64,000 nucleotides of DNA. Origin: Mycobacterium sp. 050128. GTDB lineage: Bacteria; Actinomycetota; Actinomycetes; Mycobacteriales; Mycobacteriaceae. The translations under genes were made by a program, and so were the position numbers. The notes beneath the pieces were generated by a model that was not told where the DNA came from, ran no database searches, and worked only from the letters and a program-made list of their open reading frames with translations. Shown here piece after piece: positions 1 to 64,000 of the stretch (its first letter is position 1; every line of letters starts with the position of its first letter). The stretch spans positions 2,108,001-2,172,000 of the forward strand of contig NZ_JAZGLW010000001.1 in NCBI RefSeq assembly GCF_036409155.1, read 5' to 3'.

Positions 1-140
1 CCCAGCGCTGTCTCGTAGGCGCAGTAGATGACTCCAGCGCCGCCCCTGGCGACTTGGCGTGCGTCCTCGAATCCAGAGTCGGACAATTCCGCGATGATGC
101 CGCTGGGCGGCGTTGCGTCTTTGGGGGACCCATCACCCAT
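1..140 (-). CDS. Ser/Thr protein kinase, N-terminal fragment (cut by window edge)
   Basis: Only the first 46 codons are in the window, starting at an ATG whose complement is at 138-140. The encoded segment contains EDARQVARGGAGVIYCAYET, which aligns with DNARQVGKGGAGVVYRCHET of the next gene. It is therefore the beginning of a Hanks-type kinase, including its glycine-rich loop. It lies upstream of, and on the same strand as, the Kelch kinase at 315-3431, 174 bases away, so the two look like tandem paralogues. The sensor domain, if any, lies outside the window. The intervening bases hold no gene I can support. Confidence 0.75.
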   Translation of the reverse strand, partial: MGDGSPKDATPPSGIIAELSDSGFEDARQVARGGAGVIYCAYETAL

Positions 141-314
141 ATTCTTGGCGCTCAACTTCCCCGCGATTGTCGATTCGCGAGCTCAAGAGTAGCGCTAGGT
201 GCTTGTTCGGGGACATGATTCGAGCATGATCAGTCGGCGGAAACCCGCCGGGGCCCGCTACGTGCTGTGGCCGGACGCGTGAGACCACCAGCAAAGGCGT
301 CCTGAACAGCCGCA

Positions 315-3300
315 CTAGCTGAAATCGAGGGCCTCGACGGTCGCGACGGGACCTTCATGTGAGGGGCGGTTCGCGCCGCCGATGACGTAGACGGTGTTGC
401 CGACGGCGGCCACCACCTCGGCGTGGCGCGGGGTGGGCATCGGCGGCAGCGTCGTCCACTTCCCGGTGGCGATGTCGTACATCTCGCCGACGTTGAGCAC
501 CGTCGACGGCTCTTCGCCGCCGAGCGCGACGATGCGGCCGTCGATGTAGGTGGCACCGTAGCTGCCGCGCGGAGTCGGCATACCCACCAACTTCGCCCAT
601 GTTCCCGACCCCAGGTCGAACCGCTCCAATGCCCCGGAGTTCTGGTCGGGGGAAAGTAACCTGCCGCCGAGCGCGTAGACGTAGGTGTCATCCGATACCG
701 CGGCCAGATGTTCGCGCGGGGTCGGCAGGTCGGCGGCGTCCTTCCACGAAGTGCCGTCGAAGACCTCGGTTTGCGGGACGAGCTGCTTGCCGTTCTGCCC
801 GCCGACGACCACCAGTTTGTCGCCGACGACCGCCGCGGCCGGCGCCGCCCGGCCGTGCCGCAGCGACGGTAGCTCCACCCAGTTGCCGCCGCGCAGAGCG
901 AATACCTTGTTGGACCCGTCGGCGATGTTGTCGCCTGTGCCGCCGAGCACGACGACTTCGCCGCGGTACGCCGCCGCCGCCGCGTGGTGCAGCGCAGTCG
1001 GCAACGCAGGACCGGGTGCCCAGATTCCGGTGCGTGGCTCGTAGCTCTCAACCGTTTGCAGCGCAACGCCGTTGCGCAGGCCACCGATGATCCAGACCTT
1101 GTTGTTGAGCACGGCCGACGCCATCATCAGCCGGGGAGTCGGAGCGTCCGGGAGTGGACGCCACGGCGGCGCCGGCTGGGTCTTGCGGGGCGGCAGCTTG
1201 AGCATCTCGGCCGACGTGACCGCTTGCTGATCACCGATCGCCGTCGATCCGCCGATCGCGTAGACCGACTGCTCCACCGAGGCGACCGCCATGCCGTGTC
1301 GTGCGGTCGCCATATCCGGCAGGCCGGACCAGGTTCTGGTCGTCAGATCGTAGATGGAAACGCTCTTGAGGACCTGGCCGGACGAGACGCCGCCAAGGGC
1401 CACCAGCCGTCCGTCCGCGACCGTCGCGCCGAGCTCGCTGCGGGCTTTGGGCAACGCCGGCAACGACGTCCACGATTTGGTGCCGAGGTCATACGCCTCG
1501 ACCGTCGCCAGGTCGGCCCCGTTCGTTCCGCCAACCGCGTACACCTGCTTTCCGTCGGATGCCGCGGCCAGCAGTTGCCGAGGCGTGGGCAGCGGCGCGC
1601 CCAGGGTCCACGCATTGCCGTCGAACACTTCGGTGGTACTCAGCAGGGCACCGTTCGCGTCGACACCTCCGGTGACCACGATGCGGTCACCCACCACCGC
1701 TGCCGCGGCCGCAGCCCTGGGTTGCAGCAGGTGCGGCAGCTCGACCCAGTGACCGTTGACAACCCGCCAAACCTGGTCTGCAGCAACGTTTTTACCGTCT
1801 TCAGTCGTCCATCCGCCCAGCACCACCGGGTTGCCCTGCCAGGTGACCGCCATCGCGTGCGAAACCGCGACCGGCAGATCGTCGCCGCGTTTCCATTCGT
1901 CGATGGCCGGGTCATAGCCCTCGTGCCGCGCGGTGACGGTGCCGTCGCTTCGAATTCCGCCGAAAACCCAAACGGTGCCGTCGACTTGCGTCGTTGCCAC
2001 CGCATAGCGGGCCACCCGCGCATCCGAGATCGGCGTCCACTGAACAGCCTGTTGCGCGGGGTGCACCGAGGGCTGTTGCGCACTCGAGGCCGTCGTGTGG
2101 TTGTCCGCGCCGGACGGCAGCGTGGCATAGACGACGCCGGCGATCAACACGGCGACCATGACGGCCGCGCCGGCGGTTAATCCGATGCGGCTGTGCTTCT
2201 TTCCCGGCTCCGAGAACCACCCCGCCGCCCGCGCCCCCATCGGAGGCTTTCCGCCGGGCGGTCCGGCGGGGCCGGACGAATCGTCTTCCGGCGGTGCGCC
2301 ACCGTCACCGTCTTGGTGCGCCTGCGCAATTTCTGGCTGTACCTCGGCGTCGTAGACGGCGCGCAAGACCGGGGCCGCATCCGAAAATTCGCGCTGGATA
2401 ACGGATTCCCGGACCAGGGTGGCCGGGGCCGCGGGCGGTACCTGAGCTTCGTCGTCGCCGGATGCGGGCCCCTCCAATTGGGAGATCTCAACGGCCGCCG
2501 CACGTATCGAGTAGCGACCGGAGTCGGTGATTGCCATCGCGTCGGCGGGCAGGCCGTTGCTGCGTTGGGCGGCCTGGAACTCGCGGCCCAATTCCGCCGC
2601 GGATCCGGGGCGGTCCGCGGGGTCCACCGCCATCGCGCTTTCGATTGCCGCGCAGACCGTGTCGGGGACTCCGTTGGCGCGCAAATCGGGAACCGAGGTG
2701 GTGCTGATACGCAGGTACTGAGCGACGAGGTCTTCGCTCGCCAGGCGCTCGTAGGGGGCGGTTCCGGCGATCAGCGTGTAAATCGTGGCGCCGAGCGAAT
2801 ATATATCGGAGGCCACCGTCGCAGGATTGCCCGCTAACGACTCCGGCGGTGTGTAGTCGATTGTGCCGGAGAAGAATCCGCTCGTCGTTTCGTACCCGCC
2901 CTGGATGTGAGCGATCCCGAAGTCGGCCAATTGCGGTTCGCCGTAGTCGCTGACGAGCACGTTGGCGGGCTTGATGTCGCGGTGCAAAATGCCGGTCCGG
3001 TGGGCGGTTTCCAATGCGCCACTCAACTTCACCCCGATACGCATGGCTTCCGGCCACGGGATGCGACCCTCGCGGCGCAGCCGCACCGCCAGGGAATCCT
3101 CGGCACAGTAAGGCATCACAATGTAGGGCTGGCCACTCGAGGTGATCCCGACCCGCAAGATGTTCAGGATGTTCGGGTGCCCCGAGAGCCCGCCCATCGC
3201 ATAGCCCTCACGCAGAAAGCGTTCCCGGCTCTCCTCGTCGAAGCTCGACGGCATCACTTTGATTGCGACCTTGCGGCCCAACGCCGTCTCGTGACAGCGG

Positions 3301-3431
3301 TAGACCACCCCGGCGCCGCCCTTGCCGACCTGGCGGGCGTTGTCGAATCCGGCGGCGGCCAACTCCTCCGGGATTCCCTTGGATGCAGGTGCCGGGCCTT
3401 CGGTCTTGGGTGCATCAGCCACGGCGGGCAA
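315..3431 (-). CDS. Membrane Ser/Thr protein kinase with extracytoplasmic Kelch propeller
   Basis: The 1038-residue protein starts with a full kinase domain at about residues 28-290. It has the glycine loop GKGGAGVV (36-43), the lysine of VAIKV (K58), the catalytic HRDIKPAN (D152) and DFG (170-172). A proline- and glycine-rich linker follows, then one hydrophobic segment near 416-440 (GLTAGAAVMVAVLIAGVVYA). The C-terminus holds about a dozen Kelch-type repeats with recurring VYAIGG/VVLGG and TPR signatures. The kinase half resembles the N-terminus of PknK-type enzymes, but the AAA/regulator region of PknK is missing. I infer a receptor kinase that senses an envelope ligand through the propeller. 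The ATG at 3429-3431 gives MPAVADAP and leaves room for a promoter before divergent nat. Confidence 0.85.
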   Translation of the reverse strand: MPAVADAPKTEGPAPASKGIPEELAAAGFDNARQVGKGGAGVVYRCHETALGRKVAIKVMPSSFDEESRERFLREGYAMGGLSGHPNILNILRVGITSSGQPYIVMPYCAEDSLAVRLRREGRIPWPEAMRIGVKLSGALETAHRTGILHRDIKPANVLVSDYGEPQLADFGIAHIQGGYETTSGFFSGTIDYTPPESLAGNPATVASDIYSLGATIYTLIAGTAPYERLASEDLVAQYLRISTTSVPDLRANGVPDTVCAAIESAMAVDPADRPGSAAELGREFQAAQRSNGLPADAMAITDSGRYSIRAAAVEISQLEGPASGDDEAQVPPAAPATLVRESVIQREFSDAAPVLRAVYDAEVQPEIAQAHQDGDGGAPPEDDSSGPAGPPGGKPPMGARAAGWFSEPGKKHSRIGLTAGAAVMVAVLIAGVVYATLPSGADNHTTASSAQQPSVHPAQQAVQWTPISDARVARYAVATTQVDGTVWVFGGIRSDGTVTARHEGYDPAIDEWKRGDDLPVAVSHAMAVTWQGNPVVLGGWTTEDGKNVAADQVWRVVNGHWVELPHLLQPRAAAAAAVVGDRIVVTGGVDANGALLSTTEVFDGNAWTLGAPLPTPRQLLAAASDGKQVYAVGGTNGADLATVEAYDLGTKSWTSLPALPKARSELGATVADGRLVALGGVSSGQVLKSVSIYDLTTRTWSGLPDMATARHGMAVASVEQSVYAIGGSTAIGDQQAVTSAEMLKLPPRKTQPAPPWRPLPDAPTPRLMMASAVLNNKVWIIGGLRNGVALQTVESYEPRTGIWAPGPALPTALHHAAAAAYRGEVVVLGGTGDNIADGSNKVFALRGGNWVELPSLRHGRAAPAAAVVGDKLVVVGGQNGKQLVPQTEVFDGTSWKDAADLPTPREHLAAVSDDTYVYALGGRLLSPDQNSGALERFDLGSGTWAKLVGMPTPRGSYGATYIDGRIVALGGEEPSTVLNVGEMYDIATGKWTTLPPMPTPRHAEVVAAVGNTVYVIGGANRPSHEGPVATVEALDFS

Positions 3432-3587
3432 CCTCCTGCGTAAGTGCGACTCGCGGGCTCAAGCGTAACTAAACTCCGACCCTGCGCGCGCTGTGAGCGG
3501 AACTATCTGGGCGAGGCATGAACTTGATCCAAACACCTTCTGTCGCCTTGGGTTTCCTGGTGGTTAACCCTCAGTCAGAATGGAGCC

Positions 3588-4418
3588 ATGACACTGGATC
3601 TGACCGCGTACTTCGACCGCATCAGTTACGGCGGTGCCGTCGAACCGACCCTCGAGGTGCTGCAGGGTCTGATGACCGCTCACACCCAGACGATCCCGTT
3701 CGAGAATCTCGATCCGATGATGGGCGTGCCGGTCGACGACCTGGGTCCGGACGCCCTGATCGACAAGCTGGTGTACCGGCGCCGCGGTGGCTATTGCTAC
3801 GAGCACAACGGGCTGTTGGGTTACGTGCTGGCCGAAGTCGGCTTTCGGGTACGGCGATTGACCGGACGGGTGATCTGGATGCTGGCGCCCGACGCTGCGG
3901 TGCCCGCCCAGACCCACACCGTGTTGGCCGTGACGTTCCCCGGTTCGCAGGGGTCCTATCTCGTCGACGTCGGTTTCGGCGGCCAGACCCTGACGTCTCC
4001 GATTCGCTTCGAAATCGGCAACACCCAGCAGACCACGCACGAGCCCTATCGGCTCGAGGACCGCGGCGACGGCCTGGTGCTACAGGCCGAACTGCGCGGT
4101 GAGTGGCAGTCGCTGTACGAATTCACCACCCAAACCCGGCCGCAGATCGATCTGCAGATGGGTAGCTGGTACGTCTCGACAAACCCGGCCTCGCACTTCG
4201 TGACCGGCCTGATGGTTGCCCGGGTGAGCGGCGACACCCGGATCAACCTGTCCGGACGTAACCTGGCCATCCACCGCGACGGCGGGACCGAAAAGATCGT
4301 TCTCGAGGATGCGGCCGCGGTGATCGACGCCCTGAGCGACCGGTTCGGCATCAATATCGACGAGATCGGCGAGCGCGGCCGGCTCGAAGCGCGCATCGCC
4401 GAAATCGTCGGCAATTGA
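3588..4418 (+). CDS. nat: Arylamine N-acetyltransferase
   Basis: This cytosolic 276-residue enzyme transfers an acyl group, in mycobacteria possibly including propionyl, from CoA to arylamines or hydrazines. The NAT catalytic triad is visible as C70 (RRGGYC), H110 (QTHTVL) and D127 (LVDVGFGG). Length fits the family. In M. tuberculosis nat is the last gene of the hsaA-D operon. Here it stands alone after a divergent kinase, and the hsaACDB genes are not in the window. Downstream comes 230 bases without a supported gene and then a FAAL. The ATG at 3588 gives the expected MTLDLTAYFDRI start. Regulation cannot be read; no KstR palindrome was found upstream. Confidence 0.95.
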   Translation: MTLDLTAYFDRISYGGAVEPTLEVLQGLMTAHTQTIPFENLDPMMGVPVDDLGPDALIDKLVYRRRGGYCYEHNGLLGYVLAEVGFRVRRLTGRVIWMLAPDAAVPAQTHTVLAVTFPGSQGSYLVDVGFGGQTLTSPIRFEIGNTQQTTHEPYRLEDRGDGLVLQAELRGEWQSLYEFTTQTRPQIDLQMGSWYVSTNPASHFVTGLMVARVSGDTRINLSGRNLAIHRDGGTEKIVLEDAAAVIDALSDRFGINIDEIGERGRLEARIAEIVGN

Positions 4419-4648
4419 GCAACGAAATCTCCGACCCGCGCGGAGTTTGCAAGAAACATTTCGCCGGCTGTCTCGGCGACCGAAAAACGTCTGCTCAAAA
4501 TGGTCGCCCGGCAAATTTTTCGGGGCAGCTCAGGCCGTGCCATCAGGCCACCAGCAGTGACAAATGCGCCGATAGCGGCCCGATCGTGATCTCCGCCATA
4601 TCGAACCGGTGCGGCGAATAGCACACGCGCCCATTAATCTGTCCTACC

Positions 4649-6502
4649 GTGAGTCGGGATCTTTGTTTGGATGATGTTGTGGCCCCCTTGGACGATGCGG
4701 AGCGTTTCGCGTCCCGCGAGGCTGCAATCGTCGTACCCGAAGGCCTGACGCTGACGTCGTACTTCGACAAAAACCGCGCTGAGCACGGGGACAGCCCGGC
4801 CTACCGTTTCCTCGACTACTCGCACGAACCAGATGGGCGGGCCGTGGTGCTCAGCTGGAACCAGCTGTGGGTCCGAGTCTGTTCGATCGGCGCCCGGCTG
4901 CAGCAGGTCACCAAGCCGGGGGACCGGGTGGCGATCCTCGCGCCACAGGGCCTCGACTACGTCGCGGCGTTCTTCGGCAGCGTCTATGCAGGCAACATCG
5001 CCGTGCCGCTGTTCGCGCCGACCATGTCCGGGCATGCCGAGCGGTTGGCCGCGGTACTGGAAGACGCCCGGCCCGCGGCGGTATTGACCACGACTGCCGT
5101 CGCCGAGTCTGTCCGCACGTTTATCCGGACGCTGGCGCCCAACGAGCGCCCGCGGATGATTGCGGTGGACGCGCTGCCCGAGACCCTCGGGTCAATGTTC
5201 ACCGGCGCTGACCTGCACACCGACGACATTGCCTACTTGCAGTACACCTCGGGTTCGACACGGTCACCGGCCGGGGTGGAGATCACCCACCGCTCCGTCT
5301 ACACCAACGCGATGCAGATGGTCATGACCGGCGGGCTGGACGTGGATGTCCGCACGGTGAGTTGGCTACCCCTGTTTCACGACATGGGGCTGATGATGAT
5401 CATGTTCACGGCGTTCTTCGGGGCGCATGTCACGATCATGGATCCGATGGCGTTTCTTCGCCGGCCTTACCGCTGGATCAAGCAATTGGGCATCGAGTCG
5501 ACCTACGGCCGCACCTTCGCGGCGGCACCGAACTTTGCCTTCGAACTGACGTCCGAGCGTGGATTGCCGCCGGCCGGCGAGACGCTCGACCTCAGCAACG
5601 TCGTGTGCATCCTCAACGGGTCCGAGCCCGTGACGATGTCGGCGATCGAGAAGTTCACCAACGCGTTTGCTCCCTACGGGTTGCCCGCGAATGCGGTCAA
5701 GCCGTCCTACGGGATGGCGGAGGCGACGCTCTCGGTGGCCAGCATCTCGCAGGAGGCCGCGGCGAGCGTGATCTACCTCGACCGCGAACAGCTCGGGTCC
5801 GGGCGCGCGGTGATCGTCGCGGCCGACGATCCCAACGCGGTCGCTCACGTGTCCTGCGGGCAGCCGATCCCCGATCAGTGGGCGGTGATCGCCGACCCCG
5901 ACGGCGCCGAGGTGCCCGACGGCACCGTGGGCGAAATCTGGTTGCAAGGCGTCAACATCGGCCGCGGCTACTTCGGACGCGAGGACGAAACCCGACGCGT
6001 GTTCGGCAACAAGCTGCAGTCCCGGCTCAACCAGGGCAGCCATGCCGAGGGCGCCGCCGACAACGGCTGCTGGTTGGCGACCGGTGATCTCGGCGTCTAC
6101 CTGGACGGCGAGTTATACCTGACCGGCCGGATCAAGGACTTGATCATCATCGACGGCCGCAACCACTACCCGTTCGACATCGAAACCACGGTCAGCGAGT
6201 CCTCGCCCGCCATCCGTACCGGCTATGTCGCCGCCTTCTCCGTTCCCGCCGCGGCGCTCGGATCCACCGATCACGGCTCCGGCGAGCAGCTGGTGATCGT
6301 GGCCGAGCGAGCCGCCGGCGCCGGACGTACCGACCTGGGTCAGATCGCCGACATTGTGCGGGCGGCCATTTCGCGCAACCACCAGGTCCGGATCGCCGAC
6401 GTGCGGCTGGTGGCCGCCGGCACCATTCCCCGCACTACCAGCGGCAAACTCGCCCGCAGTGCCGCCCGCGCCGAGTACCTCGCCGGCAAGTTCAACCGCT
6501 GA
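4649..6502 (+). CDS. Fatty-acyl-AMP ligase (FAAL-type FadD)
   Basis: The 617-residue protein belongs to the acyl-adenylate superfamily and matches the long-chain FAAL subgroup (FadD21/23/26/32-like). It carries the adenylation loop YTSGSTRSPAGVEITHRS, the FAAL-type motif SWLPLFHDMGL, the PSYGMAEATLSVAS segment and a C-terminal TTSGKLARSAAR bearing the catalytic lysine. FAALs activate fatty acids as acyl-adenylates for transfer to polyketide synthase carriers rather than to CoA. No polyketide synthase or acyl carrier gene lies nearby, so the partner is unknown. The GTG at 4649 is the chosen start; an in-frame GTG at 4679 is an alternative. Its 3' end overlaps the convergent aspB by 11 bases. 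It is not at this position in M. tuberculosis. Confidence 0.88.
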   Translation: MSRDLCLDDVVAPLDDAERFASREAAIVVPEGLTLTSYFDKNRAEHGDSPAYRFLDYSHEPDGRAVVLSWNQLWVRVCSIGARLQQVTKPGDRVAILAPQGLDYVAAFFGSVYAGNIAVPLFAPTMSGHAERLAAVLEDARPAAVLTTTAVAESVRTFIRTLAPNERPRMIAVDALPETLGSMFTGADLHTDDIAYLQYTSGSTRSPAGVEITHRSVYTNAMQMVMTGGLDVDVRTVSWLPLFHDMGLMMIMFTAFFGAHVTIMDPMAFLRRPYRWIKQLGIESTYGRTFAAAPNFAFELTSERGLPPAGETLDLSNVVCILNGSEPVTMSAIEKFTNAFAPYGLPANAVKPSYGMAEATLSVASISQEAAASVIYLDREQLGSGRAVIVAADDPNAVAHVSCGQPIPDQWAVIADPDGAEVPDGTVGEIWLQGVNIGRGYFGREDETRRVFGNKLQSRLNQGSHAEGAADNGCWLATGDLGVYLDGELYLTGRIKDLIIIDGRNHYPFDIETTVSESSPAIRTGYVAAFSVPAAALGSTDHGSGEQLVIVAERAAGAGRTDLGQIADIVRAAISRNHQVRIADVRLVAAGTIPRTTSGKLARSAARAEYLAGKFNR

Positions 6503-7661
6503 CCGACAGCCACGGCCCGATTCGGCGCAGGGCTTCCTCGATGTCGCTGGTCGGTCCGGCGAACGACAGCCGGACGAACCTGTTGCCTCGCGCGGTGTCG
6601 AAGTCGATACCCGGAGCAATCGCAACGCCGGTGTCGGCCAACAGTTTTGAACAGAATGCCAGCGAGTCGTCGGTGAAGTCCGAGACGTCGGCGTAGACGT
6701 AGAACGCACCGTCGGTCGGAGCCAGCCGGTCGATACCGATTCCGCGCAGCCCGTCCAGCAGCAGCGAGCGGTTGACCGTGTAGTGATTCAAGTTGCCTTC
6801 GGCTTCGGCGGTTGCCTGCGGCGTGAACGCGGCGACCGCGGCGATCTGCGGCAGCACCGGCGGGCAGATGGTGAAGTTGCCGGTCAGGCAGTCCACCGCG
6901 CGGCGCAGCTCCGGCGGCACCAGCAACCAGCCCAGCCGCCAGCCGGTCATCGCGTAGTACTTAGAAAAGCTGTTGACCACCACGGCGTTTCGCGACGTCT
7001 GCCAGGCGCTGCTGGTTTGCGGGGCGCCCTCGTAGACCAGTCCGTGATAGACCTCATCGCTGATCAGCCGGACGTCGGACGCGTCACACCACGATGCGAT
7101 CGCCGCCAGCTCTTCGGGCGGTATGACGGTGCCGGTGGGATTGGCCGGACTGGCCACGATGACACCGCGCACCGGCGGGTCGAGTTCGGCGAGCATCTGC
7201 GCGGTGGGCTGGAATCGGGTCTCCGGGCCGCACGGGATCTCCACCACCTCGCATCCCAACGCGGACAGGATGTTTCGGTAGCACGGGTAGCCGGGGCTGG
7301 CCAGCGCGACCCGATCCCCGACGTCGAAGCACGCCAGAAACGCCAGCAAGAACCCGCCCGAGGATCCCGTGGTGACTACGACCGCGTCGGATTCGACCGA
7401 GATACCGTGCAGGCGTTGGTAATTCGCCGCGATAGCGACGCGCAGCTCGGGAATGCCCAGGGCGACGGTGTAACCCAGCTGGTTGGCTTGTACGGCCGCT
7501 GCCGCCGCGGCCCGGACCGGCTCCGGAGCGCCCACGCTGGGTTGCCCCGCCGAGAGATTGACCAGATCGCCGTGGCTGCGCTGGCGCTCCGCGGCCGCCA
7601 GCCAGACATCCATCACGTGGAAGGGCGGGATGCCGGCGCGCAGCGCGACGGAGGCGTTCAC
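6492..7661 (-). CDS. aspB: PLP-dependent aminotransferase, class I
   Basis: Encodes about 389 residues of the fold-type I aminotransferase family, orthologous to Rv3565. Visible features are the substrate segment VNLSAGQPSVG, the ASPANPTGTVIPPEEL loop, LISDEVYHGLVYEG and the PLP lysine in NSFSKYYAMTGWRLGW. The GTG start at 7659-7661 gives VNASVALRAG and overlaps the stop of fadE33 as GTGA, implying translational coupling. A longer open frame upstream is antisense-frame noise inside fadE33. As the last gene of fadD3-fadE31-fadE32-fadE33-aspB it is probably KstR2-controlled. Its substrate in steroid breakdown is unknown; the aspartate specificity implied by the name is not proven by the sequence. 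Confidence 0.92.
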   Translation of the reverse strand: MNASVALRAGIPPFHVMDVWLAAAERQRSHGDLVNLSAGQPSVGAPEPVRAAAAAAVQANQLGYTVALGIPELRVAIAANYQRLHGISVESDAVVVTTGSSGGFLLAFLACFDVGDRVALASPGYPCYRNILSALGCEVVEIPCGPETRFQPTAQMLAELDPPVRGVIVASPANPTGTVIPPEELAAIASWCDASDVRLISDEVYHGLVYEGAPQTSSAWQTSRNAVVVNSFSKYYAMTGWRLGWLLVPPELRRAVDCLTGNFTICPPVLPQIAAVAAFTPQATAEAEGNLNHYTVNRSLLLDGLRGIGIDRLAPTDGAFYVYADVSDFTDDSLAFCSKLLADTGVAIAPGIDFDTARGNRFVRLSFAGPTSDIEEALRRIGPWLSVSG

Positions 7662-8608
7662 GACGTTTCGAGCACCTCGGATTCGAGTTGGCGCAGCACC
7701 TCTCGCGGCGAGTCGAGCAGCTGTGCGCTGCCGTGTGCGCGTTTGAAATACAAGTGCATGTCGTGCTCCCAGGTGATCGCGATGCCCCCGTGCAGCTGGA
7801 TGCCCTCGCTCGTCACAGTACACAGCGCCTCGGTGGCGGCCAGCCGAGCCGTTGCGGCGTTGGTGGGCGTGGGGTCGTCGCATGCTTCGTTCACGACGGC
7901 CTTGGCCGCGGAGATCGCGACATACAGATCGGCCATCCGATGCTTGAGTGCCTGGAAGCTGCCGATCGGCCTGCCGAATTGCACTCGGCTCTTGGCGTAT
8001 TCGACGGTCAGTTCCAGGCAGCGTTCGGCGGCCCCGATCTGCTCGGCCGCCAGCAGGATGGCCGCGGTGTCGGCCAGGCCCGGGTCGGGGCCCACCGCGA
8101 GGGTGTCTTCGGGCTGGACGCGGGCCAGTCGTCGGGTGGGGTCCATCGCGGTCGTGGGCTGCACGCTGAACCGGGTCCACCGGCTCAGTTCTCCATCGGC
8201 CGCGGCGACCACGACGTCGGCGATGTCGCCGTTGACGACGTAGTCCGCGTCGAACACCAGCGCTCCGATCGAGGCGCCCGCGGCCAGCGCTTCCAGCGTC
8301 TCGGCATCCGGCTCGGGTGCGGCCAGCAGCGCGAGCTCCGCCAGCGTGGTACCCAGCAGTGGGGAGGGCACCAAGGCGCGGCCGAGCTCCTGCAGAACCG
8401 TTGCGGCATCGGCTAATTCACCGCCGGCCCCGCCCAGCTCCTCGGGTATCACCAGCGCTGCGGCACCGACCTGCTCGCACAGCAGCCGCCACAGCGATTC
8501 GTCATAGCCGTGCTCGGATTCGATCGCGGCCCGCACGGCCGCGGGGTTGGCGTGTTTGGTGACCAGCGCGGCGACGGTCTCGCGCAGCAGTTCCCGTTCC
8601 TCGCTCAC
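7658..8608 (-). CDS. fadE33: Acyl-CoA dehydrogenase FadE33
   Basis: This 316-residue protein is a short member of the acyl-CoA dehydrogenase family, typical of steroid-specific FadEs that pair as alpha2beta2 heterotetramers. The FAD-contacting region RVQFGRPIGSFQALKHRMAD and the C-terminal LHGGIAITWEHDMHLYFKRA are clear. The start is GTG at 8606-8608 (VSEERELLRE), overlapping the fadE32 stop by four bases. An open frame extending to 8686 lies inside fadE32 and is not used. It is orthologous by order to Rv3564 and part of the KstR2 regulon. The likely role, inferred from mutants of this cluster in other mycobacteria, is late oxidation of ring C/D-derived acyl-CoA, together with FadE32. Confidence 0.93.
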   Translation of the reverse strand: MSEERELLRETVAALVTKHANPAAVRAAIESEHGYDESLWRLLCEQVGAAALVIPEELGGAGGELADAATVLQELGRALVPSPLLGTTLAELALLAAPEPDAETLEALAAGASIGALVFDADYVVNGDIADVVVAAADGELSRWTRFSVQPTTAMDPTRRLARVQPEDTLAVGPDPGLADTAAILLAAEQIGAAERCLELTVEYAKSRVQFGRPIGSFQALKHRMADLYVAISAAKAVVNEACDDPTPTNAATARLAATEALCTVTSEGIQLHGGIAITWEHDMHLYFKRAHGSAQLLDSPREVLRQLESEVLETS

Positions 8609-9540
8609 AATGCCTCCAACACTCGGCGCCGGTGCGCCTCGGGCGTGCCCCAGGCCGACCGCAGTGCCTGCACCCGCAGCAGCCACAGTGACAGGTCGTT
8701 TTCCTGGGTGAAGCCGATCGCGCCGTGCGTCTGCAACGCCGACCGCGCGGCCAGCAGGCCGGCGTCGGACGCCGCGGCTTTCGCCGCGCTCACGTCACGG
8801 GACTCCAACGACAAGGCCGCGCCGTAGACCAGCGGGCGCGCCAGTTCGATCGCGATGTGCACGTCGGCCAGCTTGTGCTTGATCGCCTGATAGGAGCCGA
8901 TCAGCCGGCCGAACTGCGCGCGCTGCTTGGCGTATTCGACGGTGTCATTCAGGAGGGCCTCGGCAGCCCCGACCAACTGCGCCGCGGTGGCCAGTGCACC
9001 GAACTCATAGGCGCGCTGGATATCTGCCTGCCAGGTCGCACCGGTAGCCGCCACGTCATACAGGCGCCGGCTGGGGTCCACGGACCGGTGGCACCCACCC
9101 GCGTCCGCTTCGCTGACGCCCTCGCCGGTGGCCAGCAGCACCAGCCCGGCGGCTCGCGCGTCCACCGCGCGCGGGGTGTGCGGCGGCAGCGCGACCGTGG
9201 CGATCAGTTCACCGGAGGACAATTCGGCGCAACGCTGGTCGTCAGCGAGCAAAACAGGGGCCACGGCGATGGATTCGGCGACCGGGCCGGGTACACACCA
9301 GCGGCCGAGGCGTTCGAGCGCGACCACCAGATCCACGGGGTGGGCGTCGAGGCCATCGTATTTCTCCGGCACCATCAGCGCGGTGACGCCGAGGTTGGCC
9401 AGCTGCTCCCACACCTTGCGGCCGGGCGCGATGTCGCCGTCGGACCACGCGCGCAGCGCACCGGGCAGGTCCGCCGCACCCAGGGCCGCGTCGATGCTGG
9501 CCGCGAAGTCGCGCTGCTGTTCGTCGAGCGCAAATTTCAC
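8605..9540 (-). CDS. fadE32: Acyl-CoA dehydrogenase FadE32
   Basis: Encodes 311 residues starting at GTG 9538-9540 (VKFALDEQQRDF). The acyl-CoA dehydrogenase fold shows in LVPEKY-type N-terminal helices, RAQFGRLIGSYQAIKHKLAD and LQTHGAIGFTQENDLSLWLLR. It is short like FadE33, and both lack the extended middle region, suggesting an obligate heteromer. The ends overlap neighbours by four bases on each side (TGA/GTG), so fadE31, fadE32 and fadE33 are translated in series. It corresponds by order to Rv3563. A role after ring C opening is inferred from published work on the cluster. Confidence 0.93.
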   Translation of the reverse strand: MKFALDEQQRDFAASIDAALGAADLPGALRAWSDGDIAPGRKVWEQLANLGVTALMVPEKYDGLDAHPVDLVVALERLGRWCVPGPVAESIAVAPVLLADDQRCAELSSGELIATVALPPHTPRAVDARAAGLVLLATGEGVSEADAGGCHRSVDPSRRLYDVAATGATWQADIQRAYEFGALATAAQLVGAAEALLNDTVEYAKQRAQFGRLIGSYQAIKHKLADVHIAIELARPLVYGAALSLESRDVSAAKAAASDAGLLAARSALQTHGAIGFTQENDLSLWLLRVQALRSAWGTPEAHRRRVLEAL

Positions 9541-10682
9541 TTCTTGCCTCCGGACTTTTCGCGCGGCAGGCCCAGCAGCCGCTCGGAGATGATATTGCGC
9601 TGAATTTCGTTGGTACCGGCATAGATTGGGCCGCCCAGCGCGAACAACAAGCCATCGGTCCACGGCCCGGCCAGCTCCCCGTCGGCGCCGCGGATGTCCA
9701 GCGCGGTTTGGTGAATCGCCACGTCGAGGTCGGACCAGAACACCTTCGTGACCGAGGACTCGGCACCCAGCTCACCGCCGGCGGCCAACCGGGTCACCGT
9801 GCCGAACGTCTGCAGTCGGTAGGCCTGCGCCTTGATCCAGGCGTCGGCGACCCGATCGGCGAATTCGGTGGGGGAGCCGTTGTCTTTCCACAGCTGCACC
9901 AGCCGTTCGGCGGCCGCCAGGAAGCGGGCCGGGCTGCGCAGCGACATGCCGCGCTCGTTGCTCGACGTGCTCATGGCCGCGCGCCAGCCGTCGTTCGGGG
10001 TGCCGATGACATCCTCGTCGGGGACGAAGACGTCGTCGAGGAAGATCTCACCGAATCCGGTGTCCCCGCCCAGCTGGACGATGGGCCGCACGGTCACGCC
10101 CTTGGCCTTCAGGTCGAACATGAAGTAGGTCAACCCGTTATGCCGCTCCGCAGAGGGATCGGATCGGAACAGCCCAAAGCCCATCTCGGCGAACGGGGCC
10201 CGCGAGCTCCAGATCTTCTGGCCGTTCAGCAGCCAGCCGCCTTCGGTCTTGGTGGCGGTGGACCGCAACGACGCCAGGTCGCTGCCGGATTCGGGCTCCG
10301 ACCACGCCTGCGCCCAGATCTGTTCGCCGCTGGCCATTTTCGGCAGGATGCGGTCCTGCTGCTCTTGGGTGCCATGTGCGAACAACGTCGGCGCCAGCAT
10401 CGAGATGCCGTTGGCGCTGGCGCGCCCCGGTGCTCCGGCGCGGAAGTACTCTTCCTCGTAGACCACCCAATGCAACAGCGACGCGTCGCGGCCGCCGTAC
10501 TTCTTTGGCCAGTTGATGACCGATAGCCCGGCGTCGAACAGCACCTTGTCCCAATGGCGATGCTGGGCAAAGCCTTCCGCGTTGTCATACGACTCGGTTG
10601 GGATAGACTCTGCGTTGGCCGAGAGGAAGTCCCGCACCTCGGCCGCAAAGGCCAGCGTCTCTTCGTCTAGTGCTAAGTCCAT
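9537..10682 (-). CDS. fadE31: Acyl-CoA dehydrogenase FadE31
   Basis: Encodes 381 residues with full-length acyl-CoA dehydrogenase architecture: N-terminal helices, the FAD-binding QAWSEPESGSDLASLRSTAT, the flavin-proximal WLLNGQKIWSSRA, and the C-terminal IYAGTNEIQRNIISERLLGL. The start chosen is ATG 10680-10682 (MDLALDEETLAF), 13 bases after the fadD3 stop. The frame is open further upstream, but that part has no family similarity. It corresponds to Rv3562 and belongs with fadE32/fadE33 in ring C/D catabolism under KstR2. The exact substrate cannot be read from sequence. Confidence 0.94.
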   Translation of the reverse strand: MDLALDEETLAFAAEVRDFLSANAESIPTESYDNAEGFAQHRHWDKVLFDAGLSVINWPKKYGGRDASLLHWVVYEEEYFRAGAPGRASANGISMLAPTLFAHGTQEQQDRILPKMASGEQIWAQAWSEPESGSDLASLRSTATKTEGGWLLNGQKIWSSRAPFAEMGFGLFRSDPSAERHNGLTYFMFDLKAKGVTVRPIVQLGGDTGFGEIFLDDVFVPDEDVIGTPNDGWRAAMSTSSNERGMSLRSPARFLAAAERLVQLWKDNGSPTEFADRVADAWIKAQAYRLQTFGTVTRLAAGGELGAESSVTKVFWSDLDVAIHQTALDIRGADGELAGPWTDGLLFALGGPIYAGTNEIQRNIISERLLGLPREKSGGKK

Positions 10683-10695
10683 TTCGAATCCAATT

Positions 10696-12240
<1,545 letters not shown>

Positions 12241-12256
12241 CGGGATACTCCTAACA

Positions 12257-12272
12257 AAGCAAGTGCTTGGTA
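12257..12272. promoter_or_regulatory. KstR2-type operator between fadD3 and fadE30
   Basis: The palindrome CAAGTGCTTG sits in AAGCAAGTGCTTGGTA, in the 48-base gap between divergent fadD3 and fadE30. It matches the known KstR2 consensus with CAAG/CTTG half sites separated by two bases. One site can repress both operons. Confidence 0.85.
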
Positions 12273-12288
12273 GGTTAGCCTACAGGGC

Positions 12289-13446
12289 ATGCAGGACGTC
12301 GAGGAGTTCCGGGCGGAGGTCCGCGGTTGGCTCGCCGACAATCTGGTCGGCGAATTCGCAGCACTCAAGGGCCTTGGCGGTCCGGGGCGCGAGCACGAAG
12401 CTTTCGAAGAACGCCGGGCATGGAATCAGCATCTCGCCGCCGCGGGCTTGACCTGTCTGGGGTGGCCGGAAGAGCACGGCGGCCGGGGGCTCTCGACGGC
12501 GCACCGGGTGGCCTTCTACGAGGAGTACGCCAAGGCCGATGCCCCGGACAAGGTCAACCACTTCGGCGAGGAGCTGCTCGGCCCGACACTGATCGCGTTC
12601 GGGACGCCCGAGCAACAGCAGCGTTTCCTGCCCCGCATCCTCGACGTCACCGAGCTGTGGTGCCAGGGGTATTCGGAGCCGGGCGCCGGCAGCGACCTGG
12701 CCAACGTGGCAACCACTGCCGAGCTCGACGGCTCAGGAGGCGGCGAGTGGGTGATCAACGGCCAGAAGGTGTGGACCTCGCTGGCGCATTGGGCGCAGTG
12801 GTGCTTCGTGATCGCGCGCACCGAGAAGGGCTCCAAGCGGCATGCCGGGCTGTCGTATCTGCTGGTGCCGCTGGACCAACCGGGCGTGGAAGTACGCCCG
12901 ATCATCCAGCTGACCGGTGACTCGGAATTCAACGAGGTTTTCTTCGACGATGCCCGCACCGAGGCTCACCTGGTGGTCGGCGAGCCGGGTGACGGCTGGC
13001 GGGTCGCGATGGGAACGCTGACCTTCGAGCGCGGGGTCTCGACGCTGGGACAGCAGATCCGTTACGCCCGTGAGCTTTCCAACCTGGCCGAGGTTGCGCA
13101 GCGCAACGGCGCCGCCGACGATCCCTTCATCCGGGAGCGGCTGACCCGGGCCTGGACCGGTCTGCGGGCCATGCGCAGCTACGCGCTGGCCACCATGGAC
13201 GTCGAGCAGCCCGGTCAGGACAACGTGTCGAAGTTGTTGTGGGCCAACTGGCATCGCGATCTCGGCGAGCTTGCGATGGACGTCGTCGGCAAGCCCGGGC
13301 TGACCCTGGCGGACGGCGAGTTCGACGAGTGGCAGCGGCTGTTCCTGTTCAGCCGTGCCGACACCATTTACGGCGGATCCAACGAGATTCAGCGCAACAT
13401 CATCGCCGAGCGGGTGCTCGGCCTACCCCGGGAAGTTCGTGGATGA
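12289..13446 (+). CDS. fadE30: Acyl-CoA dehydrogenase FadE30
   Basis: Encodes 385 residues of a homotetramer-type acyl-CoA dehydrogenase, with WCQGYSEPGAGSDLANVATT, WVINGQKVWTSLAHWAQ and the C-terminal IYGGSNEIQRNIIAERVLGL. FadE30 is known to dehydrogenate 5-OH-HIP-CoA (or the keto form) in the first beta-oxidation step after FadD3, and gene order agrees. The ATG at 12289 lies 16 bases from the KstR2 palindrome, so the leader is very short. ipdF follows 28 bases downstream in the same operon. Confidence 0.95.
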   Translation: MQDVEEFRAEVRGWLADNLVGEFAALKGLGGPGREHEAFEERRAWNQHLAAAGLTCLGWPEEHGGRGLSTAHRVAFYEEYAKADAPDKVNHFGEELLGPTLIAFGTPEQQQRFLPRILDVTELWCQGYSEPGAGSDLANVATTAELDGSGGGEWVINGQKVWTSLAHWAQWCFVIARTEKGSKRHAGLSYLLVPLDQPGVEVRPIIQLTGDSEFNEVFFDDARTEAHLVVGEPGDGWRVAMGTLTFERGVSTLGQQIRYARELSNLAEVAQRNGAADDPFIRERLTRAWTGLRAMRSYALATMDVEQPGQDNVSKLLWANWHRDLGELAMDVVGKPGLTLADGEFDEWQRLFLFSRADTIYGGSNEIQRNIIAERVLGLPREVRG

Positions 13447-13474
13447 GCGCTTGCGCGAAGACACAGGAGGAAGC

Positions 13475-14263
13475 ATGAGTCTGTCCGAAGCTCCGAAAGA
13501 GATTGCCGGACACGGACTCTTGACCGGCAAGGTGGTCGTTGTGACGGCGGCCGCAGGCACCGGCATCGGCTCGGCGACTGCCCGCCGGGCGCTGGCCGAG
13601 GGCGCCGACGTGGTGATCTCCGACCACCACGAGCGACGGCTGGGCGAGGCCGCCGAGGAGTTGTCGGCGCTGGGCCAGGGTCGGGTCGAGCACGTGGTGT
13701 GCGACGTGACGTCGACGGCTCAGATCGACGCGCTGATCGACTCGGCCACCGCACGGATGGGGCGCATCGACGTGTTGGTCAATAACGCCGGACTGGGTGG
13801 GCAGACGCCGGTGGCCGACATGACCGACGAGGAGTGGGACCGCGTCCTGGACGTCACCCTGACCTCAGTATTTCGTGCCACCCGCGCCGCGCTGCGGTAC
13901 TTCCGCGACGCGCCGCACGGCGGCGTCATCGTCAACAACGCCAGCGTTCTGGGCTGGCGGGCGCAACACTCGCAGTCGCACTATGCGGCAGCCAAAGCGG
14001 GCGTGATGGCGCTGACCCGTTGCAGCGCAATCGAAGCCGCCGAATACGACGTCCGAATCAATGCGGTGTCGCCCAGCATCGCGCGGCACAAGTTCCTGGA
14101 CAAGACGACCTCATCCGACCTGCTTGACCGGCTCTCGGCCGGCGAGGCGTTCGGGCGGGCCGCCGAGCCGTGGGAAGTCGCGGCCACCATCGCGTTCTTG
14201 GCAAGCGACTACTCGAGCTATCTCACCGGCGAGGTCATCTCGGTTTCCAGCCAACACCCGTGA
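13475..14263 (+). CDS. ipdF: SDR dehydrogenase IpdF
   Basis: Encodes 262 residues of the classical short-chain dehydrogenase family. The cofactor loop is VTAAAGTGIGSATARRAL, with alanine where the first glycine usually sits. NNAG is followed by the catalytic serine in NNASVLG and the Y-x3-K of SHYAAAKAG. IpdF acts on the 5-hydroxyl of the HIP-derived CoA ester during ring C/D breakdown. The ATG at 13475 is chosen because ACAGGAGGA lies just upstream; an open frame from 13355 overlaps fadE30 and has no similarity. A second KstR2 palindrome follows the stop and serves kstR2. Confidence 0.93.
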   Translation: MSLSEAPKEIAGHGLLTGKVVVVTAAAGTGIGSATARRALAEGADVVISDHHERRLGEAAEELSALGQGRVEHVVCDVTSTAQIDALIDSATARMGRIDVLVNNAGLGGQTPVADMTDEEWDRVLDVTLTSVFRATRAALRYFRDAPHGGVIVNNASVLGWRAQHSQSHYAAAKAGVMALTRCSAIEAAEYDVRINAVSPSIARHKFLDKTTSSDLLDRLSAGEAFGRAAEPWEVAATIAFLASDYSSYLTGEVISVSSQHP

Positions 14264-14275
14264 TCCCGGGTGGCC

Positions 14276-14291
14276 AAGCAAGCGCTTGGTT
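14276..14291. promoter_or_regulatory. KstR2-type operator in front of kstR2
   Basis: AAGCAAGCGCTTGGTT, within the longer palindromic stretch 14274-14292, lies 14 bases before the kstR2 start. The core CAAGCGCTTG is a perfect palindrome. It implies autoregulation of kstR2 and control of fadA6 behind it. Confidence 0.87.
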
Positions 14292-14305
14292 GATATCCTG
14301 ACCCG

Positions 14306-14908
14306 GTGGACCGAGTGACCGGTCAGGCGAACAGCCGGCGAGACGAGCTCTTGGAGCTCGCCGCCACGATGTTCGCCGAGCGGGGTCTGCGCGCCACGAC
14401 CGTGCGCGATATCGCCGACGGCGCCGGCATCTTGTCCGGCAGCCTGTATCACCACTTCTCCTCTAAAGAGGAGATGGTCGACGAGCTGTTGCGCGAGTTC
14501 CTGGACTGGCTGTTCGCCCGCTACCAAGAGATCGTCGACAGCGAAACCAATCCGCTGGAGCGGCTCAAGGGCCTGTTCATGGCCTCGTTCGAAGCGATCG
14601 AGCATCGGCACGCGCAGGTCGTCATCTACCAGGACGAAGCCCAGCGGCTGCTGTCGCAGCCCCGCTTCTCCTACATCGAGGACATGAATCGGCAACAACG
14701 CAAGATGTGGGTCGAGTTGCTGAATCAGGGCGTCGACGAGGGCTACTTCCAGCCCGACCTCGACGTCGACCTTGTCTACCGATTTATCCGTGACACCACC
14801 TGGGTGTCGGTGCGCTGGTATCAACCCGGCGGACCGCTCACCGCAGAGCAGGTGGGCCAGCAATATCTCGCCATCGTGCTTGGCGGGATCACCAAAGAAG
14901 GAGTCTGA
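14306..14908 (+). CDS. kstR2: TetR-family repressor KstR2
   Basis: Encodes 200 residues. The N-terminal helix-turn-helix is LLELAATMFAERGLRATTVR followed by DIADGAGILSGSLYHHFSSK, the TetR signature. The C-terminal half is the ligand domain. KstR2 represses the ring C/D genes and is released by HIP-CoA. All three CAAGnnCTTG operators in this window lie within 9 kb of it. The start is GTG 14306; MDRVTGQANSRRDELLELAA matches the orthologue. A PPE gene that precedes it in M. tuberculosis is absent. Confidence 0.96.
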   Translation: MDRVTGQANSRRDELLELAATMFAERGLRATTVRDIADGAGILSGSLYHHFSSKEEMVDELLREFLDWLFARYQEIVDSETNPLERLKGLFMASFEAIEHRHAQVVIYQDEAQRLLSQPRFSYIEDMNRQQRKMWVELLNQGVDEGYFQPDLDVDLVYRFIRDTTWVSVRWYQPGGPLTAEQVGQQYLAIVLGGITKEGV

Positions 14909-14921
14909 ACATGGCTCGTGT

Positions 14922-14955
14922 CATCGACGATGCAGAGCGAAGCGATGAGGAGGAG
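14922..14955 (+). repeat. 34-base dispersed repeat carrying a Shine-Dalgarno, copy 1
   Basis: The 34 bases are identical to 43046-43079. The element begins CATCGACGATGCAGAGCGAA and ends GATGAGGAGGAG. In both copies it lies between two same-strand genes, with its GAGGAGGAG end 8-9 bases from the next start codon. It therefore seems to provide the ribosome binding site of fadA6. Confidence 0.85.
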
Positions 14956-14962
14956 CGACACC

Positions 14963-16123
14963 ATGGCTGAGGCGTACGTCATCGACGCTGTGCGTACCGC
15001 GGTCGGCAAGCGCAACGGCGCACTGGCCGGGATCCATCCCGTCGATCTGGGTGCCCACGCGTGGCGCGGACTTCTCGACCGGGTGGATGTCGATCCCGCC
15101 GCCGTCGACGATGTGATCGCCGGTTGTGTTGACGCCATCGGCGGACAGGCCGGCAACATCGCGCGGCTGTCGTGGCTGGCCGCCGGCTATCCCGAAGAAG
15201 TCCCCGGTGTCACCGTGGACCGGCAGTGCGGCTCCAGCCAGCAGGCGGTTTCCTTTGGCGCACAGGCGATCATGGCGGGGACGGCCGATCTCATCGTGGC
15301 AGGCGGCATGCAGAACATGAGCTGGATCCCGATTTCGTCGGCGATGACGCTCGGCGAGCAGTTCGGCTTCACTTCGCCGACCAACGAGTCCAAGCAGTGG
15401 CTGCATCGCTACGGCGACCAAGAGATCTCTCAGTTCCGCGGCTCGGAGCTGATCGCGGAGAAGTGGAACATCTCGCGCGAAGAGATGGAGCGCTACGCGC
15501 TGACCAGTCATGAGCGTGCCTTCGCGGCGATTCGCGGCGGCCACTTCGACAACGAAATCATCACCGTGGAAACTGAATCCGGCCCGTTCCGGGTCGACGA
15601 GGGTCCGCGCGAATCGACGCTGGAGAAGATGGCCGGCCTCAAGACGCTGGTCGAGGGTGGCCGGCTGACCGCTGCGATGGCCAGCCAGATCTCCGACGGT
15701 GCCAGCGCGGTGCTGCTGGCCTCCGAGCAGGCGGTCAAGGATCACAAGCTGACCCCGCGCGCCCGCATTCACCACATCAGCGCCCGCGCCGCCGACCCGG
15801 TGTTCATGCTGACCGGGCCGATTCCGGCCACCCGCTATGCGCTGGAAAAGACCGGGCTGTCCATCAGCGACATCGACACGGTCGAGATCAACGAGGCGTT
15901 CGCGCCGGTGGTGATGGCGTGGCTCAAGGAAGTCAAGGCCGATCCGGAGAAGGTCAACCCCAACGGCGGCGCGATCGCCCTCGGGCACCCGTTGGGCGCC
16001 ACCGGCGCCAAGCTGTTCACCACCATGCTCAACGAACTCGAACGCATCGGCGGCCGTTACGGTTTGCAGACGATGTGCGAGGGCGGCGGTACCGCCAACG
16101 TCACGATCATCGAGCGCCTGTAG
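14963..16123 (+). CDS. fadA6: Steroid thiolase FadA6
   Basis: Encodes 386 residues of a degradative thiolase. The nucleophile cysteine lies in [15 protein letters not shown], the NEAFAP motif and GHPLGATGAK histidine follow, and the second catalytic cysteine lies in QTMCEGGGTANV. FadA6 is assigned to thiolysis of the ring-opened product made by IpdAB. The start is ATG 14963 (MAEAYVIDAVRTAVG). An upstream in-frame ATG at 14918 would read through the 34-base repeat and is rejected. It belongs to the KstR2 regulon directly behind kstR2. Confidence 0.95.
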   Translation: MAEAYVIDAVRTAVGKRNGALAGIHPVDLGAHAWRGLLDRVDVDPAAVDDVIAGCVDAIGGQAGNIARLSWLAAGYPEEVPGVTVDRQCGSSQQAVSFGAQAIMAGTADLIVAGGMQNMSWIPISSAMTLGEQFGFTSPTNESKQWLHRYGDQEISQFRGSELIAEKWNISREEMERYALTSHERAFAAIRGGHFDNEIITVETESGPFRVDEGPRESTLEKMAGLKTLVEGGRLTAAMASQISDGASAVLLASEQAVKDHKLTPRARIHHISARAADPVFMLTGPIPATRYALEKTGLSISDIDTVEINEAFAPVVMAWLKEVKADPEKVNPNGGAIALGHPLGATGAKLFTTMLNELERIGGRYGLQTMCEGGGTANVTIIERL

Positions 16124-16221
16124 CACTCGGCCTACCCCCGCCCCCCCGGGGGCCTCTTCTTCGCCGAGTGTGAACCACGCGACGCTTTATCGGCGCGTCG
16201 CGTCGCAGGATGCACACTCGG
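16124..16221. repeat. Hairpin region upstream of DUF559 copy 1
   Basis: Just after fadA6, CCCCCGGGGG at 16143-16152 is a GC-only palindrome. A larger two-part stem follows: CCGAGTGTG (16164-16172) pairs with CACACTCGG (16213-16221), and inside it CGCGACGC (16178-16185) pairs with GCGTCGCG (16195-16202). It may terminate fadA6. The 13 bases CGCCGAGTGTGAA at 16162-16174 recur inverted at 17177-17189 beyond the DUF559 gene. Confidence 0.8.
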
Positions 16222-16256
16222 TGAATGGTGTCGGTGGGTGATGCCAGCATTCGGCC

Positions 16257-17174
16257 GTGGAAGAACACCCGTGGCCATTCCTGGCCTCGGAAGCGCTGGC
16301 CGCGAAAGCTTTGCCGGAGCGGGCCATGCGCGTGTTGTACGAACCCGTCTACCCCGGGGTCTACGCTCCGGCCGGCATCGAGCTGACGGCGATCCAGCGT
16401 GCTACCGCAGCGTGGTTGTAGTCGCGACGTAGCGCGGTCGTCGCGGGCAACTCGGCGGCCGCGTTGCTCGGCACGAAATGGGTGAGTGCGGCGCTCGACG
16501 TCGAACTGGTGCATGACAATCGGCGGCCTCCCAGCGGGATTACGGTGCACACCGATGTCTTGAAACCCCACGAAGTGTTCACCGTCGACGGTGTCCCGGT
16601 CACATCGCCGGTGCGGACCGCCTTCGATATCGGGCGACGGACTACCTCGCGGCTACACGCTGTTCAACGGCTCGATGCGCTGATGAATGCGACGGACGTG
16701 ACACCGACTGACATTGAGGCCGTCATCGCCGGGCACCCCGGCACGCGTGGTCTGACCCGATTCCGCCGAGTAATGCCACTGCTTGACGCAGGCGCGGAAT
16801 CCCCACAGGAGACGCGGACTCGGCTGGCGCTGATCGACGCCGGCTTGCCGAAGCCGCTAACACAGATCCGGGTATCCGACGGGTTCGGCGATTTCGTCGC
16901 CCGTTTAGATATGGGCTACGAGGAGCTTCGCGTCGGCATCGAATACGACGGTCCACAGCACTGGACGGACCGCCAACAGCGTGACCGAGACATCGACCGG
17001 TACAGCGCATTGCACGCTCTGGGTTGGACAGTCGTTAGAGCGAGCAGCGATTTACTTCGATACCGCCAGGGCACCTTCGTCGCCCGGGTCGTCGCAGCGA
17101 TGCAAGCCGCCGGATGGCGCTCCACGGGCCCGACTGTGAACTCTACGACGCCCAGACGGCGTGTTGCGTCGTGA
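16257..17174 (+). pseudogene. AbiEi-like/DUF559 protein, copy 1, with in-frame amber codon
   Basis: Reading from GTG 16257 gives 54 codons (VEEHPWPFLASEALAAKALP and so on), then TAG at 16419-16421, then an uninterrupted frame to 17174. Across the stop the paralogues read WLWTGRRGIVAG (copy 2) and WLWSRRRGVVAG (copy 3), while this copy reads WL-stop-SRRSAVVAG. The TAG therefore replaces a conserved tryptophan by a single base change. The distal part keeps the nuclease-like core LDMGYEELRVGIEYDGPQHW and a C-terminal GWTVVRASSDLLRY. A shortened product could start at TTG 16464, but that would lack the N-terminal domain. It occupies the position of Rv3555c of M. tuberculosis; the fdxB that follows there is missing. 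Confidence 0.82.
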
Positions 17175-17176
17175 GA

Positions 17177-17189
17177 TTCACACTCGGCG
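17177..17189. repeat. Inverted arm downstream of DUF559 copy 1
   Basis: TTCACACTCGGCG is the exact reverse complement of 16162-16174. It begins three bases after the DUF559 stop and lies 23 bases before the convergent ipdC stop. Confidence 0.8.
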
Positions 17190-17211
17190 TCGTGCGCTAG
17201 GCGCCAGCGCG

Positions 17212-18282
17212 CTAACCCTCGATGAACCCGGATGCCGCTTGAAGGTGCTCGATGGCGTCGCGCACGATCGACTCGATCAGCTCGGCGCACGACGGTAGGT
17301 CTTCGAGAATGCCGGCGACCTGACCGGACGCCAGCACTCCGGCTTCGGTGTTGCCCTCAACGAGGCCGGCTTTCAGCAGCATTGGAGTGTTGGCCGCCAT
17401 TACCACCTGCGCCAGGGTCATTTCCTTGCCGTGGCGCATCGCCATGCCGTCTTGGATCATCGACTTCCAGGTCATCCCGGACATCTGCTTGAACTTCGCG
17501 GCATTGCGCACCGCAGCGGTCAAACCCCTTATCGGCGTTCCGCTTTCCAGCTTCTCGACCAGCCCGGTACGCAACACCCGGTGCGGCATGCCGTCGACGC
17601 GCGTGGTGACCACGGTGCCGTCCAGCGCCGACTCCAGGTAGCGGCGCTTCACCGCGTCGGGCACGGTCGAATCCGACGTGAGCAGGAACCGGGTGCCCAT
17701 CGCCACCCCGGCGGCACCGTAGGACAACGCGGCAGCCAGCCCGCGTCCGTCGAAGAAGCCGCCCGCCGCGATGACCGGGATGCCGGTGCCCTTCACGGCG
17801 TCCAGCACCGACGGCAGCAGCAGCGTGGTCGCGACGGGTCCGGTGTGCCCGCCGCCCTCACCGCCCTGGACGATCATCGCGTCGGCACCCCAGCTCGCGA
17901 CCTTGCGCGCATGCTTGGCCGCGCCGATCGACGGGATCACCACCGCCCCGGCCTCTTTCAGGCGGGCGATCAGTTCCTGCTTGGGCGCCAGCGCGAACGA
18001 CGCCACCTTCACGCCCTCGCGGATCATCAGCTCAACCCGGTCGGCGGCGTCCGCCGCGTCGGCGCGCATGTTCACACCGAACGGCTTGTCGGTGGCGGCC
18101 TTGACCTTGCCGATGGCGGTCGCCAACTCGTCCAGCGTCATCGTGGCCGACGCCAAGATGCCGAGCCCGCCGGCATTGGCAGTGGCCGCCACCAACCGGG
18201 CACCGGCCACCCAGCCCATCCCGGTTTGCACCACCGGATGCTCGACGCCGACCAGCTCGGTCAGCGGCGTGCGCAGTTTCAT
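17212..18282 (-). CDS. ipdC: Flavin-dependent oxidoreductase IpdC (nitronate monooxygenase family)
   Basis: Encodes 356 residues of the FMN TIM-barrel 2-nitropropane dioxygenase family. Visible are the N-terminal PLTELVGVEHPVVQTGMGWV, the barrel strand AGGLGILASATM, VQGGEGGGHTG and the phosphate-binding IPVIAAGGFFDGRGLAAAL. IpdC is required for ring C/D catabolism and is thought to act before EchA20. The ATG start at 18280-18282 is preferred; a GTG six bases upstream (18288) is possible. Between it and ipdB lies a GC-rich repeat, so it may be less tightly coupled than ipdA-ipdB. Confidence 0.92.
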   Translation of the reverse strand: MKLRTPLTELVGVEHPVVQTGMGWVAGARLVAATANAGGLGILASATMTLDELATAIGKVKAATDKPFGVNMRADAADAADRVELMIREGVKVASFALAPKQELIARLKEAGAVVIPSIGAAKHARKVASWGADAMIVQGGEGGGHTGPVATTLLLPSVLDAVKGTGIPVIAAGGFFDGRGLAAALSYGAAGVAMGTRFLLTSDSTVPDAVKRRYLESALDGTVVTTRVDGMPHRVLRTGLVEKLESGTPIRGLTAAVRNAAKFKQMSGMTWKSMIQDGMAMRHGKEMTLAQVVMAANTPMLLKAGLVEGNTEAGVLASGQVAGILEDLPSCAELIESIVRDAIEHLQAASGFIEG

Positions 18283-18302
18283 AGCCACCGCCGACGGTGC
18301 AG

Positions 18303-18382
18303 TGGGGGCACCCCCAGCCGCGAAGCGGCGAGGGGGACGAAGCGATGAGGTGGGGGTACCGCCCGCTTGCGGGGGAGAGGCG
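18303..18382 (+). repeat. GC-rich palindromic intergenic element between ipdB and ipdC
   Basis: The stretch contains the inverted pair GGGGGCACCCCC and the hairpin CCGCCCGCTTGCGGGGG, plus CGAAGCGATGAGG at 18338-18350, which is shared with the two 34-base repeats. It resembles the REP-like sequences seen between mycobacterial genes. No coding sense is evident. Confidence 0.65.
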
Positions 18383-18388
18383 GAATGA

Positions 18389-19140
18389 TCATGAACGTAT
18401 CTCTCGGTCGCGCAATGCTTTCGGGTCGATCGTCTCGCGGATCAGGCGCAGTTCCTGGTCGGTCGGCAGCCGGGTTTCCGCAGCGCCGTCCAGGCCATCG
18501 ATCTCGAACGACGTGTTCTCCCGGACCTCGTCGGCCGAAACACCCGGATGCAGCGACACCGCCCGCATGGTGCGGTCCGGTCCGCCGAAGTCGAATACGC
18601 CGAGGTTCGACACCACCCGATAGGTGTTGGTGAACCGGAATGCCGGATTGTCGGCGGCCACTTTGTCCCAGCCGATTCCGCAGACGATGTCTACCTTCTC
18701 GCAGAACACTCGCTCGGAGTGGTTGCCGACCCAGTAACTGGTCGCGTGGTTGATGGCATTGCCCGGCGCGCCGCGGACGCCGAACATCTGGCGCTTGGGC
18801 TGCTGCAGGGGTCCGAACGCCGAGATGTTCTGATTGCCAAAGCGGTCAACCTGATTCGCGCCCATCACCACGTGGCGCCTGCCCCAGGCCAGGGTCTCGA
18901 AGACCCGGCCGAACGGCATCCAGCCCTCGACGTCACCCGAGGCGCCCAGTGCGGGCGTGTCGGCTAGCAGCTGCGCCTCGCCGTCGGTCAGCAGGATGTC
19001 GGGGGAGAACGTCAGCCGGGCCAACCGCGCGCCGACCGAGGCCATGTTCGTCATCGGACTGACCATGATCTCGCCGGCATCCCTGAACAGATCGGCGCAG
19101 GCGACCGCACACACTTCGGCTCGAGTGCTCACGGTGTTTG

Positions 19141-19144
<4 letters not shown>
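18389..19144 (-). CDS. ipdB: Ring C hydrolase subunit IpdB
   Basis: Encodes 251 residues of the class I CoA-transferase fold, beta-type subunit. IpdA and IpdB form a heterotetramer that hydrolytically opens ring C of COCHEA-CoA instead of transferring CoA. Recognisable segments are FSPDILLTDGEAQLLADTP, VVMGANQVDRFGNQNISAFG and TMRAVSLHPGVSADEVRENT. The GTG start at 19142-19144 overlaps the ipdA stop (GTGA), enforcing co-translation of the two subunits. Confidence 0.95.
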
Positions 19145-20021
<877 letters not shown>

Positions 20022-20025
<4 letters not shown>

Positions 20026-20780
20026 GACTTCTCACCCTTCGCCGTACCGGCGAACGCGTCGCGGTGCTCGTCGGAGACCCCGGCGAGGTTGAGCTCGAAC
20101 GTAAAGCCTTGTTCCATACGGTAACTCGAGTTGACCCGCTGCACGTCGATCAAGTTGAGCGCCTCCTTGGCCGCGCGGATCACGCGGGTATCTTTGGCGG
20201 CGATGTCGCGGGCGACTCGCAGAGCGGCCTCGTCGAGCTCGTCGCGGGAGACCACCTCGTGCACCGAACCGAAGTGGTGCAGGGTCGCGGCGTCCACGGT
20301 GGCGGCGGTGAAGAACAACCGCCGCATCATGTGCTGCGGGACCAGTCGCGACAAGTGTGTGGCCGCGCCCAGCGCGCCGCGTTCCACCTCAGGCAACCCG
20401 AAGGTGGCGTCGTCGGAGGCCACGATGACGTCGGCGTTGCCGACCAGGCCGATGCCGCCGCCGACGCAGAACCCGTTCACCGCGGCGATCACCGGAACGG
20501 CGCATTCGTAGACCGCACGGAAGGCGTGGAAGCAGCCGCGGTTGGCGTCGATCAGCGCGGTGAATCCCTCGGTGCGCTGCATCTCTTTGATGTCGACGCC
20601 GGCGTTGAATCCGCGGCCCTCGGCGCGCAGGATCACCGCGTGGGTCTCGGGGTTCGCGCCGGCGGCAGTGATCGCGTCGCCGAGTTCGAACCAGCCGCGC
20701 GACGGGATGGCGTTGACGGGCGGGTAGTTGACGGTGACCGCGACTATGCCCGGCTCTGTGCTGGTGGATGTAATGGTCAA
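20022..20780 (-). CDS. echA20: Ring D-opening crotonase EchA20
   Basis: Encodes 252 residues of the crotonase superfamily. The oxyanion-hole segments are VILRAEGRGFNAGVDIKEM and NGFCVGGGIGLVGNADVIVA. EchA20 hydrolytically opens ring D of HIEC-CoA, the step before IpdAB. The start is TTG 20778-20780 (LTITSTSTEPGIVAV). It is first in the leftward operon echA20-ipdA-ipdB-ipdC, all joined by four-base overlaps down to ipdB. A KstR2 palindrome lies 36 bases upstream, shared with the divergent SDR. Confidence 0.95.
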
Positions 20781-20815
20781 TTGGCACTTCCTCGTGAAGT
20801 TGAGGCCGACTACCT

Positions 20816-20831
20816 AAGCAAGCACTTGCTT
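20816..20831. promoter_or_regulatory. KstR2-type operator between echA20 and the SDR genes
   Basis: AAGCAAGCACTTGCTT, in the 65-base divergent gap, keeps both CAAG and CTTG half sites with symmetrical flanks. It is the most extended of the three KstR2 palindromes in the window. Confidence 0.88.
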
Positions 20832-20845
20832 GGTACGCTAGCACA

Positions 20846-21643
20846 GTGACTCGCGCCGAAGCAGGCCCCCTTTCTGCGGGAGCCATCAATTTAGGATTGG
20901 CCGGGCGGGTGGTTTTGGTGACGGGCGGCGTCCGCGGGGTGGGTGCCGGAATCAGTGCGGTATTCGCCGAGCAGGGCGCGACCGTGGTCACCTGCGCGCG
21001 CCGCGCCGTCGAGGGGCTGCCGTACGAGTTTCACGCCTGCGATGTCCGCGACGAGGACCAGGTCAAGTCGCTGATCGACGCCATCGTCGACCACCACGGC
21101 CGACTCGACGTCGTGGTCAACAACGCCGGCGGATCGCCCTACGTGCCGACCGCGGAGTCCAGCCCGAAGTTCAACCGCAAGATCATCGAGCTCAATCTGA
21201 TTGGTGCGCTGCTGGTTTCGCAGTTCGCCAATGAGAAGATGCAGGCTCAGCCGGGCGGGGGGTCGATCGTCAACATCTGCAGCCTGAGCGGCCGGCGGCC
21301 ATCCCCGGGCACCGGCGCGTACGGTGCGGCGAAGGCCGGCCTGGAAAGCCTCACCCAGACGCTGGCGGTGGAATGGGGACCCAAGGTCCGGGTGAACGCC
21401 TGCGTGGTCGGCATGGTCGAGACCGAACAGGCCGACTTGTTCTACGGTGACGCCGAGTCGATCGCCGCGATTTCCAAGAACGTGCCACTGGGCCGGCTGG
21501 CCAAGCCCGAGGATGTCGGTTGGGCCGCAGCGTTTTTGGCGTCCGACGCGGCGTCTTACATCAGCGGTGCTTCACTCGAGGTGCACGGGGGCGGCGAGCC
21601 GCCGCACTATCTGGCCACCACGAACGCCAGCGCGATCAAGTAG
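20846..21643 (+). CDS. SDR oxidoreductase (Rv3549c orthologue)
   Basis: Encodes 265 residues of the classical SDR family, with VLVTGGVRGVGAGISAVFAE, NNAGG, the catalytic serine in VNICSLSGRR and the YxxxK of GAYGAAKAG. It starts at GTG 20846, 15 bases after the KstR2 palindrome, so the transcript is probably nearly leaderless. It is followed 25 bases later by a second SDR. By regulon membership it should act on a hydroxyacyl-CoA intermediate of ring C/D or side-chain degradation; the specific substrate is unknown. Confidence 0.9.
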   Translation: MTRAEAGPLSAGAINLGLAGRVVLVTGGVRGVGAGISAVFAEQGATVVTCARRAVEGLPYEFHACDVRDEDQVKSLIDAIVDHHGRLDVVVNNAGGSPYVPTAESSPKFNRKIIELNLIGALLVSQFANEKMQAQPGGGSIVNICSLSGRRPSPGTGAYGAAKAGLESLTQTLAVEWGPKVRVNACVVGMVETEQADLFYGDAESIAAISKNVPLGRLAKPEDVGWAAAFLASDAASYISGASLEVHGGGEPPHYLATTNASAIK

Positions 21644-21668
21644 AGGATCCGAGGAGAATGGGCAGCTA

Positions 21669-22574
21669 ATGGGAATAGTCGACGGCCGTGTCGTCATCGT
21701 CACCGGAGCGGGCGGCGGGATCGGTCGCGCGCACGCACTGGCCTTCGCGGCCGAAGGTGCGCGCGTAGTCGTCAACGACATTGGTGTGGGTCTCGACGGA
21801 TCACCGGCAAGCGGCGGCAGTGCCGCGCAGAGCGTGGTGGACGAGATCACTGCTGCCGGTGGCGAAGCCGTCGCCAACGGATCCAACATCGCGGACTGGG
21901 AGCAAGCCGCCGCGCTGGTTCAGACCGCGGTCGACACATTCGGCGGACTCGACGTCCTGGTGAACAACGCCGGCATTGTTCGCGATCGGATGATGGCCAA
22001 CACCAGCGAGGAAGAGTTCGACGCCGTCATCGCCGTACACCTCAAGGGTCACTTCGCCACGATGCGTCACGCCGCGTCGTACTGGCGAGGACTGTCCAAA
22101 GAGGGCAAAACCGTTGACGCACGGATCATTAACACCAGTTCGGGTGCGGGCCTGCAGGGCAGCGTCGGGCAGGGCAACTACAGCGCCGCCAAGGCCGGCA
22201 TCGCGGCCATGACACTGGTCGCCGCCGCCGAAATGGGCCGATACGGCGTGACGGTCAACGCGATCGCGCCGTCGGCCCGGACCCGCATGACCGAGACTGT
22301 CTTCGCGGAGATGATGGCAACGCAGGACCAGGCTTTCGACGCGATGGCACCGGAAAACGTTTCGCCCATTGTCGTTTGGCTGGGCAGCGTCGAATCACGC
22401 GACGTCACCGGGAAGGTCTTCGAGGTCGAGGGAGGCAAGATCCGCGTCGCGGAGGGCTGGGCGCACGGCCCACAGATCGATAAGGGCGACCGTTGGGATC
22501 CCGCCGAGCTTGGGCCGGTCGTTGCCGACCTGCTGGCCAAGGCGCGCCCGCCGGTCCCGGTGTACGGGGCCTAG
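21669..22574 (+). CDS. SDR oxidoreductase, MFE-type (Rv3548c orthologue)
   Basis: Encodes 301 residues resembling the 3-hydroxyacyl-CoA dehydrogenase part of multifunctional enzymes. It has VIVTGAGGGIGRAHALAFAA, the MFE-like VVNDIGVGLDGSPASGGSA, NNAGIVRDRMM and GNYSAAKAGIA. The ATG at 21669 is chosen, with CCGAGGAG about 10 bases upstream; an open frame reaching back to 21447 lies within the previous gene. It is the second gene of the KstR2-controlled rightward operon. Beyond it the order departs from M. tuberculosis, where ddn follows. Confidence 0.92.
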   Translation: MGIVDGRVVIVTGAGGGIGRAHALAFAAEGARVVVNDIGVGLDGSPASGGSAAQSVVDEITAAGGEAVANGSNIADWEQAAALVQTAVDTFGGLDVLVNNAGIVRDRMMANTSEEEFDAVIAVHLKGHFATMRHAASYWRGLSKEGKTVDARIINTSSGAGLQGSVGQGNYSAAKAGIAAMTLVAAAEMGRYGVTVNAIAPSARTRMTETVFAEMMATQDQAFDAMAPENVSPIVVWLGSVESRDVTGKVFEVEGGKIRVAEGWAHGPQIDKGDRWDPAELGPVVADLLAKARPPVPVYGA

Positions 22575-22858
22575 CACGGTCGACAGCCCGGCGGGTAGGC
22601 GCGCGATCGCGCGTCCCTTCGTTAGAGACGATCGAAACGGCCTGCGCGGATCCCTTTGACGAGTCGACGCTATTTCTGGCGGCTCGAACACCAATGTCGT
22701 ATTGTCAGTGGGTCCTTGGTCCCTTCGCTTTGATGCTCAGCAACTCCCGAACTTTGCCGGGACGTCGTCCCTGAAAAACGCGAATACGACGCAATCGTTG
22801 AAATACGGCACGACGGGCGTATCTCGTGCGGCGTGCCCGATTGAAAAGTGGGTCTGTG
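22575..22858. other. Intergenic stretch at the left border of an accessory segment
   Basis: The 284 bases hold no supported gene. The last 100 bases are less GC-rich than the surroundings. I see no KstR or KstR2 palindrome, terminal inverted repeat or tRNA here. It marks the point where the M. tuberculosis-like order stops. Confidence 0.5.
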
Positions 22859-23794
22859 ATGACGCAACCCTTGACCGCCCCAACCCGAGTTGTACGGGAT
22901 TATTTACATAATTCGTTGGCGTGGAATGATTTTCTTGCCCAGGGCGGCCTGGTCGACGGCGACGTCGTCATCGTCACTCCGGTCAAGGCCGGCACGACGT
23001 GGACCCAGCGGATCATCCAGCAGATATTGCATGACGGGGAGGAGACCGAGGGCAGTCTGTCGGACACTTCGCCGTGGCTCGAATCCAGCTGGGGTGATCG
23101 CGACGGGATGCTCGACGTGCTCAAGCGACAGCTGGAGGCGGGCAGCAGGCGAGTCATCAAGTCGCACCTGCCCGCAGATGCCCTGCCTGTTGCCCCGCAG
23201 GCCCGGTACGTGTTTGTCGGCAGGAACGGTAAGGACGCCGCGATCAGTCTTCACAACATGATCTATCACTACTCCGAGTCGACAATGGCGAAAATCAACC
23301 GGATCTACGCCCAGTGGTCGAGTAGTCCGACGCCGTTGGTGATTCCCGAGGATATGCAAGCATTCTTCGATCTGTGGCTCGACACCGGCGGCTATGGCTG
23401 TTCGGACCTGTTCGACATCGTGCGGTCATGGTGGAAGCTGCGCGGCGAGCCAAACGTATTGCACCTGCACTACCGCGAACTCACGGACGACCTCACCGGT
23501 CAGATCGCCCGGATCGCCGCGTTCTTGGGTATCGACCCCGCGTCGTTGCGCATGGACGTCATTGCCGAGCATTGCTCGTTCGACTATATGAGCGGCCGGG
23601 CGGAAAAGATGGCGCCGTTCAACGGAGCGCACATGTCCAGCGCCAAAGCCTTCTTCGCCAAAGGGCCCAAGCGCGATTACCGCGACGAGCTCACGGCCGC
23701 GCAAATCGCGCGCTTCGACCAGGTCGCATTGCACGAGCTGGGCGTGCCGTGCGCGAGCTGGCTGGAAACAGGCGAACTCTCCGTCACCGGCTAA
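22859..23794 (+). CDS. Small cytosolic-type sulfotransferase
   Basis: The 311-residue enzyme belongs to the sulfotransferase family 1 type. The 5'-phosphosulfate loop is VTPVKAGTTWTQ (K43 to W48). The 3'-phosphate region is RYVFVGRNGKDAAISLHNM, and a C-terminal RAEKMAPF/GPKRDYRDEL segment replaces the usual RKG loop. PAPS would be the sulfate donor; the acceptor could be a sterol, phenol or glycolipid and cannot be read. The start ATG 22859 follows an in-frame GTG at 22856. Its 3' end overlaps the convergent exporter gene by 11 bases. It is unrelated in sequence to the other sulfotransferase at 43088. Confidence 0.87.
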   Translation: MTQPLTAPTRVVRDYLHNSLAWNDFLAQGGLVDGDVVIVTPVKAGTTWTQRIIQQILHDGEETEGSLSDTSPWLESSWGDRDGMLDVLKRQLEAGSRRVIKSHLPADALPVAPQARYVFVGRNGKDAAISLHNMIYHYSESTMAKINRIYAQWSSSPTPLVIPEDMQAFFDLWLDTGGYGCSDLFDIVRSWWKLRGEPNVLHLHYRELTDDLTGQIARIAAFLGIDPASLRMDVIAEHCSFDYMSGRAEKMAPFNGAHMSSAKAFFAKGPKRDYRDELTAAQIARFDQVALHELGVPCASWLETGELSVTG

Positions 23795-25865
23795 CCGGTG
23801 CGGTAACGCTGCCGGACACCGCCAGCCGATCGAGGTCGTCATCCCAATCACGTTGCACCAGAACACCATCGGCGATGCGCCGCAGGGCGGCGTCGAACTC
23901 CTCGTCATCGGGAAGCTCCACGGACCCAGACGACACGGCCAGATGCTCGACGAGCCGCCGCCGGACGAGGCCCGCCAGGGAGTCGACGTGCCGCAGTCCG
24001 TCCGCGGTCAGGGCGAGCCGGTCGCCGTCGCGTGACGCATAACCGGTTTCGACGAGGCGGTCGAAGAGGGGTTGGAGAACTTGAGGGGGTAGGTGGAGGT
24101 GTGTGGCGATGTCGGCGAGTCGGGCCGCCTCGAACCATCGCTCGTACTGGTAAATCCGCAACACTCCCCACAGCCCGGCGACGTCGAGCGTACAACCCGG
24201 CTGCTCGGCGAGATCGCCCAATGGCAGCTCAGGTGCCTCGTCCAGCAGGCGTCCGACCGCGATCTCCAAAACATCCTGGGGCGTCTTGATTCTCGGCACC
24301 GCGAAGCCGTCTCCCAGGCAGCTCGGGCTGTCATGGATCGCGTTCAGGGGAGCCTCGCGCAGAAACAGCGCGAGGACGAATCCCACCAGCGCGATGAAGG
24401 CCGCGCACAGAAACACTTGCCCCAGCGACCCGGCGTACGCCCGCACCACCGAGGCCGCGACGTCCTGGGGGAGCCGATGCAGAGCGGCCGGCGAATGCAT
24501 GGCCTCGACGGGCACGCCACGGGACGCCAAGGTTGAGCCGATGCGCCGGTTCAGGAAGTTGGCGAACAGCGCGCCGAATATCGCCGCGCCGAAAGCCCCG
24601 CCGACCAAACGGAAGAACGTCACGCCCGAGGTGGCCAGGCCCAGGTCCTCGAAACGGGAAGTGCTTTGCACGATCAGGATCAGCACCTGCATGGAGAAGC
24701 CGATCCCGGCACCCAGGATGACGAGGTAGCAGAACTGCACCAGCCAGGGCGTCGACTCGTCCATCCGCGCCATCAGCAAGAAGCCGATGGCCATCAATGC
24801 CGTGCCGGCGAGCGGAAAGATCTTGTACCGGCCGGTCCGGCCGACCAGGGTGCCCGCGGCCAGCGAGGTGGTCAGCAGCCCGACCACCATGGGCAGCGTG
24901 CGCAGGCCCGAGGTGGTCGGCGAGACACCGCCGACGTAGCGCAGGTACATGGGCACGAAAGTGAGCGCGCCCAACATGGCGAAACCGACCAGCAACGACA
25001 GCAGGGAGCACACCGAGAACACCGGGCTGCGAAACAGTCGGGGCGGCAGGATGCCCGCGGGGGCCCGGCTTTCCACCCGGACGAAGACGAGCAGCGCCAC
25101 CGCGGCACCGACGAACAGCGCGATGATTGGCGCCGAGCCCCACGGATACGTGGTTCCGCCCCAACTCGTGGCCATGATCAAAGCCGTAGTGGCCAGGGCG
25201 ATCACCACGATGCCGACGTAATCGATGGCCGGTTTCGGGCGCCGGGGCAGCGCGGGGATAGTCGCGGCGGCTACCGCGAGAACCGCGATGGACGTCGGCA
25301 CGTTGACCCAGAAGGCCCACCGCCAGTTCAGGTAGTCGGTGAAGAAGCCGCCGAGCAACGGGCCGGCGACGGTGGCGACGCCGAAAACCGCCCCGAGGAT
25401 GCCCTGATAGCTGCCGCGGTCCCGGATCGGGAACACCTCACCGACCAGTGCCGCGGCGGTCACTGACGTCGCCCCCGCGCCGATACCCTGCACCACCCGC
25501 GAAAGTGCCAACATGGTCATCGTTTCGGAGGACGCGCACAGCACCGAGCCGATCAGAAAGACCACGACGGCACTTTCCAGCACCCGCTTGCGGCCCAACA
25601 GGTCCCCGAGCTTGCCGGCTGCCGGTACGACGACGATGCCCCCGAGCAGATAAGCGGCCACGGCCCACGATTGCTGACCGGAGCCGCCCAGGTCTTCCAC
25701 GATCGTCGGCAATGCGGGCACCACCATTGCCTGGTCCATCGCCGCGATCAACACACCGAGCGAAAGCGCCGCGAAAATGACGCCGCGTCGCGTCGGGCTG
25801 ATGGTCGGTGTGCAGGGGAATCGGGCCGCGGAATCGGAAATCGAGGGTGCGGCTGGTCTCGTCAT
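23784..25865 (-). CDS. MFS multidrug exporter (DHA2/EmrB type) with C-terminal winged-helix domain
   Basis: The product has 693 residues. Residues about 25-510 form a 14-segment DHA2 transporter with the motif GKLGDLLGRKR, the antiporter-type AVFGVATVAGPLLGGFFTDY and further hydrophobic helices. The last 180 residues are soluble. They contain a winged-helix pattern, RLADIATHLHLPPQVLQPLF followed by DRLVETGYASRDGDRLALTA. The layout resembles Rv1877-type proteins. Proton-driven export of drugs or lipophilic compounds is inferred. The ATG at 25863-25865 is chosen because GGGAGCG lies just upstream; an in-frame ATG at 25898 would add 11 residues. It is paired convergently with the sulfotransferase. 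Confidence 0.88.
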   Translation of the reverse strand: MTRPAAPSISDSAARFPCTPTISPTRRGVIFAALSLGVLIAAMDQAMVVPALPTIVEDLGGSGQQSWAVAAYLLGGIVVVPAAGKLGDLLGRKRVLESAVVVFLIGSVLCASSETMTMLALSRVVQGIGAGATSVTAAALVGEVFPIRDRGSYQGILGAVFGVATVAGPLLGGFFTDYLNWRWAFWVNVPTSIAVLAVAAATIPALPRRPKPAIDYVGIVVIALATTALIMATSWGGTTYPWGSAPIIALFVGAAVALLVFVRVESRAPAGILPPRLFRSPVFSVCSLLSLLVGFAMLGALTFVPMYLRYVGGVSPTTSGLRTLPMVVGLLTTSLAAGTLVGRTGRYKIFPLAGTALMAIGFLLMARMDESTPWLVQFCYLVILGAGIGFSMQVLILIVQSTSRFEDLGLATSGVTFFRLVGGAFGAAIFGALFANFLNRRIGSTLASRGVPVEAMHSPAALHRLPQDVAASVVRAYAGSLGQVFLCAAFIALVGFVLALFLREAPLNAIHDSPSCLGDGFAVPRIKTPQDVLEIAVGRLLDEAPELPLGDLAEQPGCTLDVAGLWGVLRIYQYERWFEAARLADIATHLHLPPQVLQPLFDRLVETGYASRDGDRLALTADGLRHVDSLAGLVRRRLVEHLAVSSGSVELPDDEEFDAALRRIADGVLVQRDWDDDLDRLAVSGSVTAPVSR

Positions 25866-25992
25866 CACTGCGCTCCCGTCGATGTTGGAGCCACGCATGG
25901 GTCCGCTACGTTCGTTGTAGCAGTTGGGATGCGGTCGTGTCCTGTTGTCGCGGCTATCCAGCGACGGGATGCGATCGGTAGGGGGCCCAGGT

Positions 25993-26891
<899 letters not shown>

Positions 26892-26898
26892 CGAGGAG

Positions 26899-28083
<1,185 letters not shown>

Positions 28084-28084
28084 C

Positions 28085-28098
28085 TAGAACACGTTTCA
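28085..28098. promoter_or_regulatory. KstR-type operator near fadA5
   Basis: TAGAACACGTTTCA matches the KstR pattern TnnAACnnGTTnnA, with core AACACGTT. It lies 10 bases from the fadA5 start in the divergent gap with cyp125. Confidence 0.85.
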
Positions 28099-28163
28099 TT
28101 AGTCTGACAAGCGAGGATGCCTGGGCGGCTTTTATCAGCGCAGGAGGCGTGTTTTACTGGCAC

Positions 28164-28177
28164 TAGAACACGTTGCA
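28164..28177. promoter_or_regulatory. KstR-type operator near cyp125
   Basis: TAGAACACGTTGCA is the second KstR-type palindrome in this gap, 28 bases before the cyp125 ATG. Two operators suggest separate control of the two divergent promoters. Confidence 0.87.
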
Positions 28178-28205
28178 ATTAGTGTTGCAAAGGAGCGCAC
28201 GGTAC

Positions 28206-29456
28206 ATGGCACCCCCCAACATTCCCGCAGACTTCGACTTTCTGGACCCCGACGTCAACCTGGCCGGGTTGCCGGTCGCGGAGCTCGCCGAGCTACGCAA
28301 GGCCGAGCCCATTCACTGGGTGGACATCCCGGGCGGTTCGGGCGGCTTCGAGGACAACGGTTACTGGATCGTCACCAAGCACGCCGACGTCAAGGAGATC
28401 TCCCGCCGCAGTGACGTCTTCTCGAGCTGGCAGAACGGTGCGATCCCGACCTGGCCGCCGGAGATGAAGCGTGAGCAGGTGGAGCTGCAGCGCAGCGTCA
28501 TGCTGAACATGGACGCCCCGCACCACACCCGGCTGCGCAAGATCATCTCCCGCGGGTTCACGCCGCGGGCCATCGGCCGCCTGGAAGCCGAGCTCGCTCA
28601 GCGCGCGGAGAACATCGCCAAGACGGCCGCTGCGGAGGGTAGCGGTGACTTCGTCGAACAGGTCTCGTGTGAGCTGCCGCTGCAGGCCATCGCGGGTCTG
28701 CTCGGGGTTCCGCAGGAGGACCGCGACAAGCTGTTCCGCTGGTCCAACGAGATGACCGGGGGCACCGACCCCGAGTACGCCACCGTAGACCCGGCGCAGT
28801 CGTCGATGGAGTTGATCACCTACGCGATGGCGATGGCGGCCGAGCGCAACGAGAACCCCACCGACGACATCGTCACCACGCTCGTCCAGGCCGATATCGA
28901 CGGCGAGAAGCTCTCCGACGACGAATTCGGCTTCTTCGTGGTGATGCTCGCGGTCGCGGGGAACGAGACCACCCGCAACTCGATCACCCACGGCATGATC
29001 GCGATGGCGAACAACCCGGATCAGTGGGAGCTGTTCAAAAAGGAGCGTCCGTCGACCACCGCGGACGAGATCATCCGGTGGGCCACCCCGGTGTCGGCCT
29101 TCCAGCGCACCGCCAACGAGGACGTCGAGCTCGGTGGTGTGCTGATCAAGAAGGGGCAGCGAGCGGTGATGTCCTACCGGTCGGCCAACTTCGACGAAGA
29201 GGTCTTCGACGAACCGCACTCGTTCAACATCCTGCGCGACCCGAATCCGCACGTCGGCTTCGGCGGCACCGGTGCGCACTACTGTATCGGCGCGAACCTG
29301 GCCCGCATGACGATCAACCTGATCTTCAATGCCGTGGCCGACCAGATGCCCCACCTGAAACCGCTTTCGGAGCCCGAGCGGTTACGATCCGGGTGGCTCA
29401 ACGGCATCAAGCACTGGCAGGTCGACTACACCGGAAAGAGCGCGGTTGCCAACTGA
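28206..29456 (+). CDS. cyp125: Steroid C26/27-monooxygenase CYP125
   Basis: The 416-residue cytochrome P450 has the oxygen-binding helix VAGNETTRNSITHG, the E-x-x-R helix in DEIIRWATP and the heme-ligand cysteine in GFGGTGAHYCIGANLAR. CYP125 oxidises the terminal methyl of cholest-4-en-3-one to the acid. The ATG at 28206 follows AAAGGAGCG; the N-terminus MAPPNIPADFDFLDPDVNL is shorter than that of Rv3545c. It heads a tightly packed operon (cyp125-fadE28-fadE29-chsH2-chsH1-ltp2); its stop overlaps the fadE28 start by one base. Confidence 0.96.
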   Translation: MAPPNIPADFDFLDPDVNLAGLPVAELAELRKAEPIHWVDIPGGSGGFEDNGYWIVTKHADVKEISRRSDVFSSWQNGAIPTWPPEMKREQVELQRSVMLNMDAPHHTRLRKIISRGFTPRAIGRLEAELAQRAENIAKTAAAEGSGDFVEQVSCELPLQAIAGLLGVPQEDRDKLFRWSNEMTGGTDPEYATVDPAQSSMELITYAMAMAAERNENPTDDIVTTLVQADIDGEKLSDDEFGFFVVMLAVAGNETTRNSITHGMIAMANNPDQWELFKKERPSTTADEIIRWATPVSAFQRTANEDVELGGVLIKKGQRAVMSYRSANFDEEVFDEPHSFNILRDPNPHVGFGGTGAHYCIGANLARMTINLIFNAVADQMPHLKPLSEPERLRSGWLNGIKHWQVDYTGKSAVAN

Positions 29457-30478
29457 TGGACTTCGATCTCACTGCAACGCAGCAGGCTGTCGCGGACGTG
29501 GCCACGTCGGTTCTCGAAAAGGATTTGGGCTGGGATGCTTTGGTGCGCGGTGGCGTGACGGCGCTGCCGGTGCCGGAACGCCTTGGCGGTGACGGCGTGG
29601 GCCTGGCCGAGGTCGCCACGGTTTTGACCGAGGTCGGCCGGCGCGGTGCGATCACGCCGGCTCTGGCCACGTTGGGCTTCGGCGTGGTGCCGCTGGTGGA
29701 TCTGGCCTCCGACGAACAGCAGGACCGGTTCCTGGCCGGCTTGGTAAACGGGGCCAAGGGCGGGGTGCTGACCGCGGCGCTCAACGAGCCCGGTTCGGCG
29801 CTGCCGGACCGGCCCGCCACCACCTTCGCCGACGGGCGGTTGTCCGGAACGAAAGTCGCTGTGGCATATGCCGAACAAGCGGATTGGATCATCGTGACGG
29901 CCGACAACGCGGTGGTCGTGGTGTCGCCGAAGGCCGAAGGCGTCGAGCTGGTTCGCACGCCGACGTCAAATGGTTCCGACGAGTACACGGTGACGTTCGC
30001 CGCGGTCGCGGTTCCCGACACCGACGTGCTGGCCGGCGCCACCGCGCGCCGCATCAATGAACTGGTGCTCGCGGCGATCGGCGCCTTCACCGACGGGCTG
30101 GTGGCCGGTGCGCTGCGGCTGACCGCCGACTACGTGGCCGGGCGCAAGCAGTTCGGCAAGCCGCTGTCGACCTTCCAGACCGTGGCAGCGCAGCTGGCCC
30201 AGGTCTACATCGCCTCGCGCACCATCGGTTTGGCCGCGAAGTCGGTGGTGTGGCGGCTGTCTGAGGGCCGCGACGCCGACGACGATCTCGATGTGCTCGG
30301 ATACTGGATCGCGTCGCAGGCCCCCCCGGTGATGCAGACCTGCCATCATTTGCACGGCGGCATGGGCATGGACATCACCTATCCGATGCACCGGTACTAC
30401 TCCACGATCAAAGACCTGTCCCGGCTGCTGGGCGGGCCGTCTCATCGCCTCGATCTGGTTGGAGCGCAATGTTCATAG
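29456..30478 (+). CDS. fadE28: Acyl-CoA dehydrogenase FadE28 (ChsE1)
   Basis: The 340-residue protein is one half of the heteromeric steroid acyl-CoA dehydrogenase. Its C-terminal domain shows GRKQFGKPLSTFQTVAAQLA and LHGGMGMDITYPMHRYYSTI. Together with FadE29 it dehydrogenates the three-carbon side chain of 3-oxo-pregnene-20-carboxyl-CoA. The ATG overlaps the cyp125 stop (TGATG), and the end overlaps fadE29 by 10 bases. Both overlaps suggest coupled synthesis of the partners. Confidence 0.95.
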   Translation: MDFDLTATQQAVADVATSVLEKDLGWDALVRGGVTALPVPERLGGDGVGLAEVATVLTEVGRRGAITPALATLGFGVVPLVDLASDEQQDRFLAGLVNGAKGGVLTAALNEPGSALPDRPATTFADGRLSGTKVAVAYAEQADWIIVTADNAVVVVSPKAEGVELVRTPTSNGSDEYTVTFAAVAVPDTDVLAGATARRINELVLAAIGAFTDGLVAGALRLTADYVAGRKQFGKPLSTFQTVAAQLAQVYIASRTIGLAAKSVVWRLSEGRDADDDLDVLGYWIASQAPPVMQTCHHLHGGMGMDITYPMHRYYSTIKDLSRLLGGPSHRLDLVGAQCS

Positions 30479-31632
30479 ACCTGACTCCCGAGCAGCGTGC
30501 GCTGCAAGCGGAGCTCCGCGAATACTTCTCGAATCTGATTACGCCCGAAGAGGCGAAGGCGATGGAGTCCGACCGTCACAACGAGGCCTATCGCGCGGTG
30601 ATCCGGCGGATGGGCCAGGACGGGAAGCTGGGGGTCGGTTGGCCAAAAGAGTTCGGCGGCTTGGGCTTCGGCCCGATCGAGCAGTCGATCTTCGTCAACG
30701 AGGCGCATCGCGCCGACGTGCCGTTGCCCGCGGTGACGCTGCAGACGGTCGGTCCCACCCTGCAGCAGTACGGCAGCGAGTTGCAGAAGAAGAAGTTCCT
30801 GCCGGCCATCCTCGCCGGTGAGGTGCACTTCGCGATCGGCTATAGCGAACCCGAGGCGGGAACCGATCTGGCCTCGCTGCGCACGTCGGCCGTGCGCCAG
30901 GGCGACGAGTACATCGTCAACGGCCAGAAGATGTGGACCACCGGAGGGCATGACGCCGACTACGTTTGGCTGGCATGCCGCACCGACCCGGAAGCCGTGA
31001 AGCACAAGGGTATTTCGATCCTGATCGTCGACACCAAGGATCCCGGCTTTTCCTGGACGCCGGTCATCCTGTCCGACGGTGCCCACCACACCAATGCGAC
31101 GTACTACAACGACGTGCGGGTGCCGGTCGACATGCTCGTCGGCGAGGAGAACGGTGGCTGGCGGCTGATCACCACGCAGCTCAACAACGAGCGGGTGATG
31201 CTGGGTCCGGCTGGCCGCACGGCGGGCATTTACGATCGCCTGCATGCGTGGGCGTCCAAGCCGGGCGGAAACGGGGTCACGCCGATCGACCACGATGACG
31301 TCAAGCGCGCGCTCGGCGAGATCTACTCGATGTGGCGCGTCAACGAGCTGCTCAACTGGCAGGTGGCCGCGGCCGGCGAGGAAATCAACGTCGCGGATGC
31401 CGCGTCGACGAAAGTCTTTGGTACCGAGAGCATTCAGCGTATCGGTCGACTGGCCGAGGAGATCGTCGGCAAATACGGCAACCCGGCCGAGTCGGACACC
31501 GCCGAGCTGCTCGAATGGCTGGACTCGCAGACCAAGCGCAACCTGGTGATCACCTTCGGCGGAGGTGTGAACGAAGTGATGCGCGAGATGATCGCGGCGG
31601 CCGGCCTCAACGTGCCGAGGGTGCCTCGATGA
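30469..31632 (+). CDS. fadE29: Acyl-CoA dehydrogenase FadE29 (ChsE2)
   Basis: The 387-residue partner of FadE28 has IGYSEPEAGTDLASLRTSAV, YIVNGQKMWTTGGHDAD and RNLVITFGGGVNEVMREMIA at the C-terminus. The acyl-CoA dehydrogenase core is complete. The heterotetramer has shared FAD sites, known for this pair in M. tuberculosis. The stop overlaps the chsH2 start as ATGA. Confidence 0.95.
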   Translation: MFIDLTPEQRALQAELREYFSNLITPEEAKAMESDRHNEAYRAVIRRMGQDGKLGVGWPKEFGGLGFGPIEQSIFVNEAHRADVPLPAVTLQTVGPTLQQYGSELQKKKFLPAILAGEVHFAIGYSEPEAGTDLASLRTSAVRQGDEYIVNGQKMWTTGGHDADYVWLACRTDPEAVKHKGISILIVDTKDPGFSWTPVILSDGAHHTNATYYNDVRVPVDMLVGEENGGWRLITTQLNNERVMLGPAGRTAGIYDRLHAWASKPGGNGVTPIDHDDVKRALGEIYSMWRVNELLNWQVAAAGEEINVADAASTKVFGTESIQRIGRLAEEIVGKYGNPAESDTAELLEWLDSQTKRNLVITFGGGVNEVMREMIAAAGLNVPRVPR

Positions 31633-32579
31633 CCGATATCCAGGAAGCGGTCGCGGAAATCACCGCCACCGTTGTCGCCGCGCCGCGCGACGCCCGGGAT
31701 CCGGTGAACCAGCCCATCATCAACAACTGGGTCGAGGCCCTCGGCGACGCCAACCCGATCTATGTCGACGAGGCCGCCGCCAAGGCCGCGGGTCATCCGG
31801 GAATCGTGGCTCCGCCGGCCATGATTCAGGTGTGGACGATGTTCGGCCAGGGTGGGGAACGTCCGACCGACGACCCCATGGGCCCGATCATGCAGCTGTT
31901 CGATGACGCCGGCTACATCGGCGTGGTCGCGACCAACTGCGAGCAGACCTACCACCGATATCTACGCCCGGGCGAGCGGGTCACGATCCACTCCGAGATG
32001 CGCGACGTCGTCGGCCCGAAGCAGACCGGGCTCGGTGAGGGCTGGTTCATCAACCAGCACATCACCTGGCGGGTGGGTGACGAGGACGTCGCCGAGATGG
32101 CCTGGCGCATCCTGAAATTCAAACCTCGCGAGGATGCGGCTGCCGCCTCCGTCCCCGCGGACCTGGACGCCGATGCCATGATGCGTCCGGCGATGTCGCG
32201 TGACACCGCCTTCTTCTGGGAAGGCGTCAAAGCCCACGAATTGCGCATCCAGCGGCGGCCCGACGGCAGCCTGCAGCACCCGCCGGTGCCGGCCGTGTGG
32301 CAGGACAAAGCCGACCCCATCGACTTCGTGGTGGCCAGCGGTCGTGGCACGTTGTACAGCTACGTGGTGCACCACGCGCCGAAGGTGCCCGGTCGCACAC
32401 CGCCCTTCGTGATCGCGCTGGTCGAACTGGAAGAGGGCGTTCGGATGCTCGGCGAGCTGCGCGGGGTCGACCATGCCGCGATCAAGATCGGAATGCCGGT
32501 TCGCGCAACCTATATCGACTTCCCGGCCGGTGAGTCCGGCCCGCAGTGGAGCCTGTACGCCTGGGAGCCGGACGCATGA
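31629..32579 (+). CDS. chsH2: Enoyl-CoA hydratase subunit ChsH2 (MaoC-like plus DUF35)
   Basis: Residues 1-170 of 316 form a MaoC-like hotdog (NPIYVDEAAAKAAGHPGIVA and YHRYLRPGERVTIHSEMRDV). The remainder is a DUF35 OB-fold domain with VWQDKADPIDFVVASGRGTL. ChsH2 pairs with ChsH1 to hydrate the C17-propenoyl side chain, and its DUF35 domain binds Ltp2 for the retro-aldol step. The zinc-ribbon cysteines of many DUF35 proteins are absent. The ATG at 31629 overlaps the fadE29 stop. Confidence 0.94.
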   Translation: MTDIQEAVAEITATVVAAPRDARDPVNQPIINNWVEALGDANPIYVDEAAAKAAGHPGIVAPPAMIQVWTMFGQGGERPTDDPMGPIMQLFDDAGYIGVVATNCEQTYHRYLRPGERVTIHSEMRDVVGPKQTGLGEGWFINQHITWRVGDEDVAEMAWRILKFKPREDAAAASVPADLDADAMMRPAMSRDTAFFWEGVKAHELRIQRRPDGSLQHPPVPAVWQDKADPIDFVVASGRGTLYSYVVHHAPKVPGRTPPFVIALVELEEGVRMLGELRGVDHAAIKIGMPVRATYIDFPAGESGPQWSLYAWEPDA

Positions 32580-32977
32580 GCGCACCTGTTGTGGAAGTGG
32601 GCACCATCCTGCCCGAACTCAAGCTGGAGGGTTCGCCGACATTCATCATCTCAACGGCGCTGGCCACCAGGGACTTTCAGGATGTACACCATGACCGGGA
32701 CCTGGCGCAGGCCAAGGGTTCCAAGGACATCTTCGTCAACATTCTGACCGATACGGGACTGGTACAGCGCTACGTCACCGACTGGGCGGGACCGACGGCG
32801 CTGATCAAATCGATCGGGCTGCGGCTGGGAGTGCCGTGGTATGCCTACGACACCGTTACCTTCTCCGGTGAGGTGACCGCCGTCGAGGATGGCCTGATCA
32901 CGTTGAAGGTGTTCGGCCGCAACAGTCTTGGTGACCACGTCATCGCGAACGTGACGCTCACGATCGGGGGTGCCTGA
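32576..32977 (+). CDS. chsH1: Enoyl-CoA hydratase subunit ChsH1
   Basis: The 133-residue single hotdog carries the catalytic pair in TRDFQDVHHDRD. D33 and H38 here correspond to the residues reported as essential in the M. tuberculosis orthologue. It supplies the active site of the ChsH1-ChsH2 heterotetramer. The ATG overlaps the chsH2 stop by four bases and its stop shares one base with the ltp2 start, so the three complex members are translated together. Confidence 0.94.
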   Translation: MSAPVVEVGTILPELKLEGSPTFIISTALATRDFQDVHHDRDLAQAKGSKDIFVNILTDTGLVQRYVTDWAGPTALIKSIGLRLGVPWYAYDTVTFSGEVTAVEDGLITLKVFGRNSLGDHVIANVTLTIGGA

Positions 32978-34146
32978 TGTTGTCGGGTAAGGCCGCGATC
33001 GTTGGCATCGGTGCCACCGACTTCTCCAAGGACTCCGGCCGCAGTGAGCTAAGGCTGGCGGCCGAGGCGGTTCTGGATGCGTTGGACGACGCGGGCCTGC
33101 GCCCGTCCGACGTGGACGGACTGACCACGTTCACGATGGACACCAACAACGAGACCGCGGTCGCGCGTGCGGTCGGCATCGGCGACCTGAAGTTCTTCGC
33201 CCAGACCGGCTACGGCGGTGGCGCCGCGTGCGGGACCATCCTGCATGCGGCGATGGCCGTGGCGACCGGTGTGGCCGACGTCGTCGTCGCCTACCGCGCG
33301 TTCAACGAACGCTCGGGCATGCGATTCGGCCAGGTGCAGACCAGGCTGGTGGGAAATGCCGGCGTGCAGGCTGATTCGACCGCTGCCGACAACTCGTTCT
33401 CGTATCCGCATGGGTTGTCGACGCCGGCGGCGCAGGTCGCGATGATCGCCCAGCGGTATATGCACTGGTCCGGGGCGACCAGCCGCGACTTCGGCGCCAT
33501 CTCGGTGGCCGACCGCAAGCACGCCGCCAAGAACCCCAAGGCTTACTTTTACGAGAAGCCGATAACCATTGAGGACCACCAGAATTCGCGCTGGATCGCC
33601 GAGCCGCTGCGGCTGCTGGACTGCTGCCAGGAGACCGACGGAGCCGTCGCAATCGTGGTGACGTCGCCGGAGCGGGCGAAGGACCTCAAGCAGCGACCGG
33701 CGATCATCGAGGCCGCGGCTCAGGGGTCCAGCCCCGACCAGTACACGATGGTCAGTTACTACCGCCCCGAATTGGGTCTACCCGAGATGGGGTTGGTCGG
33801 TCAGCAGATGTGGCAGCAATCCGGTCTCAAGCCGACCGACATCCAGACTGCGATTCTTTACGACCACTTCACGCCCTTCACGCTGATTCAGTTGGAGGAG
33901 TTGGGTTTCTGCGGTCGCGGCGAGGCCAAGGACTTCATCGCCAACGGTGCGGTCGAGGTGGGCGGGCGGCTGCCCATCAACACCCACGGCGGCCAACTCG
34001 GCGAGGCCTACATCCACGGCATGAACGGCATCGCGGAGGGTGTGCGGCAGCTGCGGGGCACTTCGGTTAACCCGGTGCCCGACGTCGAGCATGTTCTCGT
34101 CACCGCCGGAACAGGTGTGCCCACCTCTGGCCTAATCCTCGGCTAA
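32977..34146 (+). CDS. ltp2: Steroid side-chain retro-aldolase Ltp2
   Basis: The 389-residue thiolase-fold protein lacks the usual thiolase nucleophile cysteine context. It keeps tyrosine-bearing segments (AILYDHFTPFTLIQLEELGF and THGGQLGEAYIHGMNG) as in characterised Ltp2 retro-aldolases. It cleaves the hydrated three-carbon side chain to androstenedione-type steroid and propionyl-CoA, in complex with ChsH1-ChsH2. It is last in the cyp125 operon. A palindromic repeat at 34161 follows its stop and may act as terminator. Confidence 0.94.
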   Translation: MLSGKAAIVGIGATDFSKDSGRSELRLAAEAVLDALDDAGLRPSDVDGLTTFTMDTNNETAVARAVGIGDLKFFAQTGYGGGAACGTILHAAMAVATGVADVVVAYRAFNERSGMRFGQVQTRLVGNAGVQADSTAADNSFSYPHGLSTPAAQVAMIAQRYMHWSGATSRDFGAISVADRKHAAKNPKAYFYEKPITIEDHQNSRWIAEPLRLLDCCQETDGAVAIVVTSPERAKDLKQRPAIIEAAAQGSSPDQYTMVSYYRPELGLPEMGLVGQQMWQQSGLKPTDIQTAILYDHFTPFTLIQLEELGFCGRGEAKDFIANGAVEVGGRLPINTHGGQLGEAYIHGMNGIAEGVRQLRGTSVNPVPDVEHVLVTAGTGVPTSGLILG

Positions 34147-34158
34147 CCCTTTTCCCAT

Positions 34159-34216
34159 CGCGAGCGCCCGGCTAGCGGGGCGCTCGCGGCACAACGCCCG
34201 GCTAGCTGGGCACTCG
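34159..34216. repeat. Palindromic repeats upstream of DUF559 copy 2
   Basis: CGCGAGCGCC (34159-34168) pairs with GGCGCTCGCG (34179-34188) around a GCTAGC-containing loop. The 27 bases 34161-34187 recur exactly at 35092-35118. A weaker second hairpin with GCCCGGCTAGCTGGGC follows. It may also terminate the ltp2 operon. Confidence 0.85.
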
Positions 34217-34260
34217 GCGGCTGAAGTGACGTCGGTCGTAGGGCATGCGACGCTGCGGCG

Positions 34261-35106
34261 ATGCGCGAGCCATTTGTCGGGAGCGAAGCCGTCGCCTGTG
34301 GACTACTGACCAAGAGCCAGTTGGAAACGCGCCACGTCCGGCTGTTTCGCGGAGTCTACATCGACCGCGATGCTGAGCTCACTGCCGCGGTACGCGCCAA
34401 GGCCGCCTGGTTGTGGACCGGCCGCCGGGGAATTGTGGCAGGGTTCTCGGCCGCCGCACTGCACGGAAGCAGATGGGTCGATGACAGGAGAGCTGTGGAG
34501 ATGATCCACAACTACCACCATTGCCCGGCAGGGATACAGCTGCATAGAGACGTCGTCGGATTGGATGAAATCGACATGATAGGCGGTGTAGCTGTTACAT
34601 CGCCGACGAGAACAGCGCTGGACCTCGGCTGCTGGTATCCGACGACGACCGCGGTTGCAGGTATCGATGCGTTGGCCAAAGCGGCAGAGGTCAAAGCAGC
34701 CGACGTCGAGCTGTTGGCCCGCAGGTATGCGGGACGCCGGGGCATCGCGCGAGCACGCCGGGCCGCGGACCTGTTCGATGCCGGGGCGCAGTCGCCGAAA
34801 GAGTCGTGGCTTCGCGTCGTGCTGATCGAGGCGGGCCTGCCGCGGCCACAGACACAGATCCCGGTGCTCGACGAGTTCGGCGGTGTTTTCGCGTATTTGG
34901 ACTTGGGGTGGGAACACATCAAAGTCGCTGTGGAATACGACGGAGAGCAGCACCGTAATGATCGTCGGCAATACACCTGGGACATACGACGACAGGAACG
35001 ACTAGAGCGTCGCGGCTGGATAGTCGTACGGGTGGTCGCTGGGGACCGGCCTGGCGACATCGTTCGCAGGGTTCGCTCCGCCTGCGCTGGCCGAGCGCCC
35101 GGCTAG
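34261..35106 (+). CDS. AbiEi-like N-terminus plus DUF559 nuclease-like protein, copy 2
   Basis: Encodes 281 residues. Residues 1-80 (MREPFVGSEAVACGLLTKSQ onward) resemble the winged helix of AbiEi-type antitoxins, with GVYIDRDAELTAAVRAKAAW and FSAAALHGSRW. The C-terminal 80 residues match the DUF559/very-short-patch-repair endonuclease fold: YLDLGWEHIKVAVEYDGEQH and RRGWIVVRVVAGDRP. Biochemical function is unknown, and no cognate toxin gene is adjacent. Its last codons and TAG stop lie inside the downstream palindrome. It lies where M. tuberculosis has a PPE gene. The paralogues here are at 16257 and 55712. Confidence 0.82.
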   Translation: MREPFVGSEAVACGLLTKSQLETRHVRLFRGVYIDRDAELTAAVRAKAAWLWTGRRGIVAGFSAAALHGSRWVDDRRAVEMIHNYHHCPAGIQLHRDVVGLDEIDMIGGVAVTSPTRTALDLGCWYPTTTAVAGIDALAKAAEVKAADVELLARRYAGRRGIARARRAADLFDAGAQSPKESWLRVVLIEAGLPRPQTQIPVLDEFGGVFAYLDLGWEHIKVAVEYDGEQHRNDRRQYTWDIRRQERLERRGWIVVRVVAGDRPGDIVRRVRSACAGRAPG

Positions 35107-35146
35107 CGGGGCGCTCGCACTCTTGGGCCCGGCTAGCCGGGCGTTC
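35092..35146. repeat. Palindromic repeats downstream of DUF559 copy 2
   Basis: Bases 35092-35118 are identical to 34161-34187 and overlap the end of the DUF559 gene. A second GGGCCCGGCTAGCCGGGC-like hairpin follows to about 35146. The pair sits between convergent genes and could terminate both. Confidence 0.85.
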
Positions 35147-35168
35147 GGCACAAAACGCGCCGAAGGCA

Positions 35169-35197
35169 TAAAAGACTTAGGCGTAAAAGACTTAGGC
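35169..35197. repeat. 15-base tandem duplication over the stop of the MaoC gene
   Basis: TAAAAGACTTAGGC occurs at 35169-35182 and again at 35184-35197. Read on the minus strand each copy contains GCCTAAG, so the stop codon of the gene at 35192-36061 is present twice in the same frame. Confidence 0.75.
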
Positions 35198-36061
35198 CGG
35201 GATGAGCTCGACGCCGCTGAGCACTACCGCGTTGTCGCGGGCCGGCGCGACAACGCTGGCCACGAAACGGTTGTCGTCTTTCCAGATGCCGACCTTGAGC
35301 GTCTCGCCCGGGAACGCGACACCGGCAAAGCGCGCCCCGTAAGCGGCCACGGCCGAGGCATCGCCGTCCAGCAGCGCGTCGGTGATGGCCTTGCAGGTCA
35401 TCCCGTAGGTGCACAGGCCATGCAGAATCGGCTGGGGAAAGCCTGCGGCAGCAGCGAATTCGGGGTCGGAGTGCAGCGGATTGCGGTCGCCGCACAGCCG
35501 GTACAGCAGCGCCTGCTGCGGCAGGATCGGCACGTCGACCTCGAGGTCGGCAGCCCGATCGGGTGCCCCGTCCGATGACCCGCCCCCTGAAGGCCCGCGC
35601 TCGCCGCCGAATCCGCCCTCACCGCGGGCGAAGATCGACCGCCGCTGCGTCCACAGCACGGTGCCGTCGGGCGCGGTCGCCGTCGTCTCGCTCCAGATCA
35701 CCGCGGCCTTGCCCTTGTCCCAGATATCGGTGAAACGGGTGACGGCGGTGGCCGAACCCGACGGTGGCAGCGGCCCGGGCACCTCGATGCGCTCGCTGGC
35801 GTGCAGCACCTTGCTCAGCTCGATGTCGATGCCGGGGAATTGCACCGTCGGCGGCTTGGTCATGTGGAAGGACGCCGCGACATTGCCGAAAGTCGGCAGC
35901 ACCTGGGGGGTTTCGTCGACCAGATAGCGCAGCTCGCGCGGATCCATGGGGTCGGCGCCCGCGCCCAGCCCAAGGTGATACAGCTGGATATCGCTACTGG
36001 ACCAAGAGAATTCAAGCGGCTCCAGCTCGGCGGCCAGTGCGACGTCTACATCGATCGGCAT
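35192..36061 (-). CDS. MaoC-type double-hotdog enoyl-CoA hydratase (Rv3538 orthologue)
   Basis: The 289-residue protein has two hotdog halves. The catalytic hydratase-2 motif sits in the second: YRLCGDRNPLHSDPEFAAAA followed by GFPQPILHG. The first half is degenerate, as in eukaryote-like hydratase 2. Rv3538 is known to hydrate steroid side-chain enoyl-CoAs with R stereochemistry; I recall the name ChsH3 for it but am not certain. The start ATG 36059-36061 follows the kstD stop with a one-base gap, so it is co-transcribed with kstD under the KstR site at 37747. Confidence 0.9.
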   Translation of the reverse strand: MPIDVDVALAAELEPLEFSWSSSDIQLYHLGLGAGADPMDPRELRYLVDETPQVLPTFGNVAASFHMTKPPTVQFPGIDIELSKVLHASERIEVPGPLPPSGSATAVTRFTDIWDKGKAAVIWSETTATAPDGTVLWTQRRSIFARGEGGFGGERGPSGGGSSDGAPDRAADLEVDVPILPQQALLYRLCGDRNPLHSDPEFAAAAGFPQPILHGLCTYGMTCKAITDALLDGDASAVAAYGARFAGVAFPGETLKVGIWKDDNRFVASVVAPARDNAVVLSGVELIPA

Positions 36062-36062
36062 G

Positions 36063-37745
36063 TCAGTTCTCTCCTGCGATGTGCAGCGCGGCGAGGTACC
36101 CGAAGGTCATCGCCGGCCCAATGGTGCCGCCCGGACCCGGATAGGTGTGCCCCATCACCGGTGCACTGACGTTACCCGCCGCGTAGAGGCCGTCGATGAT
36201 GCTGCCGTCGTCGCGCAGCGCGCGGCCGTGGACATCGGTGCGGATACCGCCCTTGGTCCCCAGATCGCCGGGCACCATCTTGGCGGCGTAATACGGCGCA
36301 TGGGTGAGCTCGCCGAGGTTCGGGTTGGGCTTGTTGGTGGGGTCGCCGTAATACCTGTCATAAGCGCTCTCACCGCGGCGGAAGTCCTCGTCGACTCCGG
36401 AGCGGGCAAAGGCGTTGAACCGCGCCACGGTCGCGGTGAACTCGGCGACCGGTAAGCCGGCTTGCGAGGCCAGCTCCTCGAGTGTGTCGGCCTTGATGAT
36501 GACGCCTGATTCCATCCACTTGGTCGGAATGCGTTGTCCGGGTTGCAGTCCCGCGAAGATGTAGCGGTCCCGGTACTGCTGGTCGAACACCAGCCACGCG
36601 GGAATGTTTTCGCCCGGTCCGGGGCCCTGGCCGAATTCGCCGCCGTACATGTGGTGGCAGGCTTCGACGTAGGGCATCGACTCGTTCATGAACCGCTTGC
36701 CCGACATGTTGACGATGATCGACCCCGGCGAGTTGCGCTCCGACAACGCGAACCACGGCGCGCCGACCAGTGGAACCGTCGGGCCCCACCAGGCGTCCTC
36801 CATGATATCCAGTGCGGCGCCGAGCTTTTCGCCCGCGATGATGCCGTCACCGGTGTTGGCCTTGGCGCCGACCGTCCACTCGGTGGTGATGGGCGCGCGC
36901 TGGTACTTCACCCGCATCTGCTCGTTGTGCTCGAAGCCACCGCTGGCCAGGATCACGCCGCGCCGCGCTCGGATCAGCTGCGGCTCAACCGACTCGGGGT
37001 CACCGGTGGTGCGCACATAAACCCCGCGCACGACGCCGTCTTCGACGTACAGATCGGTCAATGCGGTGTTCAGCTGCACCGGAACCCCGGCCTGCTGCAA
37101 GCCGATCCGCAACGGACCGATCAGCGCCCGGCCCATGCCGACCAGGTTCTTACCGGTCGCCTTCGCCCACATGGTGCGGGCGCCGACCTTCAAGCTGCGC
37201 AGCACCCCCCGCGGGTGTCGCTTCAGCATGTTCAGCCGCACGTAGTCCTGTTGCATCACAACCACATTGAGGGGCACTTTGCCGTATGCCGGCTCGAGTC
37301 CGCTCTCGTCGGGACCCAGCCTGCGCGCGTTGAACGGCTTGGGCTCGATCGAACGCCCCTCCGCGCGGCCGCCCGGCGCCTCGGGGTAGTAGTCGGAGTA
37401 ACGCGGCACCCAGCACATCTTCAACGGGGTGTTCTTCAGCACGAACGACAGCATTTCGGGACCGCGCTGCAGGTAGGTGTCGATGCGCTCCGGCTCGACC
37501 ACGTCGCCGACGATGCCGTGCAGGTAGGTGCGGGCAGCATCGGGTGTGTCCTTCACCCCGTCGCGCTGGAGGACCTCGTTGTTCGGGATCCAGACGCCGC
37601 CCCCTGAGCGTGCGGTGGAGCCGCCGAAATGCGGGGCCTTCTCGATGACTACTGTCGAAAGGCCTCGGTGCGCGGCGGCGAGGGCAGCCACCATGCCGGC
37701 TCCGCCGCTGCCGACCACGACGACGTCGTACTCCTGCGCTGTCAT
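36063..37745 (-). CDS. kstD: 3-ketosteroid delta1-dehydrogenase KstD
   Basis: The 560-residue flavoprotein has the N-terminal FAD motif VVVVGSGGAGMVAALAAAHR, the GGSTARSGGG loop and the C-terminal YPGPGGTIGPAMTFGYLAAL. It introduces the 1,2 double bond in ring A, which with KshA leads to ring B opening. The ATG at 37743-37745 fits the family (563 residues in M. tuberculosis). A much longer open frame upstream, crossing hsaE on the other strand, is rejected. The KstR palindrome begins two bases before the start, suggesting a leaderless transcript. Confidence 0.95.
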   Translation of the reverse strand: MTAQEYDVVVVGSGGAGMVAALAAAHRGLSTVVIEKAPHFGGSTARSGGGVWIPNNEVLQRDGVKDTPDAARTYLHGIVGDVVEPERIDTYLQRGPEMLSFVLKNTPLKMCWVPRYSDYYPEAPGGRAEGRSIEPKPFNARRLGPDESGLEPAYGKVPLNVVVMQQDYVRLNMLKRHPRGVLRSLKVGARTMWAKATGKNLVGMGRALIGPLRIGLQQAGVPVQLNTALTDLYVEDGVVRGVYVRTTGDPESVEPQLIRARRGVILASGGFEHNEQMRVKYQRAPITTEWTVGAKANTGDGIIAGEKLGAALDIMEDAWWGPTVPLVGAPWFALSERNSPGSIIVNMSGKRFMNESMPYVEACHHMYGGEFGQGPGPGENIPAWLVFDQQYRDRYIFAGLQPGQRIPTKWMESGVIIKADTLEELASQAGLPVAEFTATVARFNAFARSGVDEDFRRGESAYDRYYGDPTNKPNPNLGELTHAPYYAAKMVPGDLGTKGGIRTDVHGRALRDDGSIIDGLYAAGNVSAPVMGHTYPGPGGTIGPAMTFGYLAALHIAGEN

Positions 37746-37746
37746 G

Positions 37747-37760
37747 TAGAACACGTTATA
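37747..37760. promoter_or_regulatory. KstR-type operator between kstD and hsaE
   Basis: TAGAACACGTTATA lies almost on the kstD start codon and 57 bases from hsaE. Binding there would block a leaderless kstD promoter directly. Confidence 0.87.
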
Positions 37761-37817
37761 GAATTGCCCGGGCTGGCCGCTACCGGCCCGGTCAAACGAA
37801 CGAGGGGACTTCGGTAA

Positions 37818-38603
37818 ATGCTCAGTGTTGCGACCCGCGACGAGCTGGCAGCCGACCTGGCGCAAGCCGAGCGTAGCCGTGTCCCGATCGCTCCGCTCAC
37901 CTCCGCTCACCCGGACATCGACGTCGTCGACGCCTACGAGATCCAGCTGATCAACATCCGCCAGCGGGTCGCCGAGGGCGCGCGGGTGCTGGGCCACAAA
38001 GTCGGCCTGTCCAGCAAGGCGATGCAACAGATGATGGGCGTCGACGAGCCGGACTACGGTCACCTGCTCGACGAGATGCAGGTGTTCGAGGACGTCCCGG
38101 TCAAGGCGGGCAGATTCCTTTACCCGCGGGTGGAGGTTGAGGTCGGCTTCATCCTGGCCGCCGACTTGCCGGGCGCCGAGTGCTCCGAAGAGGACGTGCT
38201 GGCGGCCACCGAAGCCCTGGTGCCCTCGATCGAGTTGATCGACACCAGGATCACCGACTGGAAGATTGCGTTGTGCGACACCATCGCCGACAACGCCTCA
38301 TCGGCCGGTTACGTGCTGGGCAAGGCCCGGGTATCGCCCGCCGACATCGACGTCAAGACGATCGACGCGGTGCTGACCCGCAACGGTGAGGTGATCGCCG
38401 AGGGCCGCAGCGATGCCGTGCTGGGCAATCCGGTGACGGCGGTGGCATGGCTGGCCCGCAAGGTGGAGAGCTTTGGGGTGCGGCTGCGTAAAGGTGACGT
38501 GGTGCTTCCGGGTTCCTGCACGAAGGCGATCGATGCCCGCCCCGGTGACGACTTCGTCGCCGATTTCACGGGGCTGGGTTCGGTCCATTTGTCGTTCGAA
38601 TAG
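37818..38603 (+). CDS. hsaE: 2-hydroxyhexa-2,4-dienoate hydratase HsaE
   Basis: The 261-residue MhpD-family hydratase contains [20 protein letters not shown], the metal-site segment [13 protein letters not shown] and [20 protein letters not shown]. It hydrates the dienoate released from ring A into 4-hydroxy-2-oxohexanoate. It is first of hsaE-hsaG-hsaF. The ATG 37818 follows GAGGGGACTTCGGTAA. The hsaACDB genes that act before it are outside this window. Confidence 0.94.
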
Positions 38604-38655
38604 GCTTCGGATTAGTTTTGAATCAGTTGATTTAACGCTTCGAAAAAGGAGCATC

Positions 38656-39573
38656 ATGCCGTCAAAGGCGAGTGTGGCGATTGTCGGGTCGGGAAATATC
38701 AGCACCGACTTGCTCTACAAGCTGCTGCGATCGGACTGGCTGGAGCCACGCTGGATGGTGGGGATCGACCCGGAAAGCGAAGGCCTGGCGCGGGCCCGCA
38801 GGCTGGGTTTGGAGACCACCCACGAGGGTGTGGCCTGGCTGCTGGCCCAGTCCGAGAAGCCTGACCTGGTGTTCGAGGCCACCAGCGCCTACGTGCATCG
38901 GGACGCGGCACCGAAGTACGAGGCCGCCGGGATCCGGGCCATCGACCTGACACCGGCCGCGGTGGGCCCGGCGGTCATTCCGCCGGCGAACCTGCGCCAG
39001 CACCTGGATGCGCCCAACGTCAACATGATCACCTGCGGCGGCCAGGCCACCATTCCGATCGTCTACGCGGTCTCGCGAGTGGTGACGGTGCCCTACGCCG
39101 AGATCGTCGCGTCGGTTTCGTCGGTGTCCGCCGGGCCGGGTACTCGGGCCAACATCGACGAGTTCACCAAGACCACCAGCAAGGGCGTCGAGACCATCGG
39201 TGGAGCCCAGCGTGGCAAGGCGATCATCATCCTGAACCCGGCCGACCCGCCGATGATCATGCGCGACACCATCTTCTGCGCTATCCCTGAGGACGCCGAC
39301 CACGAGGCGATCGCCAAATCCATCCACGACGTGGTCGCCGAGGTGCAGACCTACGTTCCCGGATACCGGCTGCTCAACGAGCCGCAGTTCGACGAACCGT
39401 CGGTGGTCAACGGCGGCAACCACGTGGTCACGACGTTCGTCGAGGTCGAGGGTGCCGGCGATTACCTGCCGCCCTACGCCGGGAATCTCGACATCATGAC
39501 GGCCGCGGCCACCAAGGTCGGCGAAGAGATCGCCAAAGAGCGGGCCTCGGTCTCGGGAGGAGCGCAGGCATGA
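38656..39573 (+). CDS. hsaG: Acylating propionaldehyde dehydrogenase HsaG
   Basis: The 305-residue DmpF-type dehydrogenase has the Rossmann start [18 protein letters not shown] and the catalytic cysteine in [13 protein letters not shown]. It converts propionaldehyde channelled from HsaF into propionyl-CoA. The ATG at 38656 has AAAAAGGAG upstream; the frame back to 38473 lies within hsaE. The stop overlaps hsaF by four bases, fitting the known HsaF-HsaG complex. Confidence 0.95.
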
Positions 39574-40628
39574 CTACCGATGGCATCTTCTTCAACCCGG
39601 TGTGGGACGTCCGGATGACGGACACGTCGCTGCGTGACGGCTCCCACCACAAACGCCACCAGTTCACCAAGGACGAGGTCCAGGCGATCGTGTCGGCCCT
39701 CGACGCGGCCGGGGTGCCGGTGATCGAGGTGACCCACGGCGACGGACTGGGCGGCTCGTCGTTCAACTACGGCTTCTCCAAGACTCCCGAGCAGGAGCTG
39801 ATCAAGCTGGCCGCCGAGACGGCCAAGGAAGCCAAGATCGCGTTCTTGATGCTGCCGGGCGTCGGCACCAAAGAGGACATCAAGGAGGCGCAGAACAACG
39901 GTGGCTCGATCTGCCGGATCGCCACCCACTGCACCGAGGCCGACGTGTCGATCCAGCACTTCGGGCTGGCCCGCGAACTCGGCCTGGAAACCGTCGGCTT
40001 CTTGATGATGGCGCACACCATCTCGCCGGAGAAGCTGGCCGCGCAGGCCCGGATCATGGCCGACGCGGGCTGCCAGTGCGTCTACGTCGTCGACTCCGCC
40101 GGTGCCCTGGTGCTCGACGCGGTCGCCGACCGGGTGAAGGCTCTGGTCGCCGAGCTCGGCGACGACGCTCAGGTGGGTTTCCACGGGCACGAGAACCTCG
40201 GGCTCGGCGTGGCCAACTCGGTCGAGGCCGTGCGCGCGGGTGCCAAGCAGATCGACGGCAGCGTGCGCCGCTTCGGCGCGGGGGCGGGCAACGCGCCGGT
40301 CGAGGCCCTGATCGGCGTCTTCGACAAGATCGGCGTCAAGACCGGCATCGACTTCTTCGACATCGCCGACGCCGCCGAGGATGTGGTGCGCCCGGCCATG
40401 CCGGCCGAGTGCCTGCTCGACCGCAACGCGCTGATCATGGGTTACTCCGGGGTCTATTCGAGCTTCCTCAAGCACGCCGTCCGTCAGGGGGAGCGTTACG
40501 GAGTCCCGGCCCACGAGCTGTTGCACCGCGCCGGCCAGCGCAAGCTGATCGGCGGCCAGGAAGACCAGCTGATCGACATCGCGCTGGAGATCAAGCGCGA
40601 ACGGGAAACCCCCGCGGTCACGCCCTGA
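39570..40628 (+). CDS. hsaF: 4-hydroxy-2-oxohexanoate aldolase HsaF
   Basis: The 352-residue DmpG-type aldolase has the metal and catalytic motif [39 protein letters not shown] and [19 protein letters not shown] with the metal histidines. It splits 4-hydroxy-2-oxohexanoate to pyruvate and propionaldehyde. It overlaps hsaG by four bases and ends the operon. Confidence 0.95.
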
Positions 40629-40722
40629 CAACACTGCCTTCGAGCACGGATAGGGCACAGGTTGCTCTCAAACACAGTCGGGGCACAGCCCGGGCACAGC
40701 CGCCGCGCGTAGCGTCGCGCGC

Positions 40723-41025
40723 ATGAGGACGACATCCAACACGAACGGCATGGGTCGCCGCGGACTGTACGGCCTGATCGCCGGGGGGCTACTCACCGCA
40801 ACCGCTGCCACCGTGATCGCGCTGCCGGTCGCAAGCGCGGATCCGTGCAATCAGACCGTGGGGCAATCCATCGACGCGTACCTGTCGCGGCATCCCGACG
40901 TGAAGGCCACGCTGTCCGCCAAGTCTCAGGCGGAGGGCGGCGGCCCCAACGTCATGGACTACCTGAGTCGGCATCCGGATGTCCGTCAGCATCTGATCGA
41001 CCTGTCCCAGCAGTGCACCTCGTAG
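40723..41025 (+). CDS. Secreted hemophore-like protein
   Basis: The 100-residue protein has an N-terminal signal peptide with hydrophobic core GLIAGGLLTATAATVIALPV and likely cleavage after ASA39. The mature part of about 61 residues has two cysteines near its ends (C42 and C98), likely a disulfide, and a duplicated YLSRHPDV motif. This matches the mycobacterial Rv0203-type heme-carrier family as I recall it. It lies after hsaF, where M. tuberculosis has PPE62, a protein reported to take part in heme uptake. Possible heme supply to the P450s here is speculation. Confidence 0.8.
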   Translation: MRTTSNTNGMGRRGLYGLIAGGLLTATAATVIALPVASADPCNQTVGQSIDAYLSRHPDVKATLSAKSQAEGGGPNVMDYLSRHPDVRQHLIDLSQQCTS

Positions 41026-41102
41026 CGAGCGGGCGGGGTTAATCTTTCAAGTCGGTAAACCCCGGCGGCGACGCGCGGGAATGTTCGCCATTGACGAAAA
41101 AG

Positions 41103-41116
41103 TAGAACACGTTCTA
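41103..41116. promoter_or_regulatory. KstR-type operator upstream of the Rv3531c-like operon
   Basis: TAGAACACGTTCTA is a perfect palindrome of the KstR type, 10 bases before the GTG start of the next gene. Confidence 0.9.
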
Positions 41117-41126
41117 GCGTCTAGGC

Positions 41127-42254
41127 GTGTTCTCTCACTCTCTCACCGATGCGATCGCCGAAGCCGAGAAGCTCGTCGCCGCCGCACCGCACATCGAGAC
41201 CGAAGCCGACCTGCTCGAAGGACTGCAGTATCTGGCCGGCGGTATCTCGGCGTGTATCCATCTGGCGTTCGACTACGACCGGGATCACCCGTTCCTGCAG
41301 TCGGGCACCGGGCCGTTCACCAAGATGGGTCTGGACAATCCCGACACCCTGTACTTCGGCACCCGCGTGCACGCCGACCACGACTACGTGGTCACCGGGG
41401 TCCGCGGTACCACCACCGACTTGAGCTTCCAGCTGCTCGGTGGTGAGTACACCGACGACAACGTGCCCGCCAGCCAGGCCGCGTTCGACGACCGTGAACT
41501 GGAGATCGCCGCCGACGGCACCTTCGAGTGGCGGGTGCGGCCGACCAGCAATGGGCAGCTGGTGATGCGTGAGGTGTACGGCGACTGGTCAGCTCAGCGC
41601 GGCACGCTGGCGATTTCCCGGCTGGACACCGCCGGCACCGCCCCGCCGCCACTTACCCGTGAACTCATCGAAAAGCGTTACGCCACAGCCGGAAAGCAGC
41701 TGGTGCAGCGGGTGAAGACCTGGCTGCAATTCCCGCAGTGGTTCTACCTGAATCTGCCCGTCAACACGATGGTGGCGCCGCGGTTGACCCCGGGTGGGCT
41801 GGCGACCCAGTATTCGTCGGTGGGTCACTACGACCTGAATCCCGACCAGGCGCTGATCATCACCATTCCGGTTAGCGACGCGCCCTATCTCGGCTTCCAG
41901 CTCGGCAGCCTGTGGTACATCTCGCTGGACTACATCAACCACCAGACCTCGCTGAACAACACTCAGGCACAGGCGGATCCGGACGGCAAGGTCCGCATCG
42001 TCGTTGCCGACGGGAATCCGGGTGTGACCAACTGGGTCGAGACCCTGGGGCACCGACGCGGGTATCTGCAGTTCCGCTGGCAGCGGGTGTCGCGCGAGCT
42101 GACCGATGCCGACGGGCCGACCGTGGAGCTGGTCGACCTCGACGCGGTAGCGAGCAAGTTGCCGTATTTCGACCACAACAAGATTTCCGAGGACGATTGG
42201 CGTGCACGAATCGCGTTGCGCCAGCAACAAATTCAAGCAAGGATGCTGGGGTGA
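41127..42254 (+). CDS. Conserved protein with DUF1214-like C-terminus (Rv3531c orthologue)
   Basis: The 375-residue soluble protein has no clear enzymatic motif. Its C-terminal part (SLDYINHQTSLNNTQAQADP, then DGNPGVTNWVETLGHRRGYL) resembles DUF1214 proteins, a beta-rich fold without agreed function. The GTG at 41127 is chosen because it follows the KstR palindrome by 10 bases and gives MFSHSLTDAIAEAEK. It heads an operon with an SDR and a sulfotransferase, so a part in steroid or steroid-conjugate metabolism is likely, but the reaction is unknown. Confidence 0.82.
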   Translation: MFSHSLTDAIAEAEKLVAAAPHIETEADLLEGLQYLAGGISACIHLAFDYDRDHPFLQSGTGPFTKMGLDNPDTLYFGTRVHADHDYVVTGVRGTTTDLSFQLLGGEYTDDNVPASQAAFDDRELEIAADGTFEWRVRPTSNGQLVMREVYGDWSAQRGTLAISRLDTAGTAPPPLTRELIEKRYATAGKQLVQRVKTWLQFPQWFYLNLPVNTMVAPRLTPGGLATQYSSVGHYDLNPDQALIITIPVSDAPYLGFQLGSLWYISLDYINHQTSLNNTQAQADPDGKVRIVVADGNPGVTNWVETLGHRRGYLQFRWQRVSRELTDADGPTVELVDLDAVASKLPYFDHNKISEDDWRARIALRQQQIQARMLG

Positions 42255-42256
42255 CG

Positions 42257-43039
42257 ATGTCAGGGATGCTCAAGAAGAAGGTGGTCGTCATCAGTGGCGT
42301 CGGACCGGGTCTTGGTACCACGCTGGCACACCGATGTGCCCGCGACGGGGCCGATCTGGTACTTGCGGCACGCACCGCCGAGCGGCTCGAAGAGGTCGCC
42401 CAGCAACTCAAGGACGCCGGCCACCAGGCGCTGGCGGTATCGACGGACATCACCGACGACGATCAGGTGAACAATCTCGTCGAACAGACGATGGCGACCT
42501 ACGGCAAGGTCGACGTTCTGATCAACAACGCGTTCCGGGTGCCTTCGATGAAGCCGTTGGCGGGCACCACATTTCAGCATATCCGTGACGCGATCGAGCT
42601 CAGCGCGCTCGGGGCGTTGCGGCTGATCCAGGCTTACACGCCGGCGCTGGAAGCCTCCAAGGGTTCGGTCGTCAACGTCAACTCGATGGTGCTGAGGCAC
42701 TCGCAGGCCAAGTACGGCGCGTACAAGATGGCCAAGTCCGCCCTGCTGTCGATGTCGCAGTCGCTGGCCACTGAACTCGGTGACAAGGGTATTCGCGTCA
42801 ATTCCGTTGCGCCCGGTTACATCTGGGGTGACACGTTGCAGGCCTACTTCAACCACCAAGCCGGCAAGTACGGAACCACGGCCGTGGAGATCTACCAGGC
42901 CACCGCGGCGAACTCCGACTTGAAGCGGCTGCCTACCGAGGACGAGGTCGCCTCGGCGATTCTGTTCATGGCCAGCGATCTGTCCAGCGGCATCACCGGG
43001 CAGACATTGGACGTCAACTGCGGGGAGTACCACACCTAA
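42257..43039 (+). CDS. SDR oxidoreductase (Rv3530c orthologue)
   Basis: The 260-residue classical SDR has the modified cofactor motif VVISGVGPGLGTTLAHRCAR, the unusual NNAFRVP in place of NNAG, the catalytic serine in VNVNSMVLRH and YxxxK as KYGAYKMAKSALL. The ATG at 42257 gives the family length. A GTG at 42251 that overlaps the previous stop (GTGA) is an alternative. The substrate is unknown; the operon context points to a steroid alcohol or ketone. Confidence 0.88.
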   Translation: MSGMLKKKVVVISGVGPGLGTTLAHRCARDGADLVLAARTAERLEEVAQQLKDAGHQALAVSTDITDDDQVNNLVEQTMATYGKVDVLINNAFRVPSMKPLAGTTFQHIRDAIELSALGALRLIQAYTPALEASKGSVVNVNSMVLRHSQAKYGAYKMAKSALLSMSQSLATELGDKGIRVNSVAPGYIWGDTLQAYFNHQAGKYGTTAVEIYQATAANSDLKRLPTEDEVASAILFMASDLSSGITGQTLDVNCGEYHT

Positions 43040-43045
43040 TGCCGC

Positions 43046-43079
43046 CATCGACGATGCAGAGCGAAGCGATGAGGAGGAG
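43046..43079 (+). repeat. 34-base dispersed repeat carrying a Shine-Dalgarno, copy 2
   Basis: Identical over 34 bases to 14922-14955. Its GAGGAGGAG end lies 9 bases from the ATG of the sulfotransferase gene, providing the ribosome binding site. Confidence 0.85.
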
Positions 43080-43087
43080 ACGGCGAG

Positions 43088-44236
43088 ATGGGCGGTGAGC
43101 GCACCGACGTCGGCACCGTCGAGGACATGCACGCCTCGGCCACCAAGCTGGTCGGGCTCGACGACTTCGGCGTTGACGACGACAACTACCGCGAAGCCCT
43201 TGAGGTGCTGCTGGAGTCCTATCGGCGTGATGCCGGCCTAACCCCGTTGGGTAGCAAGATGAATCGTTTCTTCTTGCGCGGCGCGTTGGTGTCCAGGCTG
43301 TTCGCTGAATCGGCCTGGAAGCAGTATCCGCAGCACGCCGAGGTGGGCATCGAGCGGCCGATCTTCGTCACCGGCCTGCCGCGTACCGGCACGACGATCT
43401 TGCACCGCCTGCTCGGAGCCGATCCCGTGCATCAGGGACTGCACCTGTGGCTGGCCGAGTTCCCGCAACCGCGTCCGCCGCGGGACGAGTGGGATGCCAA
43501 CCCGTGGTACAGCTCGCTGAACGCGCAGTTCGAAAAGGCTCACGCGGAGAATCCGGAATACACCGGCCTGCATTTCATGGCCGCCTATGAGCTGGAGGAG
43601 TGCTGGCAGCTGCTGCGGCAATCGCTGCATTCGGTGTCCTATGAGACGCTGTCGCACCTGCCCACTTATTCGCAGTGGCTCTCGCGGCAGGACTGGACAC
43701 CGTCATACCAGCGGCACCGCCGCAACCTTCAGCTGATTGGGCTGAACGATGTCGGAAAGCGTTGGGTGCTCAAGAATCCCAGCCATCTGTTCGCGCTGGA
43801 CGCGTTGATGGCGACCTATCCGGACGCCCTGGTGATCCAGACACACCGGCCGGTGGAGACGATCCTGGCGTCGATGTGCTCATTGGCGCAGCACACCGCC
43901 GAAGGATGGTCGAAGACCTTCTCGGGCGCCCAGATCGGTGCTGACGCAATGGAAACCTGGTCGCGCGGTCTGCAATTGTTCAACACCGCACGCGCCAAAT
44001 ACGACCCCGCCCAGTTCTGCGACGTCGACTACCATGACTTGATCGCCGATCCGCTCGGAACGGTCGCCACGGTGTACCGCCACTTCGGCCTGAACCTGAC
44101 CGACGAGGCGCGAAAGGCCATGGAGGACAGCCACGCCGAGAGTCAGACCGGCGCGCGGGCTCCGAAGCACAAGTACTCGCTGGCCGACTACGGGCTCACC
44201 GCGGACGAGGTCAAGGAACGCTTCGCCGGGCTGTGA
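43088..44236 (+). CDS. Sulfotransferase family 3 protein (Rv3529c orthologue)
   Basis: The 382-residue protein has the PAPS 5'-phosphosulfate loop IFVTGLPRTGTTILHRLL (about 92-109), WVLKNPSHLFALDALMATYP and the 3'-phosphate region VIQTHRPVETILASMCSL. The C-terminal GARAPKHKYSLADYGLT is typical of this mycobacterial family. The acceptor is unknown. Membership of the KstR-type operon makes a sterol-derived or glycolipid acceptor plausible. Its 5' border is the 34-base repeat and its 3' border is the long hairpin at 44264. Confidence 0.88.
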   Translation: MGGERTDVGTVEDMHASATKLVGLDDFGVDDDNYREALEVLLESYRRDAGLTPLGSKMNRFFLRGALVSRLFAESAWKQYPQHAEVGIERPIFVTGLPRTGTTILHRLLGADPVHQGLHLWLAEFPQPRPPRDEWDANPWYSSLNAQFEKAHAENPEYTGLHFMAAYELEECWQLLRQSLHSVSYETLSHLPTYSQWLSRQDWTPSYQRHRRNLQLIGLNDVGKRWVLKNPSHLFALDALMATYPDALVIQTHRPVETILASMCSLAQHTAEGWSKTFSGAQIGADAMETWSRGLQLFNTARAKYDPAQFCDVDYHDLIADPLGTVATVYRHFGLNLTDEARKAMEDSHAESQTGARAPKHKYSLADYGLTADEVKERFAGL

Positions 44237-44263
44237 TCGGGTGCACCGGCGCGGTCCGAGTCC

Positions 44264-44347
44264 GCGTCGAGTGTGCGTCGGCGGCGTTGAGTGTCGCTCC
44301 TGGGCGGGATTTCGGCCATTTTCCCGCCCTAGACGCGCACTCGACGC
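44264..44347. terminator. Long two-part hairpin between convergent operons
   Basis: GCGTCGAGTGTGCGTC (44264-44279) pairs with GACGCGCACTCGACGC (44332-44347) with one mismatch, and GGGCGGGA (44302-44309) pairs with TCCCGCCC (44322-44329). It lies between the sulfotransferase stop and the convergent Rv3527-like stop. No U-run follows. The GAGTGTG/CACTCG ends resemble those around DUF559 copy 1. Confidence 0.75.
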
Positions 44348-44414
44348 GGGTAGCCCCGTGCCGAGTGGTCATCGACCCTCGATTCGCCGAGCTCCGAACC
44401 ACACGCAAGTTGAA

Positions 44415-44861
44415 TCAGTCTTCCTCGGGACGCTCCAGGTAGCCCTCGGCCACCGCGTGTTCGATGCTGTCGGACAGGCGGGGGCAGGACCTGGTTCGTG
44501 CAGGATCACCACCGGATTCACGCACCTCGGCGAAGTAGGCACAACGCTGCGACGCTTCGGTATTCCATTGCACCGCAGTATATCCCGGTCCCAGCCTGCG
44601 CACGGTCACAGTGACATGGCAGAAGCGGCAATCGACCGGCTGCAGACCTGATGTCAGGTAGCGCTGCCGGTCGGCCAGGCTGGCCTCGCGGACCGCGGCT
44701 GCCCGCTGCGGGTCGTTCGCGAAATCCCTTGACTTCGACCAGGATCCAGACCCACCGTTGTGGGCGGGCTTGTCCTCGTGGTCGTGGCCGTCGCCATGCA
44801 GCAGCAGCATCGATCGGGCGAGCCGATCGACGTCGGGAACCGCCGGCTGATCGTCACCCAT
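44415..44861 (-). CDS. Small cysteine-containing protein downstream of kshA (Rv3527-like)
   Basis: Encodes 148 residues from ATG 44859-44861, four bases after the kshA stop. The N-terminus DVDRLARSMLLLHGDGHDHE is histidine and acid rich. The C-terminal half holds four cysteines: CRFCH, RCAYF and SCPRL. They could bind zinc or iron-sulfur, but no known motif spacing fits. I do not recognise a function. The tight link to kshA suggests a helper for the oxygenase, such as maturation or electron transfer; this is inference. An open frame extending to 45152 overlaps kshA and is rejected. Confidence 0.75.
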   Translation of the reverse strand: MGDDQPAVPDVDRLARSMLLLHGDGHDHEDKPAHNGGSGSWSKSRDFANDPQRAAAVREASLADRQRYLTSGLQPVDCRFCHVTVTVRRLGPGYTAVQWNTEASQRCAYFAEVRESGGDPARTRSCPRLSDSIEHAVAEGYLERPEED

Positions 44862-44865
44862 GTCG

Positions 44866-46038
44866 TCAGTGCTGTTCGACTGGAACTTCTTCGGCCGCAG
44901 CGGTTTCGGCGTCCTGTGCCTTGAGGTTCTCGGCAACCTCGACGTTCCAGTGTTCGATGGCGCGGGTGGTGTCGACCTCGATCTCGAAGCGCTCCACCAT
45001 TTCCGGTTCGACGTCGGCGGCATCAACATAGAACTGCTGATACCAGCGACGCAGCTGATAGACGGCGCCATCTTCCTCAACCAGCAGCGGGTTGTCGATC
45101 CTCGTCTTGTGCTTCCAGATCTCGACGTCCTGCAAAAAGCCCTTGCTGACACCCTCGGTGAAGACCCTGGACAGCTTTTCGGTCATCTTTTCGTCCATGC
45201 CCTTGGGCTTTTCGACGATGACACCCCATTGCAGCACGAACGAGTTCTGGGTCACCGGGTAGTGGCAGTTGATCAGAATCGACTCGGCCTTATAGCCGCC
45301 ATAGCTGTTGTGCAGCCAATTGATCATGAACGACGGGCCGAAGTAGGACGCTTCGGAGTCCAGGTGCGCCTCGCCGTAAGAGGTGCCCAAATCGCTGACG
45401 TCCGGCCGGCCCACGTTGTGCAGGTACTGCGAGGCGATGTGACCCTCGAAGACATTCTTGAAGTACGTCGGCAACCCGAAGTGGATGTAGAAGAAATGCG
45501 CCATATCGGTGACGTTGTCGATGATGTCGCGGCAGTTGGACCCCTCGATGAGGATGCTGTTCCAGCGCCACTCGGTCCACTCGTCGCTGTGGGACTCCGG
45601 GATGTCGGGAATGCGGACGGCGGGGTCCGGGGGGTTGTTCTCGTGGTCGTGCCAGACGAACAGCAGGCCGCCGCGCACATCGGTCGTCCACGACCGGGTG
45701 CGCGCCGTTTTCGGCGTGCGCTTGGCGTACGGCACCAGCTTGCAGCGGCCGTCGCCGCCCCAGCGCCAGTCGTGGAACGGGCACGCGACCTCGTCGCCCT
45801 TGATGGTGCCCTCGGAGAGATCCCCGCCCATGTGGCGGCAGTAGCCGTCGAGAACCTTGATGTCCCCGTGCGAGTCTGCGAAGACCACCAGCTTGGTGCC
45901 GAAAGCCTCAACGGAATGTGGCTTGCCGTCCTGGAAGTCCTTCGCCACGCCCAGGCAGTGCCAGCCGCGGGCGAATCTGGTCGGCAACGCGCCGGGATCG
46001 ATTTCCCGGATGCCGACCGCTTTGGTGTCGGTAGTCAC
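44866..46038 (-). CDS. kshA: 3-ketosteroid 9alpha-hydroxylase oxygenase KshA
   Basis: The 390-residue Rieske oxygenase has its [2Fe-2S] ligands at C67/H69 (GYCRHM) and C86/H89 (CPFHDW). The mononuclear iron site includes H181 and H186 in DMAHFFYIHFG. With reductase KshB, not in this window, it hydroxylates C9, and together with KstD this breaks ring B. The GTG at 46036-46038 has GGAGGTGACAG upstream. A KstR palindrome lies 29 bases before it, shared with the divergent carbonic anhydrase gene. Confidence 0.96.
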   Translation of the reverse strand: MTTDTKAVGIREIDPGALPTRFARGWHCLGVAKDFQDGKPHSVEAFGTKLVVFADSHGDIKVLDGYCRHMGGDLSEGTIKGDEVACPFHDWRWGGDGRCKLVPYAKRTPKTARTRSWTTDVRGGLLFVWHDHENNPPDPAVRIPDIPESHSDEWTEWRWNSILIEGSNCRDIIDNVTDMAHFFYIHFGLPTYFKNVFEGHIASQYLHNVGRPDVSDLGTSYGEAHLDSEASYFGPSFMINWLHNSYGGYKAESILINCHYPVTQNSFVLQWGVIVEKPKGMDEKMTEKLSRVFTEGVSKGFLQDVEIWKHKTRIDNPLLVEEDGAVYQLRRWYQQFYVDAADVEPEMVERFEIEVDTTRAIEHWNVEVAENLKAQDAETAAAEEVPVEQH

Positions 46039-46066
46039 CTGTCACCTCCATTGCTAGCCCTCTAAC

Positions 46067-46080
46067 TAGAACACGTTACA
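46067..46080. promoter_or_regulatory. KstR-type operator upstream of kshA
   Basis: TAGAACACGTTACA in the divergent gap, 29 bases from kshA and 83 bases from the carbonic anhydrase-like gene, matches the KstR pattern. Confidence 0.87.
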
Positions 46081-46163
46081 GTTTTACGGCCCGTAAGCGC
46101 AACGACAGCGGGTCTAGCTGCGCTGTCCCGGGGAGTGCTTCATGCTTGGGGTATATCTAGACG

Positions 46164-46688
46164 ATGCCACTGTTTGCTTTCGAGGGTCGGGCGCCACGGA
46201 TCGATCCGACGGCTTTCGTGGCGCCGACCGCGACCCTGATCGGCGACGTCACGGTCGAGGCCGGGGCGTCGGTCTGGTTCAACGCCGTATTGCGCGGCGA
46301 TTATGGGCCGATCGTCGTGCGAGAAGGCGCCAATGTGCAGGACGGATCGGTGTTGCACGCGCCGCCGGGCATCCCCGTCGACATCGGACCGGGCGCGACG
46401 GTGGCCCATATGTGTGTCATTCACGGCGTTCACGTGGGTTCTGAGGCGATGATCGCCAACCACGCCACCGTTCTCGACGGCGCGGTGATCGGTGCGCGCA
46501 GCCTGGTCGCAGCGCATTCCCTGGTGACCGCCGGCACACAGATTCCGGCCGGGGTGCTCGTCGTCGGAGCGCCGGCTCAGATCAAGGGCCCGATCGCCGG
46601 GACGGGTGCCGAGATGTGGATCAACCTGAATCCGCAGGCATATCGCGATCTCGCGCAGCGGCATCTCACCGGGCTGGAGCCGATCTAG
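46164..46688 (+). CDS. Gamma-class carbonic anhydrase-like protein
   Basis: The 174-residue left-handed beta-helix protein has hexapeptide repeats throughout. The three zinc-binding histidines of the gamma class are present as H65 (VLHAPPG), H82 and H87 (HMCVIHG). It corresponds to Rv3525c, often named as possible siderophore-binding or carbonic anhydrase. The ATG at 46164 fits; a frame shift to 46142 has no similarity. It is divergent from kshA and may share its KstR site, though the operator is nearer kshA. Confidence 0.9.
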   Translation: MPLFAFEGRAPRIDPTAFVAPTATLIGDVTVEAGASVWFNAVLRGDYGPIVVREGANVQDGSVLHAPPGIPVDIGPGATVAHMCVIHGVHVGSEAMIANHATVLDGAVIGARSLVAAHSLVTAGTQIPAGVLVVGAPAQIKGPIAGTGAEMWINLNPQAYRDLAQRHLTGLEPI

Positions 46689-46698
46689 ACCATCGGGA

Positions 46699-47673
46699 TC
46701 ATTGCGAAAGTACTGTCGGCTGATATCCGGCCGGCAACTTCAGCACCCGGTTGCGGAAGTCAACCACATACACGTCATCCTGCGGCCCGACCGCGATCCC
46801 ATAGGGCGCGAAGAGATCGCCGAAAGGCAACACGGACACCGTGTTCGAGCCCGCCGTCAATCGCAGCACCCGATTGTTGTTCAAGTCGGTGACGTAGACG
46901 CTGTTGCTGCGATCGATGGCCACACTGTTCGGAAAGTTCAGGCCGGTGAACGGGAGAATGACCGGGGTGGTCGACCCGGTGGCCAGCTTCTGCACCCGAT
47001 TGTTGCCGGCGTCGGCGACGTAGATCGCGTCAGCGCTGTCGACCGCGAGATCGTAAGGCTGGTTAAGTCCGATGAACGGAACCGGGACCTGAACGTTTGA
47101 GCCGGCGGGCATTTCGAGCACCTGGTTGTTCTTGAAGTCGGCGACGTAGACGTTGCCGGCGCTGTCCGCCGTCACCCCATGCGGTTCGGTCAGGCCGGTG
47201 AACGGAAGCTCGATCTGAGTCTTGGAGCCGGCGGGAAGCTTCAGCACCCGCTTGTTGTATTCGTCGACGACATAGAGATTGCCGTCGTGGTCCGTGGCCA
47301 GACCGGCGGGACGGTTCAGGCCGGTGAACGGCAACTCGATTGGCGTGTTGGCGCCGGCCCGCAGTTCCAGCACCCGGTTGCCGCCCGAGTCGGCGACATA
47401 CACATTGCCGGCGTTATCCACCTCCACGCCTTCGGGATCCGCGAGGGTGAACGGCAGCACGACCGCGCCAGACGTGGGCGGCGCGGCGCTGGTTGTCGTG
47501 GTGTGGGGGGACGATGCGTTGCCGGACGACGGTCGCGCGAAGGCGAAGTATCCGGCCACGCCGAGGACGGCAACGATCACGACGGCCGCGGCGCCCATGA
47601 TCGTCAGAGAGGGTCGTGACCGCCGTGGCGGCTGGGCCTTCGCAGGCTTCTCAAGCTCCCAATCGTCGTCCAT
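46699..47673 (-). CDS. Membrane-anchored NHL-repeat beta-propeller protein, copy A
   Basis: The 324-residue protein has a short cytoplasmic tail, one membrane helix (SLTIMGAAAVVIVAVLGVAG) and a Thr/Ser/Pro linker. A six-bladed NHL propeller follows, with repeats of the type LPFTGLNFPNSVAIDRSN plus VYVTDLNNNRVL. This matches the extracellular sensor of PknD without the kinase, as in Rv3524. The ATG 47671-47673 is chosen because GAGGAG lies upstream; a GTG at 47691 is possible. The ligand is unknown. Copy B lies 107 bases upstream. Confidence 0.88.
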   Translation of the reverse strand: MDDDWELEKPAKAQPPRRSRPSLTIMGAAAVVIVAVLGVAGYFAFARPSSGNASSPHTTTTSAAPPTSGAVVLPFTLADPEGVEVDNAGNVYVADSGGNRVLELRAGANTPIELPFTGLNRPAGLATDHDGNLYVVDEYNKRVLKLPAGSKTQIELPFTGLTEPHGVTADSAGNVYVADFKNNQVLEMPAGSNVQVPVPFIGLNQPYDLAVDSADAIYVADAGNNRVQKLATGSTTPVILPFTGLNFPNSVAIDRSNSVYVTDLNNNRVLRLTAGSNTVSVLPFGDLFAPYGIAVGPQDDVYVVDFRNRVLKLPAGYQPTVLSQ

Positions 47674-47780
47674 GACCGGCTCCTCAACCACCGCGGTGTG
47701 CGCGACACCAGGACACTACCGCTCTGCTTTCGCGACGCATAGCAAGTTCAGAAGAAATGCTCGCCCACCGGAAATGCCGC

Positions 47781-48740
47781 TCAACTCCCCAACGCGATCG
47801 GTTCGTATCCCGCCGGCATTTTGAGCACCCGGTTGTGTAAATCGGCGACGTAGATATCGCCCTTCGGGCTCACTGCCACCTCGAACGGGGCGCTCAAATT
47901 GTCGAAGGGCAGTCGGGACTCGGCATTTGAACCGGCGGCAAGCTTGAGCACTCGATTGTTGTTCAGGTCGGTCACGTACACATTGCCGCTGTGGTCGATC
48001 GCCACACTGTTCGGAAAATTCAGGCCGGTGAATGGGAGGACGACCGGGGTGGTCGTCCCCGCGGCCAGTTTCACCACCCGGTTGTTACCGGCGTCGGCCG
48101 CGTACACGGTATCGGCCTCGTCCACGGCCAGGTCGTAGGGACGGTCGAGTCCGGCGAATGGCACCTCCACCTGAGTATTCGAGCCTGCGGGCAATTCCAG
48201 CACCCGATTGCCCTGAAAGTCGGCGACGAAGACGTTCCCGCGGCTATTGACCGCTATTCCATAGGGATCCGCGAGCCCGGTCATCGGCAATTCGATCTGC
48301 GTGCTGGAGCCGGCCGGCAGTTTCAGTATCCGATTGTTTTTCTGGTCGACCACATAGAGGGCATTGCTGCCGTCCACCGATAGACCGCCGGGCTCCTTGA
48401 GTCCGGTGAACGGGAGCACGATCGGCTTGTCGGAGCCGGCTTTCAGCTCCCACACCCGGTCGGAGCCCGCGTCGGAGACGAAGACGTTGCCGACACCGTC
48501 CACCTCCAGCCCGTCGGTATCCACGAGCTCGAACGGCAGGGCGACCTGGCCGGACCGTCCAGCAGGATTCGGCGTCGGACTGGGTTTGGTCGAGGCCTGT
48601 GTCGCCGACGTCCGTCCCAATAGAAGGTAGACGGCGACGACCGCGAGGATCACCAGGATTGCGGCGCCGGCGATGGACAGGATCCGCAGCCGCTGGTGCG
48701 ACCGACTCGTTGCGGGTGTTTTCGGCCTGATTTCGTCCAT
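47781..48740 (-). CDS. Membrane-anchored NHL-repeat beta-propeller protein, copy B
   Basis: The 319-residue paralogue of copy A has the same tail, a membrane helix (LRILSIAGAAILVILAVVAV) and the six-bladed propeller, including the identical blade start LPFTGLNFPNSVAID. M. tuberculosis has a single gene here, so this looks like tandem duplication. The ATG is at 48738-48740. No KstR site is seen close by. Confidence 0.88.
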   Translation of the reverse strand: MDEIRPKTPATSRSHQRLRILSIAGAAILVILAVVAVYLLLGRTSATQASTKPSPTPNPAGRSGQVALPFELVDTDGLEVDGVGNVFVSDAGSDRVWELKAGSDKPIVLPFTGLKEPGGLSVDGSNALYVVDQKNNRILKLPAGSSTQIELPMTGLADPYGIAVNSRGNVFVADFQGNRVLELPAGSNTQVEVPFAGLDRPYDLAVDEADTVYAADAGNNRVVKLAAGTTTPVVLPFTGLNFPNSVAIDHSGNVYVTDLNNNRVLKLAAGSNAESRLPFDNLSAPFEVAVSPKGDIYVADLHNRVLKMPAGYEPIALGS

Positions 48741-48821
48741 GGGAACCAGGAGGATACCGCGCGACGTTGCACGCGCACAGGACGTTCCCGGTGAATTCCG
48801 GGAACCGGGTTAGGCGAGGAC

Positions 48822-49225
48822 CTAGACCTTGCGGGTATTTGCGGCCGCGCGGTCCATCTCCCAATACGCGCGCAGGGCAACCAGTTTGCCGTCGTCGTTG
48901 GCCTTGTACGTGAACACGCCTTCGGCCGTAGTCTGGTAGTCGCCCGTCGTGATCAGGATGTGGCCGACGTTGGCTTCCTCGTTGCCGCACTGGTAGGTAT
49001 CGCGGAAGAAGAACTCGATCTTGGTGGTGGGGGCGATGGCCTTGTCCCAGAACGCCGAGATGGCGTCGCGGCCGCGGTGTCCCTTACCTTCGGGGTCGAA
49101 GGCCGACGGCCCGATGGGATCCTCGACGATGGCGTCGTCGGTGAATACCGCGAGCCAGGCTTGTTTGTCCCTGGCGCCGACCGCCTCGCGCGAGCGACGG
49201 CCTGCTTCGTGGGCCGGATTTTCGC

Positions 49226-49229
<4 letters not shown>
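48822..49229 (-). CDS. SnoaL/ketosteroid isomerase-like protein
   Basis: The 135-residue protein has the NTF2-like cone fold: N-terminal helix REAVGARDKQAWLAVFTDDA, VEDPIG, HRGRDAISAFWDKAIAP and a C-terminal GKLVALRAYWEMD. Acidic residues D-A-I-V-E-D sit where isomerases and epoxide hydrolases keep theirs. The GTG at 49227-49229 overlaps the ltp3 stop as GTGA, so it is translated behind ltp3; the longer frame to 49268 is inside ltp3. Steroid isomerase or binding activity is inferred from fold and context only. Confidence 0.82.
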
Positions 49230-50418
<1,189 letters not shown>

Positions 50419-50419
<1 letters not shown>

Positions 50420-51483
50420 CAGTTCTTTCCTTCCATGACCGCGACCAGGTTCTGTTGCAGCGCAGGTCCGCTGGTGGCGTGCGCCAGCACCCGATTCGCA
50501 GAACCGTCCCAGATGTGTTGTGCGGCAAATCCGATGCGCTCGAGACCGGCGACGAACATGGGGTTGGCCGACAGCGCACCGCCGGACGGATTGACTTTCG
50601 TCTTCCCAGGGATCCGAATGGCGTCCGCCAGGATCAGGTGCTGGTGGGTGAACGGCGCATGGATCTCGGCGACGTCGAGGTCGGCGGTGGTGCCGCCGGT
50701 GGCCGCCTTGGTCGCGGCCCGCGTCGACGGAGAGTCGGTGAGGTCGCGCGCACCGAGCACCGGGGTTTCGATGCGATGCTCGATTCCGGTTATCCAGGCC
50801 GGGTTTTCGCGCAACTCGCGCGCGCGGTCGTCGGCGGCCAGCACGATCGCGGCAGCGCCGTCGGTGATCGGTGCGATATCGTGCCGTCGCAGCGGGTCGG
50901 CGAAGAAGGGCCGCTCCAGCAGGTCTTCGACATTGACCGCCGATTCCACCTTGTCGACCCGGCGGGCGTTGGCGAATGAATCGAATGCGACTCGGGCCAT
51001 CTGCATTTCGCTCCACTTGCCGGAGTCGAGGCCCATCCGCGCCTGCAGTCCGGCCATCGACACCGAGTCCGGCCACAGCGGCGCGACGGTGTACGGGTCG
51101 GTCTGCCGGGAGAGGATCTGGCGCAGGATGCCGGCCGAGGACTTGCCGAAGCCGTACACCAGCGCGGTGTCCACCTCGCCGGTCAGGATCTTGATGTAGG
51201 CCTCGTAAAGGGCCCAGGCCGCATCCATCTCGACGTGCGACTCATTGATCGGCGGGACGGCACCGATCGAGTCGATGGCCGAGATGAACGAAAAGGCCCG
51301 TCCGGCAAGGTAATCGGACGATCCGGAGCACCAGAAGCCGATGTCGGTCCGGGCGATGCCCAGCTCCTCGTAGAGCTGGGCGAAACACGGAATCAACATC
51401 TCGACGCCGTTGGTGGTGCCGTCAGTGCGGCGGACATGCGGGGCGTGGGCAAAGCCGACGACCGCAACATTGCGTTCGCTCAT
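50419..51483 (-). CDS. ltp4: Lipid-transfer/thiolase-fold protein Ltp4
   Basis: The 354-residue partner of Ltp3 has thiolase fold with FWCSGSSDYLAGRAFSFI, ITDGAAAIVLAADDRARELR and NPSGGALSANPMFVAGLERI. The ATG is at 51481-51483. It is shorter than Ltp3, and both lack the standard thiolase active-site cysteine context. Its reaction is inferred from orthologues. Confidence 0.93.
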
Positions 51484-51498
51484 GTGCAGGTAAGCCCT

Positions 51499-52494
51499 TT
51501 ACAGGTGGTGCTTGTAGGTGTCGTACTCGGCGTCCGGTTCACCGGTGGGCCGAAAGTACTCGATGTTGTCGATGCCAAATCCCCATTCCTCCCGGGGCCT
51601 CCACACCGCTTCCACTCGCATGCCCATCCGCACCTCGTGCGCGTCGATGTCGGCGACCAGATGCAGAAACGGGATGTCGGCGCCGTCCAGCAGCACATAA
51701 GCGGCCACATAGGGCGGCTTGATGCGCTGTCCCTGGAACGGGATGTTGATGATCGCGAACGTCGTGACGGTGCCCTTGTCCGGCAGCTCGACGAACTCGG
51801 TCGTGGGCTGGCCGGTGGCCGGGTCCGCGCCGTGCGGCGGGAAGTACACCTTTCCGTTCTTCCCGGTGCGGGCGCCCAGCAGCTTGCCCTCCGCGATGGC
51901 GCGCAAGTATGCGCTCTCTTCGTGCGACGCGGTGTGCTGGATCGTCAGCGAGACCGGCGTGACGATCATCGTGACCGGGTCCTGGTCGCTGGAAGTCGGG
52001 TCGGCGACGGGTTCTTCCTCCGAGCCGAGCGCGAAGTAAGCGATGTCGGTGATGGCGCCCACCGTCTCGTCGGCCCAGTGCACATGCACCCGAGCGCCGG
52101 TCTTGATCTTGTCCGGTGTGCCGGCGTCGACGGCGTGGATCAACGGGGTGTCGGCGCCGTCCAGCTTGATCAGGGCCCAGGCGAACGGCTTATCCAACGG
52201 CTGGCCCTCCAGCGGGTCGGCCTGCCAGGTCCAGGACACCACGGTGCCGACGGGTGACACCGGTACCATCTCGCCCAGCGGTTCGTAGGTAACCGGGTCG
52301 TATTCCGCCGGTGGCACATGCACCCGGCCATCCGATCCGCGCACCCCGAGGACGCGGCGCTCACGCAGTGCGGTGAAGAAATTGCTAAGCGTGGTACCGA
52401 CTGAACGGGTGTAGTCGAAGGCCAGAGTTAACGGCGCTGAGAGGGGCGGCTCGGAGTGATCGATCGTGGTCGGGCCGCTCGAAGTGGCTGTCAC
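51499..52494 (-). CDS. Double DUF35 OB-fold protein (Rv3521 orthologue), likely Ltp3/Ltp4 partner
   Basis: The product has about 331 residues with two OB-fold DUF35 halves. One carries LGVRGSDGRVHVPPAEYDPV, the other LLGARTGKNGKVYFPPHGAD. The zinc-ribbon cysteines are absent. DUF35 domains dock thiolase-like retro-aldolases, as ChsH2 does for Ltp2, so it probably forms a complex with Ltp3/Ltp4. The start chosen is GTG 52492-52494 (VTATSSGPTTIDHSEPP), 9 bases from the KstR palindrome. Frames reaching 53643 run through the operator and are rejected. Confidence 0.88.
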   Translation of the reverse strand: MTATSSGPTTIDHSEPPLSAPLTLAFDYTRSVGTTLSNFFTALRERRVLGVRGSDGRVHVPPAEYDPVTYEPLGEMVPVSPVGTVVSWTWQADPLEGQPLDKPFAWALIKLDGADTPLIHAVDAGTPDKIKTGARVHVHWADETVGAITDIAYFALGSEEEPVADPTSSDQDPVTMIVTPVSLTIQHTASHEESAYLRAIAEGKLLGARTGKNGKVYFPPHGADPATGQPTTEFVELPDKGTVTTFAIINIPFQGQRIKPPYVAAYVLLDGADIPFLHLVADIDAHEVRMGMRVEAVWRPREEWGFGIDNIEYFRPTGEPDAEYDTYKHHL

Positions 52495-52503
52495 GCCATC
52501 GAG

Positions 52504-52517
52504 TAGAACAGGTTCTA
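52504..52517. promoter_or_regulatory. KstR-type operator for the DUF35-ltp4-ltp3 operon and the LLM gene
   Basis: TAGAACAGGTTCTA has perfect half sites with AG as the centre. It lies 9 bases from the DUF35 gene start and 58 bases from the divergent oxidoreductase gene. Confidence 0.87.
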
Positions 52518-52575
52518 AGAACCGTTTCAACATCGGGTAGTGGTCGGGTCCGTTCTGGCCGGGAAAGGCGGAGAC

Positions 52576-53616
52576 ATGAAGCTGGGTCTGCAGCTGGGAT
52601 ATTGGGGCGCTGCGCCGCCGGAGAACCACGGTGAGCTCGTCGCCGAAGCGGAGGCCGCCGGATTCGACGCCGTGTTCACCGCCGAGGCATGGGGTTCGGA
52701 CGCCTATACACCGCTGGCCTGGTGGGGTTCGTCGACGCAACGGGTGCGGCTTGGCACTTCGGTCGTGCAACTGTCCGCGCGGACCCCGACGGCATGCGCG
52801 ATGGCCGCACTCACTCTCGATCACCTTTCCGGTGGCCGGCACATTCTCGGGCTCGGGGTGTCCGGTCCGCAGGTCGTGGAGGGCTGGTACGGCCAGTCGT
52901 TCCCCAAGCCACTGGCCCGCACCCGTGAGTACATCGACATCATCCGCCAGGTGTGGGCCCGCGAGGCGCCGGTGACCAGCGACGGCCCCCACTACCCGCT
53001 GCCTTTGAAGGACGGGGCCCGGCAACCGGTTACCGGCCTGGGCAAGCCGCTCAAGCCGATCACCCACCCGCTGCGCAGCGACATCCCGATCATGCTGGGC
53101 GCCGAGGGACCGAAGAACGTCGCGCTGGCCGCCGAGATCTGCGATGGCTGGCTGCCGATCTTCTACACGCCGCGGATGGCCGACACCTATAACGAGTGGC
53201 TGGACGAGGGCTTCGCCCGGCCGGGTGCGCGACGCAGCCGTGCGGACTTCGAGATCTGCGCGACGGCCAACATTGTGATCACCGAGGACCGCAACGCCGC
53301 ATTCGCGGCCATGAAGCCCTACATCGCGCTCTACATGGGTGGGATGGGCGCCGAGGACACCAACTTCCACGCCGATGTGTATCGCCGGATGGGCTACTCC
53401 GAAGTGGTCGACGATGTCACCAAGCTGTTCCGCAGCAACCAGAAGGACAAGGCCGCCGAGATCATCCCCGACGAAGTCATCGATGATGCCGCGATCGTGG
53501 GCGACGTCGACTACGTCCGTAAGCAGATCAAGGCATGGGAGGCGGCCGGCGTCACGATGATGGTCGTCTCCGGCCGCAGCGCGGAGCAGGTCCGGGAGCT
53601 TGCCACGCTCGTCTAG
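52576..53616 (+). CDS. F420-dependent LLM-class oxidoreductase (Rv3520c orthologue)
   Basis: The 346-residue luciferase-like TIM-barrel protein has MKLGLQLGYWGAAPPENHGE, TSVVQLSARTPTACAMAAL, the F420-type LGLGVSGPQVVEGWYG and IPIMLGAEGPKNVALAAEIC. Such enzymes use F420 for hydride transfer. The substrate is unknown. The ATG at 52576 follows GGCGGAGAC; the GTG further up (52540) is less likely. Co-regulation with ltp3/ltp4 suggests a step in side-chain metabolism. Confidence 0.88.
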   Translation: MKLGLQLGYWGAAPPENHGELVAEAEAAGFDAVFTAEAWGSDAYTPLAWWGSSTQRVRLGTSVVQLSARTPTACAMAALTLDHLSGGRHILGLGVSGPQVVEGWYGQSFPKPLARTREYIDIIRQVWAREAPVTSDGPHYPLPLKDGARQPVTGLGKPLKPITHPLRSDIPIMLGAEGPKNVALAAEICDGWLPIFYTPRMADTYNEWLDEGFARPGARRSRADFEICATANIVITEDRNAAFAAMKPYIALYMGGMGAEDTNFHADVYRRMGYSEVVDDVTKLFRSNQKDKAAEIIPDEVIDDAAIVGDVDYVRKQIKAWEAAGVTMMVVSGRSAEQVRELATLV

Positions 53617-53635
53617 ACAGTTCTTGCTACATGTC

Positions 53636-53649
53636 GAGAACACGTTCTA
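53636..53649. promoter_or_regulatory. KstR-type operator upstream of the decarboxylase-cyp142 operon
   Basis: GAGAACACGTTCTA differs from the perfect KstR palindrome only at its first base. It lies 10 bases before the ATG at 53660. Confidence 0.83.
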
Positions 53650-53659
53650 GATTGACCGG

Positions 53660-54376
53660 ATGACTGCGTCGCAGCACACCATCGCGGGCACCGTCCTCAC
53701 CATGCCGGTGAGGATCCGCCAGGCAAATCAACACATGGCGATGTTCTCGGTGAACGCCGACGCCGCCCAGCACTTGATCGACTACAGCGGCCTGCAGGTC
53801 TGCCGATACCTGCCCGGGCGCGCGATTGTGGTCCTGATGCTGATGCATTACATCGACGGCGACCTGGGCCAGTACTACGAATTCGGCACCAGCGTGATGG
53901 TCAACCCGCCCGGGTCGACAGCGAGCGGGCCGCGCGCCCTGCAGAACGCCGGCGCGTTCATCCATCACCTGCCCGTCGACCAGGAGTTCACCCTGGAGGC
54001 GGGAACCAAGATCTGGGGTTACCCGAAAGTCATGGCGGACTTCACGATTCGCGACGGTCGCCAGTTCGGGTTCGACTGCACGGTCGATGGGCAACTGGTG
54101 ATCGGCATGGACTTCCGTGCGGGCCTGCCGATTCGGTTGACCCCCCGTCAGCAGGCACAGCGCAGCTACTCGCACCGCGACGGAATTACCCGCGAGACCG
54201 CCTTCGAGCACACTCTGGACGGGGTTCGGACACGGCTCGGGGGCGTTCGCGTCCGGCTGGGCGATCACGCCTACGCGAAAGAGCTTGCGTCGCTCGGTCT
54301 TCCGAAGCGCGCGATGTTGTCCAGCTCTGCTGACCAAGTTCAAATGACATTCGGCGATGCCGAGGAGATCTCATGA
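53660..54376 (+). CDS. Acetoacetate decarboxylase-family protein (Rv3519 orthologue)
   Basis: The 238-residue protein has the ADC-family segments FGTSVMVNPP, LEAGTKIWGYPKVMADFTIR and the beta-rich core. The lysines in GTKIWGYPKV are candidates for the Schiff-base residue, but the family includes non-decarboxylating members. Its stop overlaps cyp142 by four bases, so the two are coupled. A role in removing a beta-keto carboxylate from side-chain breakdown is speculative. Confidence 0.85.
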   Translation: MTASQHTIAGTVLTMPVRIRQANQHMAMFSVNADAAQHLIDYSGLQVCRYLPGRAIVVLMLMHYIDGDLGQYYEFGTSVMVNPPGSTASGPRALQNAGAFIHHLPVDQEFTLEAGTKIWGYPKVMADFTIRDGRQFGFDCTVDGQLVIGMDFRAGLPIRLTPRQQAQRSYSHRDGITRETAFEHTLDGVRTRLGGVRVRLGDHAYAKELASLGLPKRAMLSSSADQVQMTFGDAEEIS

Positions 54377-55578
54377 CCCTTCCCGATGTGAAGACCAAAC
54401 CCGACGTCGACTTGACCGACGGCGCTTTCTACGCCGGTGACTCCCGGTCCATCTACAAGTGGATGCGCGACAACGAGCCGGTCTTCCGAGACCGCAACGG
54501 GCTTGCCGCGGCGTCGACGTATCAGTCCGTCATCGAGGCCGAGCGCAACCCGGAGCTGTTCTCGAATGCCGGTGGCATCCGGCCGGACCAGCCGGGCGTC
54601 GAGATGATGATCGAGATGGACGACCCGCAACATCTGTTGCGCCGCAAGCTCGTCAACTACGGGTTCACCCGCAAGCGGGTCAAGAATCTGGAGGCCTCGA
54701 TTACCTCGTTGTGCGACACGCTGATCGACGCGGTGTGCGAACGCGGCGAATGTGACTTCGTCTGGGACCTGGCCGCGCCACTGCCGATGGCGGTCATCGG
54801 CGACATGCTCGGTGTGCGCCCCGAGGAACGCGCGATGTTCCTCAAGTGGTCCGACGATCTGGTCAGTTCCTTGAGTAGCACCGCGGCCGAGGCCGATATC
54901 CAGGTCACGATGGAGGCCTTCGCCACCTACAGCCAATACATGATGGGCATGATCGAGGAACGCAAGAAGGAGGCGACCGACGACCTGGTCAGCGTTCTCG
55001 TGCACGCGGAGGTAGAAGGGTCGCGCCTGGAAGACCACCAGATCGTCACCGAGGTGCTGCTGCTGCTGATCGGCGGCGACGAGACCACGCGGCACACCCT
55101 GTCGGGCGGAACCAGACAACTGCTGCAGCACCCCGATCAGCACAAGCGCCTGGCGGCCGATTTGAGCCTGCTGCCCAACGCGATCGAAGAGATGCTGCGC
55201 TGGACGGCGCCGGTGAAGAACATGGCACGCACGATCACCGCCGACACCGAGTTCCACGGGACCGCGCTGCACGCGGGCGAAAAGATGATCCTGCTGTTCG
55301 AGTCGGCGAACTTCGACGAGAAGGTCTTCGACGATCCGGAGAGCTTCAACATCGAGCGCTACCCGAACAACCACCTCGCGTTCGGCTTCGGCACGCACTT
55401 CTGTCTCGGCAACCAGCTCGCCCGCCTCGAGCTGTCGATCATGCAGACCCGCCTGCTACAGCGCCTGCCCGACATGCGGCTGGCATCCGACGCCGCACTG
55501 CCGTTGCGTCCGGCGAACTTCGTGTCCGGCCTGGAGAAGATGCCGGTCACCTTCACCCCGACCGCGCCGCTTTCGTAG
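54373..55578 (+). CDS. cyp142: Steroid C26/27-monooxygenase CYP142
   Basis: The 401-residue cytochrome P450 has LIGGDETTRHTLSGG in the oxygen helix, EEMLRWTAPVKN with the ExxR and the heme cysteine in FGFGTHFCLGNQLAR. It performs the same terminal oxidation as CYP125, usually with the opposite stereochemistry at C25. The gene is intact here. The ATG overlaps the upstream gene as ATGA. Three copies of a repeated motif follow its stop. Confidence 0.95.
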   Translation: MTLPDVKTKPDVDLTDGAFYAGDSRSIYKWMRDNEPVFRDRNGLAAASTYQSVIEAERNPELFSNAGGIRPDQPGVEMMIEMDDPQHLLRRKLVNYGFTRKRVKNLEASITSLCDTLIDAVCERGECDFVWDLAAPLPMAVIGDMLGVRPEERAMFLKWSDDLVSSLSSTAAEADIQVTMEAFATYSQYMMGMIEERKKEATDDLVSVLVHAEVEGSRLEDHQIVTEVLLLLIGGDETTRHTLSGGTRQLLQHPDQHKRLAADLSLLPNAIEEMLRWTAPVKNMARTITADTEFHGTALHAGEKMILLFESANFDEKVFDDPESFNIERYPNNHLAFGFGTHFCLGNQLARLELSIMQTRLLQRLPDMRLASDAALPLRPANFVSGLEKMPVTFTPTAPLS

Positions 55579-55619
55579 CCCGTTAGCGCTGGCCCTCCCA
55601 CACCCGCCTCTCCCCACCT

Positions 55620-55748
55620 CTTCGCCGAACGTGCTCTGACGGCGGCGGCGCACTTCGCCGAACGTGCTCTGACGGCGGCGCACTTCGCCGAACGTGCTCT
55701 GACGGCGGGGTTTAGGCGATTTTCTCGCGCTGAGAGCACGTTCGGCGG
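55620..55748. repeat. Triple tandem repeat plus inverted arm at the 3' side of DUF559 copy 3
   Basis: The 26-base unit beginning CTTCGCCGAACGTGCTCTGA starts at 55620, 55653 and 55683, that is 33 and 30 bases apart. GAGAGCACGTTCGGCGG at 55732-55748 is the inverted arm and encodes the last residues of the DUF559 protein. The repeats may also terminate cyp142 transcription. Confidence 0.85.
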
Positions 55749-56578
55749 GACCAGGCCGCTGCTACTCGGCGCAGAATGCCGCCCGGCACGTCTTCGGCGG
55801 TAACACGGACGACGACCCAACCGAGATCGGTGGTCACTGCCTCGTAGCGCGCGATGTCCCGATTGAATTGCCGTCGGTCGGTCCGGTGATGATCGCCTTC
55901 GTACTCCACCGCGAGTTTGATGTTCTCCCAACCCATATCGAGCACCGCGACGAGCTCACCGTATTGGCCGTAGACCGGAATCTGGGTCTGTGGCCGTGGA
56001 TATCCGGCCCCGACGAGCAGCAGCCGCACCCACGTCTCGCGCGGTGACTCCGCGCCGGCGTCGACCAGCTTGAGAGTTTGCCTGGCGCGCCGGACATTTC
56101 GATGCCCTTTGTAGCGTTCGGCGATTAGCTCGACGTCGGCGACATCGAGCCTGGTGGCATTCGCCAAAGCGTCGATGGCGGCGACGGCTTTCCCGAGGGG
56201 ATTGCGACAGGCGAGGTCGAAGGCAGTTCGCGCCGGCGTCGTCGCCGACATGCCGCCGACCAGCTGTATCTCGTCGTCGGCGACGCGATCCAACCACGTG
56301 CGAATTCCCGGCGGCGGCCGACGGTGTTGATACAGCAACTGAGCCGGCGCCCGCTGGTCGACCCACTTTGCACCGTGCAGTGCCGCGGCGGATTGTCCGG
56401 CGACGACGCCGCGACGCCGTGACCATAGCCAGGCTGCTCGGGCTCGCATCGTCGCGGTGAGGTCAGTACCGGATGGGACATAGACGTCGGGATGGATGGC
56501 GACGAATCGGCTACGCAGCTGATAGGCCGTCAGGGCACCTGACTTGACGGCCTCGCTGCCGATGAATGGCTCTCTCAC
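55712..56578 (-). CDS. AbiEi-like N-terminus plus DUF559 nuclease-like protein, copy 3
   Basis: The 288-residue protein starts at ATG 56576-56578. The N-terminus MREPFIGSEAVKSGALTAYQ is closely similar to copy 2, followed by AAWLWSRRRGVVAGQSAAAL. The nuclease-like core is VLDMGWENIKLAVEYEGDHH and GWVVVRVTAEDVPG, with the D...E-Y-E/D-G...H arrangement of DUF559. The last residues RRTCSQREKIA are encoded by the inverted repeat arm. It corresponds in position to Rv3517. Function is unknown; no adjacent toxin-like gene is present. Confidence 0.84.
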   Translation of the reverse strand: MREPFIGSEAVKSGALTAYQLRSRFVAIHPDVYVPSGTDLTATMRARAAWLWSRRRGVVAGQSAAALHGAKWVDQRAPAQLLYQHRRPPPGIRTWLDRVADDEIQLVGGMSATTPARTAFDLACRNPLGKAVAAIDALANATRLDVADVELIAERYKGHRNVRRARQTLKLVDAGAESPRETWVRLLLVGAGYPRPQTQIPVYGQYGELVAVLDMGWENIKLAVEYEGDHHRTDRRQFNRDIARYEAVTTDLGWVVVRVTAEDVPGGILRRVAAAWSRRTCSQREKIA

Positions 56579-56608
56579 GGAGGCAGTGTGTCGTCGACCA
56601 CCGACACA

Positions 56609-56674
56609 TGCGCCGAACGTGCTGTCACTGCGAAAAAACAGCCGAAATATCGCAGTGAGAGCACGCTCGGCGCA
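56609..56674. repeat. Long hairpin between echA19 and DUF559 copy 3
   Basis: The 25-base arms 56609-56633 and 56650-56674 pair with two mismatches around a 16-base A-rich loop. The left arm starts TGCGCCGAACGTGCT, the same motif as the tandem repeats on the other side of the gene. It probably terminates echA19. Confidence 0.87.
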
Positions 56675-56680
56675 AAAGCG

Positions 56681-57505
56681 CTACTTGTTCTGGAAGTTGG
56701 GCTTGCGCTTTTCGGCGAATGCCCGCGGGCCTTCCTTGGCGTCGTCGGACAAGAACACCTTGATGCCGATCTGGGTGTCGATCTTGAACGCGTCGTTCTC
56801 GTGCATGCCCTCCGTCTCGCGGATGGCCCGCAGGATCGCCTGCACGGCCAGCGGGCCGTTGTTCTCGATCAGCTCGGCGATCTCGAGGGCCTTGGTCAGC
56901 GCCTGGCCGTCCGGCACCAGATGGCCGATCAGGCCGATCTCCTTGGCTTCGGCGGCGGTGATGTGCCGGCCGGTCAGCAGCAGGTCACAGGCGACGGTGT
57001 AGGGGATCTGGCGTACCAGCCGGACGGCCGAGCCGCCCATCGGGTACAGGCTCCACTTGGCCTCGGAGATGCCGAACTTGGCGCTCTCGCCCGCGATGCG
57101 GATGTCGGTGCCCTGCAGGATCTCGGTGCCACCGGCGATCGCGGGGCCTTCGACGGCCGCGATCAGTGGTTTGGTCAGCCGACGACCTTTGAGCAGGGCA
57201 TCGATGCGTGACGGGTCGTAGCTGCCGTCTTTGAACGACTCGCCCGGCGGTTTTTTGGTTGCTGCCTTCAGATCCATGCCGGCGCAGAAGTAGCCACCGG
57301 CCCCGGTCAGGATGCAGCACCGGATGTCGTCGTCGTTGTCGACGCGGTCCCAGGCCTGCACCATGATTTCCATCATTTCGGTGCTCAGCGCGTTGCGGGC
57401 GTGTGGTCGATTCAGGGTGACGATGAGCGTGTGACCGCGCTGCTCAACGATCGCGTCCGGTCCCGTTGGTTCGTTTGCTGGCGCTTGCCCATTATCCTGA
57501 GCCAC
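56681..57505 (-). CDS. echA19: Steroid enoyl-CoA hydratase EchA19
   Basis: The product has about 274 residues of crotonase fold, with [20 protein letters not shown] and [20 protein letters not shown] forming the oxyanion hole and [18 protein letters not shown] with a catalytic glutamate. EchA19 hydrates unsaturated steroid side-chain CoA thioesters. The start is uncertain: GTG 57503-57505 ([11 protein letters not shown]) is taken as most likely, and M. tuberculosis EchA19 begins later. A KstR palindrome lies 46 bases upstream, shared with fadD19. Confidence 0.92.
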
Positions 57506-57550
57506 GGCTACTGCCTTTCCGTCGTCGGTGGGGGCGAACTTGTCAAGAAA

Positions 57551-57564
57551 TGTAACACGTTCTA
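57551..57564. promoter_or_regulatory. KstR-type operator between echA19 and fadD19
   Basis: TGTAACACGTTCTA keeps AACACGTT and the right half site. It ends 5 bases before the fadD19 GTG, again suggesting a leaderless promoter. Confidence 0.85.
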
Positions 57565-57569
57565 ATTTG

Positions 57570-59234
57570 GTGGCCGTGGCCCTGAATATTGCCGATCTTG
57601 CCGAGCACGCCATCGACGCCGTGCCTGACCGTGTAGCCCTCATCTGCGGCGATGAAAAGCTGACCTACGCCGAACTGGAGGAGAAGGCCAACCGCCTGGC
57701 GCACTACCTGATCGAGCAGGGTGTGAAGAAGGACGACAAGGTCGGGCTGTACTGCCGCAACCGCATCGAGATCGTCATCGCGATGCTCGGCATCATCAAG
57801 GCCGGCGCCATCCTGGTCAACGTCAACTACCGCTACGTCGAGGGGGAGCTTCGCTACCTGTTCGACAACTCCGACATGGTCGCGCTGGTCCACGAACGCC
57901 AGTACTCCGACCGCGTGGCCAACGTGCTGCCCGAGACTCCCAACGTCAAGACGATCCTGGTCGTGGAGGACGGCTCGGATGTTCCAGACAACGCTTTCCA
58001 GCGCTACGGCGGCGTCGAGTTCCACTCCGCGATCGCGAACAGTTCACCCGAGCGCGACTTCGGCGAACGCAGCGCCGACGACATCTACCTGCTCTACACC
58101 GGCGGCACCACCGGATTCCCGAAGGGCGTGATGTGGCGCCACGAGGACATCTACCGCGTGCTGTTCGGTGGAACCGACTTCGCCACAGGAGAATTCGTCG
58201 AGGATGAGTACGACCTGGCCAAGGCCGCCGCGGCGAACCCGCCGATGGTCCGCCACCCGATTCCGCCGATGATCCACGGCGCCACCCAGTCGGCGACCTG
58301 GATGTCGATCTTCTCGGGTCAAACCACCGTCCTCGCACCGGAATTCAACGCCGAGGAAGTGTGGCGCACGATTCACGACCACAAGGTCAACCTGCTGTTC
58401 TTTACCGGCGACGCGATGGCGCGGCCATTGCTGGACGCGCTGCTGGCGCACCAGGACAAGGGCAACCAGTACGACCTGTCCTCGCTGTTCCTGCTCGCCT
58501 CCACCGCCGCGCTGTTCTCCCCGAGCATCAAGGAGAAATTCCTCGAGCTGCTGCCCAACCGCGTCATCACCGACTCGATCGGCTCCTCGGAGACCGGCTT
58601 CGGCGGCACCAGCGTCGTCGCCAAGGACGCCCCGCACAGCGGCGGCCCGCGGGTCACGATCGACCATCGCACCGTCGTCCTCGACGACGACGGCAACGAG
58701 GTCCAGCCTGGCTCGGGAGTCCGTGGATTCATTGCCAAGAAGGGCAACATTCCCGTCGGCTACTACAAGGACGAGAAGAAGACCGCCGAGACGTTCAAGA
58801 CCATCAACGGCGTGCGTTACGCCATCCCCGGTGACTACGCGACCGTCGAGGAGGACGGCACGGTCACGATGCTGGGCCGCGGCTCGGTGTCGATCAACAG
58901 CGGTGGCGAGAAGATCTATCCCGAAGAGGTCGAAGCCGCGCTGAAGGGACACCCCGACGTCTTCGACGCCCTGGTGGTCGGCGTGCCCGACCCCCGCTAC
59001 GGCCAGCACGTGGCTGCCGTCGTGCAGGCGCGGCCGGGGACCCGTCCGGCGCTGTCCGAACTGGATAGCTTCGTGCGCTCCGAGATCGCGGGATACAAAG
59101 TGCCACGCAGTCTTTGGCTCGTCGACGAGGTGAAGCGTTCGCCCGCCGGCAAGCCCGACTACCGCTGGGCCAAGGAGCAGACCGAAGCGCGCCCGGCCGA
59201 CGACGTGCACGCCGCTCACGCGACGACTGCCTGA
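57570..59234 (+). CDS. fadD19: Steroid side-chain acyl-CoA synthetase FadD19
   Basis: The 554-residue enzyme has the P-loop [46 protein letters not shown] and the C-terminal catalytic lysine in [13 protein letters not shown]. FadD19 activates C24-type steroid acids and is needed for branched sterol side chains, fitting the nearby ltp3/ltp4. The start GTG 57570 gives [16 protein letters not shown], matching orthologues; the frame back to 57528 runs through the operator and is rejected. Confidence 0.94.
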
Positions 59235-59238
59235 TACC

Positions 59239-60006
59239 CTGACCGACTTCGTCAAACAGCACGCCGGCGCCCCCTCCGGCTACTTCGCGTGGGAAGCCGC
59301 GGGACTGCGATGGCTTGCGGCGGTCGGCGGCGGCGTGCCCTGTGCGCCGATCGTGGCGGTTGACGCAACGAGCCTGACCTTACGGCGCCTCGAAGCAGTG
59401 AGTCCGGATCCGAAGGCCGCACATACCTTCGGCGGCCAATTGGCCGTCACGCACGACGCGAGTGCTCCGGCGTTTGGCGCCGGTCCGGACGGCTGGGATG
59501 GGCCGGGCTTCTTCGGGCCGCTGTCGCAGCCATTGCCGATGTCGCTGCGCCGCCATCAAAGCTGGGGCGACTTCTACGCCGAAGAGCGGTTGGCGCCGAT
59601 GCTCGAGCTCGCCGCGGGCGGGCTCGATGCGTCGGCCCGGACCGCGACCGAGGCCGTCATGAGGCGTTGCCGTGCGGGCGATTTCGAAGACGGCGACCGG
59701 CCCGCCCGTTTGCACGGCGATCTGTGGGGCGGCAACGTGATGTGGACACCGGACGGCGTGGTCCTGATCGACCCGGCCGCGCACGCCGGGCATCGCGAGA
59801 GCGACCTGGCGATGCTCGCGCTGTTCGGCTGTCCGCACTACGACGCCATCATCGCGGGGTATGAGCAGGTGCGACCGCTGCAACCAGGTTGGCGCGACCG
59901 CGTCGGCCTGCACCAGCTTTTTGCGCTGCTGGCGCACGTCGTGCTGTTCGGAGGCGGGTATGCCCAGCGCACCCACGCTTGTGCCCGCGCCGCGCTGAAC
60001 GCCTGA
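59239..60006 (+). CDS. Fructosamine kinase-family protein with unclear start codon
   Basis: The kinase-like fold is clear from ARLHGDLWGGNVMWTPDGVV and IDPAAHAGHRESDLAMLALF. Family-like sequence (TDFVKQHAGAPSGYFAWEAA) begins right after 59239, yet no ATG, GTG or TTG exists in frame before GTG 59335. Translation might start at CTG 59239, four bases after the fadD19 stop, giving 255 residues. Otherwise a shortened protein starts at 59335. Family members phosphorylate ketosamines or act in glycation repair. It is not linked to steroid genes by function, only by position. Confidence 0.72.
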   Translation: MTDFVKQHAGAPSGYFAWEAAGLRWLAAVGGGVPCAPIVAVDATSLTLRRLEAVSPDPKAAHTFGGQLAVTHDASAPAFGAGPDGWDGPGFFGPLSQPLPMSLRRHQSWGDFYAEERLAPMLELAAGGLDASARTATEAVMRRCRAGDFEDGDRPARLHGDLWGGNVMWTPDGVVLIDPAAHAGHRESDLAMLALFGCPHYDAIIAGYEQVRPLQPGWRDRVGLHQLFALLAHVVLFGGGYAQRTHACARAALNA

Positions 60007-60013
60007 GACGAAT

Positions 60014-61147
60014 TCAGCTAGCGGTGATCTTGGAGATCTGGGCCATGGACAGCTTCTGGACCGAATCCGGCAGCGGCCGAAGGTAAATGTGCACCGCGTC
60101 CAGGAAGTTGGGTTTGCTGCCGTCAGTGACCACCCAGGACAGGAAAGCCTGCATGGTCTGTGCCACCGCAGGATCCTTCTGTTTGGCGTAGACGACCGCG
60201 TACTCGTAGTTGACGATCGGGTAGCCGTCCGGGACAGGCCCGTTGACCAGTGAGATCACCTGGTTCGCAGGCATCTGCGAGGCCGACCCCGCGGCCGCTG
60301 CCTGAATGCTTTCAGCTTCAGGCATCACATAATTCCCCGAAGCATTGGCCAGTTGGGCTTCGCCCAGTCCACTCTGGATAGCCTGCTCGTGGTAACTGCT
60401 GGCGAGATAGGAAACGCAGCCCGGATTTTCGGCACAGCCGGTCACCATGCCCGCCATGCCCGGGGCACCGGTCTCACCGAGCGCGCCGGGGACTGCTGGA
60501 AAGTCGACGGCGGTGCCGAAGCCGGGGGACTTGCCCCAGCCCTCGGGATCTTGCTTGGACAGATACTCGGTGAACAGGAACGTGTCGCTGGTCCCCGCAT
60601 CGGAACGGTGGAGCGGAACGACCCGAGTCGCCGGCAGACTCACCCCCGGATTCAGGGCCGCGATCTGCGGGTCATTCCAGGTCCTGATCTTGCCCTGGTA
60701 CATGGCGGCCAGCACTTTGCCATTCAGTTTGAGGTGCCCGGCGACACCGGGCAGGTTGTAGTGGACGTACACAGCGGAAACGGCCAGCGCAATGTTCATC
60801 AACCCTGGGTGGGCCGCCACGTCAGCCTCGGACAGGTGGACGCCGGAAGCGCCGATGTTCACCGCTCCCGCTGCAGCTTGCGAGATCCCGACCGCGGCCG
60901 GCGCGCGGGCGATATTGATCGTGATGTTGAGGTACTTGAAGTGATAAGCCGCAACCCACGCATCGAGCAACGGGTAGAGGTCCTTGGAACCGGACTCTGA
61001 CAGCGTCACATTTGACGTCGGTGGGGTGGTGGCGATGTTGACGGCGGCGCTAGACGTCGGCGAAGCGCCTGGTGAGTGTGAACCGCACGCGGCTGCGATC
61101 AGCATCAGCGGCACCGCCGCGCCCAGCACACGCAAACGAATTTTCAT
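60014..61147 (-). CDS. Phosphate-binding lipoprotein PstS-like
   Basis: The 377-residue protein has a lipoprotein signal with lipobox IAAACG (C21). It continues with the PstS family elements SESGSKDLYPLLDAWVAAYH, HRSDAGTSDTFLFTEYLS and YPIVNYEYAVVY. It would bind phosphate outside the membrane for an ABC importer. No pstC, pstA or pstB gene is adjacent, so it is an orphan or pairs with a system elsewhere. Some family members instead bind other oxyanions. The ATG is at 61145-61147. Confidence 0.88.
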   Translation of the reverse strand: MKIRLRVLGAAVPLMLIAAACGSHSPGASPTSSAAVNIATTPPTSNVTLSESGSKDLYPLLDAWVAAYHFKYLNITINIARAPAAVGISQAAAGAVNIGASGVHLSEADVAAHPGLMNIALAVSAVYVHYNLPGVAGHLKLNGKVLAAMYQGKIRTWNDPQIAALNPGVSLPATRVVPLHRSDAGTSDTFLFTEYLSKQDPEGWGKSPGFGTAVDFPAVPGALGETGAPGMAGMVTGCAENPGCVSYLASSYHEQAIQSGLGEAQLANASGNYVMPEAESIQAAAAGSASQMPANQVISLVNGPVPDGYPIVNYEYAVVYAKQKDPAVAQTMQAFLSWVVTDGSKPNFLDAVHIYLRPLPDSVQKLSMAQISKITAS

Positions 61148-61306
61148 CAGCCCTCGTGGAGTTTCCGTTGGCTCTGGGACGACACCTGGAAGCCTGCGAA
61201 CACTATTGCAGTTCCGCGCATCTTCCACAGCAGTTGTTATGGATGGCGCCTCCTTGACCAGCCGCCTGCGCTGTGTGGCCCGTCCGCGCCGTACAGTCGA
61301 ATCGCG

Positions 61307-62131
61307 ATGACGGTCGATGTGTGGATGCAGCACCCCACTGCGCGGTTCCTGCGCAGCGACATGCTGGCGTCCTTACGTCGCTGGACCGGCGGCTCCATCC
61401 CGGACGACGATATCCCGATCGACGTCACCGTCGCGGCGATGGACGCGGCCGACGTCGGCTTCGGGCTGCTCAGTGCGTGGTACGGCCCAGGCGGCCAGGA
61501 CATGGTCTCCAACGACGAGGTCGCCGACTGGGTTCGCTTGCACCCGAACAGGTTTGCCGGTCTGGCGGCCGTCGATCTCGATCGTCCGATGCAGGCGGTC
61601 CGTGAGCTGCGGCGCCGGGTCGCCGAAGGATTCGTCGGGCTGCGGGTGGTGCCCTGGCTGTGGAACGCGCCGCCCACTGATCGCCGTTACTACCCGCTGT
61701 TCGCCGAGTGCGTCGAGGCCGGCGTTCCGTTCTGTACCCAGGTCGGTCACACCGGCCCGCTACGGCCCTCGGAGACCGGGCGCCCGATACCCTATATCGA
61801 CCAGGTGGCGCTGGATTTTCCTGAGCTGGTGATTGTGTGCGGACATGTCGGCTATCCATGGACCGAGGAGATGGTGGCCGTTGCGCGCAAGCACGAGAAT
61901 GTCTACATCGATACGTCGGCGTACACCATTCGGCGGCTGCCGGACGAACTGATCCGGTTCATGAAAACCGGTACCGGACAACGCAAAGTCCTGTTCGGCA
62001 CCAACTACCCGATGATCACGCACACGCATGCTTTGGCCGGGCTCGACGAACTCGGGCTGGACGACGAGGCTCGCCGCGACTTTCTGCACGGCAATGCCGC
62101 ACGCGTATTCAAACTGGAGGCAATCAGGTGA
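61307..62131 (+). CDS. Metal-dependent amidohydrolase-family protein (Rv3510c orthologue)
   Basis: The 274-residue TIM-barrel protein is of the amidohydrolase 2/ACMSD type. It has VGLRVVPWLWNAPPTDRRYY, FCTQVGHTGPL, VIVCGHVGYPWTEEMVAVAR and VLFGTNYPMITHTHALAGLD. The usual N-terminal HxH is not seen in MTVDVWMQHPTARFLRSDML, so metal binding may be incomplete. The stop overlaps ilvX by four bases. Its reaction is unknown; decarboxylation or hydrolysis of a small acid is possible. Confidence 0.82.
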   Translation: MTVDVWMQHPTARFLRSDMLASLRRWTGGSIPDDDIPIDVTVAAMDAADVGFGLLSAWYGPGGQDMVSNDEVADWVRLHPNRFAGLAAVDLDRPMQAVRELRRRVAEGFVGLRVVPWLWNAPPTDRRYYPLFAECVEAGVPFCTQVGHTGPLRPSETGRPIPYIDQVALDFPELVIVCGHVGYPWTEEMVAVARKHENVYIDTSAYTIRRLPDELIRFMKTGTGQRKVLFGTNYPMITHTHALAGLDELGLDDEARRDFLHGNAARVFKLEAIR

Positions 62132-63678
62132 ACGGTGCGCAGGCTCTGATCAACACCCTGGTCGACGGCGGCGTGGACGTGTGCTTCGCCAATCCCGGCA
62201 CCTCGGAGATGCACTTCGTGGCCGCGCTGGACACCGTTCCCCAAATGCGGGGCGTGCTAGCGCTTTTCGAGGGTGTCGCCACGGGCGCAGCCGATGGCTA
62301 CGCCCGCATCGCCGATCGGCCGGCGGCAGTGTTGTTGCATCTGGGGCCAGGATTGGGCAACGGCCTGGCCAACCTGCACAACGCGCGCCGGGCGCATGTG
62401 CCGATGGTGGTCGTCGTCGGAGACCACGCCACCTATCACAAAAAGTACGACGCCCCACTGGAATCCGATATCGACGCGCTCGCGGGCACTGTCTCGGGAT
62501 GGGTGCGCCGCACGGCTACCGCCGCCGACGTGGCGCTCGACGCCGCCGAGGCGATCGCGGCGAGCCGGGCCCGCTCGCTGATCTCCACGCTGATCCTGCC
62601 CGCCGACGTGTCCTGGTCGGATGGCGCCCAGCCCGCCGCAGCACCGCCCGCGCGGCCGGCGAGTGCGGACCCCCTGCTGGCGCCCGAGGTCGCGGAGGTC
62701 CTGCGATCGGGAGAACCGGCGGTGATCATGGTGGGCGGTGACGCGACCCGCGGCCCCGGGCTGGCCGCCGCCGCGCGGATCGCGGAGGCAACCGGGGCCC
62801 GTTGGCTCTGCGAGACCTTTCCGACGCGCCTGGAACGCGGCGCCGGCGTTCCCGCCGTCGAGCGGTTGGCGTATTTCGCCGAGGCCGCCGCGGCCCAACT
62901 GGACGGCGCCAAGCATCTGATCCTGGCCGGTGCCAAATCTCCGGTGTCGTTCTTCGCCTACCCGAACATGCCCAGCGACCTGGTACCGGCGGGTTGTGAG
63001 GTGCACGTGCTCGCCGATTACCTCGGTGCGGCCGACGCGCTGATCGCACTGGCCGACGAGATCGCGCCCGGCACGGTTGCGCCCCTGGCCGCCGCGTCGC
63101 GCCCGCAGCTGCCGACCGGCGCGTTGACCTCGGCGTCGGCGGCCGAAGTGATCGGCGCGCTGTTGCCCGAACGGACGATCGTCGTCGACGAGTCGAATAC
63201 CTCGGGCCTGCTGCTGGCGCAGGCCACCGCCGGGGCACCGGCGCATGATTGGCTGACGCTGACCGGTGGGGCGATCGGCTACGGCATCCCCACCGCGGTC
63301 GGTGCGGCGGTGGCCGCCCCGGACCGGCCGGTGCTCTGCCTGGAATCCGACGGGTCGGCGATGTACACGATTGCCGGGCTGTGGACGCAGGCGCGTGAGA
63401 ACCTCAACGTGACCACCGTGCTGTACGACAACAGCGCCTACGACATCTTGCGGATTGAGCTGCAGCGCGTCGGTGCCGGGTCCGCCCCCGGTCCCAAGGC
63501 GCTGGATCTGCTTGATTTATCGCGTCCTACAATGGATTTCGTCAAGATCTCCGAAGGTATGGGGGTACCGGCCCGCCGGGTGAGCACCGCCGAGGAGTTC
63601 GCCGATGCGCTGCGCGAAGGCTTCGCCGAACCCGGGCCGCATCTGATCGACGCGGTGGTGCCTTCGATTACGGGCTGA
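62128..63678 (+). CDS. ilvX: ThDP-dependent enzyme, acetolactate synthase-like IlvX
   Basis: The 516-residue protein has the three-domain ThDP fold. ANPGTSEMHFVAALD and FEGVATGAADGYARIADRPA hold the activating glutamate, and the diphosphate-binding motif is ESDGSAMYTIAGLWTQAREN with following N-S-A-Y. It corresponds to Rv3509c. True acetolactate synthase activity is doubtful, since other members of this branch are decarboxylases or lyases. The GTG at 62128 overlaps the previous stop as GTGA. Confidence 0.9.
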   Translation: MNGAQALINTLVDGGVDVCFANPGTSEMHFVAALDTVPQMRGVLALFEGVATGAADGYARIADRPAAVLLHLGPGLGNGLANLHNARRAHVPMVVVVGDHATYHKKYDAPLESDIDALAGTVSGWVRRTATAADVALDAAEAIAASRARSLISTLILPADVSWSDGAQPAAAPPARPASADPLLAPEVAEVLRSGEPAVIMVGGDATRGPGLAAAARIAEATGARWLCETFPTRLERGAGVPAVERLAYFAEAAAAQLDGAKHLILAGAKSPVSFFAYPNMPSDLVPAGCEVHVLADYLGAADALIALADEIAPGTVAPLAAASRPQLPTGALTSASAAEVIGALLPERTIVVDESNTSGLLLAQATAGAPAHDWLTLTGGAIGYGIPTAVGAAVAAPDRPVLCLESDGSAMYTIAGLWTQARENLNVTTVLYDNSAYDILRIELQRVGAGSAPGPKALDLLDLSRPTMDFVKISEGMGVPARRVSTAEEFADALREGFAEPGPHLIDAVVPSITG

Positions 63679-63712
63679 GGCAACCCGATTCGGCCCTTGG
63701 AGTTCGATATCG

Positions 63713-64000
63713 TCAATAGCGGGCCAGCACGGGAAGCCGGCTGACGAGCCAGTCCGTCACCGTATTGACCACCTCGACACCGGTTTCAAAGCCGCCATCG
63801 TGGACTTCGGCTGCCAATGCCACGCCCCATTCCCCCGAAGGCGTGGGCAGGATCCCGAATTGCCGCACCAGGTAATCGCCATCGGTTCCGGGACCCCAAC
63901 CACCTTTGGCCGCAGAGCCATTGGCGGCCAGGCCCCATCGGTGATCGGGTGTGAGGTCGGTCATCAGCTCGATCACCTCAGTCGCGTCGGGGACCGACGG
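63713..64000 (-). CDS. C-terminal part of a possible serine-hydrolase/beta-lactamase-like protein (cut by window edge)
   Basis: The frame is open from the window edge to a TGA at 63713-63715, 95 residues. It contains HRWGLAANGSAAKGGWGP, where KGGW may correspond to the KTG-type motif of beta-lactamase-fold proteins, then an antiparallel strand pattern and a C-terminal helix ending LPVLARY. The start and active-site serine lie outside the window. Assignment is tentative. It is convergent with ilvX, 34 bases apart. Confidence 0.5.
   Translation of the reverse strand, partial: PSVPDATEVIELMTDLTPDHRWGLAANGSAAKGGWGPGTDGDYLVRQFGILPTPSGEWGVALAAEVHDGGFETGVEVVNTVTDWLVSRLPVLARY

Follow-up and report, generated by a model that had tools for sequence, protein, structure and literature searches.

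Nuclease genes set between their own palindromes in Mycobacterium point to an undescribed enzyme-plus-palindrome genetic element

REPtrons offer a described precedent for an enzyme gene bracketed by palindromes. According to PMC3733652, the enzyme gene is bordered by REPs, which also provide stop codons and lie mostly between convergent or codirectional ORFs; TnpAREP/REP pairs are reported to co-evolve (PMC8266576), and REPs usually number more than 100 copies (PMC2817692). The window analysed here, a stretch of 64,000 nucleotides from Mycobacterium sp. 050128, contains three paralogous nuclease genes in a comparable setting, and no description of such a nuclease–palindrome element was found in the papers searched. 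The anatomy is close to certain: a palindrome of about 62 bp is followed, after some tens of bp, by a gene for a nuclease of about 280 aa and then by a second copy of the palindrome, often lying over the stop codon. Each window gene has a complete, imperfect palindrome of this kind on both sides, with arms specific to that gene, and when folded as DNA these give z values of −3.4 to −8.4. The features are listed in window coordinates, the palindromes without a strand.

16162..16223, copy 1 left palindrome, 62 bp, arms CGCCGAGTGTGAA.../...GCACACTCGGTG; DNA fold −22.5 kcal/mol, z −3.9
16464..17174, + strand, copy 1 nuclease gene, clean ORF with a TTG start; family match 16275-17168 with one in-frame TAG
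17128..17189, copy 1 right palindrome, complete, holds the stop codon; C1:2125131-2125186 corresponds to window 17131-17186; fold z −3.5
34158..34219, copy 2 left palindrome, two nested GCCCGGCTAGC palindromes; fold z −3.4
34261..35106, + strand, copy 2 nuclease gene, 281 aa, intact
35089..35150, copy 2 right palindrome, holds the stop codon; fold z −7.5
55623..55637, + strand, copy 3 extra duplicated arm
55656..55670, + strand, copy 3 extra duplicated arm
55686..55747, copy 3 palindrome at the 3′ end of the gene, holds the stop codon; fold z −6.5
55712..56578, − strand, copy 3 nuclease gene, 288 aa, intact; AbiEi-like residues 1-173, EDxHD/Vsr-like nuclease 178-281
56611..56672, copy 3 palindrome at the 5′ end of the gene; fold z −8.4

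An earlier note on this DNA had described a short repeat pair specific to each copy; the arms do differ from gene to gene, and the pairs are parts of the larger palindromes. A search of the window finds the 13-base inverted pair of copy 1, CGCCGAGTGTGAA, exactly at 16162-16174 (+) and 17177-17189 (−), the right-hand element being a complete palindrome rather than a 13-mer. The 27-base repeat of copy 2 is identical at 34161-34187 and 35092-35118 and acquires one mismatch when extended by one base. The copy 3 pair is also real, with CGCCGAACGTGCTCT at 55623-55637 and a partner carrying one mismatch, although the partner lies at 56658-56672, one base from where it had been placed. Reading the window sequence puts the stop codon within the 3′ palindrome in copies 2 and 3, as claimed, and in copy 1 as well. 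The copy 1 gene itself looks broken because of the single in-frame TAG within its family match. With up to three mismatches the copy 3 repeat has 19 matches (shuffle mean 5.3; 0 of 100 shuffles reach 19), and the copy 2 28-mer is matched in no shuffle. The copy 1 13-mer has four matches at two mismatches or fewer, a count not above chance (40 shuffles reach 4). Two of these four matches are exact. All three copies are intergenic and lie between convergent genes, the six adjoining genes encoding a thiolase, an NMO, a thiolase-like protein, MaoC, a P450 and an enoyl-CoA hydratase; between the palindromes there is only the nuclease gene, and the window matches no known RNA family in Rfam. Reading of the sequence places each of the six family members found in the genome between two gene-specific palindromes of about 62 bp.

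The proteins match the Pfam profiles DUF559, MTES_1575 (nuclease) and AbiEi_1, in keeping with the DUF559/AbiEi identity first proposed, although copy 3 falls below the Pfam cut-off for all three; PADLOC AbiEi models also match (copy 3, E-value 7e-10). The predicted structure consists of an AbiEi-like half, apparently with the antitoxin fold, and a nuclease domain whose best match is the homing endonuclease I-Bth0305I, and the modelled fold also matches Vsr, TnsA and AbiEi. All 52 proteins compared share E181, D214, H231 and D241, and together with the predicted structure these residues indicate the EDxHD catalytic fold. A Foldseek search gave no match at E ≤ 0.001 (the best, Rv2827c, is at 0.007), a sequence search gave no solved homologue at E ≤ 1, and neither Pfam profiles nor fold comparison revealed an HUH Y1 transposase.

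The 'DUF559' family is present in 60 of 60 sampled Mycobacterium genomes, at 2-21 copies each. Among mycobacterial loci drawn from the best 80 of 581 relatives, a sample that favours close relatives, 64 of 75 have a palindrome with at least 13 of 16 arm pairs directly beside the gene on one or both sides (upstream in 52, downstream in 44), whereas such a palindrome occurs in 7 of 434 control windows away from the gene; 250-bp bins away from the gene hold 0.00-0.05 palindromes per bin, compared with 0.50 and 0.56. In the same best-80 sample 61 of 76 loci have left and right flanks that match each other, as against 0 of 73 control pairs, and the other 15 have no such match. Outside Mycobacterium the flanks match in 31 of 56 loci (controls, 2 of 55) and do not in 25, and 16 of the 31 matching repeats fall short of 12 of 14 positions paired. 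The earlier note had named two outcomes that would speak against a special association, namely the same hairpins beside unrelated genes just as often and relatives whose flanks are free of repeats; the control windows and the relatives' flanks show neither. Exceptions occur: three of eight genes in G006 have no right-hand hairpin at the threshold used, L259, also of G006, shows nothing convincing, and the left flank of L029, one of eleven elements folded, folds no better than shuffles (z −0.6). Loci with too little flank were left out (80 to 76 for flank matching, 78 to 75 for the palindrome count, 61 to 56 outside Mycobacterium), as were L225, L228, L235 and L237, where contig ends made the left and right windows overlap or shift, and L066 and L098, which have broken frames; 40 of the non-mycobacterial loci were a manual choice that followed approximately the order of the matches. 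The association of gene and palindrome spans the actinobacteria, with a palindrome of about 60 bases in mycobacteria, where many elements end, by reading, in CGCCGARYG-like motifs. When protein segments were compared for the one that might set specificity, partial correlations with arm sequence came to 0.10-0.30 over all pairs and singled out none.

The window palindromes have further copies elsewhere in the genome that lack the gene, and they recur as families of fixed length. Solo and flanking elements together number 44-57 in each of five genomes (reversed-pattern control, 2-6), and solos are seen at the 3′ ends of genes. Many have no cognate gene in their own genome, and same-genome matching of solos to genes is only partly upheld: in G017, 43 solos average 10.3 against the best flank of an own gene and 9.6 against the best of ten foreign flanks, and for nine of the 43 fewer than 0.5% of 500 draws score as well. 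The copy 3 arm family has matches in 14 of 60 genomes, with the highest counts in G000 (16, four being the copy 3 flanks) and G017 (13, two being the flanks of a gene), both of which hold a gene flanked by this family. G001, G031, G036 and G046 have 5-6 matches each, and the family flanks none of 16 genes from these four, which are part of their gene complement; the reversed control of the pattern matched once (G036).

Sites differ between species in the presence of the gene, its orientation and the palindrome. At one site the gene is present, absent, a remnant or inverted according to species, with no direct homing event seen, and in one presence/absence comparison no target-site duplication was recognised. 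Phage or plasmid cargo was considered and rejected, the 2 phage-record and 8 plasmid-record matches all being below 60% identity; in two of four plasmid records examined gatA and purB adjoin the gene, and these look chromosomal.

We favour, at about even odds of being right, a one-gene element in which a dimeric nuclease recognises its own palindromes of about 60 bp, combining a REPtron-like layout with a catalytic fold like that of homing endonucleases; its binding, cutting and mobility are inferred. The mechanism we propose is the best of several. A dimer would sit on the palindrome so that each arm is contacted by one subunit; DNA would be bound in a sequence-specific manner by the AbiEi-like N-terminal half, and nicked or cut near the palindrome centre by the EDxHD/Vsr-like C-terminal domain. 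Repair of the break from another palindrome-bearing copy could then spread the palindrome to sites with a related one, and might occasionally carry gene and palindromes together to sites already holding a related palindrome. Recombination between the flanking palindromes may remove the gene, so that a single palindrome is left, or may flip the gene, which is possible since the ends are symmetric and without direction; protein bound at the 5′ palindrome may in addition act as a repressor of its own gene. By our own reading of the matches this genome holds about 10 solos of the enzyme's own palindrome family, with which an active duplex cutter must coexist, and therefore cutting would be rare, a nick, hairpin-dependent or repressed. 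Shared surroundings were found for 744 locus pairs (640 in the same orientation), which argues against frequent homing, though the sample favours close relatives.

Coexistence with many solos would be explained if, during replication, the enzyme processed its palindromes in the form of single-stranded hairpins or cruciforms, copying them elsewhere while remaining in place itself. The layout matches REPtrons, many genes keep their site across species, and solos at one site vary between species; set against this, the nuclease models with the fold of enzymes that cut duplex DNA (Vsr, I-Bth0305I, TnsA) and not with that of HUH enzymes, and the elements are about 60 bp long rather than the 20-40 bp given for REPs in PMC3733652, so that we regard this route as possible but doubtful. 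Somewhat more improbable is a purely regulatory arrangement, with the AbiEi-like half a repressor, the 5′ palindrome its operator, the 3′ copy a terminator, the solos a small regulon or neutral leftovers, and the nuclease serving another role, e.g. defence. For AbiEi and Rv2827c, PMC7319586 reports autoregulation by way of inverted repeats at the promoter; here the 5′ palindrome is found immediately before the start codon, and the PADLOC AbiEi matches fit. Left unexplained, however, would be why the 3′ end carries these arms too, why each genome holds 44-57 elements, with solos at gene 3′ ends, and why the gene is present, absent or inverted at shared sites.

Terminators are expected between convergent genes, and the earlier note raised them as the plain alternative. 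On this reading convergent gene ends need hairpins, which small genes inserted there acquire. All three window copies do lie between convergent genes, one convergent site has hairpins that differ between species or, by reading, are absent, and L168 is a gene-less copy 3 site with a plain terminator. As the main explanation we nevertheless think it very improbable, since within the best 80 of 581 relatives palindromes are rare away from the gene (7/434) and gene-specific arms are shared by both sides (61/76 against 0/73), and since fixed-length families would not be expected of terminators, even if hairpins at the convergent site turn over. We give equally little credence to hitch-hiking, in which the palindromes would be MITE-like repeats moved by an unrelated transposase with the nuclease gene as passive cargo: palindrome families with no detected cognate gene in their own genome do exist, but each paralogue has its own arms, and as the association spans the phylum, unrelated movers would have needed the same gene family every time.

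Extended to the phylum, the self-recognising nuclease we favour becomes a hitherto undescribed class of selfish elements in which an AbiEi–EDxHD dimer reads its own palindrome of about 60 bp, causes palindromes to spread and turn over at gene ends and acquires new targets when both flanks change along with the protein, a proposal that we hold to be as apt to fail as to stand. Intergenic hairpins of mycobacteria and other actinobacteria that have lacked an explanation would gain a candidate maker, and a very common gene family a likely role. With so many protein/palindrome pairs matched by nature, DNA recognition and the way it evolves can be tested directly.

With the EDxHD homing endonuclease I-Bth0305I the proteins appear, from the model, to share catalytic fold and residues, and they differ in being encoded by free-standing genes in intergenic gaps, with an AbiEi-like half, two complete flanking palindromes and many solos, homing here being only inferred. 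Unlike the AbiE type IV toxin–antitoxin system (AbiEi, Rv2827c), they have a fused nuclease domain and repeats on both sides of the gene, and the six neighbours of the window copies are all metabolic genes, with no AbiEii/DUF1814 or other toxin among them; unlike the very-short-patch-repair endonuclease Vsr they have an extra AbiEi-like half and palindromes, and none of the six adjoining genes is a methyltransferase. The likeness to REP/RAYT suggested at the outset holds for anatomy, in that the enzyme gene lies between its own palindromes with the stop codon inside, extragenic copies are dispersed (with no resident gene detected for some solo families), and palindromes change with the gene as enzyme and palindrome diverge together. 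It does not extend to the enzyme, an AbiEi-like protein with a Vsr/EDxHD-like nuclease fold where REPtrons have an HUH transposase, nor to the elements, which are about 60 bp long, show by reading no GTAG or CGTC tag at the repeat end (and no common tag outside mycobacteria), and number about 50 of all families per genome against the more than 100 usual for REPs (PMC2817692). If our reading is correct, palindrome-plus-enzyme elements have had at least two origins, each with an enzyme unrelated to the other, and those described here are a nuclease-based counterpart of REPtrons that bridges homing endonucleases and REP elements.

The DUF559/AbiEi-like nuclease family is truly associated with palindromes specific to each gene, strongly so in Mycobacterium and commonly in the rest of the phylum. 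Its three window copies are each flanked on both sides by complete imperfect palindromes of ~62 bp, of which the short repeats picked out in the earlier note are fragments; the repeat coordinates given there are correct for all three copies, save that copy 3 is shifted by one base.

16162-16223 and 17128-17189: palindromes of copy 1 (gene 16464..17174, + strand; neighbours thiolase / nitronate monooxygenase)
34158-34219 and 35089-35150: palindromes of copy 2 (gene 34261..35106, + strand; neighbours thiolase-like / MaoC)
55686-55747 and 56611-56672: palindromes of copy 3 (gene 55712..56578, − strand; neighbours P450 / enoyl-CoA hydratase)

The arm sequence is specific to each pair, and DNA folding of the six palindromes gives z values of −3.4 to −8.4. 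All three copies lie between convergent genes, the palindrome at the 3′ end enclosing the nuclease stop codon in every case. Comparison of the window with Rfam gave no family match. Copy 1 appears from its sequence to be a broken gene, with one in-frame TAG inside the family match (window 16275-17168), and both of its palindromes are complete despite this. At 55623-55700 the copy-3 palindrome has its left arm in three consecutive copies.

A profile built from the window copies finds six family members in the 6.73 Mb source genome, of which the window is C1:2108001-2172000, copy 1 being the only one with a stop inside the match. On reading, all six have palindromes with their own arms on both sides (for example GAGACTGCG, GAGTGTGCGTCC and GAGATTGC at the three members outside the window), and an automatic criterion places them on both sides of three and on one side of three. 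The second palindrome of copy 1 is confirmed by a genome-wide search with a generic pattern; those of L029 and L030 were called by eye only, and the left flank of L029 is no more stably folded than shuffled sequence (z −0.6).

The nuclease family is present in 60/60 Mycobacterium genomes surveyed, at 2-21 copies each. From 581 relatives in named genomes we took the best 80 for comparison, 78 of which encode a clean protein, mostly of ~280 aa. Among these 80 loci, palindromes number 0.50 and 0.56 per locus in the two 250 bp bins adjacent to the gene and 0.00-0.05 elsewhere. With arms pairing at 13 or more of 16 positions and lying within ~150 bp, a palindrome is found upstream in 52/75, downstream in 44/75 (covering the stop codon in 36 of the 44), on either side in 64/75 and on both in 32/75, as against 7/434 control windows; at 12 or more of 16, the figures are 71/75 on either side and 67/434. 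Left and right flanks match each other at 61/76 loci but in 0/73 control pairs, and flanks of different loci match in 404/5700 pairs. Hairpins are seen at most of the 10 genes of genome G017 and at most of those looked at in G006 (8 of its 12), where the right-hand hairpin is missing at three of the 8 at the threshold used and L259 has no convincing hairpin.

In a sample of the phylum, 73/198 genomes have family matches, five of them Mycobacterium. Outside that genus the two flanks match at 31/56 usable loci versus 2/55 control pairs, and among the 31 the arms pair at 12 or more of 14 positions in 15 (4/183 control windows) and at 11 or more in 25 (31/183). Matching flanks are thus a common though not a universal feature there, and roughly half of them qualify by this test as clear palindromes. 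Of eight matches in a plasmid collection, four were looked at; in an uncontrolled comparison the flanks match at all four, two Tsukamurella genes among them having palindromes of 60-65 bp. Two Tsukamurella 'plasmid' records (L365 and L366), in which gatA and purB adjoin the nuclease genes, look like pieces of chromosome. A locus in a metagenome bin titled Bifidobacterium breve (L074, CAMDFY010000030.1) has nuclease ends near-identical to those of L073, from an 'Actinomycetota bacterium' bin, and its label is probably a binning or naming error.

The co-variation of flanks with protein envisaged in the earlier note is observed: over 2573 locus pairs at different sites, palindrome similarity grows with protein identity (rho 0.17), reaching 14 or more in 0/39 pairs at 40-45 % identity and in 4/5 at 70-80 %. 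Analysis by protein segment singled out no part as reading the arms. At shared sites the gene and both palindromes may differ amid conserved surroundings, as between copy 2 and L079, where the proteins share 58.7 % identity and the outer flank scores 7682 bits. Among loci at the copy-3 site, the nearest relatives, L158 and L159, have nucleases at 70.5 and 76.3 % and neighbour proteins at 92-94 %, which suggests that the nuclease-palindrome unit may evolve fast. Only the nearest relatives point there, because at L160 and L163 the P450 (75-77 %) has diverged at least as far as the nuclease (77.5 and 78.4 %); the enoyl-CoA hydratase is at 90 and 87 %.

Sites that lack the gene also occur. Tracing the copy-3 site through the enoyl-CoA hydratase gave 22 loci, the source genome's included, with the P450 present in 18 and the far side beyond reach in the other 4. 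Eight of the 18 have the gene (inverted in L159), one has a remnant (L166) and nine have none. On reading, four gene-less sites hold a single palindrome (L162, L165, L175 and L177, two with another gene in the gap), L161 has a hairpin of a different family and L168 a plain terminator, and no palindrome or hairpin was noted in L167, L176 or L178. In 3/6 site clusters some members (5 loci) carry the gene in the opposite orientation.

Many elements are solo, with no adjoining nuclease gene. Five genomes have 44-57 elements each, gene flanks counted, versus 2-6 in controls; the source genome has 44 versus 4 with a reversed control. Its solos include, on reading, about ten of the copy-3 family, three of copy 1 and two of the gene at 865166, and others have no cognate gene in that genome. 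At least 5/12 distinct solo neighbourhoods (13 loci) lie tightly between convergent ORFs, as judged by a crude ORF caller. The copy-3 arm is present in 14/60 genomes and is commonest in the two in which a gene flanked by it was seen. In G017, 43 of the 50 elements listed (of 54) are solos. Some solo families match the flanks of a resident gene, as GACTTGTTG does those of the gene at C1:42124 and GCGGCCAGCCGCAC those of the gene at C23:87021, an arm that also flanks genes in other genomes; further families match none. Similarity of these solos to flanks of their own genome shows a modest excess (10.3 versus 9.6 for foreign flanks), and for 9/43 fewer than 0.5 % of draws are equally good. Families with no cognate gene detected in the same genome, such as GAAACTGTTGCG in G017 and GACTTGTTG in the source genome, are possibly traces of lost genes.

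One solo site has hairpins that vary by species and, on reading, are absent from some; in an alignment of four, the 62 bp element is absent from two relatives and swapped for another hairpin in a third. A further mycobacterial hairpin family (GAGCAGACGCAAAA...; L161 near 1401-1456, L190 and L191) occurs at 3/216 loci, none of them nuclease loci. In genome G046 a ~1.3 kb insertion separates the arms of a solo palindrome in L347 (C1:3493000-3496500). One of its ORFs resembles a transposase, by eye of the IS30 type. Arm positions and common inner sequence suggest the same insertion in L346 (C1:4388000-4391500), and an IS may target the hairpin loop.

We read the arrangement as a one-gene element whose product would recognise its own palindromes, with duplex cutting, folded-strand cutting and binding alone as candidate actions. 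The accessible parts of the open-licence literature on DUF559, AbiEi, RAYT and Vsr-like proteins yielded no description of it. The main text of a 2025 REP survey mentions neither mycobacteria nor RAYT (PMC12306157), and a 2008 survey describes structured stem-loop families of M. tuberculosis, Myt-1 and Myt-8, with no function given in its passages on them (PMC2267715). The closest likeness in layout is to REPtrons (REP palindromes with a RAYT/TnpAREP gene), although defining features of REPtrons are absent, as are defining features of AbiE, a type IV toxin-antitoxin; with homing endonucleases of the EDxHD type (I-Bth0305I) the catalytic fold is the sole common feature. We therefore rate the element as a new category.
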